A stretch of 64,000 bases of DNA. Source: Amyloporia xantha (taxonomy: Eukaryota > Basidiomycota > Agaricomycetes > Polyporales > Adustoporiaceae). A program made the position numbers and the translations under genes. The number at the start of each line of letters is the position of its first letter. The stretch's first letter is position 1. Positions 1 through 64,000 of the stretch are shown in pieces. The stretch is taken from contig JAYKKR010000012.1 in the NCBI GenBank assembly GCA_036971615.1, forward strand, positions 124,001 through 188,000, in the 5' to 3' direction. The notes under the pieces are model-generated. The model did no database searches. It was not told the origin of the DNA and saw only the letters and a program-made list of their open reading frames with translations.

Positions 1-1055
1 TTCTCGCCTTCAAGTAGTGTCGGCCGAGGGCTATAATATAGCCTTTAGATACGGCGCGGCCCGAGTGCGCCATATTTCCGTAGTATATTCTCGCCTTCAA
101 GTAGTGTCGGCCGAGGGCTATAATATAGCCTTTAGATACGGCGCGGCCGAGTGCGCCATATTTCCGCGGTATATTCTCGCCTTCAAGTAGTGTCGGCCGA
201 GAGGGTATAATATAGCCTTTAGATACGGCGCGGCCGAGTGCGCCATATTTCCGTAGTATATTCTCGCCTTCAAGTAGTGTCGGCCGAGGGCTATAATATA
301 GCCTTTAGATACGGCGCGGCCGAGTGCGCCATATTTCCGTAGTATATTCTCGCCTTCAAGTAGTGTCGGCCGAGGGCTATAATATAGCCTTTAGATACGG
401 CGCGGCCGAGTGCGCCATATTTCCGTAGTATATTCTCGCCTTCAAGTAGTGTCGGCCGAGGGCTACAATATAGCCTTTAGATACGGCGCGGCCGAGTGCG
501 CCATATTTCCGCGGTATATTCTCGCCTTCAAGTAGTGTCGGCCGAGAGGGTATAATATAGCCTTTAGATACGGCGCGGCCGAGTGCGCCATATTTCTGCG
601 GTATATTCTCGCCTTCAAGTAGTGTCGGCCGAGGGCTATAATATAGCCTGTAGATACGGCGCGGCCGAGTGCGCCATATTTCCGTAGTATATTCTCGCCT
701 TCAAGTAGTGTCGGCCGAGGGCTATAATATAGCCTGTAGATACGGCGCGGCCGAGTGCGCCATATTTCCGTAGTATATTCTCGCCTTCAAGTAGTGTCGG
801 CCGAGGGCTATAATATAGCCTGTAGATACGGCGCGGCCGAGTGCGCCATATTTCCGTAGTATATTCTCGCCTTCAAGTAGTGTCGGCCGAGGGCTACAAT
901 ATAGCCTTTAGATACGGCGCGGCCGAGTGCGCCATATTTCCGCGGTATATTCTCGCCTGCAAGTAGTGTCGGCCGAGAGCTATAATATAGCCTGTAGACA
1001 CGGCGCGGCCGAGTGCGCCATATTATCGTGGTATATTCTCGCCTTGAAGTAGTAT
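1..1055 (+). repeat. Left subterminal tandem array of the outer KDZ element (86-bp unit, about 12 copies)
   Basis: A unit of 86 (sometimes 87) bp repeats from base 1. Each unit holds two CGGCCG palindromes (GTCGGCCGAG and GCGCGGCCGAG) around an AT-rich core, TATAATATAG. Copies differ by a few substitutions such as ttta/tgta and cgta/cgcg. The same unit recurs in both arms of the foldback element and, inverted, at 59,740-60,469. Short ORFs here are repeat artefacts. The repeated palindrome suggests transposase binding sites; that is inference. Confidence 0.92.
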
Positions 1056-1267
1056 ATTCCGCCCTATTGTTTCCTTTTCTACGCTTTAATTATATGCATT
1101 TCAATAAATCTCATGCTGTATGTATAATAATAATAATGCCTCGCCATCCATTAGGCTTTGCAATCTGTCATTCATCACGACGTTTCGTGTGTGGTCAGGT
1201 CAGTGGTGTGACTACAATTCAAAGTGCAAGGACTGATTGGCCATTTCCGACGGCTCCATACACCCCA

Positions 1268-1583
1268 CCCAAGACACGCGCAGAGACAGGGCCATCTTAC
1301 ATGTGTCCTTCAAAGGATCCAGCTGTGTGGACCCTTTGTGGGACACAGATCCAATGGCCATCTCCAGCGGCAGCATCGCGCTATATTCTACCGCTATACA
1401 TATTTCATGTACGCTAAGGTCATTTGAACTGGATCTACCCACCTACCAGCATCTAATACATATTCTCGCCCAACCCAAGACACGCGCAGAGACTGGGCCA
1501 TCTGATATGTGTCCTTCAAAGGATCCAGCTGTCTGGACCCTCTGTGGGACACAGATCCAATGGCCATCTCCAGCGGCAGCATG
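1268..1583. repeat. Hairpin-forming direct repeat, family a (two copies)
   Basis: About 110 bp at 1,268-1,377 recurs at 1,474-1,583. Each copy folds on itself: GGCCAT near the left pairs with ATGGCC near the right, and ATGTGTCC and AAAGGATCC pair with GGGACACA and GGACCCTTT across a short loop. The unit is therefore an imperfect inverted repeat that has been duplicated directly. Confidence 0.75.
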
Positions 1584-1674
1584 CGCTATGGAACCATGGC
1601 GCCACCATGTCCAGACGCGCTATGCAACCATGCGCCACGTACCTTGCCTGCCACATTGTGAGGCGTATGGCACG

Positions 1675-2281
1675 CAGGTGTTATGATGTGCTGGCGCTGT
1701 TGGACGGGGCCATTTCATCCTTGCTACCCTGGGTCACCCAGAGGAATCGAATCACCGTCCACGTTTTGAGAGTACCCCTGATGCTGATGGACAAATCAGC
1801 TGCATCCGGAGTACTCATGGCGCGGAGGGCAACTCGATTCCACTGGTGAACGTAGAGAGCAAGGAGTTAATGGCTTTATCCAACAGCGCTTTGCATGAAT
1901 CCCGCATCCATGCAGACCATAACTTTGAAACTCACGTTAGAGAGTCCGACTCCAGACAGGAAGACTTGCCGGCGGCGACGGGCGCCAGCAGGTGTTATGA
2001 TGTGCTGGGGCTGTTGGACTGCGCCATTTCATCCTTGCTGCCCTGGGTCAGCCAGAGGAATCGAATCACCGTCCATGTTTTGAGAGTACCCCTGATGCTG
2101 ATGGACAAATCAGCTGCATCCGGAGTACTCATGGCGCGGAGGGCAACTCGATTCCACTGTTTGAACGTAGAGAGCAAGGAGTTAATGGCTTTATCCAACA
2201 GCGCCATGCATGAATCCCGCATCCATGCAGACCATAAATTTGAAACTCACGTTAGAGAGTCAGACTCCAGACAGGAAGACC
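1675..2281. repeat. Hairpin-forming direct repeat, family b (two copies of about 292 bp)
   Basis: 1,675-1,966 recurs almost unchanged at 1,989-2,281. Within each copy the left half (from GCTGTTGGA) resembles the reverse complement of the right half (ending TCCAACAGC), and GAGTAC at the centre pairs with GTACTC. Each copy could fold into a stem of over 100 bp with mismatches. The ORF across this region (1,846-2,562) follows the repeat and is not supported as a gene. Confidence 0.78.
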
Positions 2282-2284
2282 TGA

Positions 2285-2811
2285 CTTATGTTCCTCCGAG
2301 CCGCATACCTGTGGCTCAGAAGGACATAAGTCAAATGGGCCTTGTCCGGCGGAAACGGGCGCCATCCGATGGCGAAGTGCATGCCGCGCTGATGCTCGCT
2401 GTTGGGAGATGGAGCTATCGCTCGCCAGACAGGGCGCCTTCCTCTGTGTCACTCGGAGCAGCATACCTGCGGCTCGGAGGGCCACAGATGGAAGTTGCGC
2501 TGTCCGGCGGCGATGAGCGCCATCCGATGGCGCCATGCATGGCGCGCTCATGCTCACCGTGAGATGGTGCTATGGCTCGCCAGACAGGGCGCCTTCATCT
2601 ATGCTCTTCAGAGCCGCATACCTGTGGCTCCGAAGGTCATAGATGAATCCGCCTCCTTAAGCGGCTATATGCGCCATCCGATGGCGCCGTGCATGGCGCG
2701 CTCATGCTCACTGTTGGGAGATGGCGCTATGGCTCGCCAGACAGGGCGCCTTCATCTATGCTCTTCAGAGCCGCATACCTGTGGCTCCGAAGGTCATAGA
2801 TGAAGGCGCCT
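2285..2811. repeat. Hairpin-forming repeat, family c (four copies)
   Basis: Four hairpins share a GAGCC / GGCTC stem around the loop GCATACCTGT or a close variant, at about 2,285-2,330, 2,438-2,494, 2,594-2,645 and 2,746-2,811. The last has the longest stem, beginning GGCGCCTTCATCTATG and ending with its exact complement. Spacer sequence (GTTGGGAGATGG, CGCCAGACAGGGCGCC) is repeated as well, so whole hairpin-plus-spacer units were amplified. Confidence 0.8.
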
Positions 2812-2894
2812 CGTTCAGCGGCAATATGCGCCATCCGATGGCGCCGTGCATGGCGCGCGCAGGCGAGGCACATGGTGCGCAGCCGGCGTGATGT

Positions 2895-3300
2895 GCTGGC
2901 GTTCTCGACCTGCATGATTCTTCAATGCTACCCTGGATCAAAGCATCTGAATCGAATCGCCATCCAACCATTGTTGGATGGCCATCCGATTCAGCTGCTT
3001 GAATACCAAGGCCATTGAAGAATTGGCTGGCGCAGAAGGACGTCATGCATTTATGCACTCACCGCGCAGACGAAACGGATACATACGCCACCTGAAAACA
3101 CCCACCTTTGACATGGCGCGATGTCCAAAGAGCATGATTTGCTGGCGTCCTCGAGCTGGGCCATTCGTCAATGCTACCCGAAGTTAAGCGTCTGAATCGC
3201 ATCGCCATCCACATGATTGGATGGTAATGTGATTCAGCCGCTTAAATACAAGGTCCATTGGACGAATGGCAGACGCTGGGGACGTCATGCACTCATGCTC
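2895..3300. repeat. Hairpin-forming repeat, family d (two copies)
   Basis: About 2,895-3,060 and 3,130-3,300 are diverged copies (shared TGCTGGCGT, TCAATGCTACCC, GACGTCATGCA). In the first, GAATCGCCATCCAAC pairs with GTTGGATGGCCATCCGATTC, and outer arms CTTCAATG / CATTGAAG also pair. The second keeps the same arms with mismatches. They lie between the family c hairpins and the 3' end of gene F1. Confidence 0.7.
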
Positions 3301-3374
3301 ATAAAGGCAGCGACAAGAAATACATACAGACGACGGCGAGATACACCTACGACATGGCGCGAAGAGACCCGGTC

Positions 3375-4127
3375 TCACTCCTCATCTGGCAACAGCACCT
3401 CTTTGAAGGCGTCCAACATCCTGGTGAGGTCGCCGGCATCGCGATGGCGGCTCTCGGCGACGGGTGACCAGGCGTTCGACGTCATCCCATCGATGGCTGA
3501 CCGCTCTCATATCGCGGTAGTTGACTTGATAGGTGTCGCCGCGACGCTATGCGGCAATCGATGCAATTTATGTGAATGAATGTGTTGAAAAAGTGGGAGC
3601 GGGGTGGCGACTTACTCTGTCATGCAGTGGATACTTCCACCATGCTGGAAGGTGACTGGGAGGGTCGTCTGGCCAAGTCCACCACGCGGGCTCGGTTTCT
3701 GTGCGCAGCTTCTGTAGCTGCAAGGATGGCGGCGAGGCGAGCGGCGTGAACGGCTGTATCTCGAGGACGTGGATCCGTGGGACGGCCCCAAAGACGGTGG
3801 CGTCGCTGATCTTGCGGACGACGTCGGGGAGCTCGACGTCGGTGACGCCGATGAGGGCGAGGCGGCCAAGGCAGTCGCGAAGGGCTTCCTGCTGAGCGTC
3901 AGAGCAGACACGTTGGGGAAGGCGAAGCTTACCATTTCCATGCGGAGGCCAATCTCCCACCGCGCCAAGGTGATGTCGAAGCCAGCCACCTTGTCTCTAC
4001 CGGCGGCGACAGACATGATGGTCGCTAGCGCCTGCTCGCAGCGCCAGGCATAGTATGAGATCAGTCGGCGGTTGATAGCGATGAGGCTGGAGAGGGACTG
4101 TTCGCGATTCTTCAAGGCGAGAGCCAT
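3375..4127 (-). CDS. Gene F1: uncharacterised KDZ-element protein with WWxW motif
   Basis: I do not recognise a named family. Exon 1 (4,127 to about 3,933) begins MALALKNREQ and is helical, with arginine-rich segments. It stops at a GT donor after GLRMEM. The next exon (from about 3,880) ends in the motif WWTWPDDPPSHLPAWWKYP. A GTAAGT donor near 3,620 leads to a last exon ending LLPDEE before a stop at 3,375. The tandem genes F2a and F2b of the inner element share this exon plan, helical start and double-tryptophan motif, which supports it as a real gene. It starts 275 bp from divergent A1, so the two probably share a promoter. Exon joints are inferred. Confidence 0.62.
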
Positions 4128-4402
4128 TGCGCCTTGGGGTGAATGGGTTGGTAGACCAAGGCGAAATGCAAGGCGAATTTGAGGAGTCGATGGTGGATCG
4201 GGTGATCGCCTCGAGGGAAGGTCATGGCGAAGATCCGTCGGAGATAAGCATCGGCCAAGTATCTGAAGGTGATCGCGTGGATATGATCCGTTGTTGATAA
4301 GGGATCAGGAGGCAGGGGCGTGAGAGATCGCCATTCAGTATGAAAAGGAAGGTGTCATGGATCACAATAAGCCAATTGTCATCTGTCCGCAGTGATACGA
4401 CC

Positions 4403-7400
4403 ATGGCCCGCACGAAGAAGCAACATGTCAGTGGCGATGCGGTGTTCGTGCGTCGCGAAGAACGGCGAACTGCAAGAGGCGCCCGTCACATACGTTCCCA
4501 AGGAAGCACCGCTACCGCGTGCGCATGTGCCGACAAGCGCATCAAGATCGCCGTCAAAATCCCCTCTAAAGCCGCGTCTCATGACGCATATTCAGAACCC
4601 GTGCAGGAGCATGTGGTGTTTGACGATGTGATGCCGATGAAGAGTCTGCACAAGGTGAGTACCGTCGCCTTATTTGGGTCGCTCAATGTCAACGCCGAAG
4701 GCGGGCAGTCGCAGAACGACTTTATGCGCGAATGGCTTCCACTTCGCGATGTGTATCTAAGCCACATCATCGAGCTAGAAGCTCCACCAGGTGAGAGACG
4801 ATGCAGCAAATGTGCTGATGCGCATGGCGATTGGCGCTGCTTGGAATGCTTTGGGCGCCCCGTGTATTGCGAGGACTGCCTGCAGTTGACGCATCGCCGC
4901 ATGCCGCTGCATCGGGTGGAGAAGTGGGCGGATGGGTTCTTCGAACCGGCGTGGCTTCGGGAGGTTGGGGTGCGGATGCATCTCGGGCATGATGGCGAAC
5001 CATGTGTGGATGCGGAGTCCCCGATCACGCCGCTGGATGGGGATGCTGATAGCGATGGCGAAGACGACGACGTGAGTGACGCCAGGGACAATGAAGAGGA
5101 TGAAGAGCCAATCAAAGCGGACTCGACGGGCGCCGCGAAGTCACTACGCGTTTGACACTTTGACCATTGTAGATGTTACGGGGATGCATAGCCTGGACGT
5201 TGTGTGGTGTCGTTGCGATAACAGGTTCACTCGAGACCTGCAACTATTGGACATGGGCCTCTATCCTGGGAGCACCAAGCGGCCACGCACTGCGTTCACA
5301 TTTCGCGTGTTGGATGATTTTTGCTTACCAACAAGGAGTGCAAAACCTCGGGGATGAATTACTACAGCAAGCTTCGACGTGTCACAAACTCCGCGTTCCC
5401 GCATTCAGTGCAGGTAAGCCGCTATGTGCATATGAAGCTGTTTCGCCGTTGAGAAGGGGCTAGAACCGTTACAGAGAGCTTCTGCGGGTGTCCCGCCAAT
5501 GGCGAAACCTCAAATACCGCAAATGGCATGGATATGGTCATGGCGCCTCCAACGCGATACCCGCCGGTGGCCTCGCTTTGGGGTGCCCGGCATGTCCCAA
5601 GCCTGGCGTGAATCTCGCTTCCGGATGGCGTGATGACCCCGTACAGTGAGCCATGTAAGACGTTTTTTGGGCGGCATGTGTAACGCGATAGCAGATGGAA
5701 GTACATGAGGAGCATCGTAATGGACGGCAACTTTAGCGCGGAGCATCTCAAGATGCGTCGCCCAGAGGATGACGTCATTCTCAGCGATGGCGGCAGCTTT
5801 CATGGTGGGCGACGACACCTACAAGAAGCATCTCGCTGTCGCCATCGAGCATAAAGAGGTCCGTGATCGACTCCTAGTGGATGAACCGTTGGACGCTCAT
5901 AGCCTATGTAGAAATCCTTCTGTCACGATCATCGCGCCGTCAACCAGGCGAATGCAGATCGCCATAACCTTGAAGCCACGGGGATTGGCGCCGCGGCCTG
6001 TGCGCGCCATGGGTTTTTCATGCCTCATGCGGTGGTTGATTTCCAGAAAGGCGAGAGGTAAGTGGTTTGCTATTTCCTTTGTTCACTTACACCCGCCATC
6101 AGACAGATGAACATGGATTACGCGCTGAGCGAGGTGCTCGCCACCATGGCGGGTATCCAGGTGCTGCTGGTGATGTACGACATCATGTGTCAATACAGCA
6201 TCAATCTCATGAAGCGGTTTGGGGAGAGTGAGTATTTGCACATGCCGCCGAACGTGGAGATACGGCGCGGAATAGGCCTGTTTCATGTCCACGGCCATCA
6301 AGACACATGCTTTCCTCGCTACTCACCCAACTTCATTCCCGGTGCTGGTCAGATTGATGGCGAAGTGATTGAAACCCTTTGGGCGCCGTTGAATCTCATT
6401 TCGGGTAGCACACGCGGCATGACCACAGCACATAGAAAGGAAGTCATTGACGATCACATGAATGATTCCAATTGGAAGAAGTTGACCGGGATGGGTGGGC
6501 CAACCTTGACATTGGTGGAGAGGTTGATTGACTGTGGTTTCAACAGCGAACACCCTTGTTAGGAAATGGCGAAAGGCCAAAGCCGGCGCCATGGAGAGCG
6601 GGGACGTGTTGGAGTTCATTGAGAGATCGAGCACGGAGGAGCAGCTAGGAGAGTGGCGAGCCGCTGAGGGCGAGGCGCTCGCCATGCGTGATGCTAAAAT
6701 CAGCGCGATGGATGTCTTTGACGTGCAGATGAGAAAGGGTGAGAGTGCACAGTATAGGGTACGGCCATGATTAATGATGTGGCGCAGCACCCACCCGGAT
6801 GCAGATCCAACTTCAACTAACGCAAACGGAAACATCGCAACATCGCCATCAGGGCGTAGCTGCATGGATAGCCACGGGCATGAAGATTCAGGAATTGCAG
6901 TAGGTAGCGTCATTGAACATCGGGTGCCAAGCTCACAACAGGTCTTAGGTTGGTCATTAGCCAACTGAAACGGAAGATGGGCCGACATCCGCTGGTGGCG
7001 GACCGCCTTGCGCTGGAGGAGCGCCGTCAGCGCCTTCAGAAGCGTATAGTGACATTCGAGTCCAAAGCGGCTTCGTATGTTCCACTTGTGGCCGAGCCCG
7101 ATGGGAATGGCGCCGCAGAGGCTTATGACGGGTCTGAATGGGATGCACTGGAGGAAGATGTCAATCCTCTTGATGAGATTTACACCGGTGAGATCGATTC
7201 TGGAATCCAGCCTGAGAGCGCCATCATTTCGCTTCCATCGCAGCTTGGCTACGATGTTGTCGTGGCCAGCGGTTTAGAGGACATCGCTTCGGAGGAGTTG
7301 AGTTTGCGCATTGGGCAGGCCAATGACGCCCTTCATCAGATTCGCCTCGCCATTGGTTACAAGTCAGTGCTGTTTCGTACGGCGGTTCGTCATGCAAAGA

Positions 7401-7967
7401 GCCAGCGCCAAAAGCTCCGGTCCTGGGACGAGGGTCATCTCCACGCAGAGGGCGGTGCTAGAGAACGTGCACATTTACAGTCAAAGCCGCCACGCCATCC
7501 TCGCTCTGAATCCGACTGACGCCATCAAAGCGCGCTTCCGTGCCATTCAACATGATGACCTCAAGGCGATCACCGCGCTGCTGGACAACTCCATCCGAGG
7601 AACACGGCAGGACAAGTTGTCCTGGATATGGACCGTAGACATCGAGGGCGATTCAACGCAGTCCAACTGGTTGACGGAGTGTGAGTGCGCTTGTGGTCCG
7701 TCCAATGCCCGCAATGCTGACTGCAGCGCGCCAGTGCATCGCGTCAACTGGTTCCGTGCAAAATCACGTAAGGATAGGTGGGCGGAGGAGTTTGTCATGG
7801 TCACGGCAGAGATGGCGTGGACGCAGGCGAGCTTCCATAACAAGGCGAACCTATGGCGCTCCCGCCTCTATGGGCCTCCAGGTCATGTATGCTATGCGCG
7901 CCGTCAGGTCTCGCTGTGGACGTGCATGGCGGAGCATGCCGCTTCTCGCTTTAATACATGTGTGTGA
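4403..7967 (+). CDS. Gene A1: KDZ transposase with CxC2-type cysteine cluster (outer element)
   Basis: Order: basic N-terminus; CxC2-like zinc cluster (CSKC, CLEC, CEDC, then H at about 4,795-4,925) ending in the LGHDGEPC segment; the KDZ RNase H-fold core with TIVDVTG (about 5,160), TGIGAAACARHG (about 5,985), YDIMCQY (about 6,175) and the DGEVIETLW glutamate (about 6,355); and a helical C-terminus ending YARRQVSLW. The Asp/Asp/Glu set expected for cut-and-paste transposition can be read. Introns seen include a 46-nt one at 5,072-5,117. Two frame breaks remain against A2: one T missing in the T-run near 5,318 and one extra G near 7,427, both homopolymers. It is either recently inactivated or mis-sequenced. 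It converges on B1, with 67 bp between stops. Confidence 0.9.
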
Positions 7968-8034
7968 TGGTTCGCCATTCACGACCCTACTAGATACACA
8001 AACATAGACTTGACACAAATACAGATCTGTGTAT

Positions 8035-9300
8035 TCAACCATAAGTCCACTCCATCCAGTGCGGTGCCTTGACATTCATCGCGGCGTGCACTGAGTCCCT
8101 CATAAAATAAGCGTAGCATATGCGCTCTCCATCGCATCTCTGAACGCCATGGCGCAGAAGCTTTCCGCAAAGCGCAACTACGCTACCCGCCTTGTAGTCT
8201 ATAGCGATATTTGGACCATCCAGCTGCATTTCCAATGCGCCGTAGCTCCCTACCGTGGTGAGAAGGTCGAACCACTGCTTGCGCGAGTTTTGTCGCGGTG
8301 TAGCGGCGTCTCGCGATTGCTGATGACCTGAACGCCATTGAAGATCGAAGACCAAGCGCTTACTATTGCGGGATACTCCACTTCGCCAAGAAGCGACTCC
8401 ATGCATGTATGTCCCGCAGCATACAGGTCGGGATGCATGATGGACATCATGGCGGATAGGATGGCGGCTGATTCACGGATGGCGGTCAACCATCGCCATC
8501 CACTCTGGCCATCTTTATCGCGTAAGCTCGCCGAAGGCAGCATTGGGTCCAATGGGCCCTGGATGTATGCGCCGTCATTCGCCAGTCATCAGAGTTAACG
8601 GATCGTCAGCGTACCGTGTGACCCAGCGCGTGCCATCCTGGAGACAGATTGACAGTCCCCCGGAGGTGTGGTGCAGGTTGATCGATCGCGGAAATATGCT
8701 TCATGGTTTCGCCAACTGACCCCCGGGGCTTTACGCATCAGTTGTGTTGATAGGTGGGCCGTCGCCAATTGTATCTCTCTCTGCCGACACAGCGTAGTGA
8801 GCGCGGTGCATGGCGGAAGATGAATGCGCCCACCTGGTGATTCACATGAAGGACGCCCGGAAGCACCCATGCTAGGATGCGCGAGTGCTGGTCGAGGAGC
8901 ACGCAGGGTTCATCTAGAACCACGGTGGTGTCTGGGAGGAGAGGCGGCCATTTAGTCTTGAGCTGCGCCTCCAGATTCACGTTCTGTCCGGTGTTGCCCA
9001 CGCCTATAGCATCAGAATAGCGGTCAATGTCCCAGGATAAGCGCACTACTTCCCAGTCAGCGCAGAATGAGTAGATGCCCACAGCATCCAAGAGTACACA
9101 CCAGGTTTGATATATGCCTTTGCGAGCTGGTGCGCGATCTGGCTGCATTCGACGACGATATCGGCGCGGATATGTGTGGGAGGCTGTGGGTTTCTCGGTT
9201 GTCCGGCTGCATTCCGAAGCTTGTGTAGCCAAAACTGAAACATATCGCGCATGCAAGCTGCCAATGTGTCGCTGAGCTCCAAGCCGCTGCCCGCTATCAT
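8035..9300 (-). CDS. Gene B1: TET/JBP-family 2-oxoglutarate/Fe(II) dioxygenase (outer element)
   Basis: The family oxidises 5-methylcytosine or thymine in DNA using Fe(II) and 2-oxoglutarate. Exon 1 (from 9,300) is the helical fungal N-terminal part; later exons include KWPPLLPDT and the CTTPPG segment. The double-stranded beta-helix core has NRETPLHRD (iron-binding HxD at 8,292-8,300), then LLRHGV (distal His) and GERICYAYFMRD (Arg for the 2-oxoglutarate carboxylate). Just after HxD the frame breaks, with one A missing from an A-run at 8,288-8,291; B2 is continuous there. It is tail-to-tail with A1 and divergent from E1, the arrangement known for fungal KDZ/TET-JBP pairs. Activity depends on whether the break is real. 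Confidence 0.87.
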
Positions 9301-9750
9301 GGCTTACAGACAAGAGATGGATGGAGATACACGCCCCATCTCGCATTATTGCTCAATCTGCCATCTACTGACCATGCTGCAACAGCATGTCCATTAGCTT
9401 TGCACACTTGTTTGGTTGATCACATCGTTGAGCAAGCGCCGGCAAGATCAGGCCCAGCCGATCGGCAAGGCGTGATCCGGTGATCGAGGCGCGTCATTGG
9501 CATGTGGACCGCGATTCTCGACCACGGCGCCATTACGCCGGGGCCTCGGCCTGTGAGATGCCGCGCTCCGCCGGAGGGATGCCGGTCGGGTCTGCCCCGA
9601 CATGGACGCTTGCAGTGTAAGAGAGATCAGTGGGGTTAGAACAGGACGAAAGTATCACCGGAGGTGAGACACGTCTGGGCAAATGTTCAGTTGGGAGTGC
9701 CCAAGTGTCTGTCATCCTGAGAGCATCTCGGTCTGCTTGTTGTCCTCGCC
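9301..9750. promoter_or_regulatory. Shared upstream region of B1 (-) and E1 (+)
   Basis: About 450 bp separate the divergent starts of the dioxygenase and accessory genes. No ORF with paralogue support lies here. The inner element has the matching gap of 457 bp (41,715-42,171). I see no TATA box I would trust. Calling it a bidirectional promoter follows from gene layout only. Confidence 0.45.
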
Positions 9751-12700
9751 ATGGGAATAGCTATCCTGCAGGCATATCTAGACAAGATCCCAGAGCAAAT
9801 AGAGCGATGGCGCAACACGAAAGGCACTGCGAGGGCACCCATTGTCGATGAGGCTGTCAATATCCTCATGGAACAATTTGCAGAGCTGACAGATAAAAAT
9901 GGCCTGAAAAAGGTCAAACCAACAGTTCATGGCATTGTCATCTTCGTCATTCACACATTTCTATAGTCCCTGGGGACCTATTTCAGCAACCACTACCGAA
10001 TCGTAGAACCCCAGGTGCCCATCCCTGGAACGAAAAAAGGTCAGCGAGGGATATGTATCAAGAGGAGCACAAAACAGAGCTGCTCAGGGTGGCCAACGAA
10101 AGGACGGGAGGACGAGGTCTGGCCCACCAGGAGATAGGCGCATACACCAAGGTAGTGAGCGAGTATTGGGGCAAACTGGATGAGGACGCAAAGGCGGACT
10201 ACCAGATGAAGGCGGATGCGTTCAACAATGACGCCAAAGAGGTCAAGGCTGGATCTTCGGCGTGAGTGGGAGCGCGACCTTTGTGCTAAGTTAACGGCAG
10301 CTGATGGCGACGCAGGAAAGCGGACAAGGAGCTCATTCCGTTTCTGAGGAAATACGCTCGAGAGGCATACCGACGCCATGGTGTCAGGATCTTTACGTTG
10401 AGTAGCTACAAATCTCCTGATGGGAGAGTCGTCATTCAGGAGTGAGCAGGCAATTTGTATCGCCTCTCACCGCTCTGACCGCTTTTCACAGACACGACTT
10501 CAACGATGAGATGGAGAATGGAAAAGCCTTTTCCAAGGTGGACGATTGGCATGCAGATACGATGGTCAAATGGGCCAAGTACAGCACAGAGGCATTTGAT
10601 AGCAATCGCGAGGCGAGCGTTGACAACGGAGAGGGAACGTCTCGCGGCACACGGCGAGAGCTGCTGGTCGACGATGGCGGTCTCCCGTTGATACCGCCAA
10701 TGGATGGCGAGGATGCGCCATCCCTGCCTGTGATGAAATCCATGATCAGAGACTTTCTGTCTACTCACTACCGTAAGTCTTGATCCACACGGCGCTCACA
10801 AAGACGCTGATGGCGCCATAGAACGGGCTGCAGGAAGCGCCAAAGAGAAGTGCCCTTGGCGCGCGCTCAAAGTGCGTGGGGCTGAATTTATAGAAGCAGG
10901 AATGGTGCCAGACGGCTTCCAATTCGACGATCCGTCGCATATGGTCAGGAAGGACATCATCGCGGTCCTGCATCATTGGAGAGCGGCGCAAGAGGCAAAC
11001 AAGGGGCAGTGCGCGTTCCGCTTCAAGGCATACCTGAAGAGCAGGGGGACGAGGATTCGGAGCTAATCCCTGCTGTGTATGAGGCGGCGAGAGCACCCAA
11101 AGGCGCTAAAGGCAAGGCGGGCCCCAAAAAGAAGAAAAAGAAGGCGGTGAAAAGCGGCAAGGGCAAAGGCGTGCAACGTCTCAGCACCGATGACGATAGC
11201 GCCGTGGACGACGACACCGAGCACGAGACTTTCAATCTGGACATCGACGTCGGGTCAACTTCCGACGAAGATGATGACAGCGAAGATGCAAAAGGCGCCG
11301 CCCCCAATTGGGCGCTGCTTTCACGTAGACGGCGTCAGCAATGGCTGGAGGCGGCATCGCCATCGCCAGAATTTCGCGTGATCGTGGACGCGCTGCCTCG
11401 CATGATGGTAGTAACTTCATTTTTCTCCGTAAACTAAGGCTTACCTTGCGAGTGATAGAGTGGGCTGAAGACGACAAAGCGGGCACCGGAAGGCGCCGAC
11501 TGGGCGACCTGGCACAACCCGCATCGACACTTGTCCTATATGGTTCATCGCCACGCCAATGGGCTCGATCCAGTGCTGAAGTGGCTCGACTCGAAGCCTT
11601 ATTTGAACAAGTCCGGCAGGCTGACAGGGGACGTCGGCATGATCGAACAAGTGCTCCTCGTGATCGCCATGATAAGCCGCGATCTGACGGCAGCACAGTT
11701 CGCCTTCCAGGATCCCGACGCCCCGCCTTCGGATATTCCACGCCATGTCAGCGAGAGCGCCATACCCTTCGCCGTGATTGCCCAGAGACTCGACCCACAT
11801 GTATCATCGTTGTGCGCCCTGGTGAAGCAGGCCCAATCTGTGCAAGGCGATGCGCCATCCATGGAAGGTAGCTCTGTCACCCGCAGTAGCACTGCGGCCG
11901 CGGCGCAGCCAACACCTTTGGAGGCCCCACCACCGGTGTTGAAATATGGTCCACCACCGCCCCACGTTCCCAGACAGGGGAAGCCATCACCTCGCCCTCC
12001 CATGATGCCCACTGGGAATCTCAACAAGGGTCCACCTCCCCCACTCCGTCCGAAGCCTCGCCATTTGCAAACCCTGCGGGCGGAACAGGAGCGTCGTACG
12101 CCGGACCCGCCAGCGGCATTGGCGAGGGAAGCCGCGCCAATCCTCACATCCCCTAAGATAAGGCGATCGCGAGACGCGCATAATGGCCAAGTAGCTCAGC
12201 AATCCAGCTCGCCGTTGCCGGAACCTCTGCGAGGCACGCAAAAACATTCGCTTCCGTTTCCAGTCACAGGAAAACCGCCTCCAGCAAGGCCGCTAATGAC
12301 CACGGGAAGATCGGTCTTTCCATCCATACCTAAGCGTGCCTTGGGTATGAGACCGCGTCCACAACTAGAAGAGAGACCGCCATCAATTGACGGCGCACCG
12401 CCTTCCTCGCCAATGGCGCCAGGGCGCGCACCACCATCCTCCCCCATTGCGCCCAATGACGCAACTGTCCGCCGCGGGAGTATGGATTTCTCCTCCTCTC
12501 CACCTATTGCGATCAATCAGCTCTCACCCGTTCGAGATATGAGGGGCCTACAGGTTCATTTCTCCGACCGTGAAAATCATGACAGTGAAGACGAGAGCGA
12601 CGGCGAGGCCAATCGTGGTCCTTCTCCCTCACTTCCTGTGCCAAAGCGCAAGACACGCCATACAGCTCGGCAGGCGAAGGAGATCAATATTCAGGCACTG

Positions 12701-13300
12701 CCAACGGCCGGCGGGTCCTCGATCACTGGTGCTCTTAACGACATGAAGGTCGCCACCCACACTCGTCAGAAGACGAAAGCTAAGGAGGAAAAGTTGAAAA
12801 AGCAAAGTCACCGCGTGAGCGAAGAGGAGGAAGAGGAGGAGGAAGCAGAGAAACCACCTCAACCTCGTGAAAAGCGAAAAAAGTCGGGTCGCTCAAAGCG
12901 AGCTCTGGCGGAGACTAATAGCGATGGCGAGGAAGAGCAGGGCGAGCCTGCCCCCGCCATTCGTAGGTCATCGCGCAAGACAGGTAGGGAGCTCAGCCCC
13001 GACCCACTAAAGCGCGTGGTCGCCGTTAGAATACTATTTCTCATGTACACTACCTCGCATTTAAATTCAATGGCGATGATTGAACTCAGCGCTGCGAAGG
13101 ATGGCGATGGCGTGCCGCTCCCTGTGCAAGCCCCCGTGGCGCACTGTGATGCCGAGGGTGTTGCCGTCATCGCAGTCTCAATCTTACTGGTCGCTGGAGA
13201 GTGTACACAATACATTCGTTTGAAATTACAGCGAAGTTACAAAAACAATTATCTAAGGCGAAGCGGGAGGCATCTCGGCGTCGTCGACAGCGACGGGTGA
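9751..13300 (+). CDS. Gene E1: KDZ-element accessory protein, acidic/basic and proline-rich tail
   Basis: A multi-exon gene matching E2 in the inner element. Order: short helical exon from MGIAILQAYL; a segment with YTKVVSEYWGKLDEDAKADY that faintly resembles an HMG-box helix (not secure); an exon with the RRHGVRIF pattern shared with E2; a conserved block around FDDPSHM and AFRFKAYL; a lysine-rich stretch followed by an acidic one (about 11,130-11,290); another conserved block around LDPVLKWLDSKPYL (about 11,560); then a proline-rich tail and glutamate/lysine runs. One G is missing in the G-run near 11,045, shifting frame. The last 90 or so codons (after about 13,020) overlap C1 and may be non-coding. 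Function unknown; the charged tails suggest chromatin or DNA contact. Confidence 0.66.
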
Positions 13301-13777
13301 TGTTGCGGCATCAGGCTCTCGCTCCTCCGCGGCCACGCTCGCCATCTCGTCGTCGTCGATCTCCAAGGAGAAACGCCTGATTGAAGGTGTGGAGCCACCG
13401 GCGGGCGTCGACAGAGCTTCACTCGTGAAGTCCGATTGATCTCCTACCGAGCCCCGCTCTGAGGTAGACCACGAAATGGGAGTGGCTCCCTCGTGAGCGC
13501 TGTCCATGATCGCCCTCGCCTTGCGCCGTCGTTGCGCGTCCTGTTCTGCCTTCTGCACGAGCTCCACCGACAGATGCACCTTGTCCAATAGCGTCTCGGC
13601 CTCCGCGTCGTTGTGGCGAGCGACGTCACGGCGCACTGACTCAAACTGCGCGATGAGCCCCTGTAATCTCGCCTCACCTGCCTCAATGCCCGCCATCGCC
13701 TGCCGCGTCCTCTCGCTCTCATCGCGAACGTTGTCCATCAACGTGTCCACGCGCACCTCCATGTTCGCGACTTGCGC
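13253..13777 (-). pseudogene. Gene C1, 3' piece (coiled coil and C-terminus), cut off by the Ty3 insertion
   Basis: This carries the C-terminal part of the outer copy of gene C: a heptad-rich stretch (from MEVRVDTLMD) and an acidic tail ending MPPASP. The reading frame is open up to the LTR at 13,778. Removing the retroelement and one copy of GCGC joins it in frame to the piece at 26,183-27,954 (LGA then QVANMEV). It lacks its promoter and upstream exons, so it is a displaced fragment. Its 3' end overlaps the last part of E1 on the other strand. Confidence 0.85.
13774..13777. other. Target-site duplication (GCGC) of the Ty3 element, left copy
   Basis: GCGC directly precedes the TGTAAGG start of the left LTR. 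The partner copy is at 26,179-26,182, directly after CCTTACA. Four bases is short, but the in-frame rejoining of C1 with exactly one copy supports it. Confidence 0.82.
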
Positions 13778-15265
13778 TGTAAGGAATGGGTACGCGCTAC
13801 CCTATGAACGGACGGTAGGGCAGGACGAGACAGTGGAACGAAGGAGAGGTGATCACGCGGGACAAGGGAGCTCGGCGGAAGCAAGCATGGCATTCGAATG
13901 GAACGACTACGGGACGGAACGACTACAGGACGGAACGTTAATCTACGGTCGACAAGTCGATGGGAGCGTCGGGCCCTTCCCCGCCGACGTCAGAGAACGA
14001 GCGGTGGCGCGGGGGACGATAAATAGTCTCCCGGTGGTAACGGAAATCCTCCTCCGCAGGGGTACGGGCCCGCGAGGGACCTCCCTCCCGACGTCCTCCC
14101 CTCCCTCCCAGAGCATGAGCGGCGACACGGATCGAGTGCTCTAAGTCTTCGAACGCCCGCGGATAGGGACGCATACGGTCCAAAGTGTCCGAGAACTGGC
14201 GGGCGATAAGTTCGAGCCGTTCCAAAGCCTCATCGGTACGTTCCTCGGTGACGCGGGGAGGGGTCCAGAAGGCCTCTTCCGTGTACAACGGGAGGGGAGG
14301 CGGAGTGCCAGCTTCGTCCCGCTGCGCATTAGAGCGGACCTCGTCGGGGCTCCAGGCGATCCCAGGATAAGGGACTGCGCCGCGATGGCTCAGGGAGGAG
14401 CGGAAGATCGAGTCGATGTAGTGGACGAGCTCGCGGAGGGTGACGAAGGCAGTGAGCGGAGGGAGCGTGAGGTTCCCCGCGGCTATGGCTTGGGCTCGAG
14501 CCTCATAGGCAAGGCGCTGCGGGACGGGACGTGAGGGGAAGGGAAGAGAAGTAAAAGAGAAGGTGGACAAACCAGCAGCCAGCGCACTCCGTGCGCCCAG
14601 GCAAGCCAAGCAGCCGGATCGGAAGGGCGGAATGAAGGCTCCACAACGCATTCAGCGCGAAGCACGTCTACAAGGAGGAGGTAGCGGCGGACGTGGAGGG
14701 AACCGATGGGGTCGGTGGGTTCGGCAGGCTCAGACATGGCGAATGAGGCGAAGGGAGGGAAGAGCGGGCGGAACGAGGATAAGTAAGTCAGGGGAAGAGT
14801 CGGAGGAGGCAGCGGGAGGTAGCGGGAGGAAGCGGGAGGGAGAGTGACGTGGCAGCGCACGCGGGACGAGGTATATATGGGGAAGGGGGACGAGGCGGAG
14901 GAGGCATCTACCATCTGGTACGAGCTGCGACTGGGACTTTGATTTTCACGCGACCGGGTTTTCTTGCTCAGCGGAGCTACACTGCGTTTACTTCTACAAG
15001 AGGGCGAGCAAGCGGCTTGACCCATTTTACTGCGGTTCGGGATATCTACTGCGTACTTAGGACTGCGACTGCGACTTGACTGGGATAGCACACATAGAGC
15101 GTCCCCCATATACCTACGAGTCTCTAGCTCAATCAATTCTTTTCTCTCTTGCTCATCCTCCGTGCCAGACGCTGCGAACGTCTTCACTCCCCTTCCCCTT
15201 CGACTCTTTGATCTGTTCCTTCCAGGTGTGCTTATCGCACAGCAGGAGGAGCACCAAGCCTTACA
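13778..15265 (+). repeat. Left LTR of the Ty3 element
   Basis: It starts TGTAAGG and ends CCTTACA, giving inverted ends with TG...CA. It matches 24,687-26,178 and the partial copy from 63,057. Unusually long and GC-rich, it holds an entire antisense two-exon gene (13,938-14,737). A TATATA at about 14,873 would suit a sense promoter for the element's RNA. Confidence 0.95.
13938..14737 (-). CDS. R3 (left LTR copy): antisense protein gene inside the LTR
   Basis: Exon 1 starts at 14,737 (MSEPAEPTDP) and includes the short motif DPAAWLAWAHGVRW. A GTTTGT donor and CCCGCAG acceptor remove an intron of roughly 70 nt. Exon 2 (RLAYEARAQ...) is helical, rich in arginine and glutamate, and ends with a stop at 13,938. 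The first exon resembles those of R1 and R2, the other antisense genes of this element (W/RxAWVHAV, EWLRWVNSV). I do not recognise the family. This copy has an open frame, and all three LTRs in the window keep the gene at the same offset (stop 160 bp from the LTR start). It could be a regulator, but nothing in the sequence proves a function. Confidence 0.62.
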
Positions 15266-18200
15266 AGTGGAGCCCACCGCGAGGGGGAATCTTATAGTTC
15301 GAAGACTTCGTTCGCGCACCATCGCCGTGCCGGACCGTACTCTACAGCAAGAACTTCTCTTAGCCCAGAACAGTCCTATCTCCCCCCGACTAGATCTCGA
15401 CCTTCCTCACTTTCCCCTCCGACCGGCCGCATTCGACGACTCAGACTCGGATAACCCTTTCGACGTCAGAATCCCTCCCTTCCGGTCACAAAGCAACACG
15501 CGCTCCGTATCCCTCGAACATCCTTCGCCTCCGCTCCATTCCCCAGTAAACCACGAGCCACCGGTGGAAGGAAGGAGTACCGAAGAAACATCCACGATCT
15601 CATCAATCACCGAATCTTCCGTGACCCCGTCAACCTGCTCATCTCCAGTTCCTCCCGAACGTCCACGCCGACGAACGATTTCGGCACCACCCTCAGTACA
15701 AGTCAAACGCGAGGTCGTCGAGCCTACCATCCTGTCGACATACGTAGATCCCGCGAGCATACCACTCCCTCCATCACGAGCGAGCTCGCCCCGTCCCGCA
15801 CCTACCCAATCGACAAGTGCTACAGTACCCGCGCGTGCCATGCCTACTTCATCCATGCCCGTACGAGGGGCGAAGACGGCGCCGACCTTCGACGGGGAAC
15901 CGCGCAATCTACTGCGATACTTCGAGGACCTAGAGGACCTGTGCGCGGCAGCAGGGATTACGACGGAAGAAGAGAAGATACGGTACGCGCTGAAGTACCT
16001 AACGGTGGAACAAGAGGAACTGTGGAAGACGGCGGATGGGGCCACTGGGCGGGTGTATCTGGTGTTTAAGCGGGGGTGAAGGCCTTGTACCCAGGGGCGG
16101 ACGGAGACAAGAGGTACACCGCGGCAGACCTCAATCGCATAGCACAGTCGGCACGAGACAAGGGGGTGCGGACGAGGGGGGAGGAGGCCGCATATTATCG
16201 AGAGTATTCCCCGGTCGCAGCCTTCCTGATATCGAAGAGCAAGATAGCGGCGCGGCACAGGGACGAAGTGTACATGCGCGGGTTTGGGGAGGAAGAACTG
16301 CGGACGATTACCCGGAGGGCGGAGATCGCAGAACCCGACCACGACCCGGACGACCCGTGGGGGATGGACGTAATGCACAAGGTGGCGCAGAAGTGCCTCC
16401 CGGGAGTAGGAGGAGGAGCCGTGGGAGGGGGCGGAAGAGACACAGCAGGGACGAGTGGGACGACAGCGCCTCCAGCAGCGACCGCGGTGGTAAAGACGGA
16501 GGGCGTGGACTTGGCGCTCTTCAACCAGACGATACAGATGATGCAGGCGTTCTTGGCAGGACGCAGCGGAGGAGCGGGAGGGGCGCCGCGGACCGGGGGA
16601 GGGGTCGCGCAAGGGGCGGGAGGAGCGCCGGGCAACTTCCTGTGCAACTTCTGTGGGGACCCGGAGCACTTCATGCGGAACTGCGGGATTATCCTCCAGT
16701 ATATCCTTGACCGGAAGATCTACCGGGACGAGACTGGGAAAGTACGGCTGCCGAACAGCATGTTCGTTCCGCGCGGCCTGCCTGGAGAGTACATGAAGGA
16801 TCGAGTGGACTCGTGGCACGCTCAGAACCCTGGGCAACTGGTACGAGTTGCGGGGAACGAGCGACAGGCCCCTCCGCACTTGGCCGCGAACCTTTTCCAG
16901 ATATACGAGGGCGTGAACATGGTGGAGACAAGGGAAGAAGGTTCGTCGGATGAGGAAGATCCGTCGGAAAGGGTCCGGGTTCTCCAAGCAGAGTTGGCGC
17001 GGGCGAAGAAGAAGGAAGTGCGGTTCGAAGAAGTGAAGAAGACAGGGGCAAGGACGGGGGTGGCGTTGCGGGGCCCAGGAGGGAAACCGCCGGGGATACC
17101 TGCGGCCAACATACCACGGACGAGCGAGGAAAAGGCTAAGGGAAGCGAAGGGAAGGGGGCGGGAGGAACCACGGGGCAATACAAGTACCAGACGGAGATC
17201 GAACAACGGTACTCGGTGGCGGAAGCGACGAAGAAGCTCTACGGGACAAAGGTGGAGATGACGGTGGGGGAGGTCCTGGCGATCTCGGCAGGGGTGCGGA
17301 AGGAAGTGAAGGGGGACGTGACGACGTCGCGGGTAGCCACCGCCGGTCTGGTAGAAGTCGACGACGAGGACCATTGGGAGGACGCGAAGGAAACCTTCCA
17401 GGTTACGGAAGGAGGGGCGAGTATCGGGCACGACTCCCTGGCGCTGCGAGCGGTGGAACCAGTTATCGAAGGGAAGTTCACATGCGAGTGTGTGCTCGAC
17501 GGCGGGGCGCAGATCGTGGCCATGCGGAAGGACATCTGGGAGAAGACAGGGATCGTCCTGAAGCCTGACGAAGCCATTATGATGGAGACGGCCAACAGCG
17601 CCCAAGTGAAAACGGTCGGGAAGGCACAGAACGTACGTTTCACGTTCGGGAGCGTTGACCTGTACCTCCAGCTGCAGGTGCTGGACGACGCGCCGTTCGA
17701 AGTTCTCCTGGGACGGCCCTTCTTCGCTCTGACCGCTTGCGAAACACGGGACTTCCTCCGGCGAACAACAAATCACTCTTACAGACCCGGAGACAGGGGA
17801 ACGGGTAATGGTGGCGACGAAACCGCGGAACGGTCGACGGAAGCCATCCGCGGCGGGTTTTCAATAGTCGAGGATGCGGGCAACGCTCGCGGAGACGCAC
17901 TCGTACGTTTATACTCTCTGTATACCCCTTCCGACCCGATAGATAGAGCAGGCAAATCGGCGGAGAGGAGCACTGCGCGGGGGGAAGAAGAGAGGGGTAA
18001 TCGCACCCGGGTGTCGTCGTCTCGTCTGGACAATTCGCACATATCATGTATCGGCAAGGATATTCAGTCTCAATGCATTTCTGTTTCCTCGTATTTGCCG
18101 CGCGAACCCAAGATGAACGAACGACCACCGGTGGTGCGAGCAGGGAAGAAGAGGATACACTTAACGCGGGAGGGAGGACTTGTAGTGCCGGAAGGGAGCG

Positions 18201-18349
18201 GAAGGAGCGGGAAGGAAGGATTCTGGGTAGAAGAAGACGAGGTGGTACATGCGTACGCCTACAAGAAGGTAGCGAACAAGGTAAGGCCGGTGGCGACGAC
18301 GCTACCTGAAGAATTTCGAATCGTGCGAAGAGCGCCAGGGGACCCCTGA
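15162..18349 (+). CDS. gag: Ty3 gag and aspartic protease (one-base break in the G-run at 16,072-16,076)
   Basis: The first frame (15,162-16,079) starts inside the LTR and is proline/serine rich. Capsid-like sequence begins near FDGEPRNLLRYFEDLEDL (about 15,890) and runs to VFKRG. The frame then shifts and continues as KALYPGADGDKRYT, typical of fungal gag. One missing G would join them, so the break is an indel rather than a designed stop. A CCHC zinc knuckle, CNFCGDPEHFMRNC, lies at about 16,640-16,682. The protease (about 17,490-17,760) reads VLDGGAQIVAM with a later LLGRPFF flap/core motif; the usual Asp-Ser/Thr-Gly is Asp-Gly-Gly here. Pol follows after another one-base C-run break, so gag-pol was probably one polyprotein. 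Confidence 0.9.
15268..15287 (+). other. Candidate primer-binding site of the Ty3 element
   Basis: TGGAGCCCACCGCG starts two bases after the left LTR, the expected place and TGG start for a site complementary to a tRNA 3' end. I cannot name the tRNA from the sequence. Confidence 0.38.
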
Positions 18350-18426
18350 GGAACCTACCGGAACTGCCTCGTCGGCCGCCCGAGTTCCACCCGCAGGGGC
18401 GTTATACGGACGAGCGGAGGAAGGCG

Positions 18427-21400
18427 TTGGACGTAGGGGGAGGGGGATTCCTGTGGCCAGAGGAAGTGAAGTTGGTGGACTTTTTAGTGGGACAGCACGA
18501 GCGGGTGTTCGCCTGGGACGAGACGGAGAAGGGAAGGTTCTCGGACGAATACTTCGACCCGGTCATGATTCCGACGGTGGAACACGTTCCGTGGGTGCTG
18601 AAGAACATCCCTATCCCGCCGGGAATCTTTGATCAGGTCGTACAAATCATCAAGGACAAGATCGCTTCGGGGGTGTACGAGCCTTCAAACTCGTCGTACC
18701 GGTCCAGGTGGTTCTGCGTGGTAAAGAAAGACGGGAAGTCCCTCCGGTTGGTGCACGATCTACAACCCCTAAACGGCGTAGCTATCAAGGACGCGGCGGT
18801 TCCCCCACTGGTAGAACATTTGGCGGAGTCCTTCGGGGGAAGGGGATGTTACGGGATCCTGGACCTATACGTAGCCTTCGACCAGCGGACCCTGGACGCC
18901 CGGTCTCGGGACATCACCTCGTTCCAGACGCCGCTGGGGGCATTTCGGCTGACCTCGATTCCGATGGGGTATACCAATTCTGCACAAATTATGCATGGGG
19001 ATGTGACCTTCATCCTGCAGGACGAGATTCCGCATGTCACGGTCCCGTTCATCGACGACGTGCCAATTAAAGGGCCAAAGACCCGGTACGAGCTGGAAGG
19101 GGGGGGGTATGAGACGATCGAGGGGAACCCAGGGATAAGGCGATTCGTGTGGGAACACCTACAGAACGTAAATCGGGTGTTGCAACGGATCGGGAACGTG
19201 GGGGGGACGTTCTCGGGGAAGAAGGCATATTTGTGCGTTCCAGAAGTGGTGGTGGTAGGGCACCGATGCACGTACGAGGGGAGGGTCCCGGAGGAGTCCC
19301 GAGTGCAGAAGATCAGGGATTGGCCGCGGTGCGAGACGGTAACAAACGTGCGAGGATTTTTGGGGACCTGCGGGCTGGTGCGGATGTTCGTAAAGGACTT
19401 CGGAAAAATGGCGCGCCCACTCAACGACCTGCTTCGGAAGGGAGCCGACTTCGTATGGGAGGAGGCGCAGGAGGACGCTATGCGGAAGCTGAAGGACGCA
19501 GTAATCAACTCGCCCGCGCTCGTCCCGATTGACTATGGGTCCGAACGGGAGGTAATTTTGGCGGTGGATTCGTCGTGGATCGGGGTGGGGTTCGTGATCT
19601 TACAGAAAGGGGAGGACGGGAAGAGAAGGCCAAACCGGTTCGGGTCCATAACGTGGAACGAACGCGAATCCCGATACTCGCAAGCTAAGCTGGAGCTGTT
19701 TGGGTTGTTCCGGGCACTGCGAGCGTGCCGGATCTACATTATCGGAGTGAAGAAGCTGGTCGTCGAAGTCGACGCCAAATATATTAAGGGGATGCTAAAT
19801 AACCCAGACATCCAACCAAACGCCACTATCAACAGATGGATCGCTGGGATCCTCCTATTCGACTTCAAGCTGGTACACGTGCCGGGGGAACGGCATGCGG
19901 GGGCGGATGGGCTTTCGCGGCGGGGAGCAGCAGAAGAAGACCCGGAAGAGGAAGATGACTTCGAAGAGTGGATTGACGAGGCCTACGCGTTCACCATGGA
20001 GGTCTTGAATACGCCGGGAGGGAAGAGGGACGAAGAGGGACTCATGGTGTGGTCGCTGGGCGCGGGAGAGGGGGTAGAGATCCCGGAGGTCAGCAACGGC
20101 GGGGCGCGGGAGGAAAGGGTGCGGAAGGTAGACGAATTTTTACGAGACCCGAGGCGGCCGGAAGGAATGGACGAAAGGCAGTTCACCTCGTTCGTCCGTT
20201 ACGCCAGCAAGTTCTTTGTCAAAGGGGGGAAGCTCTGGAAAAAGGATAAAGGAGGGAAGCACAAGGTGGTGGTGGAGAAAGGGAAGCGGTACGGCCTGAT
20301 GAAAGAGGCGCACGACTCCCTCGGGCACAAAGGGATCTTCACGGTGCGCGCCCGGCTCCTCGAACGATTCTGGTGGGTCAGTCTCGACCACGACGTAAAA
20401 TGGTATGTGGGAAGCTGCCATGAGTGTCAGCTCCGCAAGGCGCACAAGTACCACATCCCACCGACGGTACCTATGCCGGGGGGGCTGTTTTCGAAGGTAC
20501 ACATGGATTCGATGCACATGCCAACAGCATACGGGTACACGCATATCGTCCAAGCGCGTTGTTCCCTGTCGTCTTACCCAGAATGGCGGATGCTGCGGAA
20601 GGAGACAGGAGTTACGATTGGGAACTTCATCTACGAGGAGCTGCTGTGTCGGTGGGGAGCGGTGGAGGAAATTGTCACGGATAACGGGACGCCGTTTGTC
20701 GCGGCGTTGGAACACCTGCGGGAACGGTACAAAATTAACCATATTCGAATCTCAGCGTACAACTCACAGGCGAACGGGATCGTGGAGCAGAGGCACCGGG
20801 ACGTACGGGAAGCGGCGGTTAAGCTTTGTGGAGGAAACGAGAAGGGGTGGCCTAAGGTGATGCATGCCGTGTTTTGGGCGGAACGGGTGACGATTCAGAA
20901 ATCAACGGGCACCTCGCCTTTCTATATCGCGCACGGGATCGAGCCAGTTTTCCCTTTCGACCTGGCGGAAGCTACTTACTTGGTGCCGCCTGACCGGAAG
21001 GAGATCAGCGATGTGGACCTGCTTGAAATCCGCGGGCGGCAGCTGCTCAAACGGGCGGAGGATTTGCGGGACGTACGGCGGAGGGTGCTGGCGGCTCGAT
21101 ACGCGTCGGTCAAGGATTTTGAGCGGCGGTTCGTGCGGACAATCAAGGATTTTGTGTTCACGGCGGGGGATCTGGTGCTCGTGCGGAACTCACAGATTGA
21201 GACGGAACATAGCAGGAAATCAAAACCCCGGTATTTCGGGCCTATGGTTGTCGTACGGCGTACAAAAGGAGGAGCCTACATACTCGCGGAACTAACGGGA
21301 GCGGTGTCGAGACTACGGTATGCAGCCTTCCGTGTGGTACCGTATAAGGCGCGAAAAGAGGTTGCACTAGACGTGCGCAAGATCGTCGAAGAAGCGGAAG

Positions 21401-21543
21401 AAGCGCAAAAGGGGGTATTGGACGAAATGGAAGCGGGGGAGGAAGATGTGGGTCGGGACAGTGAGCAAAAGAATTATGGGGAGGAAACGGAAGGGGAAGG
21501 ATCGAGCGGGGAGGAAGGATCTGACGATGGGGGGGAAGAGTAG
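18427..21543 (+). CDS. pol: Ty3 pol: reverse transcriptase, RNase H, integrase
   Basis: Reverse transcriptase spans about 18,560-19,400, with SRWFCVVKKDG, LVHDLQPLN, the ILDLYVAFDQ aspartate and the active site PFIDDVPIKGP. RNase H follows (LAVDSSWIGVGFVILQ, about 19,560). Integrase begins with an HHCC zinc finger (HDSLGHKG ... CHECQLRK, about 20,310-20,430). Its DDE core has HMDSMHM, VTDNGTPF and NGIVEQRHRD, followed by a C-terminal basic region. This RT-RH-IN order defines Ty3/gypsy. The frame stays open through 1,038 codons, so the enzyme part is intact as read. Its 3' end overlaps antisense gene R2 by 70 bp. It is split from gag-protease by one missing C near 18,345. Confidence 0.95.
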   Translation: MDVGGGGFLWPEEVKLVDFLVGQHERVFAWDETEKGRFSDEYFDPVMIPTVEHVPWVLKNIPIPPGIFDQVVQIIKDKIASGVYEPSNSSYRSRWFCVVKKDGKSLRLVHDLQPLNGVAIKDAAVPPLVEHLAESFGGRGCYGILDLYVAFDQRTLDARSRDITSFQTPLGAFRLTSIPMGYTNSAQIMHGDVTFILQDEIPHVTVPFIDDVPIKGPKTRYELEGGGYETIEGNPGIRRFVWEHLQNVNRVLQRIGNVGGTFSGKKAYLCVPEVVVVGHRCTYEGRVPEESRVQKIRDWPRCETVTNVRGFLGTCGLVRMFVKDFGKMARPLNDLLRKGADFVWEEAQEDAMRKLKDAVINSPALVPIDYGSEREVILAVDSSWIGVGFVILQKGEDGKRRPNRFGSITWNERESRYSQAKLELFGLFRALRACRIYIIGVKKLVVEVDAKYIKGMLNNPDIQPNATINRWIAGILLFDFKLVHVPGERHAGADGLSRRGAAEEDPEEEDDFEEWIDEAYAFTMEVLNTPGGKRDEEGLMVWSLGAGEGVEIPEVSNGGAREERVRKVDEFLRDPRRPEGMDERQFTSFVRYASKFFVKGGKLWKKDKGGKHKVVVEKGKRYGLMKEAHDSLGHKGIFTVRARLLERFWWVSLDHDVKWYVGSCHECQLRKAHKYHIPPTVPMPGGLFSKVHMDSMHMPTAYGYTHIVQARCSLSSYPEWRMLRKETGVTIGNFIYEELLCRWGAVEEIVTDNGTPFVAALEHLRERYKINHIRISAYNSQANGIVEQRHRDVREAAVKLCGGNEKGWPKVMHAVFWAERVTIQKSTGTSPFYIAHGIEPVFPFDLAEATYLVPPDRKEISDVDLLEIRGRQLLKRAEDLRDVRRRVLAARYASVKDFERRFVRTIKDFVFTAGDLVLVRNSQIETEHSRKSKPRYFGPMVVVRRTKGGAYILAELTGAVSRLRYAAFRVVPYKARKEVALDVRKIVEEAEEAQKGVLDEMEAGEEDVGRDSEQKNYGEETEGEGSSGEEGSDDGGEE

Positions 21544-22273
21544 GGAACAGAAGGAGGGTCGGGGGAAGGGAAGCGGGCTTCCAGGGCGAGGACGCGGCGG
21601 AGAAGGGACTGGATGACGGTGTTGTGAGTAGAGAGGGAGAAGGCGGCTCGATCGAACCCGTGGGCGACCTGGTCTTGGAGGATACGCAAGGCAGAAGAGG
21701 AATCGCGGGCACGCGCGTGGACCTCGGCACGAAGGAGGGACATGGACGTACCCAGCGCGGAAGAAAGGGCCGTGTCTTGGAGAGACAAACGGTGATCTAC
21801 TTCTGCGAGGATCTCGAGGGCACGGGCAATGACGTCAGAGCGCAGCGGGTCCATTTGCACTTGAAGGATCTGAGTGAGGGCGGGTTCGAGTTGGTCGAGG
21901 CGCGCTTGGAGTTGGGCGTTTTGGAGTTCTAAGGCGGTCAGGCGGACGGGGACCGGCGGCGGAGGCGGGAGGTAGCGCAGGCGGAAGGAGTCCACCACAG
22001 CGCGGCGGGCAAGGACATCGATCCCGGGGGCAGGTTCCGACGGGGACGAGGGATCATAGTCCTCCGGGAGCGTAGAATGAAGGATGGCCTAGACGGGAGT
22101 TCAGGGACAAGGAATGGTGTGGGCGGAAGGGGAGCACGTACCTCGGCGGTGTCTACGGCGTGGACCCACGCGATGCGCGCAGCTGGTTCGGAAGGGATAG
22201 AGGTGTCGCAGAGGACCTGCAGGTACCTTTCGCGGGCCTCCTCAGGAGAAAGCACCGGGGGCGTCGTGCTCAT
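21474..22273 (-). CDS. R2: antisense coiled-coil protein in the Ty3 element
   Basis: Exon 1 starts at 22,273 (MSTTPPVLSP) and carries the paralogous motif AARIAWVHAV. A GTACGT donor follows, with an acceptor near 22,090. Exon 2 contains a long coiled coil of leucine heptads (LELQNAQLQARLDQLEPALTQ and on) and ends in a serine/proline tail at 21,474, overlapping the 3' end of pol. I do not recognise a named family. It lies between pol and the right LTR, where some Ty3-like elements carry extra genes, here in the antisense direction. The frame is open through both exons. Confidence 0.62.
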
Positions 22274-22596
22274 GAGACTGGGCGGGAGGTCAAGGGGCGA
22301 GGTGGGGGACTCGTGGAATTTTGGCGATGGGCGGCGGTAGTTATACGAGGGGGCGCAACACGCGCTTGCCGCGAGGCGGCTTCTACGCAGAACACGCGGA
22401 GGCACGCGGCAGGGGCACACGGGACGGAAGGGGGCTGTGGAGCGAGAGACTGACTTGCATTGATTTTAGCCGATCAACGGCGGGCGGCGGCGCGTACATA
22501 CAAGGACTACGGTACAAAGGGAGACGAAACACTACTTCAACGACAAGAATATTGGTACATTTCGTACACTACGCGAATCAAGGGGGGAGTCCCGCG

Positions 22597-24373
22597 CTAC
22601 GTCTCGCGCCCTTTCCCTTTGGACGCCCCAGTGAGGTCCAACATGTCCTCGTCGGTGGGCGACAGCGGCGGAAGCGTTGGGGACTCGAGCTCAGCGGCAA
22701 GCAGCTCAGCGACGGCATCGTCGCTGTCGGGAGCCGGGTTAGGAGCGGGGCCGCTGGAAGATCCTTCGATGAAGTCGGGGGCGGGGCTGTCGGAGCGAAC
22801 GGGGGCGGGCGTATGGTCGGGGTAGTCGGGAATTCCGAACTGCTCTGCGTACCCGAGGTCCCGCGCTCGATCGGCCATCTGAAAGAGAAAGTCGGTGGTC
22901 GCCGCTAATCGAGCGACGAGCCACATCTCGAGCTCGGTCTGCGGCTCGCATGGGGGTTCCGCGGCGACGTCCAAGAGGTCGAGATTGCGGGGGCGACGAA
23001 TGAGGGCGGGGGGAGACCGGAGGGGAAGGGGAGAGAAGGCCGGAAGGAGGCTGGAGGGTTCCCATGGGAAGGCATCCGGGTGCTCGGGTGTCATGGGTAG
23101 GAACAGAGGTTCCTCAGCGGGCCGAGGGGGTGCCGATGGCCGGGGAGAGGGCGTAGCGGGTGCAGGGGCAGGGGACGTGATGGGTGGACGGATAGTGGTG
23201 GCGCGCGGACGGGGCGGGATGAGGACGACGGGACGGGCGCGGTTGGTGAGCGGGAATTCGGGAGGGTATGGCGGCTCGTCGTCGTCCTCGTCAGATTGCG
23301 GGCCGACGAACTCGATGTGCTCTGGGGAAGTGCGATGAAACGTACCTGCGGGAGGAAGAGCGGGGGAAGGACTTACGATTGGCGGGGGGATCGTCGCGGA
23401 TGGTGCACTTCGCCCGCGCGATCATGCACGATTCGCAAACATGGCGGCGAGTGCCGTCTCCCGCGCAGCGATACCCCTTCTTGGTGCAGTACGCGCACGG
23501 GGGGTGGTTGAGGTATACGATGGGACCTCGCCGATCGCGGTTCGGGCGATCAGCGAGGGTCTTTTTGGCGTTGGCGGCGGTGGCGAGACGAGGGGGCACC
23601 TTGATAGAGAGGCGGGGGGCCTTGGGAGGTTTTGGGGCGGCCGTTCTACCTTTCGTCTGCCGCTTCCTCCCACCCACGGTGCGCGGAGGCGGCGGGGACG
23701 GCGGGACAAGGTCGGACGAGGGATCTAATTCGTCCTCCCCCTCGTCTTCCTCCAACTCCACGGTCGACGGCGTTAGCGGCACGCTTCCGCCTGAAGAGGC
23801 GTTGCGACTTACTTCATCCGTTTCTGACGGGGAGGTGTAGCGGGAGCCCGAGGCGGACGTATCGGCGTCGGTAGGAGGAAATGGAGCCGGGGGCCAGAGG
23901 TTGTGGAGGGTGCGGGCGTGGCGGTTCCAGGTAAAGTTTTGCGTGCCGGCGAGGAAGGTGGCGTTGTGGACGGGGGAGAGGCGCTGCAAGAGGGTGTCGT
24001 AGTACTGATCCGCGACAGGGAATTCGTCGTGGTAGGCCATGAGGCGGCCGCGCGTGGTCGCGAGCCAGGTTTGTAGCTCCATAGCGGGGGCGCTGCGCGG
24101 CGTCGTTTCGTGGCTGGCCACCGCATGGGCCGCCGCTAGCGCCACCTAGCAGGAGTGTTTACAGTTAGGAAGCGACGGCGCGCAGGGTATCGCGAACGGG
24201 ACACTCACCCAGGCCTGGCCCACCGAGTTCACCCATCGAAGCCACTCCTGGAGGTCCCGCGGCGAGGGGTCGTCGCCGAGCTCTGGTTCCGCGCCCCGTA
24301 GTGTCTCGAGGTGCTGTTCGATGGTGGGGATGGCGCGGCGAGCGGACGGGGGCGTAGTGAGGTCGACAGGCAT
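22597..24373 (-). CDS. R1: antisense protein with Zn2C6-like cysteine cluster in the Ty3 element
   Basis: Exon 1 starts at 24,373 (MPVDLTTPPS) and has the shared DLQEWLRWVNSV motif; GTGAGT leads to an intron ending TGCTAG at about 24,146. Exon 2 is helical, then low complexity, then a cluster spaced C-x2-C-x6-C-x9-C-x2-C-x6-C (CAYC ... CESC ... C, about 23,415-23,480), rich in Lys/Arg. That is the layout of fungal Zn(2)Cys(6) DNA-binding domains. A GTAAGT donor near 23,370 leads to a last exon with a helical stretch (ELEMWLVARL) and an acidic end at 22,597. Gene C of the KDZ elements has the same cysteine spacing. A DNA-binding role is inferred from the cluster. Confidence 0.66.
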
Positions 24374-24676
24374 GGTGGTGGAGGGAGCGAGTGGAGGTGG
24401 GGAAGAGAGCTGGGGAGGAAGTGGGCGAAGTCGGAGGAAAGGAGGGGAGGTTGGGAATGAGGACGCGGGTGCCCTGCTCCTCGTTTGGCGACCTCTGCGG
24501 GACGAGCGGGATGCGCGGTAAGGGCGCCTCGAGGTGGGCGCGTGCCCCAGCGCTATCGATCTTAACGCGATCGCGGCCCAATCGCGTGCATCTGCGATGA
24601 TCGGACGACCTGAAGGCTCGGGGATTTGCTCGGGGATTAGGACGGCGGACCGACCGAGGACGGTCGGAATTTAAGT

Positions 24677-24686
24677 GGGTAGGGGG
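24677..24686 (+). other. Candidate polypurine tract of the Ty3 element
   Basis: GGGTAGGGGG directly precedes the right LTR, the place where plus-strand DNA synthesis is primed. One T interrupts the purine run. Confidence 0.45.
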
Positions 24687-26178
24687 TGTAAGGAATGGGT
24701 ACGCGCTACCCTATGAACGGACGGTAGGGCAGGACGAGACAGTGGAACGAAGGAGAGGTGATCACGCGGGACAAGGGAGCTCGGCGGAAGCAAGCATGGC
24801 ATTCGAATGGAACGACTACGGGACGGAACGACTACAGGACGGAACGTTAATCTACGGTCGACAAGTCGATGGGAGCTGTCGGGCCCTTCCCCGCCGACGT
24901 CAGAGAACGAGCGGTGGCGCGGGGGACGATAAATAGTCTCCCGGTGGTAACGGAAATCCTCCTCCGCAGGGGTACGGGCCCGCGAGGGACCTCCTCCCGA
25001 CGTCCTCCCCTCCCTCCCAGAGCATGAGCGGCGACACGGATCGAGTGCTCTAAGTCTTCGAACGCCCGCGGATAGGGACGCATACGGTCCAAAGTGTCCG
25101 AGAACTGGCGGGCGATAAGTTCGAGCTGCTCCAAAGCCTCATCGGTACGTTCCTCGGTGACGCGGGGAGGGGTCCAGAAGGCCTCTTCCGTGTACAACGG
25201 GAGGGGAGGCGGGAGTGCCAGCTTCGTCCCGCTGCGCATTAGAGCGGACCTCGTCGGGGCTCCAGGCGATCCCAGGATAAGGGACTGCGCCGCGATGGCT
25301 CAGGGAGGAGCGGAAGATCGAGTCGATGTAGTGGACGAGCTCGCGGAGGGTGACGAAGGCAGTGAGCGGAGGGAGCGTGAGGTTCCCCGCGGCTATGGCT
25401 TGGGCTCGAGCCTCATAGGCAAGGCGCTGCGGGACGGGACGTGAGGGGAAGGGAAGAGAAGTAAAAGAGAAGGTGGACAAACCAGCAGCCAGCGCACTCC
25501 GTGCGCCCAGGCAAGCCAAGCAGCCGGATCGGAAGGGCGGAATGAAGGCTCCACAACGCATTCAGCGCGAAGCACGTCTACAAGGAGGAGGTAGCGGCGG
25601 ACGTGGAGGGAACCGATGGGGTCGGTGGGTTCGGCAGGCTCAGACATGGCGAATGAGGCGAAGGGAGGGAAGAGCGGGCGGAACGAGGATAAGTAAGTCA
25701 GGGGAAGAGTCGGAGGGGAGGCAGCGGGAGGTAGCGGGAGGAAGCGGGAGGGAGAGTGACGTGGCAGCGCACGCGGGACGAGGTATATATGGGGAAGGGG
25801 GACGAGGCGGAGGAGGCATCTACCATCTGGTACGAGCTGCGACTGGGACTTTGATTTTCACGCGACCGGGTTTTCTTGCTCAGCGGAGCTACACTGCGTT
25901 TTACTTCTACAAGAGGGCGAGCAAGCGGCTTGACCCATTTTACTGCAGTTCGGGATATCTACTGCGTACTTAGGACTGCGACTGCGACTTGACTGGGATA
26001 GCACACATAGAGCGTCCCCCATATACCTACGAGTCTCTAGCTCAATCAATTCTTTTCTCTCTTGCTCATCCTCCGTGCCAGACGCTGCGAACGTCTTCAC
26101 TCCCCTTCCCCTTCGACTCTTTGATCTGTTCCTTCCAGGTGTGCTTATTGCACAGCAGGAGGAGCACCAAGCCTTACA
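24687..26178 (+). repeat. Right LTR of the Ty3 element
   Basis: It matches 13,778-15,265 with the same TGTAAGG/CCTTACA ends and is followed by GCGC. It differs from the left copy by scattered substitutions and one-base indels (for example an extra T near 24,876, a missing C near 24,994 and an extra G near 25,211). Confidence 0.95.
24847..25647 (-). pseudogene. R3 (right LTR copy): frame-shifted antisense LTR gene
   Basis: Same gene as at 13,938-14,737. It starts at 25,647 (MSEPAEPTDP) with the same intron. An extra G near 25,211 splits exon 2 into two frames, and two more one-base changes lie near 24,994 and 24,876, the last altering the C-terminus. Since LTRs are identical at insertion, these changes arose after integration or are sequencing errors. 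Confidence 0.6.
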
Positions 26179-26182
26179 GCGC

Positions 26183-27954
26183 ACCAAGGCGATCCATCGC
26201 CATGTTCTCCTTGGCTGCGCGCAGATCGTCCTGCAGAACCGTGACCATCTCCTCGAGCGCGGCGATGCGAGCGACGGAGTCCTCAGAGCGCACATCTTGC
26301 AGAGTCTGCTCCCGCGCCTTCCACTCTTGCCAGTAGGCCGCCAATCTGCCCCTCGGCGTTATCAATGCGCTCGGTCATGTTGACCTGCTGCCTGTTGATG
26401 GCGAGCAGTGACTGCTGGAAGTTGTCGACCATGCTACCGAAGCGGTCTTGCCACGCGGTCATTATGTTGATGTTCTTCTCGAGTCAGTGGCCTTGCTCAG
26501 TGAGGTACGCCGTAAATGGCTGGAAATGAGACAGCTCCTGGTCCTGCGCGTAGCGCCCTTCATCCATGGCGGTGGGGTCCTTGGAGAATCCTACGTAGTG
26601 GTGGTACTCGCCATGGTGGTCTGGCAGCCACACATTGACTTGGTCAGTTGATCGCGCCGTCCAGAAAGAGTGAAGCCGACTTACATTTTACCTCGCCAGG
26701 CCTGAGCCCAAGCCGCGCCGAGCGATCGCTCGAGCTGCTGGCCTCTGCCTCCTGGAGAGGACGGTCCGCGCGCTCCTTGCCCTTCCCTTTAGCCACCGCT
26801 GGAGGTGGCTTCCCAACCCACGCCTTCATCGAGCTGAGCGACGTCTTCGGGAGCGGCGCTATTGGGCGGGACACAGCCGCATCGCTAGTCGCTGACGCCA
26901 CCCGCAGCTGGCTGTCCACCTCCGCGTCGTCCTTCGCATCGACATCCGCGCTACCCGCCTTGCCATCGTCCTTTTCCCCTTCTTCTTCATCCACATCCAT
27001 CTCATCGCTCGCCTTCGATTCCGAACCCTTCGCCGCCGCTTTGCCCGCTTGCCTCTATCCTCCACAAACTCCTTCCTCTCCTCATCCCAGCGCGGTGGAG
27101 GAGGCTTGATGCCATCGGCGAGGCTGTTCTTGATGACGTCCTGATACTTGCTTGCCAGGACTGCACCGTAGGGGCCCCTGATCGGATTGCCGCTCAGGTT
27201 GTGTGGCACGATCGAGCAGCCTATCTTGCGCTTCAGGCAGCGCATGCAACGCCGACCGTCCACGACAGCAAGCCTGCATTCAGCTTTGGCCTTGGCGCAA
27301 TTTCCGCAAGGCATCGCCTGAAGGCATGTCAGTCAGTGTCGCTTGCCGCGCATCTGGTAAACGTACTCACCGAGACAAATGTCTCCGTCTCCTCCATCTC
27401 CTCACTCTCGCCTTGAGCGTCCTCGTCCATGTCGTCATCTTCGGGCGCCGGCGAGGCCTTCGCCTTTCCCTTTCCCTTCGCCGTCGACGATCCCGCCTTC
27501 GCCTTAGACCGCGTCTGCCTGGCTTCATCATCCTTTCCGGCAGGAGACTTGCGCGATGAAGCCTTCTCGTTCGTCTTCGACGTTGATGGCCCCGCCTTCG
27601 TCTTCGTCCGCGGCTCAGACTGGGCGGCCGTCGTTTCGTCTCCTGCCGCTTTCGCAGTGGTGGCCTTGACTCCGCCCTTGGATGCCGCCTTAGTTCCCGG
27701 CTTCGTCGTTGCAGCCCCTCCGCGCCGTGGCTTCTTCGTTACTGGTGCAGCAATGACGACGCCCTCATCGCCGTCCGTCGCTGGCGTCGTTCCCTTTGAC
27801 CTTCTAGAGGCCGCCCCTGCGTCGTCATCCGTCCCCTTCTTCGCCACTTTCCCTCGACTCCCGCCCCCCTCTGCCTCCTCCGTCACCCCACTTGGCCCCG
27901 CAACTCCATCCCCACCCAGCGCAACCTCGCTCGTACGCTTGCGCAACAGCGCTG
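26183..27954 (-). pseudogene. Gene C1, middle piece: low-complexity region, Zn2C6-like cluster, start of coiled coil
   Basis: This is the middle of the outer copy of gene C, lying between two insertions. From 27,954 it begins exactly at the exon start that follows the 3' splice site destroyed by the inner KDZ element. A lysine/alanine/serine-rich stretch (27,930-27,370) is followed by an intron. Then come the cluster CGNCAKAKAEC ... CMRCLKRKIGC (C-x2-C-x6-C-x9-C-x2-C-x6-C, about 27,215-27,312), an acidic/basic segment and helical sequence to 26,183, where the Ty3 LTR begins. Paralogues C2 and C3 show the same order. It has no promoter or N-terminus here. Confidence 0.85.
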
Positions 27955-27961
27955 CTGGGCC
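27955..27961. other. 7-bp target-site duplication (CTGGGCC) of the inner KDZ element, left copy
   Basis: CTGGGCC directly precedes the tip CACACCTTTCAGTCA. The partner at 52,291-52,297 directly follows the opposite tip (TGACTGAACGGGCTC). Keeping one copy restores the 3' splice site of a C1 intron, an independent check. Confidence 0.9.
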
Positions 27962-28050
27962 CACACCTTTCAGTCACTGTACCCCTGACTCCTAGGACAT
28001 ATATGCCTGACAATGTAGCCTGACCCTAGTGGCGCCGGACGCCGGCCGAC
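27962..28050 (+). repeat. Left terminal inverted repeat of the inner KDZ element
   Basis: It aligns without gaps over most of its length to the reverse complement of 52,205-52,290 (tip TTCAGTCA, then CCTGACTC, TAGGA, TGACAATGT, CGCCGGACG, CGGCCGACG). The first 20 bases also match the tips of the foldback and outer elements. Confidence 0.9.
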
Positions 28051-28151
28051 GCCCCCGCTGTGACCTACGAGACAGCATCGCCCGACGCGCGCTGCATTCC
28101 CCACAGGTATAGCGCGGCCGAGGTGTACCACTATCACATAGAGCTAGGCCC

Positions 28152-28815
28152 GGCCGATAAGATATTTTATTGACTGTCCTTACTCTGAGCGCGGCCGCTC
28201 GTAATATGCATCCCTAAGGTGCAAGACCGCGCGAGACCACCGCGACCGACCCGTCTCGCGCCGTGGGCCATACTGCAGGCTCGCGCGATGCCATTTCCGC
28301 ATCTTGGAAGTAAGATCGGCCGATAAGATATTTTATCGACTGTCCTTACTCCAAGCGCGGCCGCTCGTAATATGTTTCCCTACGGTGCAAGACCGCGCGA
28401 GACCACCGCGACCGACCCGTCTCGCGCCGTGGGCCATACTGCAGGCTCGCGCGATGCCATTTCCGCATCTTGGAAGTAAGATCGGCCGATAAGATATTTT
28501 ATCGACTGTCCTTACTCCAAGCGCGGCCGCTCGTAATATGCTTCCCTACGGTGCAAGACCGCGCGAGACCACCGCGACCGACCCGTCTCGCGCCGTGGGC
28601 CATACTGCAGGCTCGCGCGATGCCATTTCCGCATCTTGGAAGTAAGATCGGCCGATAAGATATTTTATCGACTGTCCTTACTCCAAGCGCGGCCGCTCGT
28701 AATATGCTTCCCTAAGGTGCAAGACCGCGCGCGAACGCGACCGATCAATCTCGTGCCATGGTGCTTGGAGACCTTTATAAAATATTAGGTATCATATTTA
28801 CCGATCCTGTTGCAA
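28152..28815 (+). repeat. Left subterminal tandem array of the inner KDZ element (166-bp unit, about 4 copies)
   Basis: Units start near 28,152, 28,318, 28,484 and 28,650, the last shortened. Each has CGGCCGATAAGATATTTTAT and GCGCGGCCGCTCG. The right end of the element has an 86-bp unit instead, so the two arrays are not copies of each other but share the CGGCCG core. 28,816-29,092 holds nothing I can identify. Confidence 0.92.
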
Positions 28816-29092
28816 GATGCGGAAATTGGCACCAAGCGGGTTTTCAGCATGTAGTGAGTGCACGCGCGCGTGAGGAAGCCCCTTAATTTACAACACAATA
28901 ACCAGACCAATCCGCACTTAGGCACGGTCGGGATGTAGTCCTATATGGTGTGCATACTATAGGGCGCAATGTAGCTATTATACACTGCAAAATCAAGTAC
29001 CGTTATGGTTTGCCTTAGCATACATGCACAGCGCGGTGGAGGCGAAGTTCACATTGAGATTACAGTGAAAATGAATAGGGCTAAATTGAGGT

Positions 29093-30320
29093 CTACTTTG
29101 GACCACCATCCTCATCCTCATCCGGTGAGGGACACCCATCCACCCACAGCCTTCTCTCTACTTCGGAAATCGTCCTTGCTGTCCTCCTTGTTCTCAGTAG
29201 CTGCTGAATCCCCCGCACCAGAAAGAGGATGTCCTCGAGCGCCTCAATGTCGCGGTTGACCGCGATCAACTGCTCGCGAGAGTGTCGGCGCACGTCGCGA
29301 ACGTAAGTGGCCTCCCTCACAGAAGGAAACCCTATGTGAAGATAAATAGCCTGTCAGGATAAACTGCAAGATTACACACCTTGTCCAACAGTCTCCTTTA
29401 TGTAGCTATATCGAGCGGGGTCAGAAACAGAAGGTGGCGGGCGCGCGACAGCGTCGTCACGCGGCAAGGGTCTCCGAGCCTCAGTCGCGGGTGCAACATT
29501 CGATTCCTCTTCGTTATGTGTGATTTCAATCGAGCTTTGTTCTTTGAGAGTGTTCCAATCTTTCTTACCTTTGCGTTTTCCTTTCGCGTCATGCGTTGGC
29601 ACGCGCAATATCATCCAGCGCGTCATTCGAATCGACATTAACGACATTGTTCAGGTCGATCGGAGAACGCCGCGAGCATGCTCCTCTGCATTATATGAGT
29701 GGTAGTACTTGTAGTACTTGTGCCATAGCTGTTATTCCAGACGTACCTCCATTACTGAGGTCACCGCTATCCTGATTGAACATGTCTGCCAGGTCCACCG
29801 GTGATCGCTCACGAAGAACGGCTCCTACATGAAGCAAGTTAAAACAAGCTGGGCAAACAATTCCCTCACTCACTATTGTGAGCTACATAGTCGCCAGCGG
29901 GAGGAATGTCAGTATCCTGATCGAGGATGTCGAGCTCAATGGGGCTCCGAGAGCGTTCGGAGACTTCGCGCGGATGTTAGATGAGATCACAACATCGAGC
30001 GACCCGAAACATTACCTGGCTCGAGATCAAATATTTCCACATCAATTGGGGACCGCGCGCGGGTGTTCATGTTGTTGTCTTGGAGCGCCGAATCGACGCC
30101 TTTGAGATTTAGGTGAAATGGACGAAAGAAGCTCCCGAAATGGGGCTGGAAATGGCTCTACTTACCAGTGTTCGATTCCAGGTCGCTAGATTCCGACATG
30201 AATGCGTCGAGGGTCACCGGAGATCGTTCTCGATCAAACACAGCTACAAAATATCAGTATCAGTCATGCGCGAGACGCGTACTCACAGTTGTCTATGTCA
30301 GAGTCCATCGCCCGCGCCAT
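29093..30320 (-). CDS. Gene D2L: repeated SP-motif exons plus C-terminal coiled coil
   Basis: It starts near 30,320 (MARAMDSDIDN). Short exons, each of about 25-45 codons with introns of about 50 nt, repeat one idea: an arginine-rich lead, SP, then acidic/hydrophobic residues (for example RERSPVTLDAFM, RARSPIELD, RERSPVDLADMF, RRSPIDLN). The last exons hold a helical segment with REQLIAVNRDIEALEDIL and an acidic tail ending at 29,093. D2R and D1 share the repeats and the coiled coil. I recognise no family. The repeated linear motif looks like a multivalent docking or phosphorylation site; the coiled coil suggests self-association. It is divergent from C2, with 251 bp between starts. Confidence 0.6.
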
Positions 30321-30432
30321 TTGTCCGCGCGAGATGAGGTCGGTTGGGAAGACGAGACACTGAGTGGAATACGACAGTCGCGATCAATGCAGATTGCTCA
30401 CGATCGCCGCGAAACGTGACGAGTTGATCGAG

Positions 30433-30484
30433 CGCTGCTGACATAACCCGTAACGCATTCAGTTCCTCGAAGGTCGCGCGCATC
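30433..30484 (-). promoter_or_regulatory. Conserved block in the D2L/C2 divergent promoter
   Basis: Read toward D2L it contains GCGCGCGACCTTC and GTTACGGGTTATGTCAGCA. The C3/D2R promoter has the same block with a few changes (49,117-49,166), in the same orientation relative to gene D. It lies between the two starts (30,320 and 30,572). It is probably a shared control site. Confidence 0.6.
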
Positions 30485-30571
30485 AAAGTCAGTTCTAACC
30501 TCCATCTCCTCCATAACCAGCTATTCGCCTGATTCACTATCTCCGTTTCATCTTCAGTCCTCTCCCACAGT

Positions 30572-33362
30572 ATGTCTGACACCACCATCCGCCAATTGAC
30601 CATTGATACCGCGACCGCGCGTCTGGGTGCCGCGCTTGCCTGCGCTCCCCTCCCTGAAGCACCGGAGTACATGCGTTATGAGCAAATGGTCTACACCGAG
30701 TTTGTGAGTACAACGATGAGCTCGCTGTCAAACAACTAATATGTTCATCCACATTAGAAAAAGGGCTGGCACGCCTTCCGCGACGCGCCCAAAGATGTGA
30801 AAAGGTCGCCCGCGTCCCAGCATTGTTGTTCAGTGCGGTGCTGGAGTACGTGGCGTCTAGGAACGGCGCCGACCTTCGCCGCATTCGGGTCGATGACCCG
30901 CGGATTTCTGCCGAGCGGAAGAAGGAATTTGTTGTGCCTGCCCCTACTCGGGAGGTCGAGCTGGGGAAGGACCAGTGGTGGACTGTAAGAGGTAAGCAAC
31001 ATTTTTGTCATTTTCTAGGGAACTGACTGAGACTTTGTATTTACCAGCGGAAGCTCCTGTTCCTGCCGCTGCATCTGGCGGACCAACATCGCCGAGCGCG
31101 CAACCTGAAGCGTCAAAGTCCCGCGCGAGTGGCCAAAGCGGAAGTCGTCCGCTGATCAGGACGCGGAGCCCGCCCCCACCAAAACTGCGAAGCCATCCCG
31201 TCAGGCCGACGCCGCGACCGAATCCCGCCCGTCCCAGCAGCGCGCGGTATCCCAGTCTGCGGCGAGCACGTCCTCACAGCCACCCCCATTGGCAGGCAAG
31301 GGCACTGTTTGCGTCGCGCAGCCATCGCAAGCAAAGCCCAGCCATCAGTCACTCAAGAACATAGGCAAGCATGACTCCCGCGAAAATCGCACCAACATCC
31401 CCTATGTCAACGTGCCCCGTATGGCTGCCCAATCGAGCAGAACCACTGTAGCTCCTGTCGAAAAGTCCGGGGCCACGGGGGCAAGGAAGCGGTCACGGCA
31501 GGAAGCAGAGGATGCGGATGAGGAGGATACGGAGGATACGGACGATGAGGGGGGTCATGACAAGGATGATGGTCCCGACGAGAATGACGAGGAGGTGGAT
31601 GACGACAGTGAGGAGGAAGCATCCCCGTCGCAAAGGAAAGGCAAGAAAATGGCAGGAAAGGGCATTCCTCGGAGGTCGACGCGGGGAAAGGAGGGAACCG
31701 ACAAGGAGGAGACCGAGAAGGAGAAGGAGATCCGCGCCAAAGCTGCTGCCGAGGTCGCGAAGATTGAGGATGCAGCCAAGGACGCGACTGCATCAGTAAG
31801 TACTGTCATCGCGTCACCTTCACGCTACTCACCCATCTTTTTGCCAGCTGGTACCGTGCACGCTGTGCATCGCGAATAAGCAGCCTTGCAAGGTCGCGCC
31901 ATCATCCTTTGCGCGCTGCATCCGCTGCGCGCGGAGCAAAGGCAAATGCTCTTTGGCCCCTCGGACACCCACCGGCAAGGCAATCAGCGGCCGCAAGAAT
32001 GTCACGGAAACCGCGACAGCATTCCAGGAGTACGCCCGGCAATGCATCAAGGATGGCATCAAGCCACCGACCAACACGGTCTACTCGCGCGATGCAGGCT
32101 TTTTGCATCAAGATGAAAAGGGCCACAATGTCCTTCCCGATGGGCAGTTGTACGAGGTGTACAAGGTGAACTTGACGAAGGCGCCCGGACCTAAGACGTC
32201 CGCGACTACGACCACACCCAAAGTCGTGCAAGCGCTGCCGAAGAGCAAGAGGGCAAAGCGCGACCCGAGGTTGAAACCCACCCCACCCCCCATTGACGTG
32301 GAGCGAGAAGGGTTGACAGCCCCGGCGAATCCAGGACCCAGTCGGGCGCCCGTCGCGAAGACACCGGGCGTTGGGCAACCCCCTTCGCGCAACGCGAGCT
32401 CGTCGCGGAAATCTCAGGTCACCTTCAGCAAACTGAACGCTAATGAGCCTGACGAAGAGCAGGAAGAGGAAGTCGACGAGCTCGAGAACGACACTCACGG
32501 CAGTGTTCACCCCAGCGATCGCGACATGGAGTGGGATGCCGAGCCGCGAGAACTAGCCGCGAAGGAACGAAAGGTAGCAGCCAAGGAGCGAGAGTTGGCC
32601 GCGAAGGAGCGCCTCCAGGCCCGGCAGCTCCAGAAAGCGGTTCGTGCTCTCGAGGACAAGTTTGCTTCACTGGACGATGAGCTCGACCGCGAGCTGCCGT
32701 CATTGGCTTCGAGGGTGGAGATCCGCAGTGTGTTGGAAGATGCATCCGTGAAGCTGCAGGAATATTCCAAAGACCACATCGAGGATGCAGTGGCTCCCGT
32801 GAACTCGAAGATCTCGTCTCTTTCCAAGCGGCTTTCCGAGGTCGAGATTGCGACAGGAGGCAATCTGCAGGCACGGATCAAGCAGCTCGAGGAGCGCCAT
32901 AATGGCATGGACAAGTACGTGAGGACGCTGGGCAGCAACTACAACACGCTGGGAACGATTGTGGAGTCCTCGAGCCAGCGCATTAAAGTGCTCGCGGACA
33001 CCCTCAACGCCGTCGAGCCTGCAGAGCTTCGCGACTCTGTTGTAAGCCTTCGCGAGGAGGTGAAGAAGATGCAGCAGAGCCTGGACGCGTTTTCAGTCGA
33101 AGCATCCCTGAGCGCCATTTCCGCGCAGATCAACGGATATGCAGGTGAGATGGAGGAGATGCGTAGGCAGGTCAATGATGTGGCTAGGACGCACGCCTAC
33201 AAGCCCGGGCCCCTGTTCCCTGTACATACCCCACCGCGGCCCCCTTTCACGCCTACTCAAAGTAGTGCATCTGGGAGCTCGCAAGACAGCAGCGCGGGCG
33301 CACGCGCTCGCGGAAATGCCTTTGGCTCGACCCTCAACAAGGGCGCAGGAGGACCACAGTGA
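30572..33362 (+). CDS. Gene C2: Zn2C6-like cluster and coiled-coil protein
   Basis: Exon 1 starts MSDTTIRQLT. Exons 2-3 hold an N-terminal domain with IRVDDPRI and GKDQWW (about 30,880-30,990), shared with C1 and C3. A low-complexity basic region and an acidic DDEE region follow. The cluster CTLCIANKQPC ... CIRCARSKGKC (about 31,865-31,955) has spacing C-x2-C-x6-C-x9-C-x2-C-x6-C, as in fungal Zn(2)Cys(6) DNA-binding domains. A conserved segment with QEYARQCIKDGIKPP follows, then a coiled coil of about 300 residues (from 32,530) and a Ser/Gly tail. The reading frame is open from 31,953 to 33,362. It probably binds element DNA as an oligomer; that is inference. Confidence 0.78.
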
Positions 33363-33458
33363 GGAGCGAAGCCGCGGAGGGTATCAGGGTGTCGCGGACT
33401 GTCCGTAGAGTAGCCGCTGTAGTTTTAGCATATAGGTATCGCCCAGCCGCGACAGAAT

Positions 33459-33475
33459 GGGACTTCAACAGTCCC
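33459..33475 (+). other. Conserved 3' hairpin downstream of C2
   Basis: GGGACTTCAACAGTCCC can form a 6-bp stem with a 5-nt loop, about 100 nt after the C2 stop. The identical 17 bases occur after C3 (46,196-46,212) at about the same distance. It may be an RNA-processing or stability element. Confidence 0.6.
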
Positions 33476-34201
33476 ACATGAAATATATTAGCTAACTCAA
33501 TCTTTACAAGTCGTGTGATTGTAAACGACGCAACTCCATAGGTGAGGAATCCACCGCGACACGTCCGAAATCCACCGCGACACTTCAGAAATCCACCGCG
33601 AACTTGCATCCGCGACCGAATCCTCCAAGGCAGTAGAAAGCTGCTCTCTGAAGGTCATGACAGCAGCACAGAACCTACTTGCTTCTGCCCGCGACAATGT
33701 TTGCCGTTCACTCGCGACAATTGCTCGCGGGATGCCTGCCTCAGCCACTGGGCTCCTATCCACTTTCAAGTCGACCCGCGCAATTTCTCTGTTGACACCC
33801 TCCGGCTTCCCGCGTCGCCGCTACACTTGCTTTCAGAATTGGCTGATATCCTTACATTCCCTGTGCAGGAAACTCGCATTATATGCCCCTTGATATTGAC
33901 TGGGAGAAACACTCAAAATACCTCAGTTAATAAAGGCTCACAAAGGCTATTTTGCAAACACATCCCGCCCGACACCTTTATCGCGACGATTGGACACAAA
34001 CTCAGACAGCCGTCGCGGCGTTACAGTAGTGCATCTCTTGAGGGAAAATGCGCCCACGACAGGCTTACGCTTGACGCTCCCGCACGTCAATGTTGTAACT
34101 ATCTCGCGACCATCACAATACGTATATATTTGCATTTCTACACATGAGGGAGACTACGCGACCAATGGCGGAATATCCGCGGGAGTGAACGAAGCAGCAA
34201 A
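33476..34201. other. Spacer between C2 and F2b
   Basis: No gene with paralogue support. Three copies of AATCCACCGCGA(C/A) lie at 33,548-33,604. The rest shows scattered TCGCG/CGCGA words and nothing else I can name. Confidence 0.5.
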
Positions 34202-34951
34202 TCAGGGAACCTCCTCCCGAATTGCATACAGCACGCGCGTGCCCCTCGGATTGCCTCCCTCCTGCAGCGCGAGCATTCTGGCCGCAATGTATTGGCCGCC
34301 TTCGGAGTGGTCAATCGTGATTTTGACTTGATCCGCCTCTGCGGTCTCCCTGTCGATGAGCTCCTGAAAATTGCAATGTCAGAACAACGAGGACAATGTG
34401 ATATTTGTAACACATGAACCTACCAATGTAGGTGAATCCCACCACTCCGGATTGTCGTCGTCGCGGTCGGGCCACTCCCACCAGATTGTGTCGAGGTGGT
34501 GCTCCGAGGATAGGATTTCCTCAGGAGGCGGCGCCACTTTATACGCGATTGGTACCGCGGCCAGCTTGTGAATGTCGAGGTCCCACTCGACATCGAACCG
34601 CGTGTGCGCGACCGCGGCGTGTATAATCTGCGGCAACCTCACCTCCTTCCCCCCGCGGGCGAGCACAATCTCGCCGAGGTTCGCGAGACTGTCGCGCTGT
34701 GTGTGGTTAATCAGCGCGATGAGCTCAACTTGTCAATGATAGTGACTAACGAGTTCTTTGATAAGGGCGACCTTCCAGCGATCATACTGGAGGTCCGTCC
34801 GGGGGAGATCACCGGATGCAATCCGTTCATTGAGCCTCCGTATGGCCTGCTCCATCCGCCACGCGCGGTAGCGGAACATGCGGGTCGCGGTCTTCTCGAG
34901 TTGATGGGCGGATGCTTGGGCAGACATTTGAGCCGGGAGGACAGAAGACAT
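34202..34951 (-). CDS. Gene F2b: KDZ-element protein with WWEW motif (tandem copy)
   Basis: Exon 1 starts at 34,951 (MSSVLPAQMS) and includes MFRYRAWRMEQAIRRLNERI. A second exon has LVLARRG-like sequence (IVLARGGKEVRLPQII) and DIHKLAAVPIA, and ends in WWEWPDRDDDNPEWWDSP. A last exon runs through a helical ARMLALQEGG segment to a stop at 34,202. F2a has the same three-exon plan and is clearly a duplicate; F1 in the outer element is more distant. No known domain recognised. The fixed WWxW...PxWWxxP motif and the short helical ends suggest a small structural or partner protein of the transposition machinery. Confidence 0.68.
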
Positions 34952-34985
34952 TGCGAAATGGGAAGAGGGTGAAATGAAGATGGAG

Positions 34986-35067
34986 CCCTGCCCCCGCACA
35001 CCTCGCCGAATATTTAGCATCTCCCACCTGGTCACCTCGTGGCCAAAGTGGTTCCCATACACGTGTC
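34986..35067 (-). promoter_or_regulatory. Duplicated upstream block of F2b
   Basis: About 80 bp upstream of F2b match the region upstream of F2a (36,491-36,571), sharing GAATATTTAGCAT, CACCTGGTCACCTCGTGGCC and CACGTGT. The E-box-like CACGTG and the AT-rich GAATATTTAGC are the strongest parts. The match beyond the coding part shows that promoter and gene were duplicated together. Confidence 0.62.
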
Positions 35068-35691
35068 AACCGCGCGTTCAAGAAGCAGGGGAGGAAGAGC
35101 GGTGATGCGCATGAGAAGCAGCGACATGTCACAAAAGGCCTTGGGCTTGGGCAGATGACCTGCCTGCAGGCTTCGCTGCAACTGTCCCAACTCGGTAATA
35201 AGATTACTTTGGCGCGGATGGTTCGCGGCAATCCAAAAGGGTAAAAGCCCGCGCCGCGAGGTCTTGAGGATGTATTCGATAAGAGTTGCCATGATGCGCG
35301 CACTCCCTGCCGATTATCGCAGAAGCGACCGCGCCAAATGCGCGTTGAGTCGTGAGTGCGACTTATGGATCTGATAATCATTGCGAAGCTCGGCGTATGA
35401 ATGTGTGTCATGTCAGGCACTTCATGAACATTCTCTGATGTCCATGAACATGCTCGGCAAATGCTGTGCATGCTATTGTCCCCGATGTGTACGGAATTTG
35501 CTATAGGCTCGGCGAAACGCGGTTGCCCATCGCTCTGACCGCGACCAATGGCCGCGAGCTCACCGCTGATGTGAGAGTTGGGACCTATTGCCTGCCTTCG
35601 TGCTATGCATTACAATGATCCTCAATCTCATGGACACCGGGTGATCTTGCAACAACATTGTATTGAGACGCGAGAAAATACAACAGACGTG
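35068..35691. other. Spacer between F2b and F2a
   Basis: A minus-strand ORF (35,032-35,292) is open but has no counterpart upstream of F2a or F1, so I do not call it a gene. No repeat or terminator stands out. Confidence 0.4.
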
Positions 35692-36455
35692 CTACAATAA
35701 AGTCGACCCTCCAGCCGCGGTGGCAGGCGCGTCCTCCTTGACAGCACCGAGCACGCGGAGAATTCCCTGCTTATCGCGCGTCCTCATCGCGAGCATCCTC
35801 TCCGTGATGGTTGAAAGGTGCCTGGCAAGCTCCTCCGCCTGACGCAGGCAGTCGACGTCGAAGTTCTCCGTGACGACGTAGTCCTACAGTGTGAAGAATG
35901 AGACTGAATAACTTACGGAGGAATATTGAAAGAACTAACCCCAGTTGGTGAGCGCCACCATTCAGGCTTCGAGTCATCTCGGTCGGCCCACTCCCACCAG
36001 ATGCTGGACAGATGATCCTCCGAAGTCACCATGTCGTCCGGGGGAGGCGCGATAGGGAGCGCAATAGGGATCGCGGCGAGCGCGCGGATGTCGATCGTCC
36101 ACTTGACGCCGAACATTGTCTGGTCGATCATGGCCTGAATGACTTGGGGCAAATCGATTGCCTTTCCGCGCCGCGCGAGGACCAACTCTCCCAGGCACTG
36201 TCGAGTTTCTCGCTGTGCACGAGGTGGTCAGCAGCGTCATCATGTAACCACATGGTGGTGACTCACAAATTCAAATGTGAGTGCCTCTCGCCACCGAATG
36301 TACTGTAAGTCATTGCGCGGGAGATCTCCAGAGTCGAGACGCTCATTCAACCTGAGCAGTGCTTCCTGGATGCGCCAAGTGCGATAGCGGAACATCCGCA
36401 TCGCGATGCGTTCCATGTCCTGGGCAGACGCCGCGGAAGATGTTGCGGCCGGCAT
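35692..36455 (-). CDS. Gene F2a: KDZ-element protein with WWEW motif (tandem copy)
   Basis: It starts at 36,455 (MPAATSSAAS). Exon 1 has MRMFRYRTWRIQEALLRLNERL; exon 2 has LVLARRGKAIDLPQVI and ends in WWEWADRDDSKPEWWRSP; exon 3 has ENFDVDCLRQAEELARHL and ends near AATAAGGSTLL at 35,692. It is the tandem partner of F2b, about 740 bp away in the same direction, and divergent from transposase A2, with 258 bp between starts. That is the same F/A pairing as F1/A1. Function unknown. Three copies across two elements, all placed upstream of the transposase or next to its partner, argue that it is a real component. Confidence 0.7.
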
Positions 36456-36490
36456 GGCAGGGAACAAAGATGAGGCGATTGAACTGGGGC

Positions 36491-36571
36491 GCTGCCTCCA
36501 CACACTTCGTCGAATATTTAGCATATCGCACCTAGTCACCTCGTGGCCAAAGTTATTCCCACCCACGTGTG
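36491..36571 (-). promoter_or_regulatory. Upstream block in the F2a/A2 divergent promoter
   Basis: This is the counterpart of 34,986-35,067: TCGAATATTTAGCAT, CACCTAGTCACCTCGTGGCC and CCCACGTGTG. Lying between F2a (36,455) and A2 (36,713), it may control both genes. Confidence 0.6.
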
Positions 36572-36712
36572 TACCGCGAGGTCGCGAAGCACGGTGGATA
36601 GAGCGGTGATAAACATGATAAGCCGCGCGTCTCAGTAACGATTGCTTTATCTTGAGCAGAATGACTATGGACCGGGGCTTGAGCCATCCGTCCTGCCTCG
36701 TTCATTGCAGCT

Positions 36713-39700
36713 ATGAAACCGCGACCTCGCGGGACAATCATCACGGTAGGGCGCGGTGTTCGCTACGGTACAAGACTCGAGAAGCATACGACGCGGGGAG
36801 TTGAGTATGTATTCAGGGACAATCGCGAAGGGGAGCGAACTCCTAGCCGATCACCCTCAAAATCTCCAAGAAAAACACCAACTCGAGCGAACACCGCGAT
36901 GCCGGCACCGGATGATATCCGCGAAGATCCGCCCATTGAAATGCCCCCACTGCGGCATAAGGTAAAACTGCTTTGAATGGATGTCGAGCGGGATTGCTGA
37001 TGGCGAGATGTGTCACAGGGCCAGAATGACTTTATGCGAGACTGGCTTCCCCACCGCGAGGCTTATCTCGCCTGCCTGTTGGAGCGAAGCACCGCCACTG
37101 AACAGACAATGTACTAGATGCCATTCCGCGGAAGGTGATTGGCGCTGCCTTGAGTGCTACGGATGCCCCGTGACATGTCAAGAGTGCTGTCAGATCTCGC
37201 ACAGTACGATGCCACTTCACCGTGTCGAAAAGTGGAGCGGCGATTTCTTCTCGCCCGCATGGCTGAATGACGCGGGCGTGCGTATCTGGTTGGGCCATCA
37301 GGGCAAGCAATGCGCGCAGGCTGCGGAAACAGAGTCGCGCGAGCACGCGAGTCCTGAGCTTGAAGTCCGCGACCGGCCTGATTCCCCTGTCGCGCCGCGA
37401 CCCGTATTTACACCTACATTCGCGCGCGACGGAAATCGTGGTTATTGTGGATGTTACCGGCGTGCACGAGATCGGAGTCGGGTGGTGCTCTTGTCCGAAT
37501 GCAACTAGCCCGGACAAACAACTGCTCGCGATGGGCCTTTACCCGGGGAGTACATTGCGCCCAAGAACCGCGTTCACGTTCAGAGTTCTGGACGACTTCC
37601 TGCTAACCAACAAAGAGTGCAAGACTTCCGCGATGAGCTACTATAGTAAACTCACGCGCGTAACGAACAATGCATTTCCGGATAGGGTGCCGGTCGGTCC
37701 TTTGTCCTCTCGCACATCCATTCGCGCTGATGTTCTTGAATAGGACCGCTACCGCGAGCTACTGCGACTTTCGCGACAATGGCGGAACCTCAAGTATCGT
37801 AAATGGCACGGATATGGACATTCAGTCACAGCGCCCATACCACCAGGCGGGCTGGCCATCTTCTGTCCAACCTGTCCCCAACCGCGTGTCAACATACCAG
37901 ATAACTATCGCGAGGACCCAGAGCAGTGAGTTTTCTGTTCCTCAACCGGATTCGGGCATAAACACCTCTTTGTCCAGGTGGAAGTACATGCGCTCTGTCG
38001 TCATGGATGGCAACTTCAGCGCGGAGCATTTGCGCATGAGAAACCCGAACGACGATGTGGCACTGAGCGATGGCCAAGGGTTCATGGTAGGCGAAAGACT
38101 ATACAAGGAGCACCTAAAGGTGGCCTTGGAGTTCAAAGAGGTCCGTCACAGACCCTGGCGCGGTGGAGATACGCTCACATTACGCGCGCGGCTGATGGGT
38201 ATAGAAGTCCGATTGTCACGACCATCGCGCGGTCAATCAGGCCAACGCAGACCGGCATAATCTGGAGGCTACAGGGATTGGCGCGGCGGCCTGCGCTCGC
38301 CATGGGTGCTTTGTTCCACATGCTGTGGTAGATTTTCAGAAAGGCGAACGGTAAGCACCGTCGCGGCGGCTGTGCGACCGCGACTGATCATATTCAACTC
38401 ACAGTCAAATGAATATGGACTATGCGCTGAACAGCGTCCTCGCGAGCCTCGGGGGGATCAAAACGCTCCTGGTAATGTACGACATTATGTGCCAGTACAG
38501 CAAGAGACTGCACATCCGATTCAGTGGAAATCCATACCTAAAAATGCCCGCCGGGCTGACAATACGGAGCGGCATTGGACTGTTCCACGTTCATGGCCAT
38601 CAAGATAGTTGCTTCCCTCGATACTCTCCCAACTTCATTGAGGGCGCGGGGCACATAGATGGCGAGGTAATTGAAACCTTATGGGCACCGCTCAACAACA
38701 TATCAGGAAGCACCCGCGGGATGTCCACGGCGCATAGGAAGGAGGTCATTGACGACCATATGAACGACTCCAACTGGAAGAAGTTGACGGGCATGGGTGC
38801 GTATTTTGTCGAGAAGGGTGTCGCGGCGCTGACATTATAGTGCACTCCTAGGGAACTCACTTGTCCGAAAGTGGAAGAAGGCCGCGGCCGGACGACAGGA
38901 GAGCGCCGAGGTGCTGGCACAGATGGAGGCAACCGCGAGCGATGAGCAGCTTGAATCCTGGACCGCGCAGGAGACCCGCGCCATGGGGAACCGCGACCGC
39001 GACGTGAAAGAGATGGATGTGTATGACGTCCAGTTGAAGAAGGGCAAGTGCCATCACGTTTTGCTGCTTCCTCGACCACTAGTAATATTCCTCACAGCGC
39101 CAGGGAAAGTCGCGATCCAATTAGACCTCACCCGCGAGGAGACCAATGCCGGCCGCCGTCAAGGAGTGGCCCAATGGCTCGCGAATGGAATGAAGATCCA
39201 GGAGACACAGTATGTCATATGCATTGAACGCCGGACAACACGTTGATGCTTCACAAAACAGACTCAACATACGTGCCTTGAAGAAGAAGTTGGGCGTCAT
39301 CCATTACTCGCAGATCAGCTGCAACTTGAAGAGAAGAGACAAAGGCTACAAAAGCGAATCGACACCTTTCAGGCATTGACATCGACATTTCTGCCTGGCC
39401 TGGACGATGAAGACGCGGATTGTCTTCGTCCACCGTATGATGGTGCAGAGTGGGTGGACCTTGAAGAGGAGATAAATCCCCTGGACGAGATGGGTGAAGT
39501 CGAGAACGAGGCGCGATTTGAACCTGAGGAGGCCGCGCTCTGGCTGCCGTCTGAGTTAGGCAACGATGTGATGCATCGCCATGATCTCGGTGAGGTCGCG
39601 GAGGAGGAGCTGCGTCTCCGCGAAGGCCAAGCAAATGACGCGCTCCACCTGATTCGTCTCGCGATTGGCTTCCGCTCTGTACTCTACCGTACTGGAGTGA

Positions 39701-40281
39701 GAGCCGCGACGAGCCAACGTCTGAAGTTGCGCTCTTGGGATGATGTCGCGGTGGTGAACAAAACAGTGAATGAGAACGCGCGGATATACACCCAGGCGCG
39801 GCGCGCGATGGAAGGTCTTGGAGCAAGTGCCGCGACACTGCAGAAGTATCAGCGCTTGGTCCGCGAAAATCTCAGATCCATCACAGCACTCATGGATAAT
39901 TCCATTCGCGGAACCCGTAACACTGGTCTCTCCTGGATTTGGACAGTAGACTTGCATGGAGATGGTGCACACTCAAATTGGATGGCAGAGTGTAAGTCTG
40001 ACATTTAATTCCGATGACTCTTGCTAACCTCACTATCAGTGCACCGAGTGAATTGGCTGAGAGCACGCGCGCGCCGCGACAGATGGCAAGAGGACTACAC
40101 CATTCTGGTCGCGGAGATGGGGTGGACAGAAGTCAGCTTCCGTAAACGCGCGCATGCATGGTGGTCGCGCGGAAACGTCCCGTACATTGGCCCGGGCCAC
40201 AAGTGCTATGCCCTGCGACAAGCCGCGATGTACAATTCCTTGGGAGACGCGCTCAGTGCGCTTTGTGCGACATGTAAATAG
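36713..40281 (+). CDS. Gene A2: KDZ transposase with CxC2-type cysteine cluster (inner element)
   Basis: Exon 1 starts MKPRPRGTI and ends at PPLRHK. After an intron ending at 37,018 comes GQNDFMRDWLP and the CxC2-like cluster (CTRC, CLEC, CQEC, H; about 37,108-37,220). The KDZ core follows: VVIVDVTGVHE (about 37,440), HNLEATGIGAAACARHG (about 38,255), YDIMCQY (about 38,480), HVHGHQD and DGEVIETLW (about 38,660). Then a helical C-terminal region (KWRKAAAG, LRLREGQANDALHLIR), SWIWTVD and a final exon with GHKCYALRQ. One frame change near 37,085 (GAGCGAAGCA) is not in a homopolymer and may be a real lesion; another, between the CxC2 cluster and the core, may be an intron as in A1. The rest reads through. 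Confidence 0.92.
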
Positions 40282-40361
40282 TAATGTATCACGCTGGTTT
40301 TATTCCCGAAGTAAGAGTTTACATTGGCACTGTGTCATCCCCTAACGGCCCAATTCATACT

Positions 40362-41714
40362 CTATTTGTAGTACGATGTTTCCATCCAATGAGGTGCAGC
40401 CACTCCCATTGCGGTGTGGATAGCGTCTCGCATGAAATATGCATAACATACGCGATCCCCTTGACACGGCGGAACAGCATGCCGCAGCACCTTGCCACAT
40501 AGCGCAATCACAGATCCCGGTGGGTAATGGACTGTCAGTCCAGGTCCGTCCATCTCGAAATGGAGGTCGCGGTAGGAGCCGAATGTCGCGAGGAGGTCAT
40601 ACCACGGCTTCCTCGAGTTGCTGTCGCGGTGGCGCGGTGTCTCGCGGTTGGATATTATCTGGACCGCGTTGAACGGTGTCGCCCATCCCTGCATGCTGTC
40701 CCTCAAGGATGGGTCCTGCATCAATCTACGCATGGTTTCGCGACCCGCCGCGTATAATGCGGGATGAACTACTGCAAGGACCGCAGATAGGATAGCGGAA
40801 GTCTCCGCGATCGCAGCCATCCATTGCCGCCCGCTCACCAAGTTGGTGCCTTGCAGACTCGCGGATGCATTGAGCGCATGCGGAGGCCCCTGCAAGTAAT
40901 GTTTATTCCATTATTTTCTCCTGGCAGACATCAACTCACTACATGACCCTGCTGATACCATGCCGGGGATATATTCACACATCCTGGTGGTATTGAACAT
41001 GTGGCTGGGTCGCGGAAAAGACTTCCCATCTGACGCCAACCCTTGGCATTTGCTCGCGGCCCACTATGCCTGAGCTGCTGAGTTAGAACTCCTGTCGCGA
41101 TGTCCATTTCACTCTGACCTCGATGTGTCAGTTCAGTGTCTCCACACAAGAGGTCTACCAAGTGAATGCCTGAGCTGCTGAGTTAGAACTCCTGTCGCGA
41201 TGTCCATTTCACTCTGACCTCGATGTGTCAGTTCAGTGTCTCCACACAAGAGGTCTACCAAGTGAATACCTGACGTTGCGGTGATAATAAACCGGGAAGG
41301 AACCAACCGATGATGCGGTCATGCGCGTCGGTCAGAATCGACGGCTGGTTAATACACATAACCTTGTCTGGAAGTATGCGCGCCCACTTCGCTTTCAACG
41401 CGTCTTCCAGCTTGGCGTTCTGGCCGTTCGCTTGCAACCCTAAAGCATCTGAGTATCTGTCAACATCCCAAGGGATTCGAACTGGCCAGACATGAGCAAA
41501 GATTTACACTCCGCAGCAGAATTGTTACGAAACCACGATGAAGGAATGCGCGCGCCAGTTGGTCGGCAATCGCGCTGCATTCGCCGACGAGATACGTGCT
41601 AATATTCAACGCCACAGGAGGTGGCGGTGCCACGCCGACATCGTGTCTCAGGAGGTGCAGTCTTCTACGGAACATGACTTGCATGAAAGCCGCAAGCTCG
41701 TCCGTCAAATCCAT
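40362..41714 (-). CDS. Gene B2: TET/JBP-family 2-oxoglutarate/Fe(II) dioxygenase (inner element)
   Basis: Exon 1 starts at 41,714 (MDLTDELAAF). The next exons hold KLEDALKAKWARILPD and GWFLPGLLSP, then FRDPATCSIPPGCVNISPAWYQQGH. The last exon (40,895-40,362) is the catalytic core with an unbroken frame: NRETPRHRDSNS (iron-binding HxD at 40,623-40,631), LRHAV (distal His, about 40,479) and GDRVCYAYFMRD (Arg). All residues needed for Fe(II) and 2-oxoglutarate binding are present, so this copy could be active on 5-methylcytosine or a related base. It converges on A2 with 80 bp between stops and diverges from E2. A 100-bp tandem duplication (41,067-41,266) spans an intron/exon border. Confidence 0.92.
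41067..41266. repeat. 100-bp tandem duplication across an intron/exon border of B2
   Basis: 41,067-41,166 is repeated at 41,167-41,266 without visible change. On the minus strand the unit contains the end of an intron (GGTCAG acceptor) and the start of the exon reading SEMDIATGVLTQQLR. Splicing to the proximal acceptor keeps the reading frame; splicing to the distal one would not, because 100 is not a multiple of three. Confidence 0.88.
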
Positions 41715-42171
41715 GTTTGCTAACTGTAAACTGCTCGCGGACCATCAGGACACCGGTCGCGGTTGTTTCTCGACGCTCACCCAAATTCCTTCAGTGCGTG
41801 ATATCGCGCGCAAGCTTTGTAGCGTCCCCGCCCAACATACAAGTTCGCAGAACAACTAGGACATCGGGACCACGCGGTTCCAGCATGTATGTCCTCATGA
41901 CGACCACATCCCTGTTTAGATCTCATATTGGACCCGGCGCGGATGTCCGGAACTCAGCGATTCGGTGACCAATCATAGCGCAATGATATTAGGCCCCGCA
42001 GTTGGATGTGAGTGTCGCGGTCAGTCGACATGAAACTGCAATCCGCTTTGGGACTGGTCGCGGTTCGTGAGTTGAGGAGCGCCTGGCAAAGCGCGTCCAA
42101 TTCCACAACAGGAACTTGTCACTAAATTCCAACACTCATCTGCTCACGCGACAAACCATAAAACGAACAGT
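41715..42171. promoter_or_regulatory. Shared upstream region of B2 (-) and E2 (+)
   Basis: 457 bp between divergent starts, matching the 450-bp gap between B1 and E1. No supported ORF. No clear sequence block is shared with the outer copy by eye. Confidence 0.42.
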
Positions 42172-45100
42172 ATGAGTCTTAAAGGCATCCACACCAGCTC
42201 TTTAGGTGATGAGCTCGAGCTTTTCAAGCCTGCGGACAGGAACGCGCGCAAAAACATCATCGACACGACCTTGATAAAATTACAGGGAGAGCATGCGACT
42301 CTTGCAAAGCAGGACAAAGGTGGCTTACGACGTGTATGTTAGCTGCAATTCTCTGTGCAACGAAGGCTGACAGTAGGGTAGCAACTCTCGGCATGGTTTC
42401 GCAACGGTGCTCGAGGCAGCGGGCGAAAGAAGCCAATGAGATGGGGCGGAAAAGATCAGGCCCTGAGCAATTCGGGCTTGAGAACAGAGAACTCGTTAAG
42501 GCGGCTTCGAAGGAGATCACGAATGGAGACGGTATAGGCAACAAGAATATCGGCGCGTGGCCAGCCGCGCAAGCTCGGCTTTGGAAGGCACTCAGCGCAG
42601 ATGAGCAAGCTGGATATATCGCGAGGGCGAATGCCCCGTCTGAGGCCAAGCGGCCTGCAAGCTTGCCGTCGCGGAAGTATGTGCCTCTCCGTTTCGGTCG
42701 CGCGTCGAGCTAAAAGTTGTATAGAGTCATTCAAAGGAAACTGGTGCAGCGCCTCAAAGCATTTACGACTCAAATCTATTGTGACTACGGTGTACGAATG
42801 GTCGCGTTTTCCGCGGTTCAAGTGGGACCTGAGGAAATCTTGGTGGATACGTGAGGTTGTACTTTGGCGCGACAATTTAATACTGACATGCATAGCAGGC
42901 ACGATTACAATAAAGACTTAGAAGGGCACCCCCATTCACAGACATGCCTAACTGGGATGAAGACACACAAACCCAATTCGGATTATACAGTCGCAATGTG
43001 TTCCTGGATGGAGTGGTAGCAGATCAGTCACAAAGTGCAGCGATGAGGAAGGTGCGAATAAGGGAAGCCATGGACGTGGATGCGGAAGGCCTTCCGCTGA
43101 TTCCAGTGCCAAAGGCAGATGAAGGCCGCGAGAAGCTGGACGACTTGAAAGCCATGCTCCGCGAGTTCCTGAACATTCATTTTCGTGAGCTCGTATTTCC
43201 GCTCGCACACGCGGTCTCTAACGTTTTGGCAGAGGCCGCGACCGGCAGCGCAAAAGCCCGCGCGCCGTGGACCCATATCACGCAGAATCCGTCGCTTTAT
43301 TTCGAAGACGAAATGACGCCGGACGGGATGGGTCTGCGCGATCCTTCGCACATGACGGATGGACCCCTCAGGAGCTTGCTACAATACTGGCGCGACCGAC
43401 AAGTAACCAACGGCGGCCACTCTCCCTTCCGGTTCAAGGCGTATATGGTCAAGCGCGACGATGCCGGCGATGCGATAATGGCGCGGGCCGAATACAGCGA
43501 GGCCTATATCGAGGAGCGGAAGAAGCCCGCGCGAAAGCATAAAAAGAACAAAGGGAAAGCGAGCAAGAAGGCGCGAGGAAAGCGCCCTGCCCGCGCAGTC
43601 CCCGGACGCGGTCGTGATGATGACTCTGAAGATGATGAGGTTGATCGCGACTTTGGAGACGAGAGCGACGATGCCTCCGGTGATGAGAATGACCCCCTAC
43701 TCATTTGCGAGAAGCCAACAAACTGGGCTTTGAAATCGCGGACACGTCGAGACAAGTTCCTCATGGCAATTGGAACGGGCGAGGTCTATTTTGAAGTGGT
43801 TCACCATTTGCAGAACTTTATGGTGAGTGGCGCGCGGTCTCATATCATACCGCAACTAACCCTGAATCTGCAGCGCGGCACTAAACCTGTTCCCCAGGCG
43901 CTGTGCCAACAGGGCTGGACGTCTTGGGAGTATACGGAAAGATACCTCCCGCCGGATGTGCACAGTGATCCGAATGGGCTCGACGAGATCCTCCAATGGA
44001 TGGATGATGCACCGTATCTGGATGAAGAAGGTAACCTCCCGCGCGATAGCGCCGGGTACAGCGCGATCATTGAGCAGTTCATTCTCATCGCGGGACTAAT
44101 CACGCGCGAGTTTGAGGTTGTTCAATTTGGGTGGGAGGAAGAGGAGGACGCCGCACAGTCAGGCATTCCTGCACATGTCGTCGGCACACAGATCGACTTT
44201 ATGGACGTGGTCAATCGAATCGACCCAATGCTGAGGCTCCTCTGTGACGTAATGAGGGAGTCGGAGGCGCAGGCAGCTGCCCTGCCCGGCACACACACTC
44301 ACCACTGGTGGAGAATCATCGCGGTCCAATACGGTGCAACCGCCATCACCTAACATTTCGAGCGGTGACAAAGGTGGCAAATCTCAGGACGCAAGGTTCA
44401 CAGATTCAGGAGCTACTGAAGAGCCTACCGCGGGATCCTCCACACAGCGCGAGCACCTTCACAATGAAGGAAAGTTGGGTCGCGAGGACGCGCGACAGTC
44501 CTTCTCTCGCGCGACAGTCCTGGAGACCGCGATCAAGGGGAAGGCAGCCTCGAAGATGCCGATGACGATTCCAAGTTGAGACAGCTCAATGAACACCTAG
44601 CAGCGACACAGAGGGCGCTAGATGCTATGAAGAAGTCGAAAGAGACGGCCAAGGCTGCCGTTCGAGCAAAACCTCCACCTGTTGCGAAGAAACAGCTCGC
44701 GCGTGTAGATCCGGACAACGCGCAAGGGATTCAAGAGGCCCGTGCCTCGAATAAAAAGGACAACCAGAGCGGGACAGAGCGGGAGGAACTGGCTATAATG
44801 AAAGAGAAGGAAAGGTTACAGAGGAGGCCGAAGACGACCGGGCATGGGCGGAGGGATTAGCGCGAGAGGCGGCCAAAAAGGAGCGCGCTGCTGCACACCA
44901 GAAGAAGGTCGCGTCCCGCGCATTGAAAGAGCAAGAGATGGATAAGCAAACAAAACAGAAGGCTGTCGACCACATCGCGCGGATCAATTTGGATCGTCAA
45001 GCCTTGAAGGAGAAAGCCATTGAGGACAAGCGGGCGCGCGTGGCCCTCGCGCAGGCGGGCCCTTCGCGACCCCCTCAAGAAGCAGCGGTGCCAGGGGCAG

Positions 45101-45879
45101 GTGGGCACCTGAATGCCGACTCAATGCCATGGTTCCGACCAAGCGGACTGCAGCTCAGGGCCCTGGAGAAGCACGGCTCGCCTTGCTTAACAAAGTGCGA
45201 GACCGTCTTGGGAGCCAGCCGCCTGTCGCGGCAACCATAAAGCCCATCACCCAAACTGCACCGCCTGCGCTGGGAGGAATGGAGTGGCGTACAGCTGTCG
45301 CGGGGCCAAGCGTGGCGCGGCCCGCGCGTCCTCAGCCGCGACCGCGATATCAAGGGGCCAGCCACGAGAATACTGCTGGCCCGTCATCCATGTATGTTCA
45401 TAGAACTCCCAGTTCAAGCGACAAGGACAGTACCAAATCCGACGAGGATGGGTCACCTTCGCGACCTGCTCCCGGCGCATGGACGAGGGCCAAGGCGCAG
45501 AAAGAAAAGCAGGCCATGCTTCAAGCGCCTACAGGAGGATCCGTGTCAGATGCGATAGGACAGCCGCGAGCGACACGCGCAACGACGCGGAAACAGGATA
45601 GGACTGGGAAAGGTGATGCAAGGCCAGATAGCCAAGACGGTCAGGTGAAATCCAATGCAAGTCCTGCGAAGCGCGTGCCTCGCGCAAGCACGCGCGCGTG
45701 CTACGGTTCGCGCCACCGGCCGCGCGAGAGGTCGCGGTCGCGGTGCCGGGGGCAGAACGCCTGCTTTACCCGCTCTCGAGGAGGAGGATGAGGAGGACGA
45801 GGAGAAAGATTCAGAGGAAGATGATAATCCTCGTCCTAGGAAAGTGGCCAAACGTGGCCATGGACAAAGAAGAAGATGA
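42172..45879 (+). CDS. Gene E2: KDZ-element accessory protein (inner element)
   Basis: It starts MSLKGIHTSS. A second exon (from about 42,350) carries the segment KNIGAWPAAQARLWKALSADE, matching the weak HMG-like segment of E1. A third has the DYGVRMVAF pattern. The main frame (42,944-44,353) contains PLIPVPKADE, a FEDEMTPDGM block, FRFKAYMVKRDD, a lysine/arginine stretch and an acidic run, and WTSWEYTERYLPPDV with LDEILQWMDD. After 44,353 the coding continues in changing frames (LRQLNEHLAATQRALDAM; LKEQEMDKQTKQKAVDHI) to a lysine/arginine and glutamate tail at 45,879. Either several introns or decay explain that part. Divergent from B2 and convergent with C3. Function unknown. Confidence 0.66.
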
Positions 45880-46195
45880 GGCCTGTGATACCCATGCAAG
45901 GCGCGGCGCGTCACGCAGTCGCGGTTGTCCAGTGTCAGTTGCTGAGTCGCGGTTATTTAGTGGCGATTGTTGAGTCGCGGACGAGTTTTGGCCAGATATC
46001 TTAGAAGTCACCCCATATGTATTGCCTGTGGCGTCTGCTGTCTTATTTGTGATGTTCCACCTAATGGGCAATCTAATGCATTGTAATTCCAGACCTGTAC
46101 AGACTTGTGTTAATCAGAGACTATTGCTCCACTCTTTCACAACTTGAGTCGCGCATAAATTGGACTGGAATTATAATCATTTATATAGTAGTTTT

Positions 46196-46212
46196 GGGAC
46201 TGTTGAAGTCCC
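46196..46212 (-). other. Conserved 3' hairpin downstream of C3
   Basis: Reverse complement GGGACTTCAACAGTCCC, identical to the hairpin after C2 (33,459-33,475) and about 115 nt past the C3 stop chosen here. This match helped choose 46,327 rather than 46,181 as the end of C3. Confidence 0.6.
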
Positions 46213-46326
46213 ATGCGCTCGCGAGACTATGGTATGTACATCTAAATATTTGTCGTAAAAAGGAATCTATGCGGACGATGTGCCGCGCTGTGAGTCCTCC
46301 CCTTCTGTTCTCCACCAGTCGCAATT

Positions 46327-49033
46327 TCATGACCATCCGCGGCCTGGATTGAAACTCGCGTCGCCGCGGTCGTGCTTGGATCCCGTGTTTGCACACTGTC
46401 CTGGCTGACGTTGCTCGCGAGGGCGGCGGTAGAAGTCGCGCGCGAGCCGCGCCTTGGAACATGGGCTCTGGCACATAGGCCCGTCGAGCGCTGAGGTCCA
46501 GGACTTGCTTGCGGATGCCCTCCATCTGCCCCGCGTACCCATCGATCTGCGCGGAGATCGTGTCGAGCGAGGCTTGCACGCTCGACGCGTTGAGGGACTG
46601 CTGCACCTTCTTGAACTCCTCGCGAAGGTTGATGATCGACGCTTGGAGGTGCTCGGGCTCGATGGAGGCGACCGCGTTGTTCAGCGCGTTGACCTGCGCA
46701 CTTACCGTCTCGACGCGCGTGTCGAGATTCTCCATGGACTCCTCCATGTTCTCCTGTCGCTCCTCAACCTGCAAGACACGCGCCTCGATAGCGCTCCCAG
46801 CAACCTCGACCGCACCCATGCGCTCGGTCAAGGTCTCGAGCAGGACGCGCGCCTCGCCCGTGCCCCCCGCAACCTCCACTGCCGCCAAGCGCTCCGTCAA
46901 GCTCGCGACATCCTCCTCATAGTCTCCAAACGACGTTTGGACCTTCTCCATGAGGAAGTCCCTGAGCTGCACGGCAACCCGGTGGCCGTGTCTTCCATCT
47001 TCTCCAGGGGCACTATGGCAGCCTCATGCCTCCTCGCGATGTCCTCGAGCATGGCGACCTTTTCTTGCAAGGTCGCGACCGTCTCCTTGAGCTGTGCGGT
47101 CTCCGCTTGGTCGTTGGCGAGCTCCTCATGCACGTCCTCGGAGTGTGTCTCGCGCGCGCGATGGGCCTCCTGGTTGGTCTCCGCGAGACCGCGGTCCTCC
47201 TCTTCGCGCGCAATGGGACTTTGCTGCGGCTCGTCGAACCTTTCGAGTCGGTGATGCTCCCACTGGTTCTCCTGGTCCTTGAGGTAGACGTAGGCGGGCG
47301 GTGTGGGGTCACGGCGAGGTGGCGCGGTCTTGAGCTTCTTCGCGCGGCTAGGCCCTGCGACTGGCTCGACTGGGTCCTCAGCGTCGATGTCGAGCGGCGG
47401 TGAGGTGCGCTCAAGGCGACTGTCTCGTTTTGGCCGCGTCTTCTTCACCGCCCGCGAGTTGGTTTGCCGCCGGTTTTCTTCGCCTGAGCCAGGTCGGCCT
47501 CATAGTCCTCGAATAGCTGGCCGTTGGGGAGTATGTTCTTGCTGTCGCTGTCCTGGTGCAAGAAGCCCAGGTCTTTCACCCAGACGGTCCATGCTGGCGG
47601 CGCAACCTTGTCGCGGATGCATTTCTGCGCGTATTCTTGAAACACTTTTGCGGTAGCCGTCGCGGTCTGGTGGCCAGTGATCGCCTTGCCGTTGGGTCGC
47701 CGAGGGACCAGAGAGCACTTGCCCTTGTTGCGCGCGCAGTACATGCAGCGCCCGAAGTGTGATGTCGCGACCATGCACACCTTTTTGGCCTGCGCGCATA
47801 CACCACAGCTGACGACCTACAGACCAGGAGGTGAGCGTAAAACGTTCGCGACGAGGCAAGTACTTACAGATTTGACTGCTACTGCAGACGCCTCTTCGAT
47901 CCTTGCAGCCTCTGCAGCGGCCCTTGTGGTGTGCTCAGGCTGCTTCTCCTTGGTGCGTGTAGACCGGCGCGGCGCATTCTTGCCTGCGGTCTTCTTCTCG
48001 CCGTTGCGCGGAGGCGGCGTGTCCTCCTCGTCCTCCTCCTCGTCCTCCTTGTCCCCATTCTCATCGTCCTCCTCTTCTTCCTCGTCGCGTCCACCCACCA
48101 CTTCCGCCTCCACCTCTTCGTCACGCGCCCGCTTCTTGCCTTTTCCGTTCGACGGCTTCTTTCCTTCAGGTAGCGGAGGCACCCTCACGCAACCGGGAAT
48201 GATCGGGCTGTCGTCCGAGTCGACGAGCGGCCTCTTCAGGGATGGCCGGACAACCGGGCGCTTCATGCGAGGGGGCGCGTTTACTGGGGGCAGCGCGAAC
48301 CGCGGTTTTGTCCTCTTGGGCTGCTGTGTCGTCTCCAAAGACGCCGCGGTGGGCTGCGCTGTGGGTGCCGCCGGTGGGGGTGGGCGCGATTGGGTGGCAG
48401 CGTCTGCCTGAGCGGAGGGCTTTGCTGCCTTGCTCTTCGCGGTCTCGCTGTCCTGGTGCGCATCCGACTTCCGTTTCTGGACAGGGACGCGCGATGTCGA
48501 CGCTTCCGGCGTCGGAGCTTGCGCAAGCGTCTCGCGCGCCGCTGGAGGAGCTCCTGCTGTGAAAGATGTTAGCATTTGTCAGTGGCCTCGACAACTGACA
48601 TGCGATGTGCTTACCTCTCTTGGCCCACCACTGATCGTTCCCCAGCTCCACCTCCTGAGTTGGCCCAGGGATGACGAAGTTCTTCATGCCGCTCGAGTAG
48701 ATGCGAGGATCGTCGACTCTGATGTTGCGGAGGTCGGCGCCGTTGCGAGAGTCGGCGTACTCCTGAGTGCGCTGCACAGCAACATGGGCACGCGCAGAGA
48801 CCCGCGCACATCCCGGGAGCGTCGCGGAACGCGTGCCAGCCCTTTTTCTAGAAATGACAAAGATGTTAGCTGTTCTCATGTGAGTGGCTGTTATGTACTC
48901 ACAAACTCGGAGTAGAAGGACTCCTCGTAGAGCACGTAGCCTTGTGTGCCCGGGGCGGGCGCGCAGCGAGCGCGGCCGCCATACGCGCGGTCGCGGTGTC
49001 GATGGTGAGCTGGCGGACGACGGCGTCGGACAT
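46327..49033 (-). CDS. Gene C3: Zn2C6-like cluster and coiled-coil protein
   Basis: It starts at 49,033 (MSDAVVRQLT), nearly the same as C2. The next exon has IRVDDPRIYSSG and GNDQWW. Low-complexity basic and acidic stretches follow, then CGVCAQAKKVC ... CMYCARNKGKC with the C-x2-C-x6-C-x9-C-x2-C-x6-C spacing (about 47,715-47,812). The conserved QEYAQKCIRDKVAPP segment and a long coiled coil (about 47,230-46,520) come next. The C-terminus is uncertain: one frame ends at 46,327 (NPGRGWS) and another stays open to 46,181. The first is preferred because it puts the 3' hairpin at the same distance as in C2. C3 and C2 are inverted copies near opposite ends of the element. Confidence 0.74.
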
Positions 49034-49116
49034 TTTTAGTGAGAAGCGAGGTTAGGAAAGCGAGAGAGGCTGGAGTGGCGGTGATGGTAAGTGAGAAGGA
49101 AGACAGAATGAACTTG

Positions 49117-49166
49117 GACGCGCGCGACCTTCAAGTGCTGAACGGGTTGCGGGTTATGTCAGCAAC
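49117..49166 (+). promoter_or_regulatory. Conserved block in the C3/D2R divergent promoter
   Basis: GACGCGCGCGACCTTC and GTTGCGGGTTATGTCAGCA match 30,433-30,484 in the same orientation toward gene D. The gap between C3 (49,033) and D2R (49,392) is 358 bp. The outer C1/D1 promoter shows no clear copy. Confidence 0.6.
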
Positions 49167-49391
49167 ACGTCAACGCGCGCTCAGGTGATCGCCGATTTTC
49201 GATCGTCTTGTCACGTGGGCGTCTGAATCGATCGCGACCTCCTATCCCAAGTCAACTGCTACGCGTCTTTGTACTCTCATCCAGTCTTTCCGCTGCAAGT
49301 AGGTGCTAATACAAATTCCTATGCAATCTTCATAAGCTCATGAAAACAACTTAGCATTCCCTCCTTGTCGCGACCACACACACCGCGATCG

Positions 49392-50781
49392 ATGAACATG
49401 GACATGGAGAACCGTGAGGACCTCGTCCACAGCTGTGATGAGTACTGACAACCCATAGGCAAATCCAATCGAAGGCGCGCACAGATCTCCCCCGACGTGC
49501 TCATGTCTGAGGCCCGCGGAACTCTTATGACTAGAGGTGAGTACAGTGATCGCGATCTCCACTTTGTGGCTGATGTTAATACGACCGAATTCCGATCTTG
49601 AAGACCGCGATTCAGTGCCCCGAGACGAGAACTCGGATGGCCGCGCACGCACCCCGATTGATTTGGATTTATTTGATTTGGATCCAGGTATGTCCTCATA
49701 TCCACATGGAATGGGCACTTATCTAGCATTGGCGTGAAGATTTGAACCGCGCGCGAACCCCAATCGACCTCGACCGCGACCTCGACCTCGACCGCGACCT
49801 CGACCGCGACCTCGACCTTGACCGCGACCTCCGCGACCTTGACTTCGACCGCGACCTCGACCTTGACCGCGACCTCCGCAACCTTGACTTCGACCGCGAC
49901 CTCGACGTGCCCGACGCGGCCGCGGGAATTGTTCCAACTCACAACAATATTGTCCATCAGAGTGTGTGAGGAAGTTCCCCTTTTGGATCGAACTGATATT
50001 GATTGTAGCACTCTACCGTGACCGCTCACCTGTCGGCCTAAAAAGCGTGTTGAGGGAGGCTATGGAGGATATGGAACGCCATGGGAGTGAAGGCAAGTGT
50101 GTTCCAATTGATATAATACCGTAGGGCGAACCTCTGATATACAGGAACAGAGCGCAGTCGCGAACGGTCGCCCATCCTTCTTGACGATCTTAGCAATGAC
50201 TTCGATGAAGAACCTCAAGTAGTCGCCCGCATCAGCGCTGAGGCCAGAACCAAGAGGCAGGGTGGGGAGCGTCACGAAAACTTCAATACCCACAGCACAA
50301 TTGAACGCATTGTGGACGAAGGCCATTCCGGAATTGCTCCTCAAGTCGAGACGAGAAATACAGATTCTGCCCCTGACATCCATGACGCTCCGCGCCGCGA
50401 TGATGTCGCGGCAGGTCATCTGGGGGAAGTAGCACCTTTGCCACCTACTTCTCTCACCGCGCGCTACGCGCATATCAAGGATAAAATTAGCAATGGTAGG
50501 CAAATGTTTCATGTTTTTGATTCAACCATTCATCCAGCATAGGATTTCCTATCGCGACCGAGGCCACATATCTCCGCGACATGCGGCGACACGCTCGCGA
50601 CCAATTGATCGCGGTCAACCATGACATCGACGCGCTCAACGACATCCTCTTGTTGGAGCGGGGAATTCGGCAGCACCTGAGCACAACGACCATAAAAAGT
50701 AGGATCTCCAAGGTGGAGACGAAGTTGTGGGTGCATGGGTCTCCGTCCTGGGACGAGCACGAGGACGGTCCTCCCGAGTAG
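49392..50781 (+). CDS. Gene D2R: repeated SP/DLD-motif exons plus C-terminal coiled coil
   Basis: A short first exon (MNMDMEN) is followed by small exons: RRAQISPDVLMSEARG, DGRARTPIDLDLFDLDP, then RARTPIDLD running into a pure DLDRDL repeat (49,766-49,910), RDRSPVGL, and RERSPILLDDL. The last exons hold ARYAHIKDKISNG and the coiled coil RDQLIAVNHDIDALNDILLL, ending with an acidic tail at 50,781. D2L has the same plan in the opposite direction at the other end of the element. I know no matching family. Repetition of R-x-R-(S/T)-P-(I/V)-x-L is the defining feature. Intron borders are inferred from GT/AG signals. Confidence 0.6.
49766..49910 (+). repeat. Coding minisatellite (Asp-Leu-Asp-Arg) in D2R
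   Basis: GACCTCGACCGC-type 6- and 12-bp units repeat in frame, encoding alternating D, L and R. It looks like local expansion of the DLD part of the motif found in the neighbouring exons. Confidence 0.85.
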
Positions 50782-51339
50782 ACGCGACTTTAGCCATGTA
50801 CTTTTTTCCTGCAAACTTACCATGAAGTTCAGCTCCTGTATTCTTGGTATGTACCCTAGTTTGAGTTATGAAATGAATCACTTCGGCAGTATACACATAA
50901 CGGGGCCTTTCGCTACAAGTGGCCATGGTCGCGACAGCCTGAGTGGAGTTGTCGTGCTCGCGCGCGCGACTTCGCGATGGACTTTCCTAAACTCGCGGTG
51001 GCCCTCTTGCACCGTTTATCCATTGATGTTTAATGGTGCTTATGGTCGCGAGCCGCTTGATGAACTGGCAGCGGTTTGGTATGGGTTGTATTCCCGGGGA
51101 GAATATGCTCTCGCGAGCTCTCTATGGTGAACTCTGCCAGTCGCGATCTTCACCATTGTTTTGCGCGAGAGCCGCGAGTATTGGCAATTAATTGTTCGCG
51201 GTGCAGGCAGATGATGGCATATACATGAGTAAAACAGGGGCAAGACTCACTTGCAATTTGATAGTCCCCACAGTGTGAAGCTGTCCGCCAGCAAGCAATT
51301 TTGGTGGGAGGACAGGGGCAGCCAGAGGGCAATTGTCGC
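50782..51339. other. Region between D2R and the right array
   Basis: No gene with support. It has scattered TCGCG/CGCGA words. The 86-bp array begins to be recognisable at about 51,340. Confidence 0.45.
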
Positions 51340-52135
51340 CGAGGAAAATGTCACATGGCGCGAGCCTGCCAGACAGAGGACAGCAGCACCTCGGCCGAGG
51401 CAGGGAGACAGGGAAGAATTGTCGCGGAAAAACAGAGTACATCGCGCGAGGCTACAGGACAGGGAACAGCAGTGCATCGGCCGAGCCAGGGAGACAGGGA
51501 GGAATTGTCGCGGAAAAACAGAGCACATCGCGCGAGGCTACAGGACAGGGAACAGCAGTGCATCGGCCGAGCTAGGGAGACAGGGAAGAATTGTCGCGGA
51601 AAAACAGAGGAAATCGCGCGAGTCTACGAGGCAGGGAGCAGCTCAGCCTCGGCCGAGCCAGGGAGACAGGGAGGAATTGTCGCGGAAAAACAGAGCACAT
51701 CGCGCGAGGCTACAGGACAGGGAACAGCAGCACCTCGGCCGAGGCAGGGAGAAAGGGAAGAATTCTCGCGGGAAAACAGAGCACATCGCGCGAGGCTACA
51801 GGACAGGGAACAGCAGTGCATCGGCCGAGCTAGGGAGACAGGGAAGAATTGTCGCGGAAAAACAGAGCACATCGCGCGAGGCTACAGGACAGGGAACAGC
51901 AGTGCATCGGCCGAGCCAGGGAGACAGGGAAGAATTGTCGCGGAAAAACAGAGCACATCGCGCGAGTCTACGAGGCAGGGAACAGCAGTGCATCGGCCGA
52001 GCTAGGGAGACAGGGAAGAATTGTCGCGGAAAAACAGAGCACATCGCGCGAGGCTACAGGACAGGGAACAGCAGTGCATCGGCCGAGCCAGGAAGACAGG
52101 GAAGAATTGTCGCGGACAAGCAGAGTATATCGCGC
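51340..52135 (+). repeat. Right subterminal tandem array of the inner KDZ element (86-bp unit, about 9 copies)
   Basis: The unit contains GAATTGTCGCGGAAAAACAG, CATCGCGCGAG and CATCGGCCGAG and repeats every 86 bp. It does not align with the outer element's 86-bp unit apart from the CGGCCGAG core. The 343-codon ORF over it (51,251-52,282) is open because 86-bp units cycle through frames; it is not a supported gene. Confidence 0.93.
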
Positions 52136-52204
52136 GAGCCTGTAAGCCTATATAGTGGTGAGAGCAACCGGCCGAGCCTGAATCTCAAGGCCCTGCTGCA
52201 GCGT

Positions 52205-52290
52205 CGGCCGACGTCCGGCGTCCCTTGGGTCAGGGCACATTGTCAACCAGATATATCCTATGAGTCAGGTGAATATGACTGAACGGGCTC
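52205..52290 (-). repeat. Right terminal inverted repeat of the inner KDZ element
   Basis: Pairs with 27,962-28,050. The tip on the minus strand is GAGCCCGTTCAGTCAT, matching the left tip of the foldback element (GAGCCCATTCAGTCAT). The second duplication copy CTGGGCC follows at 52,291-52,297. Confidence 0.9.
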
Positions 52291-52337
52291 CTGGGCCGTT
52301 AGTGATGACGTGGCGTAGGGTTTCGCAGTGCACTCAC

Positions 52338-52766
52338 CTTTCCACCAAAGGTTGCCCCCGAGGTCTTCGGCAATGTAATCGCCATGCCACACGTATTTGG
52401 AGAGGCCATGGCTTTGAATGGCGGGGTCGTCAACCTTGATGGCAGACAAGTCCACTCCGCGCTTCTTGTGCGACGCCACCATGTATTGCGCCATGGCGCT
52501 GACCAACAGCGGCGGCACTTGTAATCCCTCGCGGCGTGTTCCCAGCGCCTTGATCTTCGCGAAGATCGATTGCTAGAGGCGCCATTATACAGACTCAGCG
52601 CCACAGTGCTCACCCTGATTGTGTTACAATCACTTACCACTTCCTCCCAGAAGTTGCTCTCAAACACCTTGTACTTCGCGTCGCGCTTCCCGGGCAGAAA
52701 CTTCAGCGCCTCTTCCAGGCGCACTGCGGCGATGATGATGTCGCTGTTGATGCTGGAGGCGGACAT
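52338..52766 (-). pseudogene. Gene C1, 5' piece (N-terminal exons), cut off by the inner KDZ element
   Basis: It starts at 52,766 (MSASSINSDI). Exon 1 ends at a GTAAGT donor; exon 2 carries IKVDDPAIQ and GGNLWW, matching the N-terminal domain of C2 and C3. A GTGAGT donor at 52,337 opens an intron whose branch-like CTAAC and GGCCCAG acceptor fill 52,336-52,291. The following exon now lies 24.3 kb away at 27,954. The promoter side is intact, so a truncated protein might still be made from this piece. Splicing into element sequence would follow. Confidence 0.85.
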
Positions 52767-53006
52767 GGTGCTAGAAGCAAAGCGAGATGGGATTTGACAG
52801 CTGTGGTGATGGCGGTGGTGGTGGTGGTGGTAGAAGAAGAGACGAAGTCAGACCCACGCGGTGCATCGCGTTGGTTGATGGCGGGCGCCTGGCGGAAAGA
52901 TCCGCGCCCGTTCGATCGGCACCGCACGTGTTGCGCTCATGGGTATATTAGATGCCTCTAGACGAACTTGGCACGTTTCCGCATTCCTTCCGCCTTGCTT
53001 TAAACC
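52767..53006. promoter_or_regulatory. Original divergent promoter of C1 (-) and D1 (+)
   Basis: 240 bp between the C1 start (52,766) and the original D1 start codon (53,007-53,009). It includes a GGT run (about 52,812-52,829) and GC-rich inverted stretches. The foldback element now cuts D1 off from it. Confidence 0.6.
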
Positions 53007-53008
53007 AT

Positions 53009-53015
53009 GTCGGAA
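53009..53015. other. 7-bp target-site duplication (GTCGGAA) of the foldback element, left copy
   Basis: The partner is at 57,805-57,811. The G is the last base of the original D1 ATG. Same length as the duplication of the inner KDZ element, which supports a shared transposase type. Confidence 0.86.
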
Positions 53016-54822
53016 GAGCCCATTCAGTCATTGTAGCCTACTCTATAGGGAGAGATATGGGTGAAATTCTTATTACTTTGTCAGGAGAGCGGACGTCGGC
53101 CGACGCCCTCGCAATAGCCTACAGTCAAGGGTCGGCCGAGGGCTATAATATAGCCTGCAGATACAGCGCGGCCGACTGCGCCATATTTCCCTGGTATATT
53201 CTCGCCTTCAGGTAGTGTCGGCTGAGGGCTATAATATAGCCTTTAGACACGGCGCGGCCGACTGCGCCATATTTCTGTGGTATATTCTCGCCTTCAAGTA
53301 GTGTCGGCCGAGGGCTATAATATAGCCTTTAGACACGGTGCGGCCGACTGCGCCATATTTCCCTGGTATAATCTCGCCTTCAAGTAGTGTCGGCCGAGGG
53401 CTATAATATAGCCTACAGATACGGTGCGGCCGAGTGCGCCATATTATTGTGGTATATTCTGGCCTTCAATGTAGGGATGGCCGAGGTGTATCATATAGCC
53501 TACAGACAGGGCACAGCTGACTGCGCCATAAACTCTAGCTATATTTCAGCATGGCGCAGCTTGATAGAGCATGGCACTTTGTTGGGAATTTAATCCTACA
53601 GCTCTGCAAACCGCGCAGCTTTTTTGGGAATTTGATGGCACAGTTGTCCAAAGCATGGCGCTTTTTTGACAATCTCATGGCGCAGCTTGGTAGAGCATGG
53701 CGCTTTTTGGGGAAATGTCATGGCACAACTTTGTAAAGCATGGCACATTTTTTTGGGAATTTTATGGCGCTTTTTGACAGTCTCATGGTGCAGCTCTCCA
53801 AAGCATGGTGCAGCTCTCCCAACCATGGCGCTTTGTTGGGATTCTCATGGTGCAGCTTTATAAAGCATGGCGCATTTTTGAGAATCTCATGGCGCAGCTT
53901 TGTAAAGCATGGCACTTTTTTTGCAAATTTAATGGCGCTTTTTTGACAGTCTCATGGTGCACTTCTCCAAAGCATGGCGCTTGCTTGGATATTTCATGGC
54001 ACTGCTTTGCAGAGCATGGCGCATTTTGAGAATCTCATGGCGCAGCTTTGTAAAGCATGGCGCTTTTTTGCAAATTTAATGGCGCTTTTTGACAGTCTCA
54101 TGGTGCACTTCTCCAAAGCATGGCATAGCTCTTCCAAGCATGGCGCTTTTTGGGAATCTTATGGCACAGCTTTATAAAGCATGGCTCTTTTGTGCGAACT
54201 TCATGGCGCTTTTTGACAGTCTCATGGCACAGCTTTGAGAGCATGGCACTTTCTTGGATATCTCATGGCGCACTTCTCCAAAGCATGGCGCAGCTCTCCC
54301 AAGCATGGCGCTTTCTTGGATATCTCATAGCGCAGCTTTGCAGAGCATGGCGCATTTTGAGAATTTGATGGTGCTTTTTTCACAGTCTCATGGTGCAGCT
54401 CTCCAAAGCATGGCGCTTTTTGACAGCCTCATGGCGTAGCTCTCTAAAGCATGGTGCTTTGTTGGGATTCTCATGGTGCAGCTTTATAAAGCATGGCGCA
54501 TTTCTGAGAATCTCATGGCGCAGCTTTGTAAAGCATGGCACTTTTTTGGCAAATTTGATGGCGCTTTTTGACAGTCTCATGGCGCACTTCTCCTAAGCAT
54601 GGCACCGCTCTCCCAAGCATGATTCTTTCTTGGATATCTCATAGCGCAGCTTTGCAGAGCATGGCGCTTTTTTGGATTTCTCATGGTGCAGCTCTCCAAA
54701 GCATGGCACAGCTCTCCCAACCATGGCACTTTGTTAGGATTCTCATGGCGCAGCTTTGCAGAGCATGGCACTTTTGTGCAAATCTCATGGTGCAGCTTTG
54801 TCAAGCACGGCGTGTTTGTGGC
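53016..54822 (+). repeat. Left arm of the foldback element
   Basis: 86-bp units (53,121-53,540) lead into repeats of the form AGCATGGCGC ... TTTGAGAATCTCATGGCGCAGCTTTGTAAAGC, cut to variants of about 45-100 bp. The arm matches the reverse complement of 56,090-57,804 and has one more 86-bp unit. Small ORFs (MAQLCKAWRF-type) are repeat artefacts. Confidence 0.92.
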
Positions 54823-56089
54823 ATAACACAGTGCTTTTTTTTTGGAATTCCACAGGCTGTTCTGCAGATCATGGCACATTTGTGAGAATGTCATGGTGCA
54901 GCTTTTTAAAGTATGGGGTATGTGTGTAAAGTTTGTTGTGCACCCCTGCATGATAATGCTTTGTAAAGTATGGTGGTCCTCTGTAGTATCATACATAGGC
55001 TAGTCATGGTTGCTTTTTGAGGTTCAAATTCACCCTTTTGCTTCACATCTTTGTGCTTGTTTCCTATGCAGTTGCCTAAACATGCAATCTGGAATGGGCA
55101 TCTAGAGATCCTGCAACCCAATGGATGCATAATTTGAAGTACCACCCCTGGGGCATAAGTTGCTAAGTAAAATGATTTGCTCCATGTGATTATATTACAT
55201 ATAATAAACATTTTGGCCAACAAACATTGTAACTCTGCTCTTTTAGGCCTGTCTTACACCCATATCATGTCCATCTTATGCCCGTCTTACACCCATCTTA
55301 CGCGCATCTTATGCCTGACTTATGCCCCTAAAGGTGGTGAACCATGACCATATTAATAGAGCATAGCACAGCTATGCAAGCACAATATATGTGTGCACAA
55401 GCTAAACAAAACCTGTCTTATGATGTGGTATAGAGATTTCATCGAGATATGCCATAGATCAGCTGTGCCACTTCACTGTTGACAGTTGTTTGTAATATAG
55501 CTCACTCAAGTGTAGGTCGTAACACACACTGTTTTGTGGCTTCTATAACTAGTAGTTCTGCAAGGACAGGTATCATATATACATAGCAGGCTTATATGAC
55601 AATAGTAGACACTCACTATGTATAGTACTAGGGATATTACAAAACTGCTTGTTCCAGATGAACTGTGTCTCAGGCTAAACTGTGATAAGCCCAAGTATTG
55701 GCAAGTGTATAATCAACTACTTGTGAATACATAGCAGTAGTCAGTAATGAAATTGTTACTAAACATCTAGTCATCCAATTGGCTTGTCTTCACCAATCTT
55801 GCTATTCACCAGGTTGACATTCAACACATTTCTCATCCACTGGTCTCACAATCCATCAGGCTTGCCCTTACCAGTGTCGTCATTTATAAAAATTGTGCTC
55901 TTCTTATTTGCATCAAAGCTCCTCTACAAAGCTCTGTCATCACCTACAATGCTGAGCCATCCATATAACCAAGTATCTTTTGCATGATTGATACAAAATT
56001 GGCATCACTCTTTACAGCCTATAAAGCTGCACCATACAAAAATGCACTAAGCTTTACAAGCTGCGCCAGGAGATTCTCAAAAACACGCC
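54823..56089. other. Loop of the foldback element
   Basis: Unpaired, AT-richer sequence. It holds a minisatellite (55,247-55,328) and no supported gene. A short minus-strand ORF at 55,506-55,694 lacks any support. Confidence 0.6.
55247..55328. repeat. 11-bp minisatellite (CTTAYRCCCAT)
   Basis: Six or seven imperfect copies such as CTTACACCCAT, CTTATGCCCGT and CTTACGCGCAT in the loop. Confidence 0.75.
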
Positions 56090-57804
56090 ATGCTTGACAA
56101 AGCTGCACCATGAGATTTGCACAAAAGTGCCATGCTCTGCAAAGCTGCGCCATGAGAATCCTAACAAAGTGCCATGGTTGGGAGAGCTGTGCCATGCTTT
56201 GGAGAGCTGCACCATGAGAAATCCAAAAAAGCGCCATGCTCTGCAAAGCTGCGCTATGAGATATCCAAGAAAGAATCATGCTTGGGAGAGCGGTGCCATG
56301 CTTAGGAGAAGTGCGCCATGAGACTGTCAAAAAAGCGCCATCAAATTTGCCAAAAAAGTGCCATGCTTTACAAAGCTGCGCCATGAGATTCTCAGAAATG
56401 CGCCATGCTTTATAAAGCTGCACCATGAGAATCCCAACAAAGCACCATGCTTTAGAGAGCTACGCCATGAGGCTGTCAAAAAAGCGCCATGCTTTGGAGA
56501 GCTGCACCATGAGACTGTGAAAAAAGCACCATCAAATTCTCAAAAATGCGCCATGCTCTGCAAAGCTGCGCTATGAGATATCCAAGAAAGCGCCATGCTT
56601 GGGAGAGCTGCGCCATGCTTTGGAGAAGTGCGCCATGAGATATCCAAGAAAGTGCCATGCTCTCAAAGCTGTGCCATGAGACTGTCAAAAAAGCGCCATG
56701 AAGTTCGCACAAAAGAGCCATGCTTTATAAAGCTGTGCCATAAGATTCCCAAAAAAGCGCCATGCTTGGAAGAGCTATGCCATGCTTTGGAGAAGTGCAC
56801 CATGAGACTGTCAAAAAAGCGCCATTAAATTTGCAAAAAAAGCGCCATGCTTTACAAAGCTGCGCCATGAGATTCTCAAAAATGCGCCATGCTCTGCAAA
56901 GCAGTGCCATGAAATATCCAAGCAAGCGCCATGCTTTGGAGAAGTGCACCATGAGACTGTCAAAAAAGCGCCATTAAATTTGCAAAAAAAGTGCCATGCT
57001 TTACAAAGCTGCGCCATGAGATTCTCAAAAATGCGCCATGCTTTATAAAGCTGCACCATGAGAATCCCAACAAAGCGCCATGGTTGGGAGAGCTGCACCA
57101 TGCTTTGGAGAGCTGCACCATGAGACTGTCAAAAAAGCGCCATAAAATTCCCAAAAAAATGTGCCATGCTTTACAAAGTTGTGCCATGACATTTCCCCAA
57201 AAAGCGCCATGCTCTACCAAGCTGCGCCATGAGATTGTCAAAAAGCGCCATGCTTTGGACAACTGTGCCATCAAATTCCCAAAAAAGCTGCGCGGTTTGC
57301 AGAGCTGTAGGATTAAATTCCCAACAAAGTGCCATGCTCTATCAAGCTGCGCCATGCTGAAATATAGCTAGAGTTTATGGCGCAGTCAGCTGTGCCCTGT
57401 CTGTAGGCTATATGATACACCTCGGCCATCCCTACATTGAAGGCCAGAATATACCACAATAATATGGCGCACTCGGCCGCACCGTATCTGTAGGCTATAT
57501 TATAGCCCTCGGCCGACACTACTTGAAGGCGAGATTATACCAGGGAAATATGGCGCAGTCGGCCGCACCGTGTCTAAAGGCTATATTATAGCCCTCGGCC
57601 GACACTACCTGAAGGCGAGAATATACCAGGGAAATATGGCGCAGTCGGCCGTGCTGTATCTGCAGGCTATATTATAGCCCTCGGCCGACCCTTGACTGTA
57701 GGCTATAGCGAGGGCGTCGGCCGACGTCCGCTCTCCTGACAAAGTAATAAGAATTTCACCCATATCTCTCCCTATAGAGTAGGCTATAGTGACTGAATGG
57801 TGTG
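56090..57804 (-). repeat. Right arm of the foldback element
   Basis: Reverse-complement copy of 53,016-54,822, lacking one 86-bp unit. Its last bases, TGAATGGTGTG, contain the ATG now usable by D1. Confidence 0.92.
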
Positions 57805-59539
57805 GTCGGAACACGCAGACGAGCTAGGTGAGCACATCATGTAGATATCCTCACGCCAACCTGCGCTCACTCCCCTCAGCCCGCCAAATACTAGACTTCG
57901 AGTCCTCGCCCATCAGAGGTGATGCCCCTCGCCCTACCCTGGACTTCGACTCCTCGCCCATCAGAGGGGATGTCCCTCGCCCAACTCTGGACTTCGACTC
58001 CTCGCCCATCAGAGGGGATGTTTCTCGCCCAATTCTGGATGTGGTGTCTTCGCCTTCGCCTTCGCCCTCACGCACTCTGCCACCAGCGCGTACGCTTGGC
58101 GATTTGGCCGCATCGCCATCGCCATCCCCGCCGCCACTAAACTTTCACTTTGCTTTGTCGCCAACGCCTGACTTTGCCAACGTTCAGGGGGGATCTGCAC
58201 AACGTAGCACTCCTCTCGATATGCCGCCACCGCCGTCCGCGCCTACTTCAAAAAGACGTGTGGACCTCGTCTTCCCCCAATTAACGTCCCCTCAACTACG
58301 TAGGCCCACAATGCAGTCGGCATCTTCCCATGATATAGATCTCTTCCGTCCATCGCTCAACATTTCGCCCTCACCGCCGAATACCTCGCTATCAAGACAA
58401 CCGTTGGATTTCACCTGCCATCGCGAATGCAGACTTCACCTTTTAGATCCACCCTGGACCTTTCGCCATCGCAGGTAAACATCCCGTTGCACCGTCCACG
58501 GCTTGACCTGGAGGCATCTCCAGAGCGAGTGCACAGCGCCCAGCCTACCTTTGAGTCGCCTGTCCCTCATCGCGCACACCTCGACTTGTCGCCATCGCTG
58601 TCTCCAGTCCTCCAGCTCCCGCGATCAGCTGGATCTCCCGGCCACTCCATCCCCAGGTATGTCCACACTCATGTTTTTAAACCTATTTGCTACTGACACT
58701 CCATTCCTCTACTATTGAAGATAGAGGCGCGCCTATGGATGGTGTCGTGGACGGCAGCGTGGATGACCCTCTTGTCCAGGTCAGCGTGGACGGCGGCGTG
58801 GACGGCGGCATGGACGGCGCACTTGATGACGACCTTGCGCATAGCCAAGATGGCGATGTTGACATGGCGGATGAGCGCCTCATCCAACTCAATCGCCAGG
58901 TATTTTGCCTCGCTTTCTCTTGCCTTTGTGTTTGAATACTCATAGACAGTACCTTGACATTATAAATGAGGTGTTGGACGAGCACAACATACCCCGCGGT
59001 CCTCTGGTAAGTGAAAGCCCTCCATCGCCTTCATCGTCATGCTGATACCACTCCAGGACTTGGAGGCACACCGTCAGCGGCTCAGAGACCGTGGCCAGGA
59101 TCTCCCTCGTACCTTCGCCCTCGCTCCCATTCTGGATCACGACGAGGACATCATTGAATCAAGTAAGTACAGCAAAATTCACCCTTTGACCATACTTAAA
59201 TATGCAAAGAATTGGAGAATCCATACTTTGATGATGGCAGAGGCCACTCCCCAATAGCGCCATGAACACCATCGAGATTAAATTCGGTATGACTCTGCGC
59301 TCACAATTTTCCATTCGCTAAAGAAAACAATAGAAGGTTTTCCTCGCAGAAGCGAAGAAAACTTGATGTTCCTTCAAGCGCAATCCCTGAGCGAGAGGTT
59401 ACGACGTATAGAAGAGGACATCGACGTCGCCAACGCAATCTTGAAGCTCCACCAGCCCATCAAATCCTTGCTCACAGCCAAGCCACCGCAGGACGGGACC
59501 ACTGGGGTTGAAGCCATGATGTGGAATGGCGAGATATAA
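57797..59539 (+). CDS. Gene D1: repeated SP-motif protein with C-terminal coiled coil; start codon replaced by an element tip
   Basis: The original ATG (53,007) was split by the foldback insertion. The element's tip supplies ATG at 57,797, in frame with the old TCG GAA CAC codons (MVWSEHADEL). An intron (57,828-57,879) follows. Exon 2 repeats LDFxSSPIRGDxPRP three times, then looser SP units (LDLSPSQ, LDLEASPE, LDLSPSL). One missing base near 58,420 shifts frame. Later exons: an acidic VDGGVDGG repeat, YLDIINEVLDEHNIPRGPL, DLEAHRQRLRDRGQDLP, and a coiled coil ending LERLRR-like (SERLRRIEEDIDVANAILKLHQPI) before a stop at 59,539. It matches D2L and D2R in plan, not closely in sequence. Function unknown. 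Confidence 0.62.
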
Positions 59540-59739
59540 TTCGTATACAGTATATACTCCGATGTCATTGGCATCAAGGACAAAATGTAGTCACAGAATA
59601 TTGAGTTGCTTTACCAATATACGCGAACACATGACCTGGCGGCGCCGATACCGCGCCATAAAAATACCATCCCAGTGGGCATACCAGGCCCATAAGCGCA
59701 GCGCGCCATGATGCGCGATATGAATACCACTGCATCCAC

Positions 59740-60469
59740 CATCGGCCGACACTACTTGAAGGCGAGAATATACCACGGAAATATGGCGCACTCGGCCGCG
59801 CCGTATCTAAAGGCTATATTATACCCTCTCGGCCGACACTACTTGAAGGCGAGAATATACCGCGGAAATATGGCGCACTCGGCCGCGCCGTATCTAAAGG
59901 CTATATTATAGCCCTCGGCCGACACTACTTGAAGGCGAGAATATACTACGGAAATATGGCGCACTCGGCCGCGCCGTATCTAAAGGCTATATTATAGCCC
60001 TCGGCCGACACTACTTGAAGGCGAGAATATACTACGGAAATATGGCGCACTCGGCCGCGCCGTATCTACAGGCTATATTATAGCCCTCGGCCGACGCTAC
60101 TTGAAGGCGAGAATATACCGCAGAAATATGGCGCACTCGGCCGCGCCGTATCTAAAGGCTATATTGTAGCCCTCGGCCGACACTACTTGAAGGCGAGAAT
60201 ATACTACGGAAATATGGCGCACTCGGCCGCGCCGTATCTAAAGGCTATATTATAGCCCTCGGCCGACACTACTTGAAGGCGAGAATATACTACGGAAATA
60301 TGGCGCACTCGGCCGCGCCGTATCTACAGGCTATATTATACCCTCTCGGCCGACCCTGCACTGCAGGCTATAGCGATGGCGTCGGCCGACGTCCGCTCTC
60401 CTTACTAAGTAATAAAAATTTCACCCATATCTCTCCCTATAGAGTAGGCTATAGTGACTGTATGGTGTG
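59740..60469 (-). repeat. Right terminal array of the outer KDZ element
   Basis: About seven inverted copies of the 86-bp unit of 1-1,055, followed by CGTCGGCCGACG and the tip (rc CACACCATACAGTCACTATAGCC). Next to the tip is TGTCTGGGGC; its 7-bp duplication partner would lie left of the window. 60,470-60,662 shows nothing I can name. Confidence 0.9.
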
Positions 60470-60662
60470 TGTCTGGGGCAAGACCCCCGAACGTGGGCAG
60501 CAAGCGTCACATTCTCGCACCCTCACCTGAACGGCGGCAAAAGCGTCACAACTCACATAAAGTACGCTGACGATACACAGCACTGTAGAAATAGTCATGT
60601 ACATAAGTCCAGACTTATATTGAAAGCCACGAATCGCAGCTATTTACATCAGATGTTACCTG

Positions 60663-61180
60663 CTACCTCTCAGCCGTGTGATGAGCCTCGCTTGCAGATA
60701 CCCGTCCCGTCCCCTCCTCGCCTTCACAAGTACTCTCAATGTCCGCCCCCGTCGCGCCGAATGAGACGATCGTCGGAATCAACCCGTCCCCGTAGAACCG
60801 GTCTCCGCGCAGTGTGCACACAGGTTGCATCCCTGTCGTCAGCGTTGGGGGAAGTGCGGGCTCACTCGAGGACGGGGTGGGATCAGAGCGCAGGGGGGAA
60901 GACTTATGGTGTGCACTGAGCGCCCCGGGAGACATCTTCATCATCGACATGCATCCTTTTCTCATCCTCCTCCACCTTCTTTGCCCTCAGCTTCACCTGT
61001 CCAGCCGCAGCGTTCACAACTATCGGGCTGACGCTCACCTTGCTGATGTGTGCTTCTCGACCTCCGATACCGGAGATGCACCTGAGGACAGTGTTTGGCC
61101 GACCATACTCCAAGATGGCGCCCAGGTTCACGACAGCCATCATGATCCAGTCGCGTTCTTGAACGACGGCGCCTTCTAAA
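60663..61180 (-). CDS. Unidentified minus-strand gene piece outside the outer element
   Basis: A plausible exon (from about 61,170, after a TTTAG acceptor) reads DWIMMAVVNLGAILEYG and ends at ISK before a GTGAGC donor. A second begins VKLRAKKVEEDEKRM after ...ACAG. A change of frame leads into KSSPLRSDPTPSSSEP and GDGLIPTIVSFGA, to a stop at 60,663. I do not recognise it. No other copy lies in the window, so it may be host sequence flanking the insertion. Coding status is uncertain. Confidence 0.33.
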
Positions 61181-61298
61181 TACGCGCCATGAATTAGTGT
61201 GTGTCCTTAGGGTAAGAAGAACCATAACATAACCCGAGCCCGTGGTCAGTGGGGCTTGCACCGAGACCGAGGGCTACCATAATTGAGAAGCCCCGAGG

Positions 61299-62941
61299 CT
61301 ACATCAGGAAAAACACTTTTGCTCTAGGTTCACCTGGGTCACTCTGGCAGACCTGAGATTTCTCAGGTTGTCTCAGGTCATCTCAGGTTACCCCAGGTCA
61401 ACTTGAGTGGCTTTGAGATTTGACACATCTCTTACTCAATGATTTTGTGTAATTTTGCACTCTGAACCATGTCATAATATTTGCAGACAGTATGGTATAT
61501 AAATGTATCCAACCATTTACACCAAATGTAGTGGTTTGTCAATTGAATGCTAAGCCATTCACTTTACCAGTAGTGAAAACTATTACTAACAAATATATCA
61601 TAGAATATGAGCAGTATGAAGACAGAACAATTTTTCTCCACCAGCAATCTGTGCTTAAGACGTCTGAGAGTAGAATTGTTCTCATAATAGAGAATACAAG
61701 TGGACAAATAGTTACTATGAAAAAGAGCAATGATAAGGTGGTATTGACACAGTATAGCACTTAGAATATGTATTCTGTAAATTCTAATTGATAGAAAAGA
61801 CCAGATCCAGGGATAGAATGAGCAATATTGAGGTAACAGAGGCTTCAAATGTAAGAAATGAGTGTGTTATGATGCACTGGTTAAAGGTCATGTGACCTTC
61901 CATATAAGGAAGCGTGCCGGGGCACGCTTCCTTATTGGGAAGGTCACATGACATTCACATGATCTGCCACGACTTCTTTCCACAGCAGTCACTGCGCTCA
62001 TTTCTCTTCTAACTCCTTCACTCTCGTCTTTTCTGTCCTGCTGTCACTTCTACTTTGGCTGCCTCTGGTCTATTTATCTCTTTCTCTAATCTTCTGGGTG
62101 CTCATCTAGTCTGTTGCCTTACTTATACTATCTAAGCTATCTCTGGGCTGGCACGAGGAGTAACACTTCACAGGACTGGTTGGACGCTGTTGACCTGAAA
62201 GGCAATAAGTGCATGTCTTCTTTCTTCATCTCCAACTATAGTCTTACTTATAAGTACTGGCTATAGCCATACAGTGACAATACAAAGTAAGTCTACTCAT
62301 CTTTTCAAAGCTGATGCTGACGTATCACTGTGCATGACAGATATTACTTGTACTCAGTGTGCACTCACTCTCTCTGAGAAGTTGTAGCAATTGGTGAGTG
62401 GACATGTCTAAGCTCATATTGATCTTCCATTCATACTTCAATCTTTCAGCTGTTCTTAAGCTTCACCATTCTTTTCACCATCTGCCTATGCTCCAATTCC
62501 ATCTGGGATTGTAATGTGAGTAAGTCTGTTGTTTTGCTTCTGAAGCTCATTACTGAAAGTTATTATATTGTATTGATAGTAATGAATGGTAAGTGCCTCG
62601 CATATTTCTCCTTCTAGTATTTCACAAATATATGTTACATTTATTTGTATCATATCTGTATTGTATTATATCTGAATATATTTATATGCTGTCTTTCATA
62701 AGTGTGAAATGAAGTGATCCCAAGGATATTGAGACTGAAATATGGTATATCCTGAGTCAACCTAGGACTGACCTCAGGTCTGACTCAGGTCAACCTGGGT
62801 TCCAAAACCTAAATAACTTTTCTCTAAGAGCAATCTGGGTTGCTCTGAGTGCTCTGAGTACTCTGGGTGCTCTGAGTGCCCTAGGGCAGCCTAGGTCACT
62901 CCTAGGTCAACCTAGGGCGAAAGGGGTTTTTCCTGATGTAG
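61299..62941. mobile_element. AT-rich 1.64-kb element with 15-bp perfect terminal inverted repeats
   Basis: It begins CTACATCAGGAAAAA and ends with the exact complement. Inside each end are many CTCAGGT / ACCTAGG-type words in opposite orientations. It is AT-rich, unlike its surroundings. A 90-codon ORF (61,492-61,764, MVYKCIQPFT) has no feature I recognise. No target duplication is clear. It is a candidate non-autonomous DNA element or a degraded one. Confidence 0.6.
61887..61952. repeat. 66-bp near-perfect palindrome
   Basis: GTCATGTGACCTTCC ... GCGTGCC at left pairs with GGCACGC ... GGAAGGTCACATGAC at right with a two-base centre and one small mismatch region. It could form a strong cruciform or RNA hairpin inside the AT-rich element. 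Confidence 0.85.
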
Positions 62942-63056
62942 TCCCAGGTACATGGCTCGGGAGAATGCTAGGATTTCGCACGTGGCGATAATACGAGAAA
63001 GGACATGCTACGAACCTTCGATATATAGTTTCTCCTCGAAGCGATCAAGTACACGC

Positions 63057-64000
63057 TGTAAGGAATGGGTACGCGCTACCCTATGAACGGACGGTAGGGC
63101 AGGACGAGACAGTGGAACGAAGGAGAGGTGATCACGCGGGACAAGGGAGCTCGGCGGAAGCAAGCATGGCATTCGAATGGAACGACTACGGGACGGAACG
63201 ACTACAGGACGGAACGCTAATCTACGGTCGACAAGTCGATGGGAGCGTCGGGCCCTTCCCCGCCGACGTCAGAGAACGAGCGGTGGCGCGGGGGACGATA
63301 AATAGTCTCCCGGTGGTAACGGAAATCCTCCTCCGCAGGGGTACGGGCCCGCGAGGGACCTCCCTCCCGACGTCCTCCCCTCCCTCCCAGAGCATGAGCG
63401 GCGACACGGATCGAGTGCTCTAAGTCTTCGAACGCCCGCGGATAGGGACGCATACGGTCCAAAGTGTCCGAGAACTGGCGGGCAATAAGTTCGAGCCGTT
63501 CCAAAGCCTCATCGGTACGTTCCTCGGTGACGCGGGGAGGGGTCCAGAAGGCCTCTTCCGTGTACAACGGGAGGGGAGGCGGAGTGCCAGCTTCGTCCCG
63601 CTGCGCATTTGAGCGGACCTCGTCGGGGCTCCAGGCGATCCCAGGATAAGGGACTGCACCGCGATGGCTCAGGGAGGAGCGGAAGATCGAGTCGATGTAG
63701 TGGACGAGCTCGCGGAGGGTGACGAAGGCAGTGAGCGGAGGGAGCGTGAGGTTCCCCGCGGCTATGGCTTGGGCTCGAGCCTCATAGGCAAGGCGCTGCG
63801 GGACGGGACGTGAGGGAAGGGAAGAGAAGTGAAAGAGAAGGTGGACAAACCAGGAGCCAGCGCACTCCGTGCGCCCAGGCAAGCCAAGCAGCCGGATCGG
63901 AAGGGCGGAATGAAGGCTCCACAACGCATTCAGCGCGAAGCACGTCTACGAGGAGGAGGTAGCGGCGGACGTGGAGGGAACCGATGGGGTCGGTGGGTTC
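63057..64000 (+). repeat. Third LTR copy of the same Ty3 family, cut by the window end
   Basis: It starts TGTAAGGAATGGGTACG and matches the first 944 bp of the LTRs at 13,778 and 24,687, with a few differences. Whether it is a solo LTR or the left LTR of another element cannot be seen here. Confidence 0.95.
63217..64000 (-). CDS. R3 (third LTR copy), 5' end off-window
   Basis: Same antisense gene as at 13,938-14,737, with its stop at the same LTR offset of 160 bp. Exon 2 (RLAYEARAQ to the end) is open. The start codon would lie about 16 bases beyond the window. The upstream reading differs near 63,830 (a missing G in the intron region). An open frame in a third LTR suggests the gene is kept by selection or that the copies are young. 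Confidence 0.6.

Follow-up and report, generated by a model that had tools for sequence, protein, structure and literature searches.

Two nested elements at one locus

The window analysed here is a stretch of 64,000 nucleotides (C4:124001-188000) from the 46.8-Mb genome of Amyloporia xantha, which holds 174 KDZ matches. Two elements in this window, members of families that we number 1 and 2, share the gene order and strands F(-) A(+) B(-) E(+) C(-) D(+), with conserved gene blocks at 3.6-11.8 kb and 34.4-50.8 kb in a six-frame comparison (Table 1). The six-gene set had been proposed from the letters alone; it is present in both elements, and two more families agree. The arrangement claimed for its promoters and gene ends also holds in both elements, F/A, B/E and C/D being divergent and A/B and E/C convergent. 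Strict alternation of strands, claimed in the same sequence-only reading, fails in element 2, where two tandem F genes lie on one strand. The gene models were built with a home-made splice finder, without transcripts.

Table 1. Coordinates in the window of the two elements, their genes and arrays, and the other insertions.
Feature	Positions	Strand	Remarks
Element 1 (family 1), interrupted	1..60469	+	left end C4:123817, 184 bp left of window; TSD TGTCTGG
Element 1 left terminal array, in-window part	1..1053		86-bp unit x12
F1, W/P-rich motif	3373..4127	-	gene model; two homologues in protein set
A1, KDZ transposase	4425..7961	+	PF18758; frame broken once in window copy
B1, TET/JBP dioxygenase	8041..9300	-	PF12851; frame broken once in window copy
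E1, HMG-box protein	9751..13439	+	box ~9987-10260
C1, 3' piece	13641..13777	-	gene split by two insertions
LTR retrotransposon, Ty3/gypsy type, inside C1	13778..26178	+	4-bp TSD GCGC
C1, middle piece	26181..27961	-	carries six-cysteine motif
Element 2 (family 2), nested in C1	27962..52290	+	TSD CTGGGCC; copies on C26, C22 with own TSDs
Element 2 left terminal array	28151..28731		166-bp unit
D', inverted extra D copy	29096..30637	-	gene model poor
C', inverted extra C copy	30691..33408	+	six-frame comparison, gene model
F2a	34202..34927	-	six-frame comparison, gene model
F2b, tandem second F, strand as F2a	35692..36455	-	six-frame comparison, gene model
A2, CxC2 + KDZ transposase	37016..40281	+	start set by homology
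B2, TET/JBP dioxygenase	40362..41714	-	PF12851; CcTet structure matches
E2, homologue of E1	42030..45240	+	3' exons uncertain
C2, six-cysteine motif + coiled coil	46327..49033	-	coiled-coil Pfam matches
D2, conserved C-terminal 47 residues	49392..50781	+	gene model
Element 2 right terminal array	51352..52138		86-bp unit x9
C1, 5' piece	52298..52766	-	alignment with element 1 copies, gene model
Non-autonomous family 1 relative	53016..57804		1.6-kb inverted repeat; TSD GTCGGAA
D1	58734..59540	+	contig C1 copy model; genome match C4:183270-183536
Element 1 right terminal array	59742..60354		86-bp unit x7

The two sets had been placed between positions 3375 and 50781. Both exist, but they are nested rather than serial, which rules out an origin by tandem duplication: element 2 (24.3 kb) lies within gene C of element 1 (18.3 kb; 18,290 bp in the contig C1 copy), and gene D of element 1 falls beyond that interval, at ~58.7-59.5 kb, close to the right end of the element at 60469. 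We reconstructed element 1 by comparison with four of its copies. The window pieces up to 13777, at 26181-27961, at 52287-53015 and at 57805-60469 are contiguous in the uninterrupted copy on contig C1; in the window they are cut apart by three insertions, namely an LTR retrotransposon (13778-26178), element 2 (27962-52290) and a non-autonomous relative (53016-57804). Gene C1 is thereby left in three pieces (~13.64-13.78, 26.18-27.96 and 52.30-52.77 kb). The reverse nesting also occurs, as an element 1 copy, C34a, is located inside an element 2 copy. Relative to the contig C1 copy, the window element 1 is damaged: A and B have one frame break each, with open stretches of 111 and 145 codons in B1 against 181, and C is split twice. 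The F1 model is unreliable at approximately residues 50-85, where the window and the contig C1 copy differ in frame.

Element 2 has the gene content D'-C'-F-F-A-B-E-C-D. C and D occur at both of its ends, because the D(-)/C(+) genes at 29.1-33.4 kb form a second, inverted pair; an assignment of this pair to element 1 is ruled out, since it sits inside the target-site duplications (TSDs) of element 2. The two C/D-bearing ends (27962-33408 and 46327-52290) are mirror-oriented, and compared with element 1 and family 3, element 2 has its two kinds of terminus in exchanged positions.

As for the other insertions, the 4.8-kb insert at 53016-57804 has family 1 ends and inverted-repeat arms that are 98.7% identical and consist of short repeats of the CATGGCGCA type. 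The insert is low in CpG (observed/expected 0.56). The Ty3/gypsy-type element has LTRs of 1.49 kb that are 99.3% identical, and a further copy of its LTR sequence runs from ~63054 past the window edge.

Seven-base TSDs, equal on both sides, flank all nine elements that were read at both ends: element 1 in the window (TGTCTGG), on contig C1 (CCCACGC) and at C34a (GGAACTC); element 2 in the window (CTGGGCC), on C26 (ATCAGAG) and on C22 (AACACGC); the insert at 53016 (GTCGGAA); family 3 (CGGGAGG); and a deletion derivative on C16 (CGACTGC). Three more copies (C12, C34b and family 4 at C34) were read at one end. The ends take the forms GAGCCC.TTCAGTCA and CACACC.T.CAGTCA, so that an element reads GAGCCC...GGTGTG or CACACC...GGGCTC and its ends are imperfectly inverted. 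The TSDs enclose all six genes in elements 1 and 2 and in family 3 (family 4 was read without its left end). Because the six genes lie inside these duplications, E, C, D and F are part of the mobile unit, and to that extent the earlier suggestion that the four extra genes are transposon parts stands; that they would work together as one machine, also suggested there, is a candidate reading. The six-gene module is real, conserved and transposon-borne.

Predicted products of the six genes

Judged from its domain matches, A is a KDZ transposase. A1 matches PF18758 at 7.8e-32 for one exon and at 2.3e-46 in the contig C1 copy model, and A2 matches KDZ at 8.1e-54 and CxC2 at 8.2e-24. The N-terminal CxC cysteine cluster is found in A2; the CxC2 match of A1, from an imperfect model, is below the cut-off (0.0011). 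B is, by sequence, a CcTet-like, AG-type TET/JBP dioxygenase and a probable DNA-demethylating enzyme. B2 matches PF12851 at 4.1e-18, its closest solved structures are CcTet-type (5.6e-24 and 5.9e-24), and its alignment to CcTet places HxD iron ligands and an Asp at the CcTet-337 position (numbering from PMC12730594). B1 matches PF12851 at 1.6e-15 in the contig C1 copy model, where the HxD and the CcTet-337 Asp were read by eye; the window exon is below the cut-off (4.6e-05). Taken with PMC12730594, the TET type and the CxC2 transposase would indicate an Agaricomycete host.

Two of the four extra genes, E and C, look like genes for DNA-binding proteins. A fold comparison assigned the HMG-box fold to E1 with moderate confidence. 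With Pfam HMG_box_2, E1 scored 16.8 and 14.9 bits, below the cut-off of 22.4, and E2 gave no match; a PDB sequence search with E returned nothing relevant. Some KDZ elements were reportedly found by Iyer and colleagues in 2014 to encode extra proteins, including one with a divergent HMG domain, and we take gene E probably to be the 'divergent HMG' protein of that work. Gene E is thus probably not new.

In C, six cysteines with zinc-cluster spacing are invariant in all five C proteins of the four families. Zn(II)2Cys6 proteins have the spacing CX2CX6CX5-12CX2CX6-8C and bind CGG triplets. The best Pfam Zn_clus score for C is 15.8 bits against a cut-off of 21, and we therefore call C zinc-cluster-like only; a PDB sequence search with the zinc region of C alone returned nothing relevant. 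The residue three positions before the third cysteine, a position that we take to be that of a CGG contact of GAL4, is lysine in four of the five C proteins and aspartate in family 4. CGGCCG sites co-occur with gene C in the elements, and the C-terminus of C2 is a coiled coil according to Pfam matches. The C-terminal 47 residues of D are conserved in the four families. F carries the motif WW.W.D...P.WW, matches no Pfam family and gave no confident fold (predicted structure pLDDT 44). Homologue searches in a set of 5.8 billion proteins returned two metagenomic fragments for F and none for E and C.

Given this anatomy, we are nearly certain that both sets are single large KDZ DNA transposons, Kyakuja-like and 18-24 kb long, each with a fixed six-gene kit. 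TET+ Kyakuja DNA transposons of Agaricomycetes have already been published (Kojima 2025, PMC12730594), and they share with the elements described here the KDZ transposase, the AG-type TET/JBP gene and the 7-bp TSD. Two Laccaria families of Kyakuja have 5'-CA..TG-3' termini without terminal inverted repeats (TIRs) (PMC12730594), which is not the form of the imperfectly inverted CACACC/GAGCCC ends here; the elements are called only Kyakuja-like because their termini differ in this way. The portions of that paper covered here contain no mention of E, C, D or F. KDZ1-KDZ3 of Cryptococcus neoformans are likewise KDZ elements with a cysteine-cluster transposase and have been shown to be mobile, but they differ in size (~9-11 kb), in their TIRs of 139-241 bp, in their TSDs of 8 bp (KDZ1) or 4-8 bp and in having CxC1 + KDZ (PMC12810828). 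PMC7641404 cites CxC clusters in the vicinity of KDZ, and PMC8290104 places KDZ TIR motifs in its supplement. Among the open-licence papers listed, PMC12730594 was the only one that looked directly relevant; we saw none that describes C, D, F or the terminal arrays treated below, and none with both Kyakuja and HMG. A subscription paper, a supplement or Repbase may list the genes.

Four families and their distribution in the genome

The set F-A-B-E-C-D recurs in family 3 (C23) and family 4 (C34) with the strands of elements 1 and 2; the F gene is doubled in families 2 and 3. Where the families can be aligned, identity between them is 26-57% for F, 22-58% for C and 33-59% for D; the core of A is 74-100% identical between families 1 and 4. 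None of the six genes reaches a pN/pS of 1 between families; the values are.34/.30 for F,.27/.28 for E,.49/.60 for C and.36/.62 for D, measured over alignable stretches (63 and 45 codons for D) at a dS of ~0.75 to >2 in the family pairs compared. With the frame shifted as a control, F, E, C and D gave 0.83-2.2, and the contrast was weakest for C in families 2 and 3 (0.60 in frame vs 0.83 off frame). Within family 1 the compared stretches contain no stop, and pN/pS there is noisy.

We then compared the positions of the six genes across the genome. Loci were transcribed by hand as one row per locus, further exon rows of a gene being dropped. The matches listed yielded 144 A, 114 B, 89 E, 109 C, 76 D and 73 F loci, the 144 A loci coming from the 174 KDZ matches, partly listed, after merging. 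The numbers of candidates scored were 150 of 207 for KDZ, 128 of 128 for TET, 72 of 267 and 75 of 286 for E, 108 of 298 and 131 of 131 for C, 150 of 233 for D and 150 of 176 for F, and the lists are lower bounds. The D query came from family 1 only and the F query from family 2 only; family 2 D and family 1 F are under-counted.

That E, C, D and F lie beside KDZ elements had been predicted, and in this genome most of them have a KDZ or TET match nearby. Among the matches listed, an A or B locus lies no more than 20 kb from 89/89 E, 105/109 C, 61/76 D and 64/73 F loci, against a background of 13% of the genome; for A alone the counts are 82/89, 97/109, 50/76 and 60/73. Partners found at the expected position beside the listed E loci lie on the expected rather than the opposite strand in ratios of 69:0 for A, 78:0 for B, 78:0 for C, 49:1 for D and 29:1 for F. 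The copies behind these counts are not independent, the independent number being four families.

The exceptions among the matches listed are four C loci (two on C23, one on C24 and one on C39), 15 D loci (10 of them on C16, C24 and C39) and nine F loci (all on C16 and C39). One exception was read, at C16:352001-361500, and is an internal-deletion derivative of family 4, ~97% identical, that retains F and D; the deletion joins A to C and leaves pieces of both. In the other direction, E lies within 20 kb of 85 of the 144 listed KDZ loci and not of the remaining 59. One of these E-less loci, on C58, was read and has no module genes and no array. No KDZ locus lies within 20 kb of 27 of the 114 listed TET loci. 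Weak PF12851 matches of 23-33 bits, many of them equal-scoring, lie mostly away from the listed KDZ loci (for example C37:181255, C45:96458 and C55:498325) and possibly represent a second TET-like gene family.

Terminal arrays and a proposed division of labour

Tandem arrays lie near both ends in families 1-3, with units that differ (86, 166 and 76 bp among them), and in family 4, 86-bp arrays lie at the right end and also where the sequence read starts on the left. When seven terminal stretches were compared, TCGGCCGA and the overlapping CGGCCGAC/GTCGGCCG were the only 8-base words present in every one, and no 9-base word was. Taking a single element from each of families 1, 2 and 3, we counted 13, 13 and 12 copies of TCGGCCGA; all 38 sites are within 2 kb of an end, and the element interiors contain none. 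Pairs of sites spaced by 62-90 bases number 830 in the genome; the reversed pattern has none. The right array of family 4 contains TTGGCCGA eight times, TGGGCCGA six times and TCGGCCGA once, and the C16 derivative of this family has TCGGCCGA 81 bases from both ends. The shift in the family 4 array is paired with the aspartate in place of lysine in its C protein, a suggestive correspondence from one case. CpG ratios of four elements (0.93-1.11) overlap those of four flanking stretches (0.83-1.36) without separation, and CpG depletion is therefore uninformative as a sign of methylation.

In our view the best explanation of the observed anatomy, to which we give about an even chance, is a cut-and-paste element that would carry its own end-binding, DNA-bending and demethylating factors. 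A role of C as the reader of the terminal arrays is possible, though we put it at somewhat less than even. In the full chain of steps, A would cut and paste the element; C, zinc-cluster-like and with a coiled coil for dimerisation, would bind the TCGGCCGA arrays at both ends and mark or pair them; E would bend DNA in the end complex through its HMG box; and B, as a TET-type dioxygenase, would strip methyl marks from promoters and from the sites, which contain CpG, and would thereby allow binding and transcription to continue. D and F would be accessory partners. From array binding by C onward we infer these steps, and that all of A, C, E and B act as described is rather unlikely.

We know of no account of how the TET-type dioxygenases of fungal transposons are aimed. 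A more doubtful extension of the above is targeted self-demethylation, in which C would read TCGGCCGA and bring the element's own TET and HMG proteins, the ends would stay unmethylated and competent, and reader and site would co-evolve. The element may carry its own kit for moving and for escape from silencing. The VANDAL transposons of Arabidopsis resemble this model in encoding an anti-silencing factor, VANC, which is sequence-specific and has tandem-repeat targets, with motifs that often form tandem repeats varying among relatives (PMC5735166). Here, in contrast, a putative 5mC-oxidising enzyme is encoded beside a candidate DNA-binding protein, and the likeness drawn is one of logic. The division of labour proposed here is also that of En/Spm (CACTA), in which the transposase TNPD is joined by a separate protein, TNPA, that binds the subterminal repeats; En/Spm belongs to another transposon superfamily, with no dioxygenase in the passages covered (PMC2613891). 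Enzyme targeting becomes directly testable with a conserved set of genes that includes a candidate DNA-binding protein and with a short site to match it, found only near the ends; such a set would also list the components of a very large KDZ element.

The terminal arrays could have another reader. In many elements it is the transposase that binds the terminal repeats, and A2 has a CxC2 cluster; transposase A might itself bind the arrays, with C, D, E and F mainly regulating the divergent promoters or repressing the element. We rate this reading as rather unlikely; against it, KDZ loci without the module seem to be array-free. In the array matches listed (contigs C1, C3 and part of C4, out of 830), each of the 11 clusters has an E locus at most 11.4 kb away, and the five KDZ loci on C1-C3 that lack an E within 20 kb also have no cluster within that distance; the C58 locus points the same way. 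This argument has a limit, in that the A of the module families could be the binder and that arrays were found at four of the six E loci on C1-C3, the two without an exact array both being family 4.

It is improbable that E, C, D and F are passengers, either hitch-hiking or serving the host. Such cargo would be in keeping with the weak constraint on C and D (pN/pS 0.36-0.62) and with a deletion derivative that retains F, D and pieces of A and C, but the same six genes keep their order and strands in four families at 26-57% identity in F, all six show pN/pS below 1 with an off-frame control, and every E locus among the matches listed is near KDZ or TET. Least probable is that the co-occurrence is a counting artefact of a few recently amplified families: most of the 89 listed E loci are indeed close, non-independent copies of families 1 and 2, but four F-A-B-E-C-D families remain after copies are collapsed, and the argument rests on these four, whose dS in the pairs compared speaks against a common origin in one very recent burst.

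F and D matches repeat at ~12.4-kb steps on C16 and at 15.6-kb steps on C39, which suggests tandem amplification on these two contigs.
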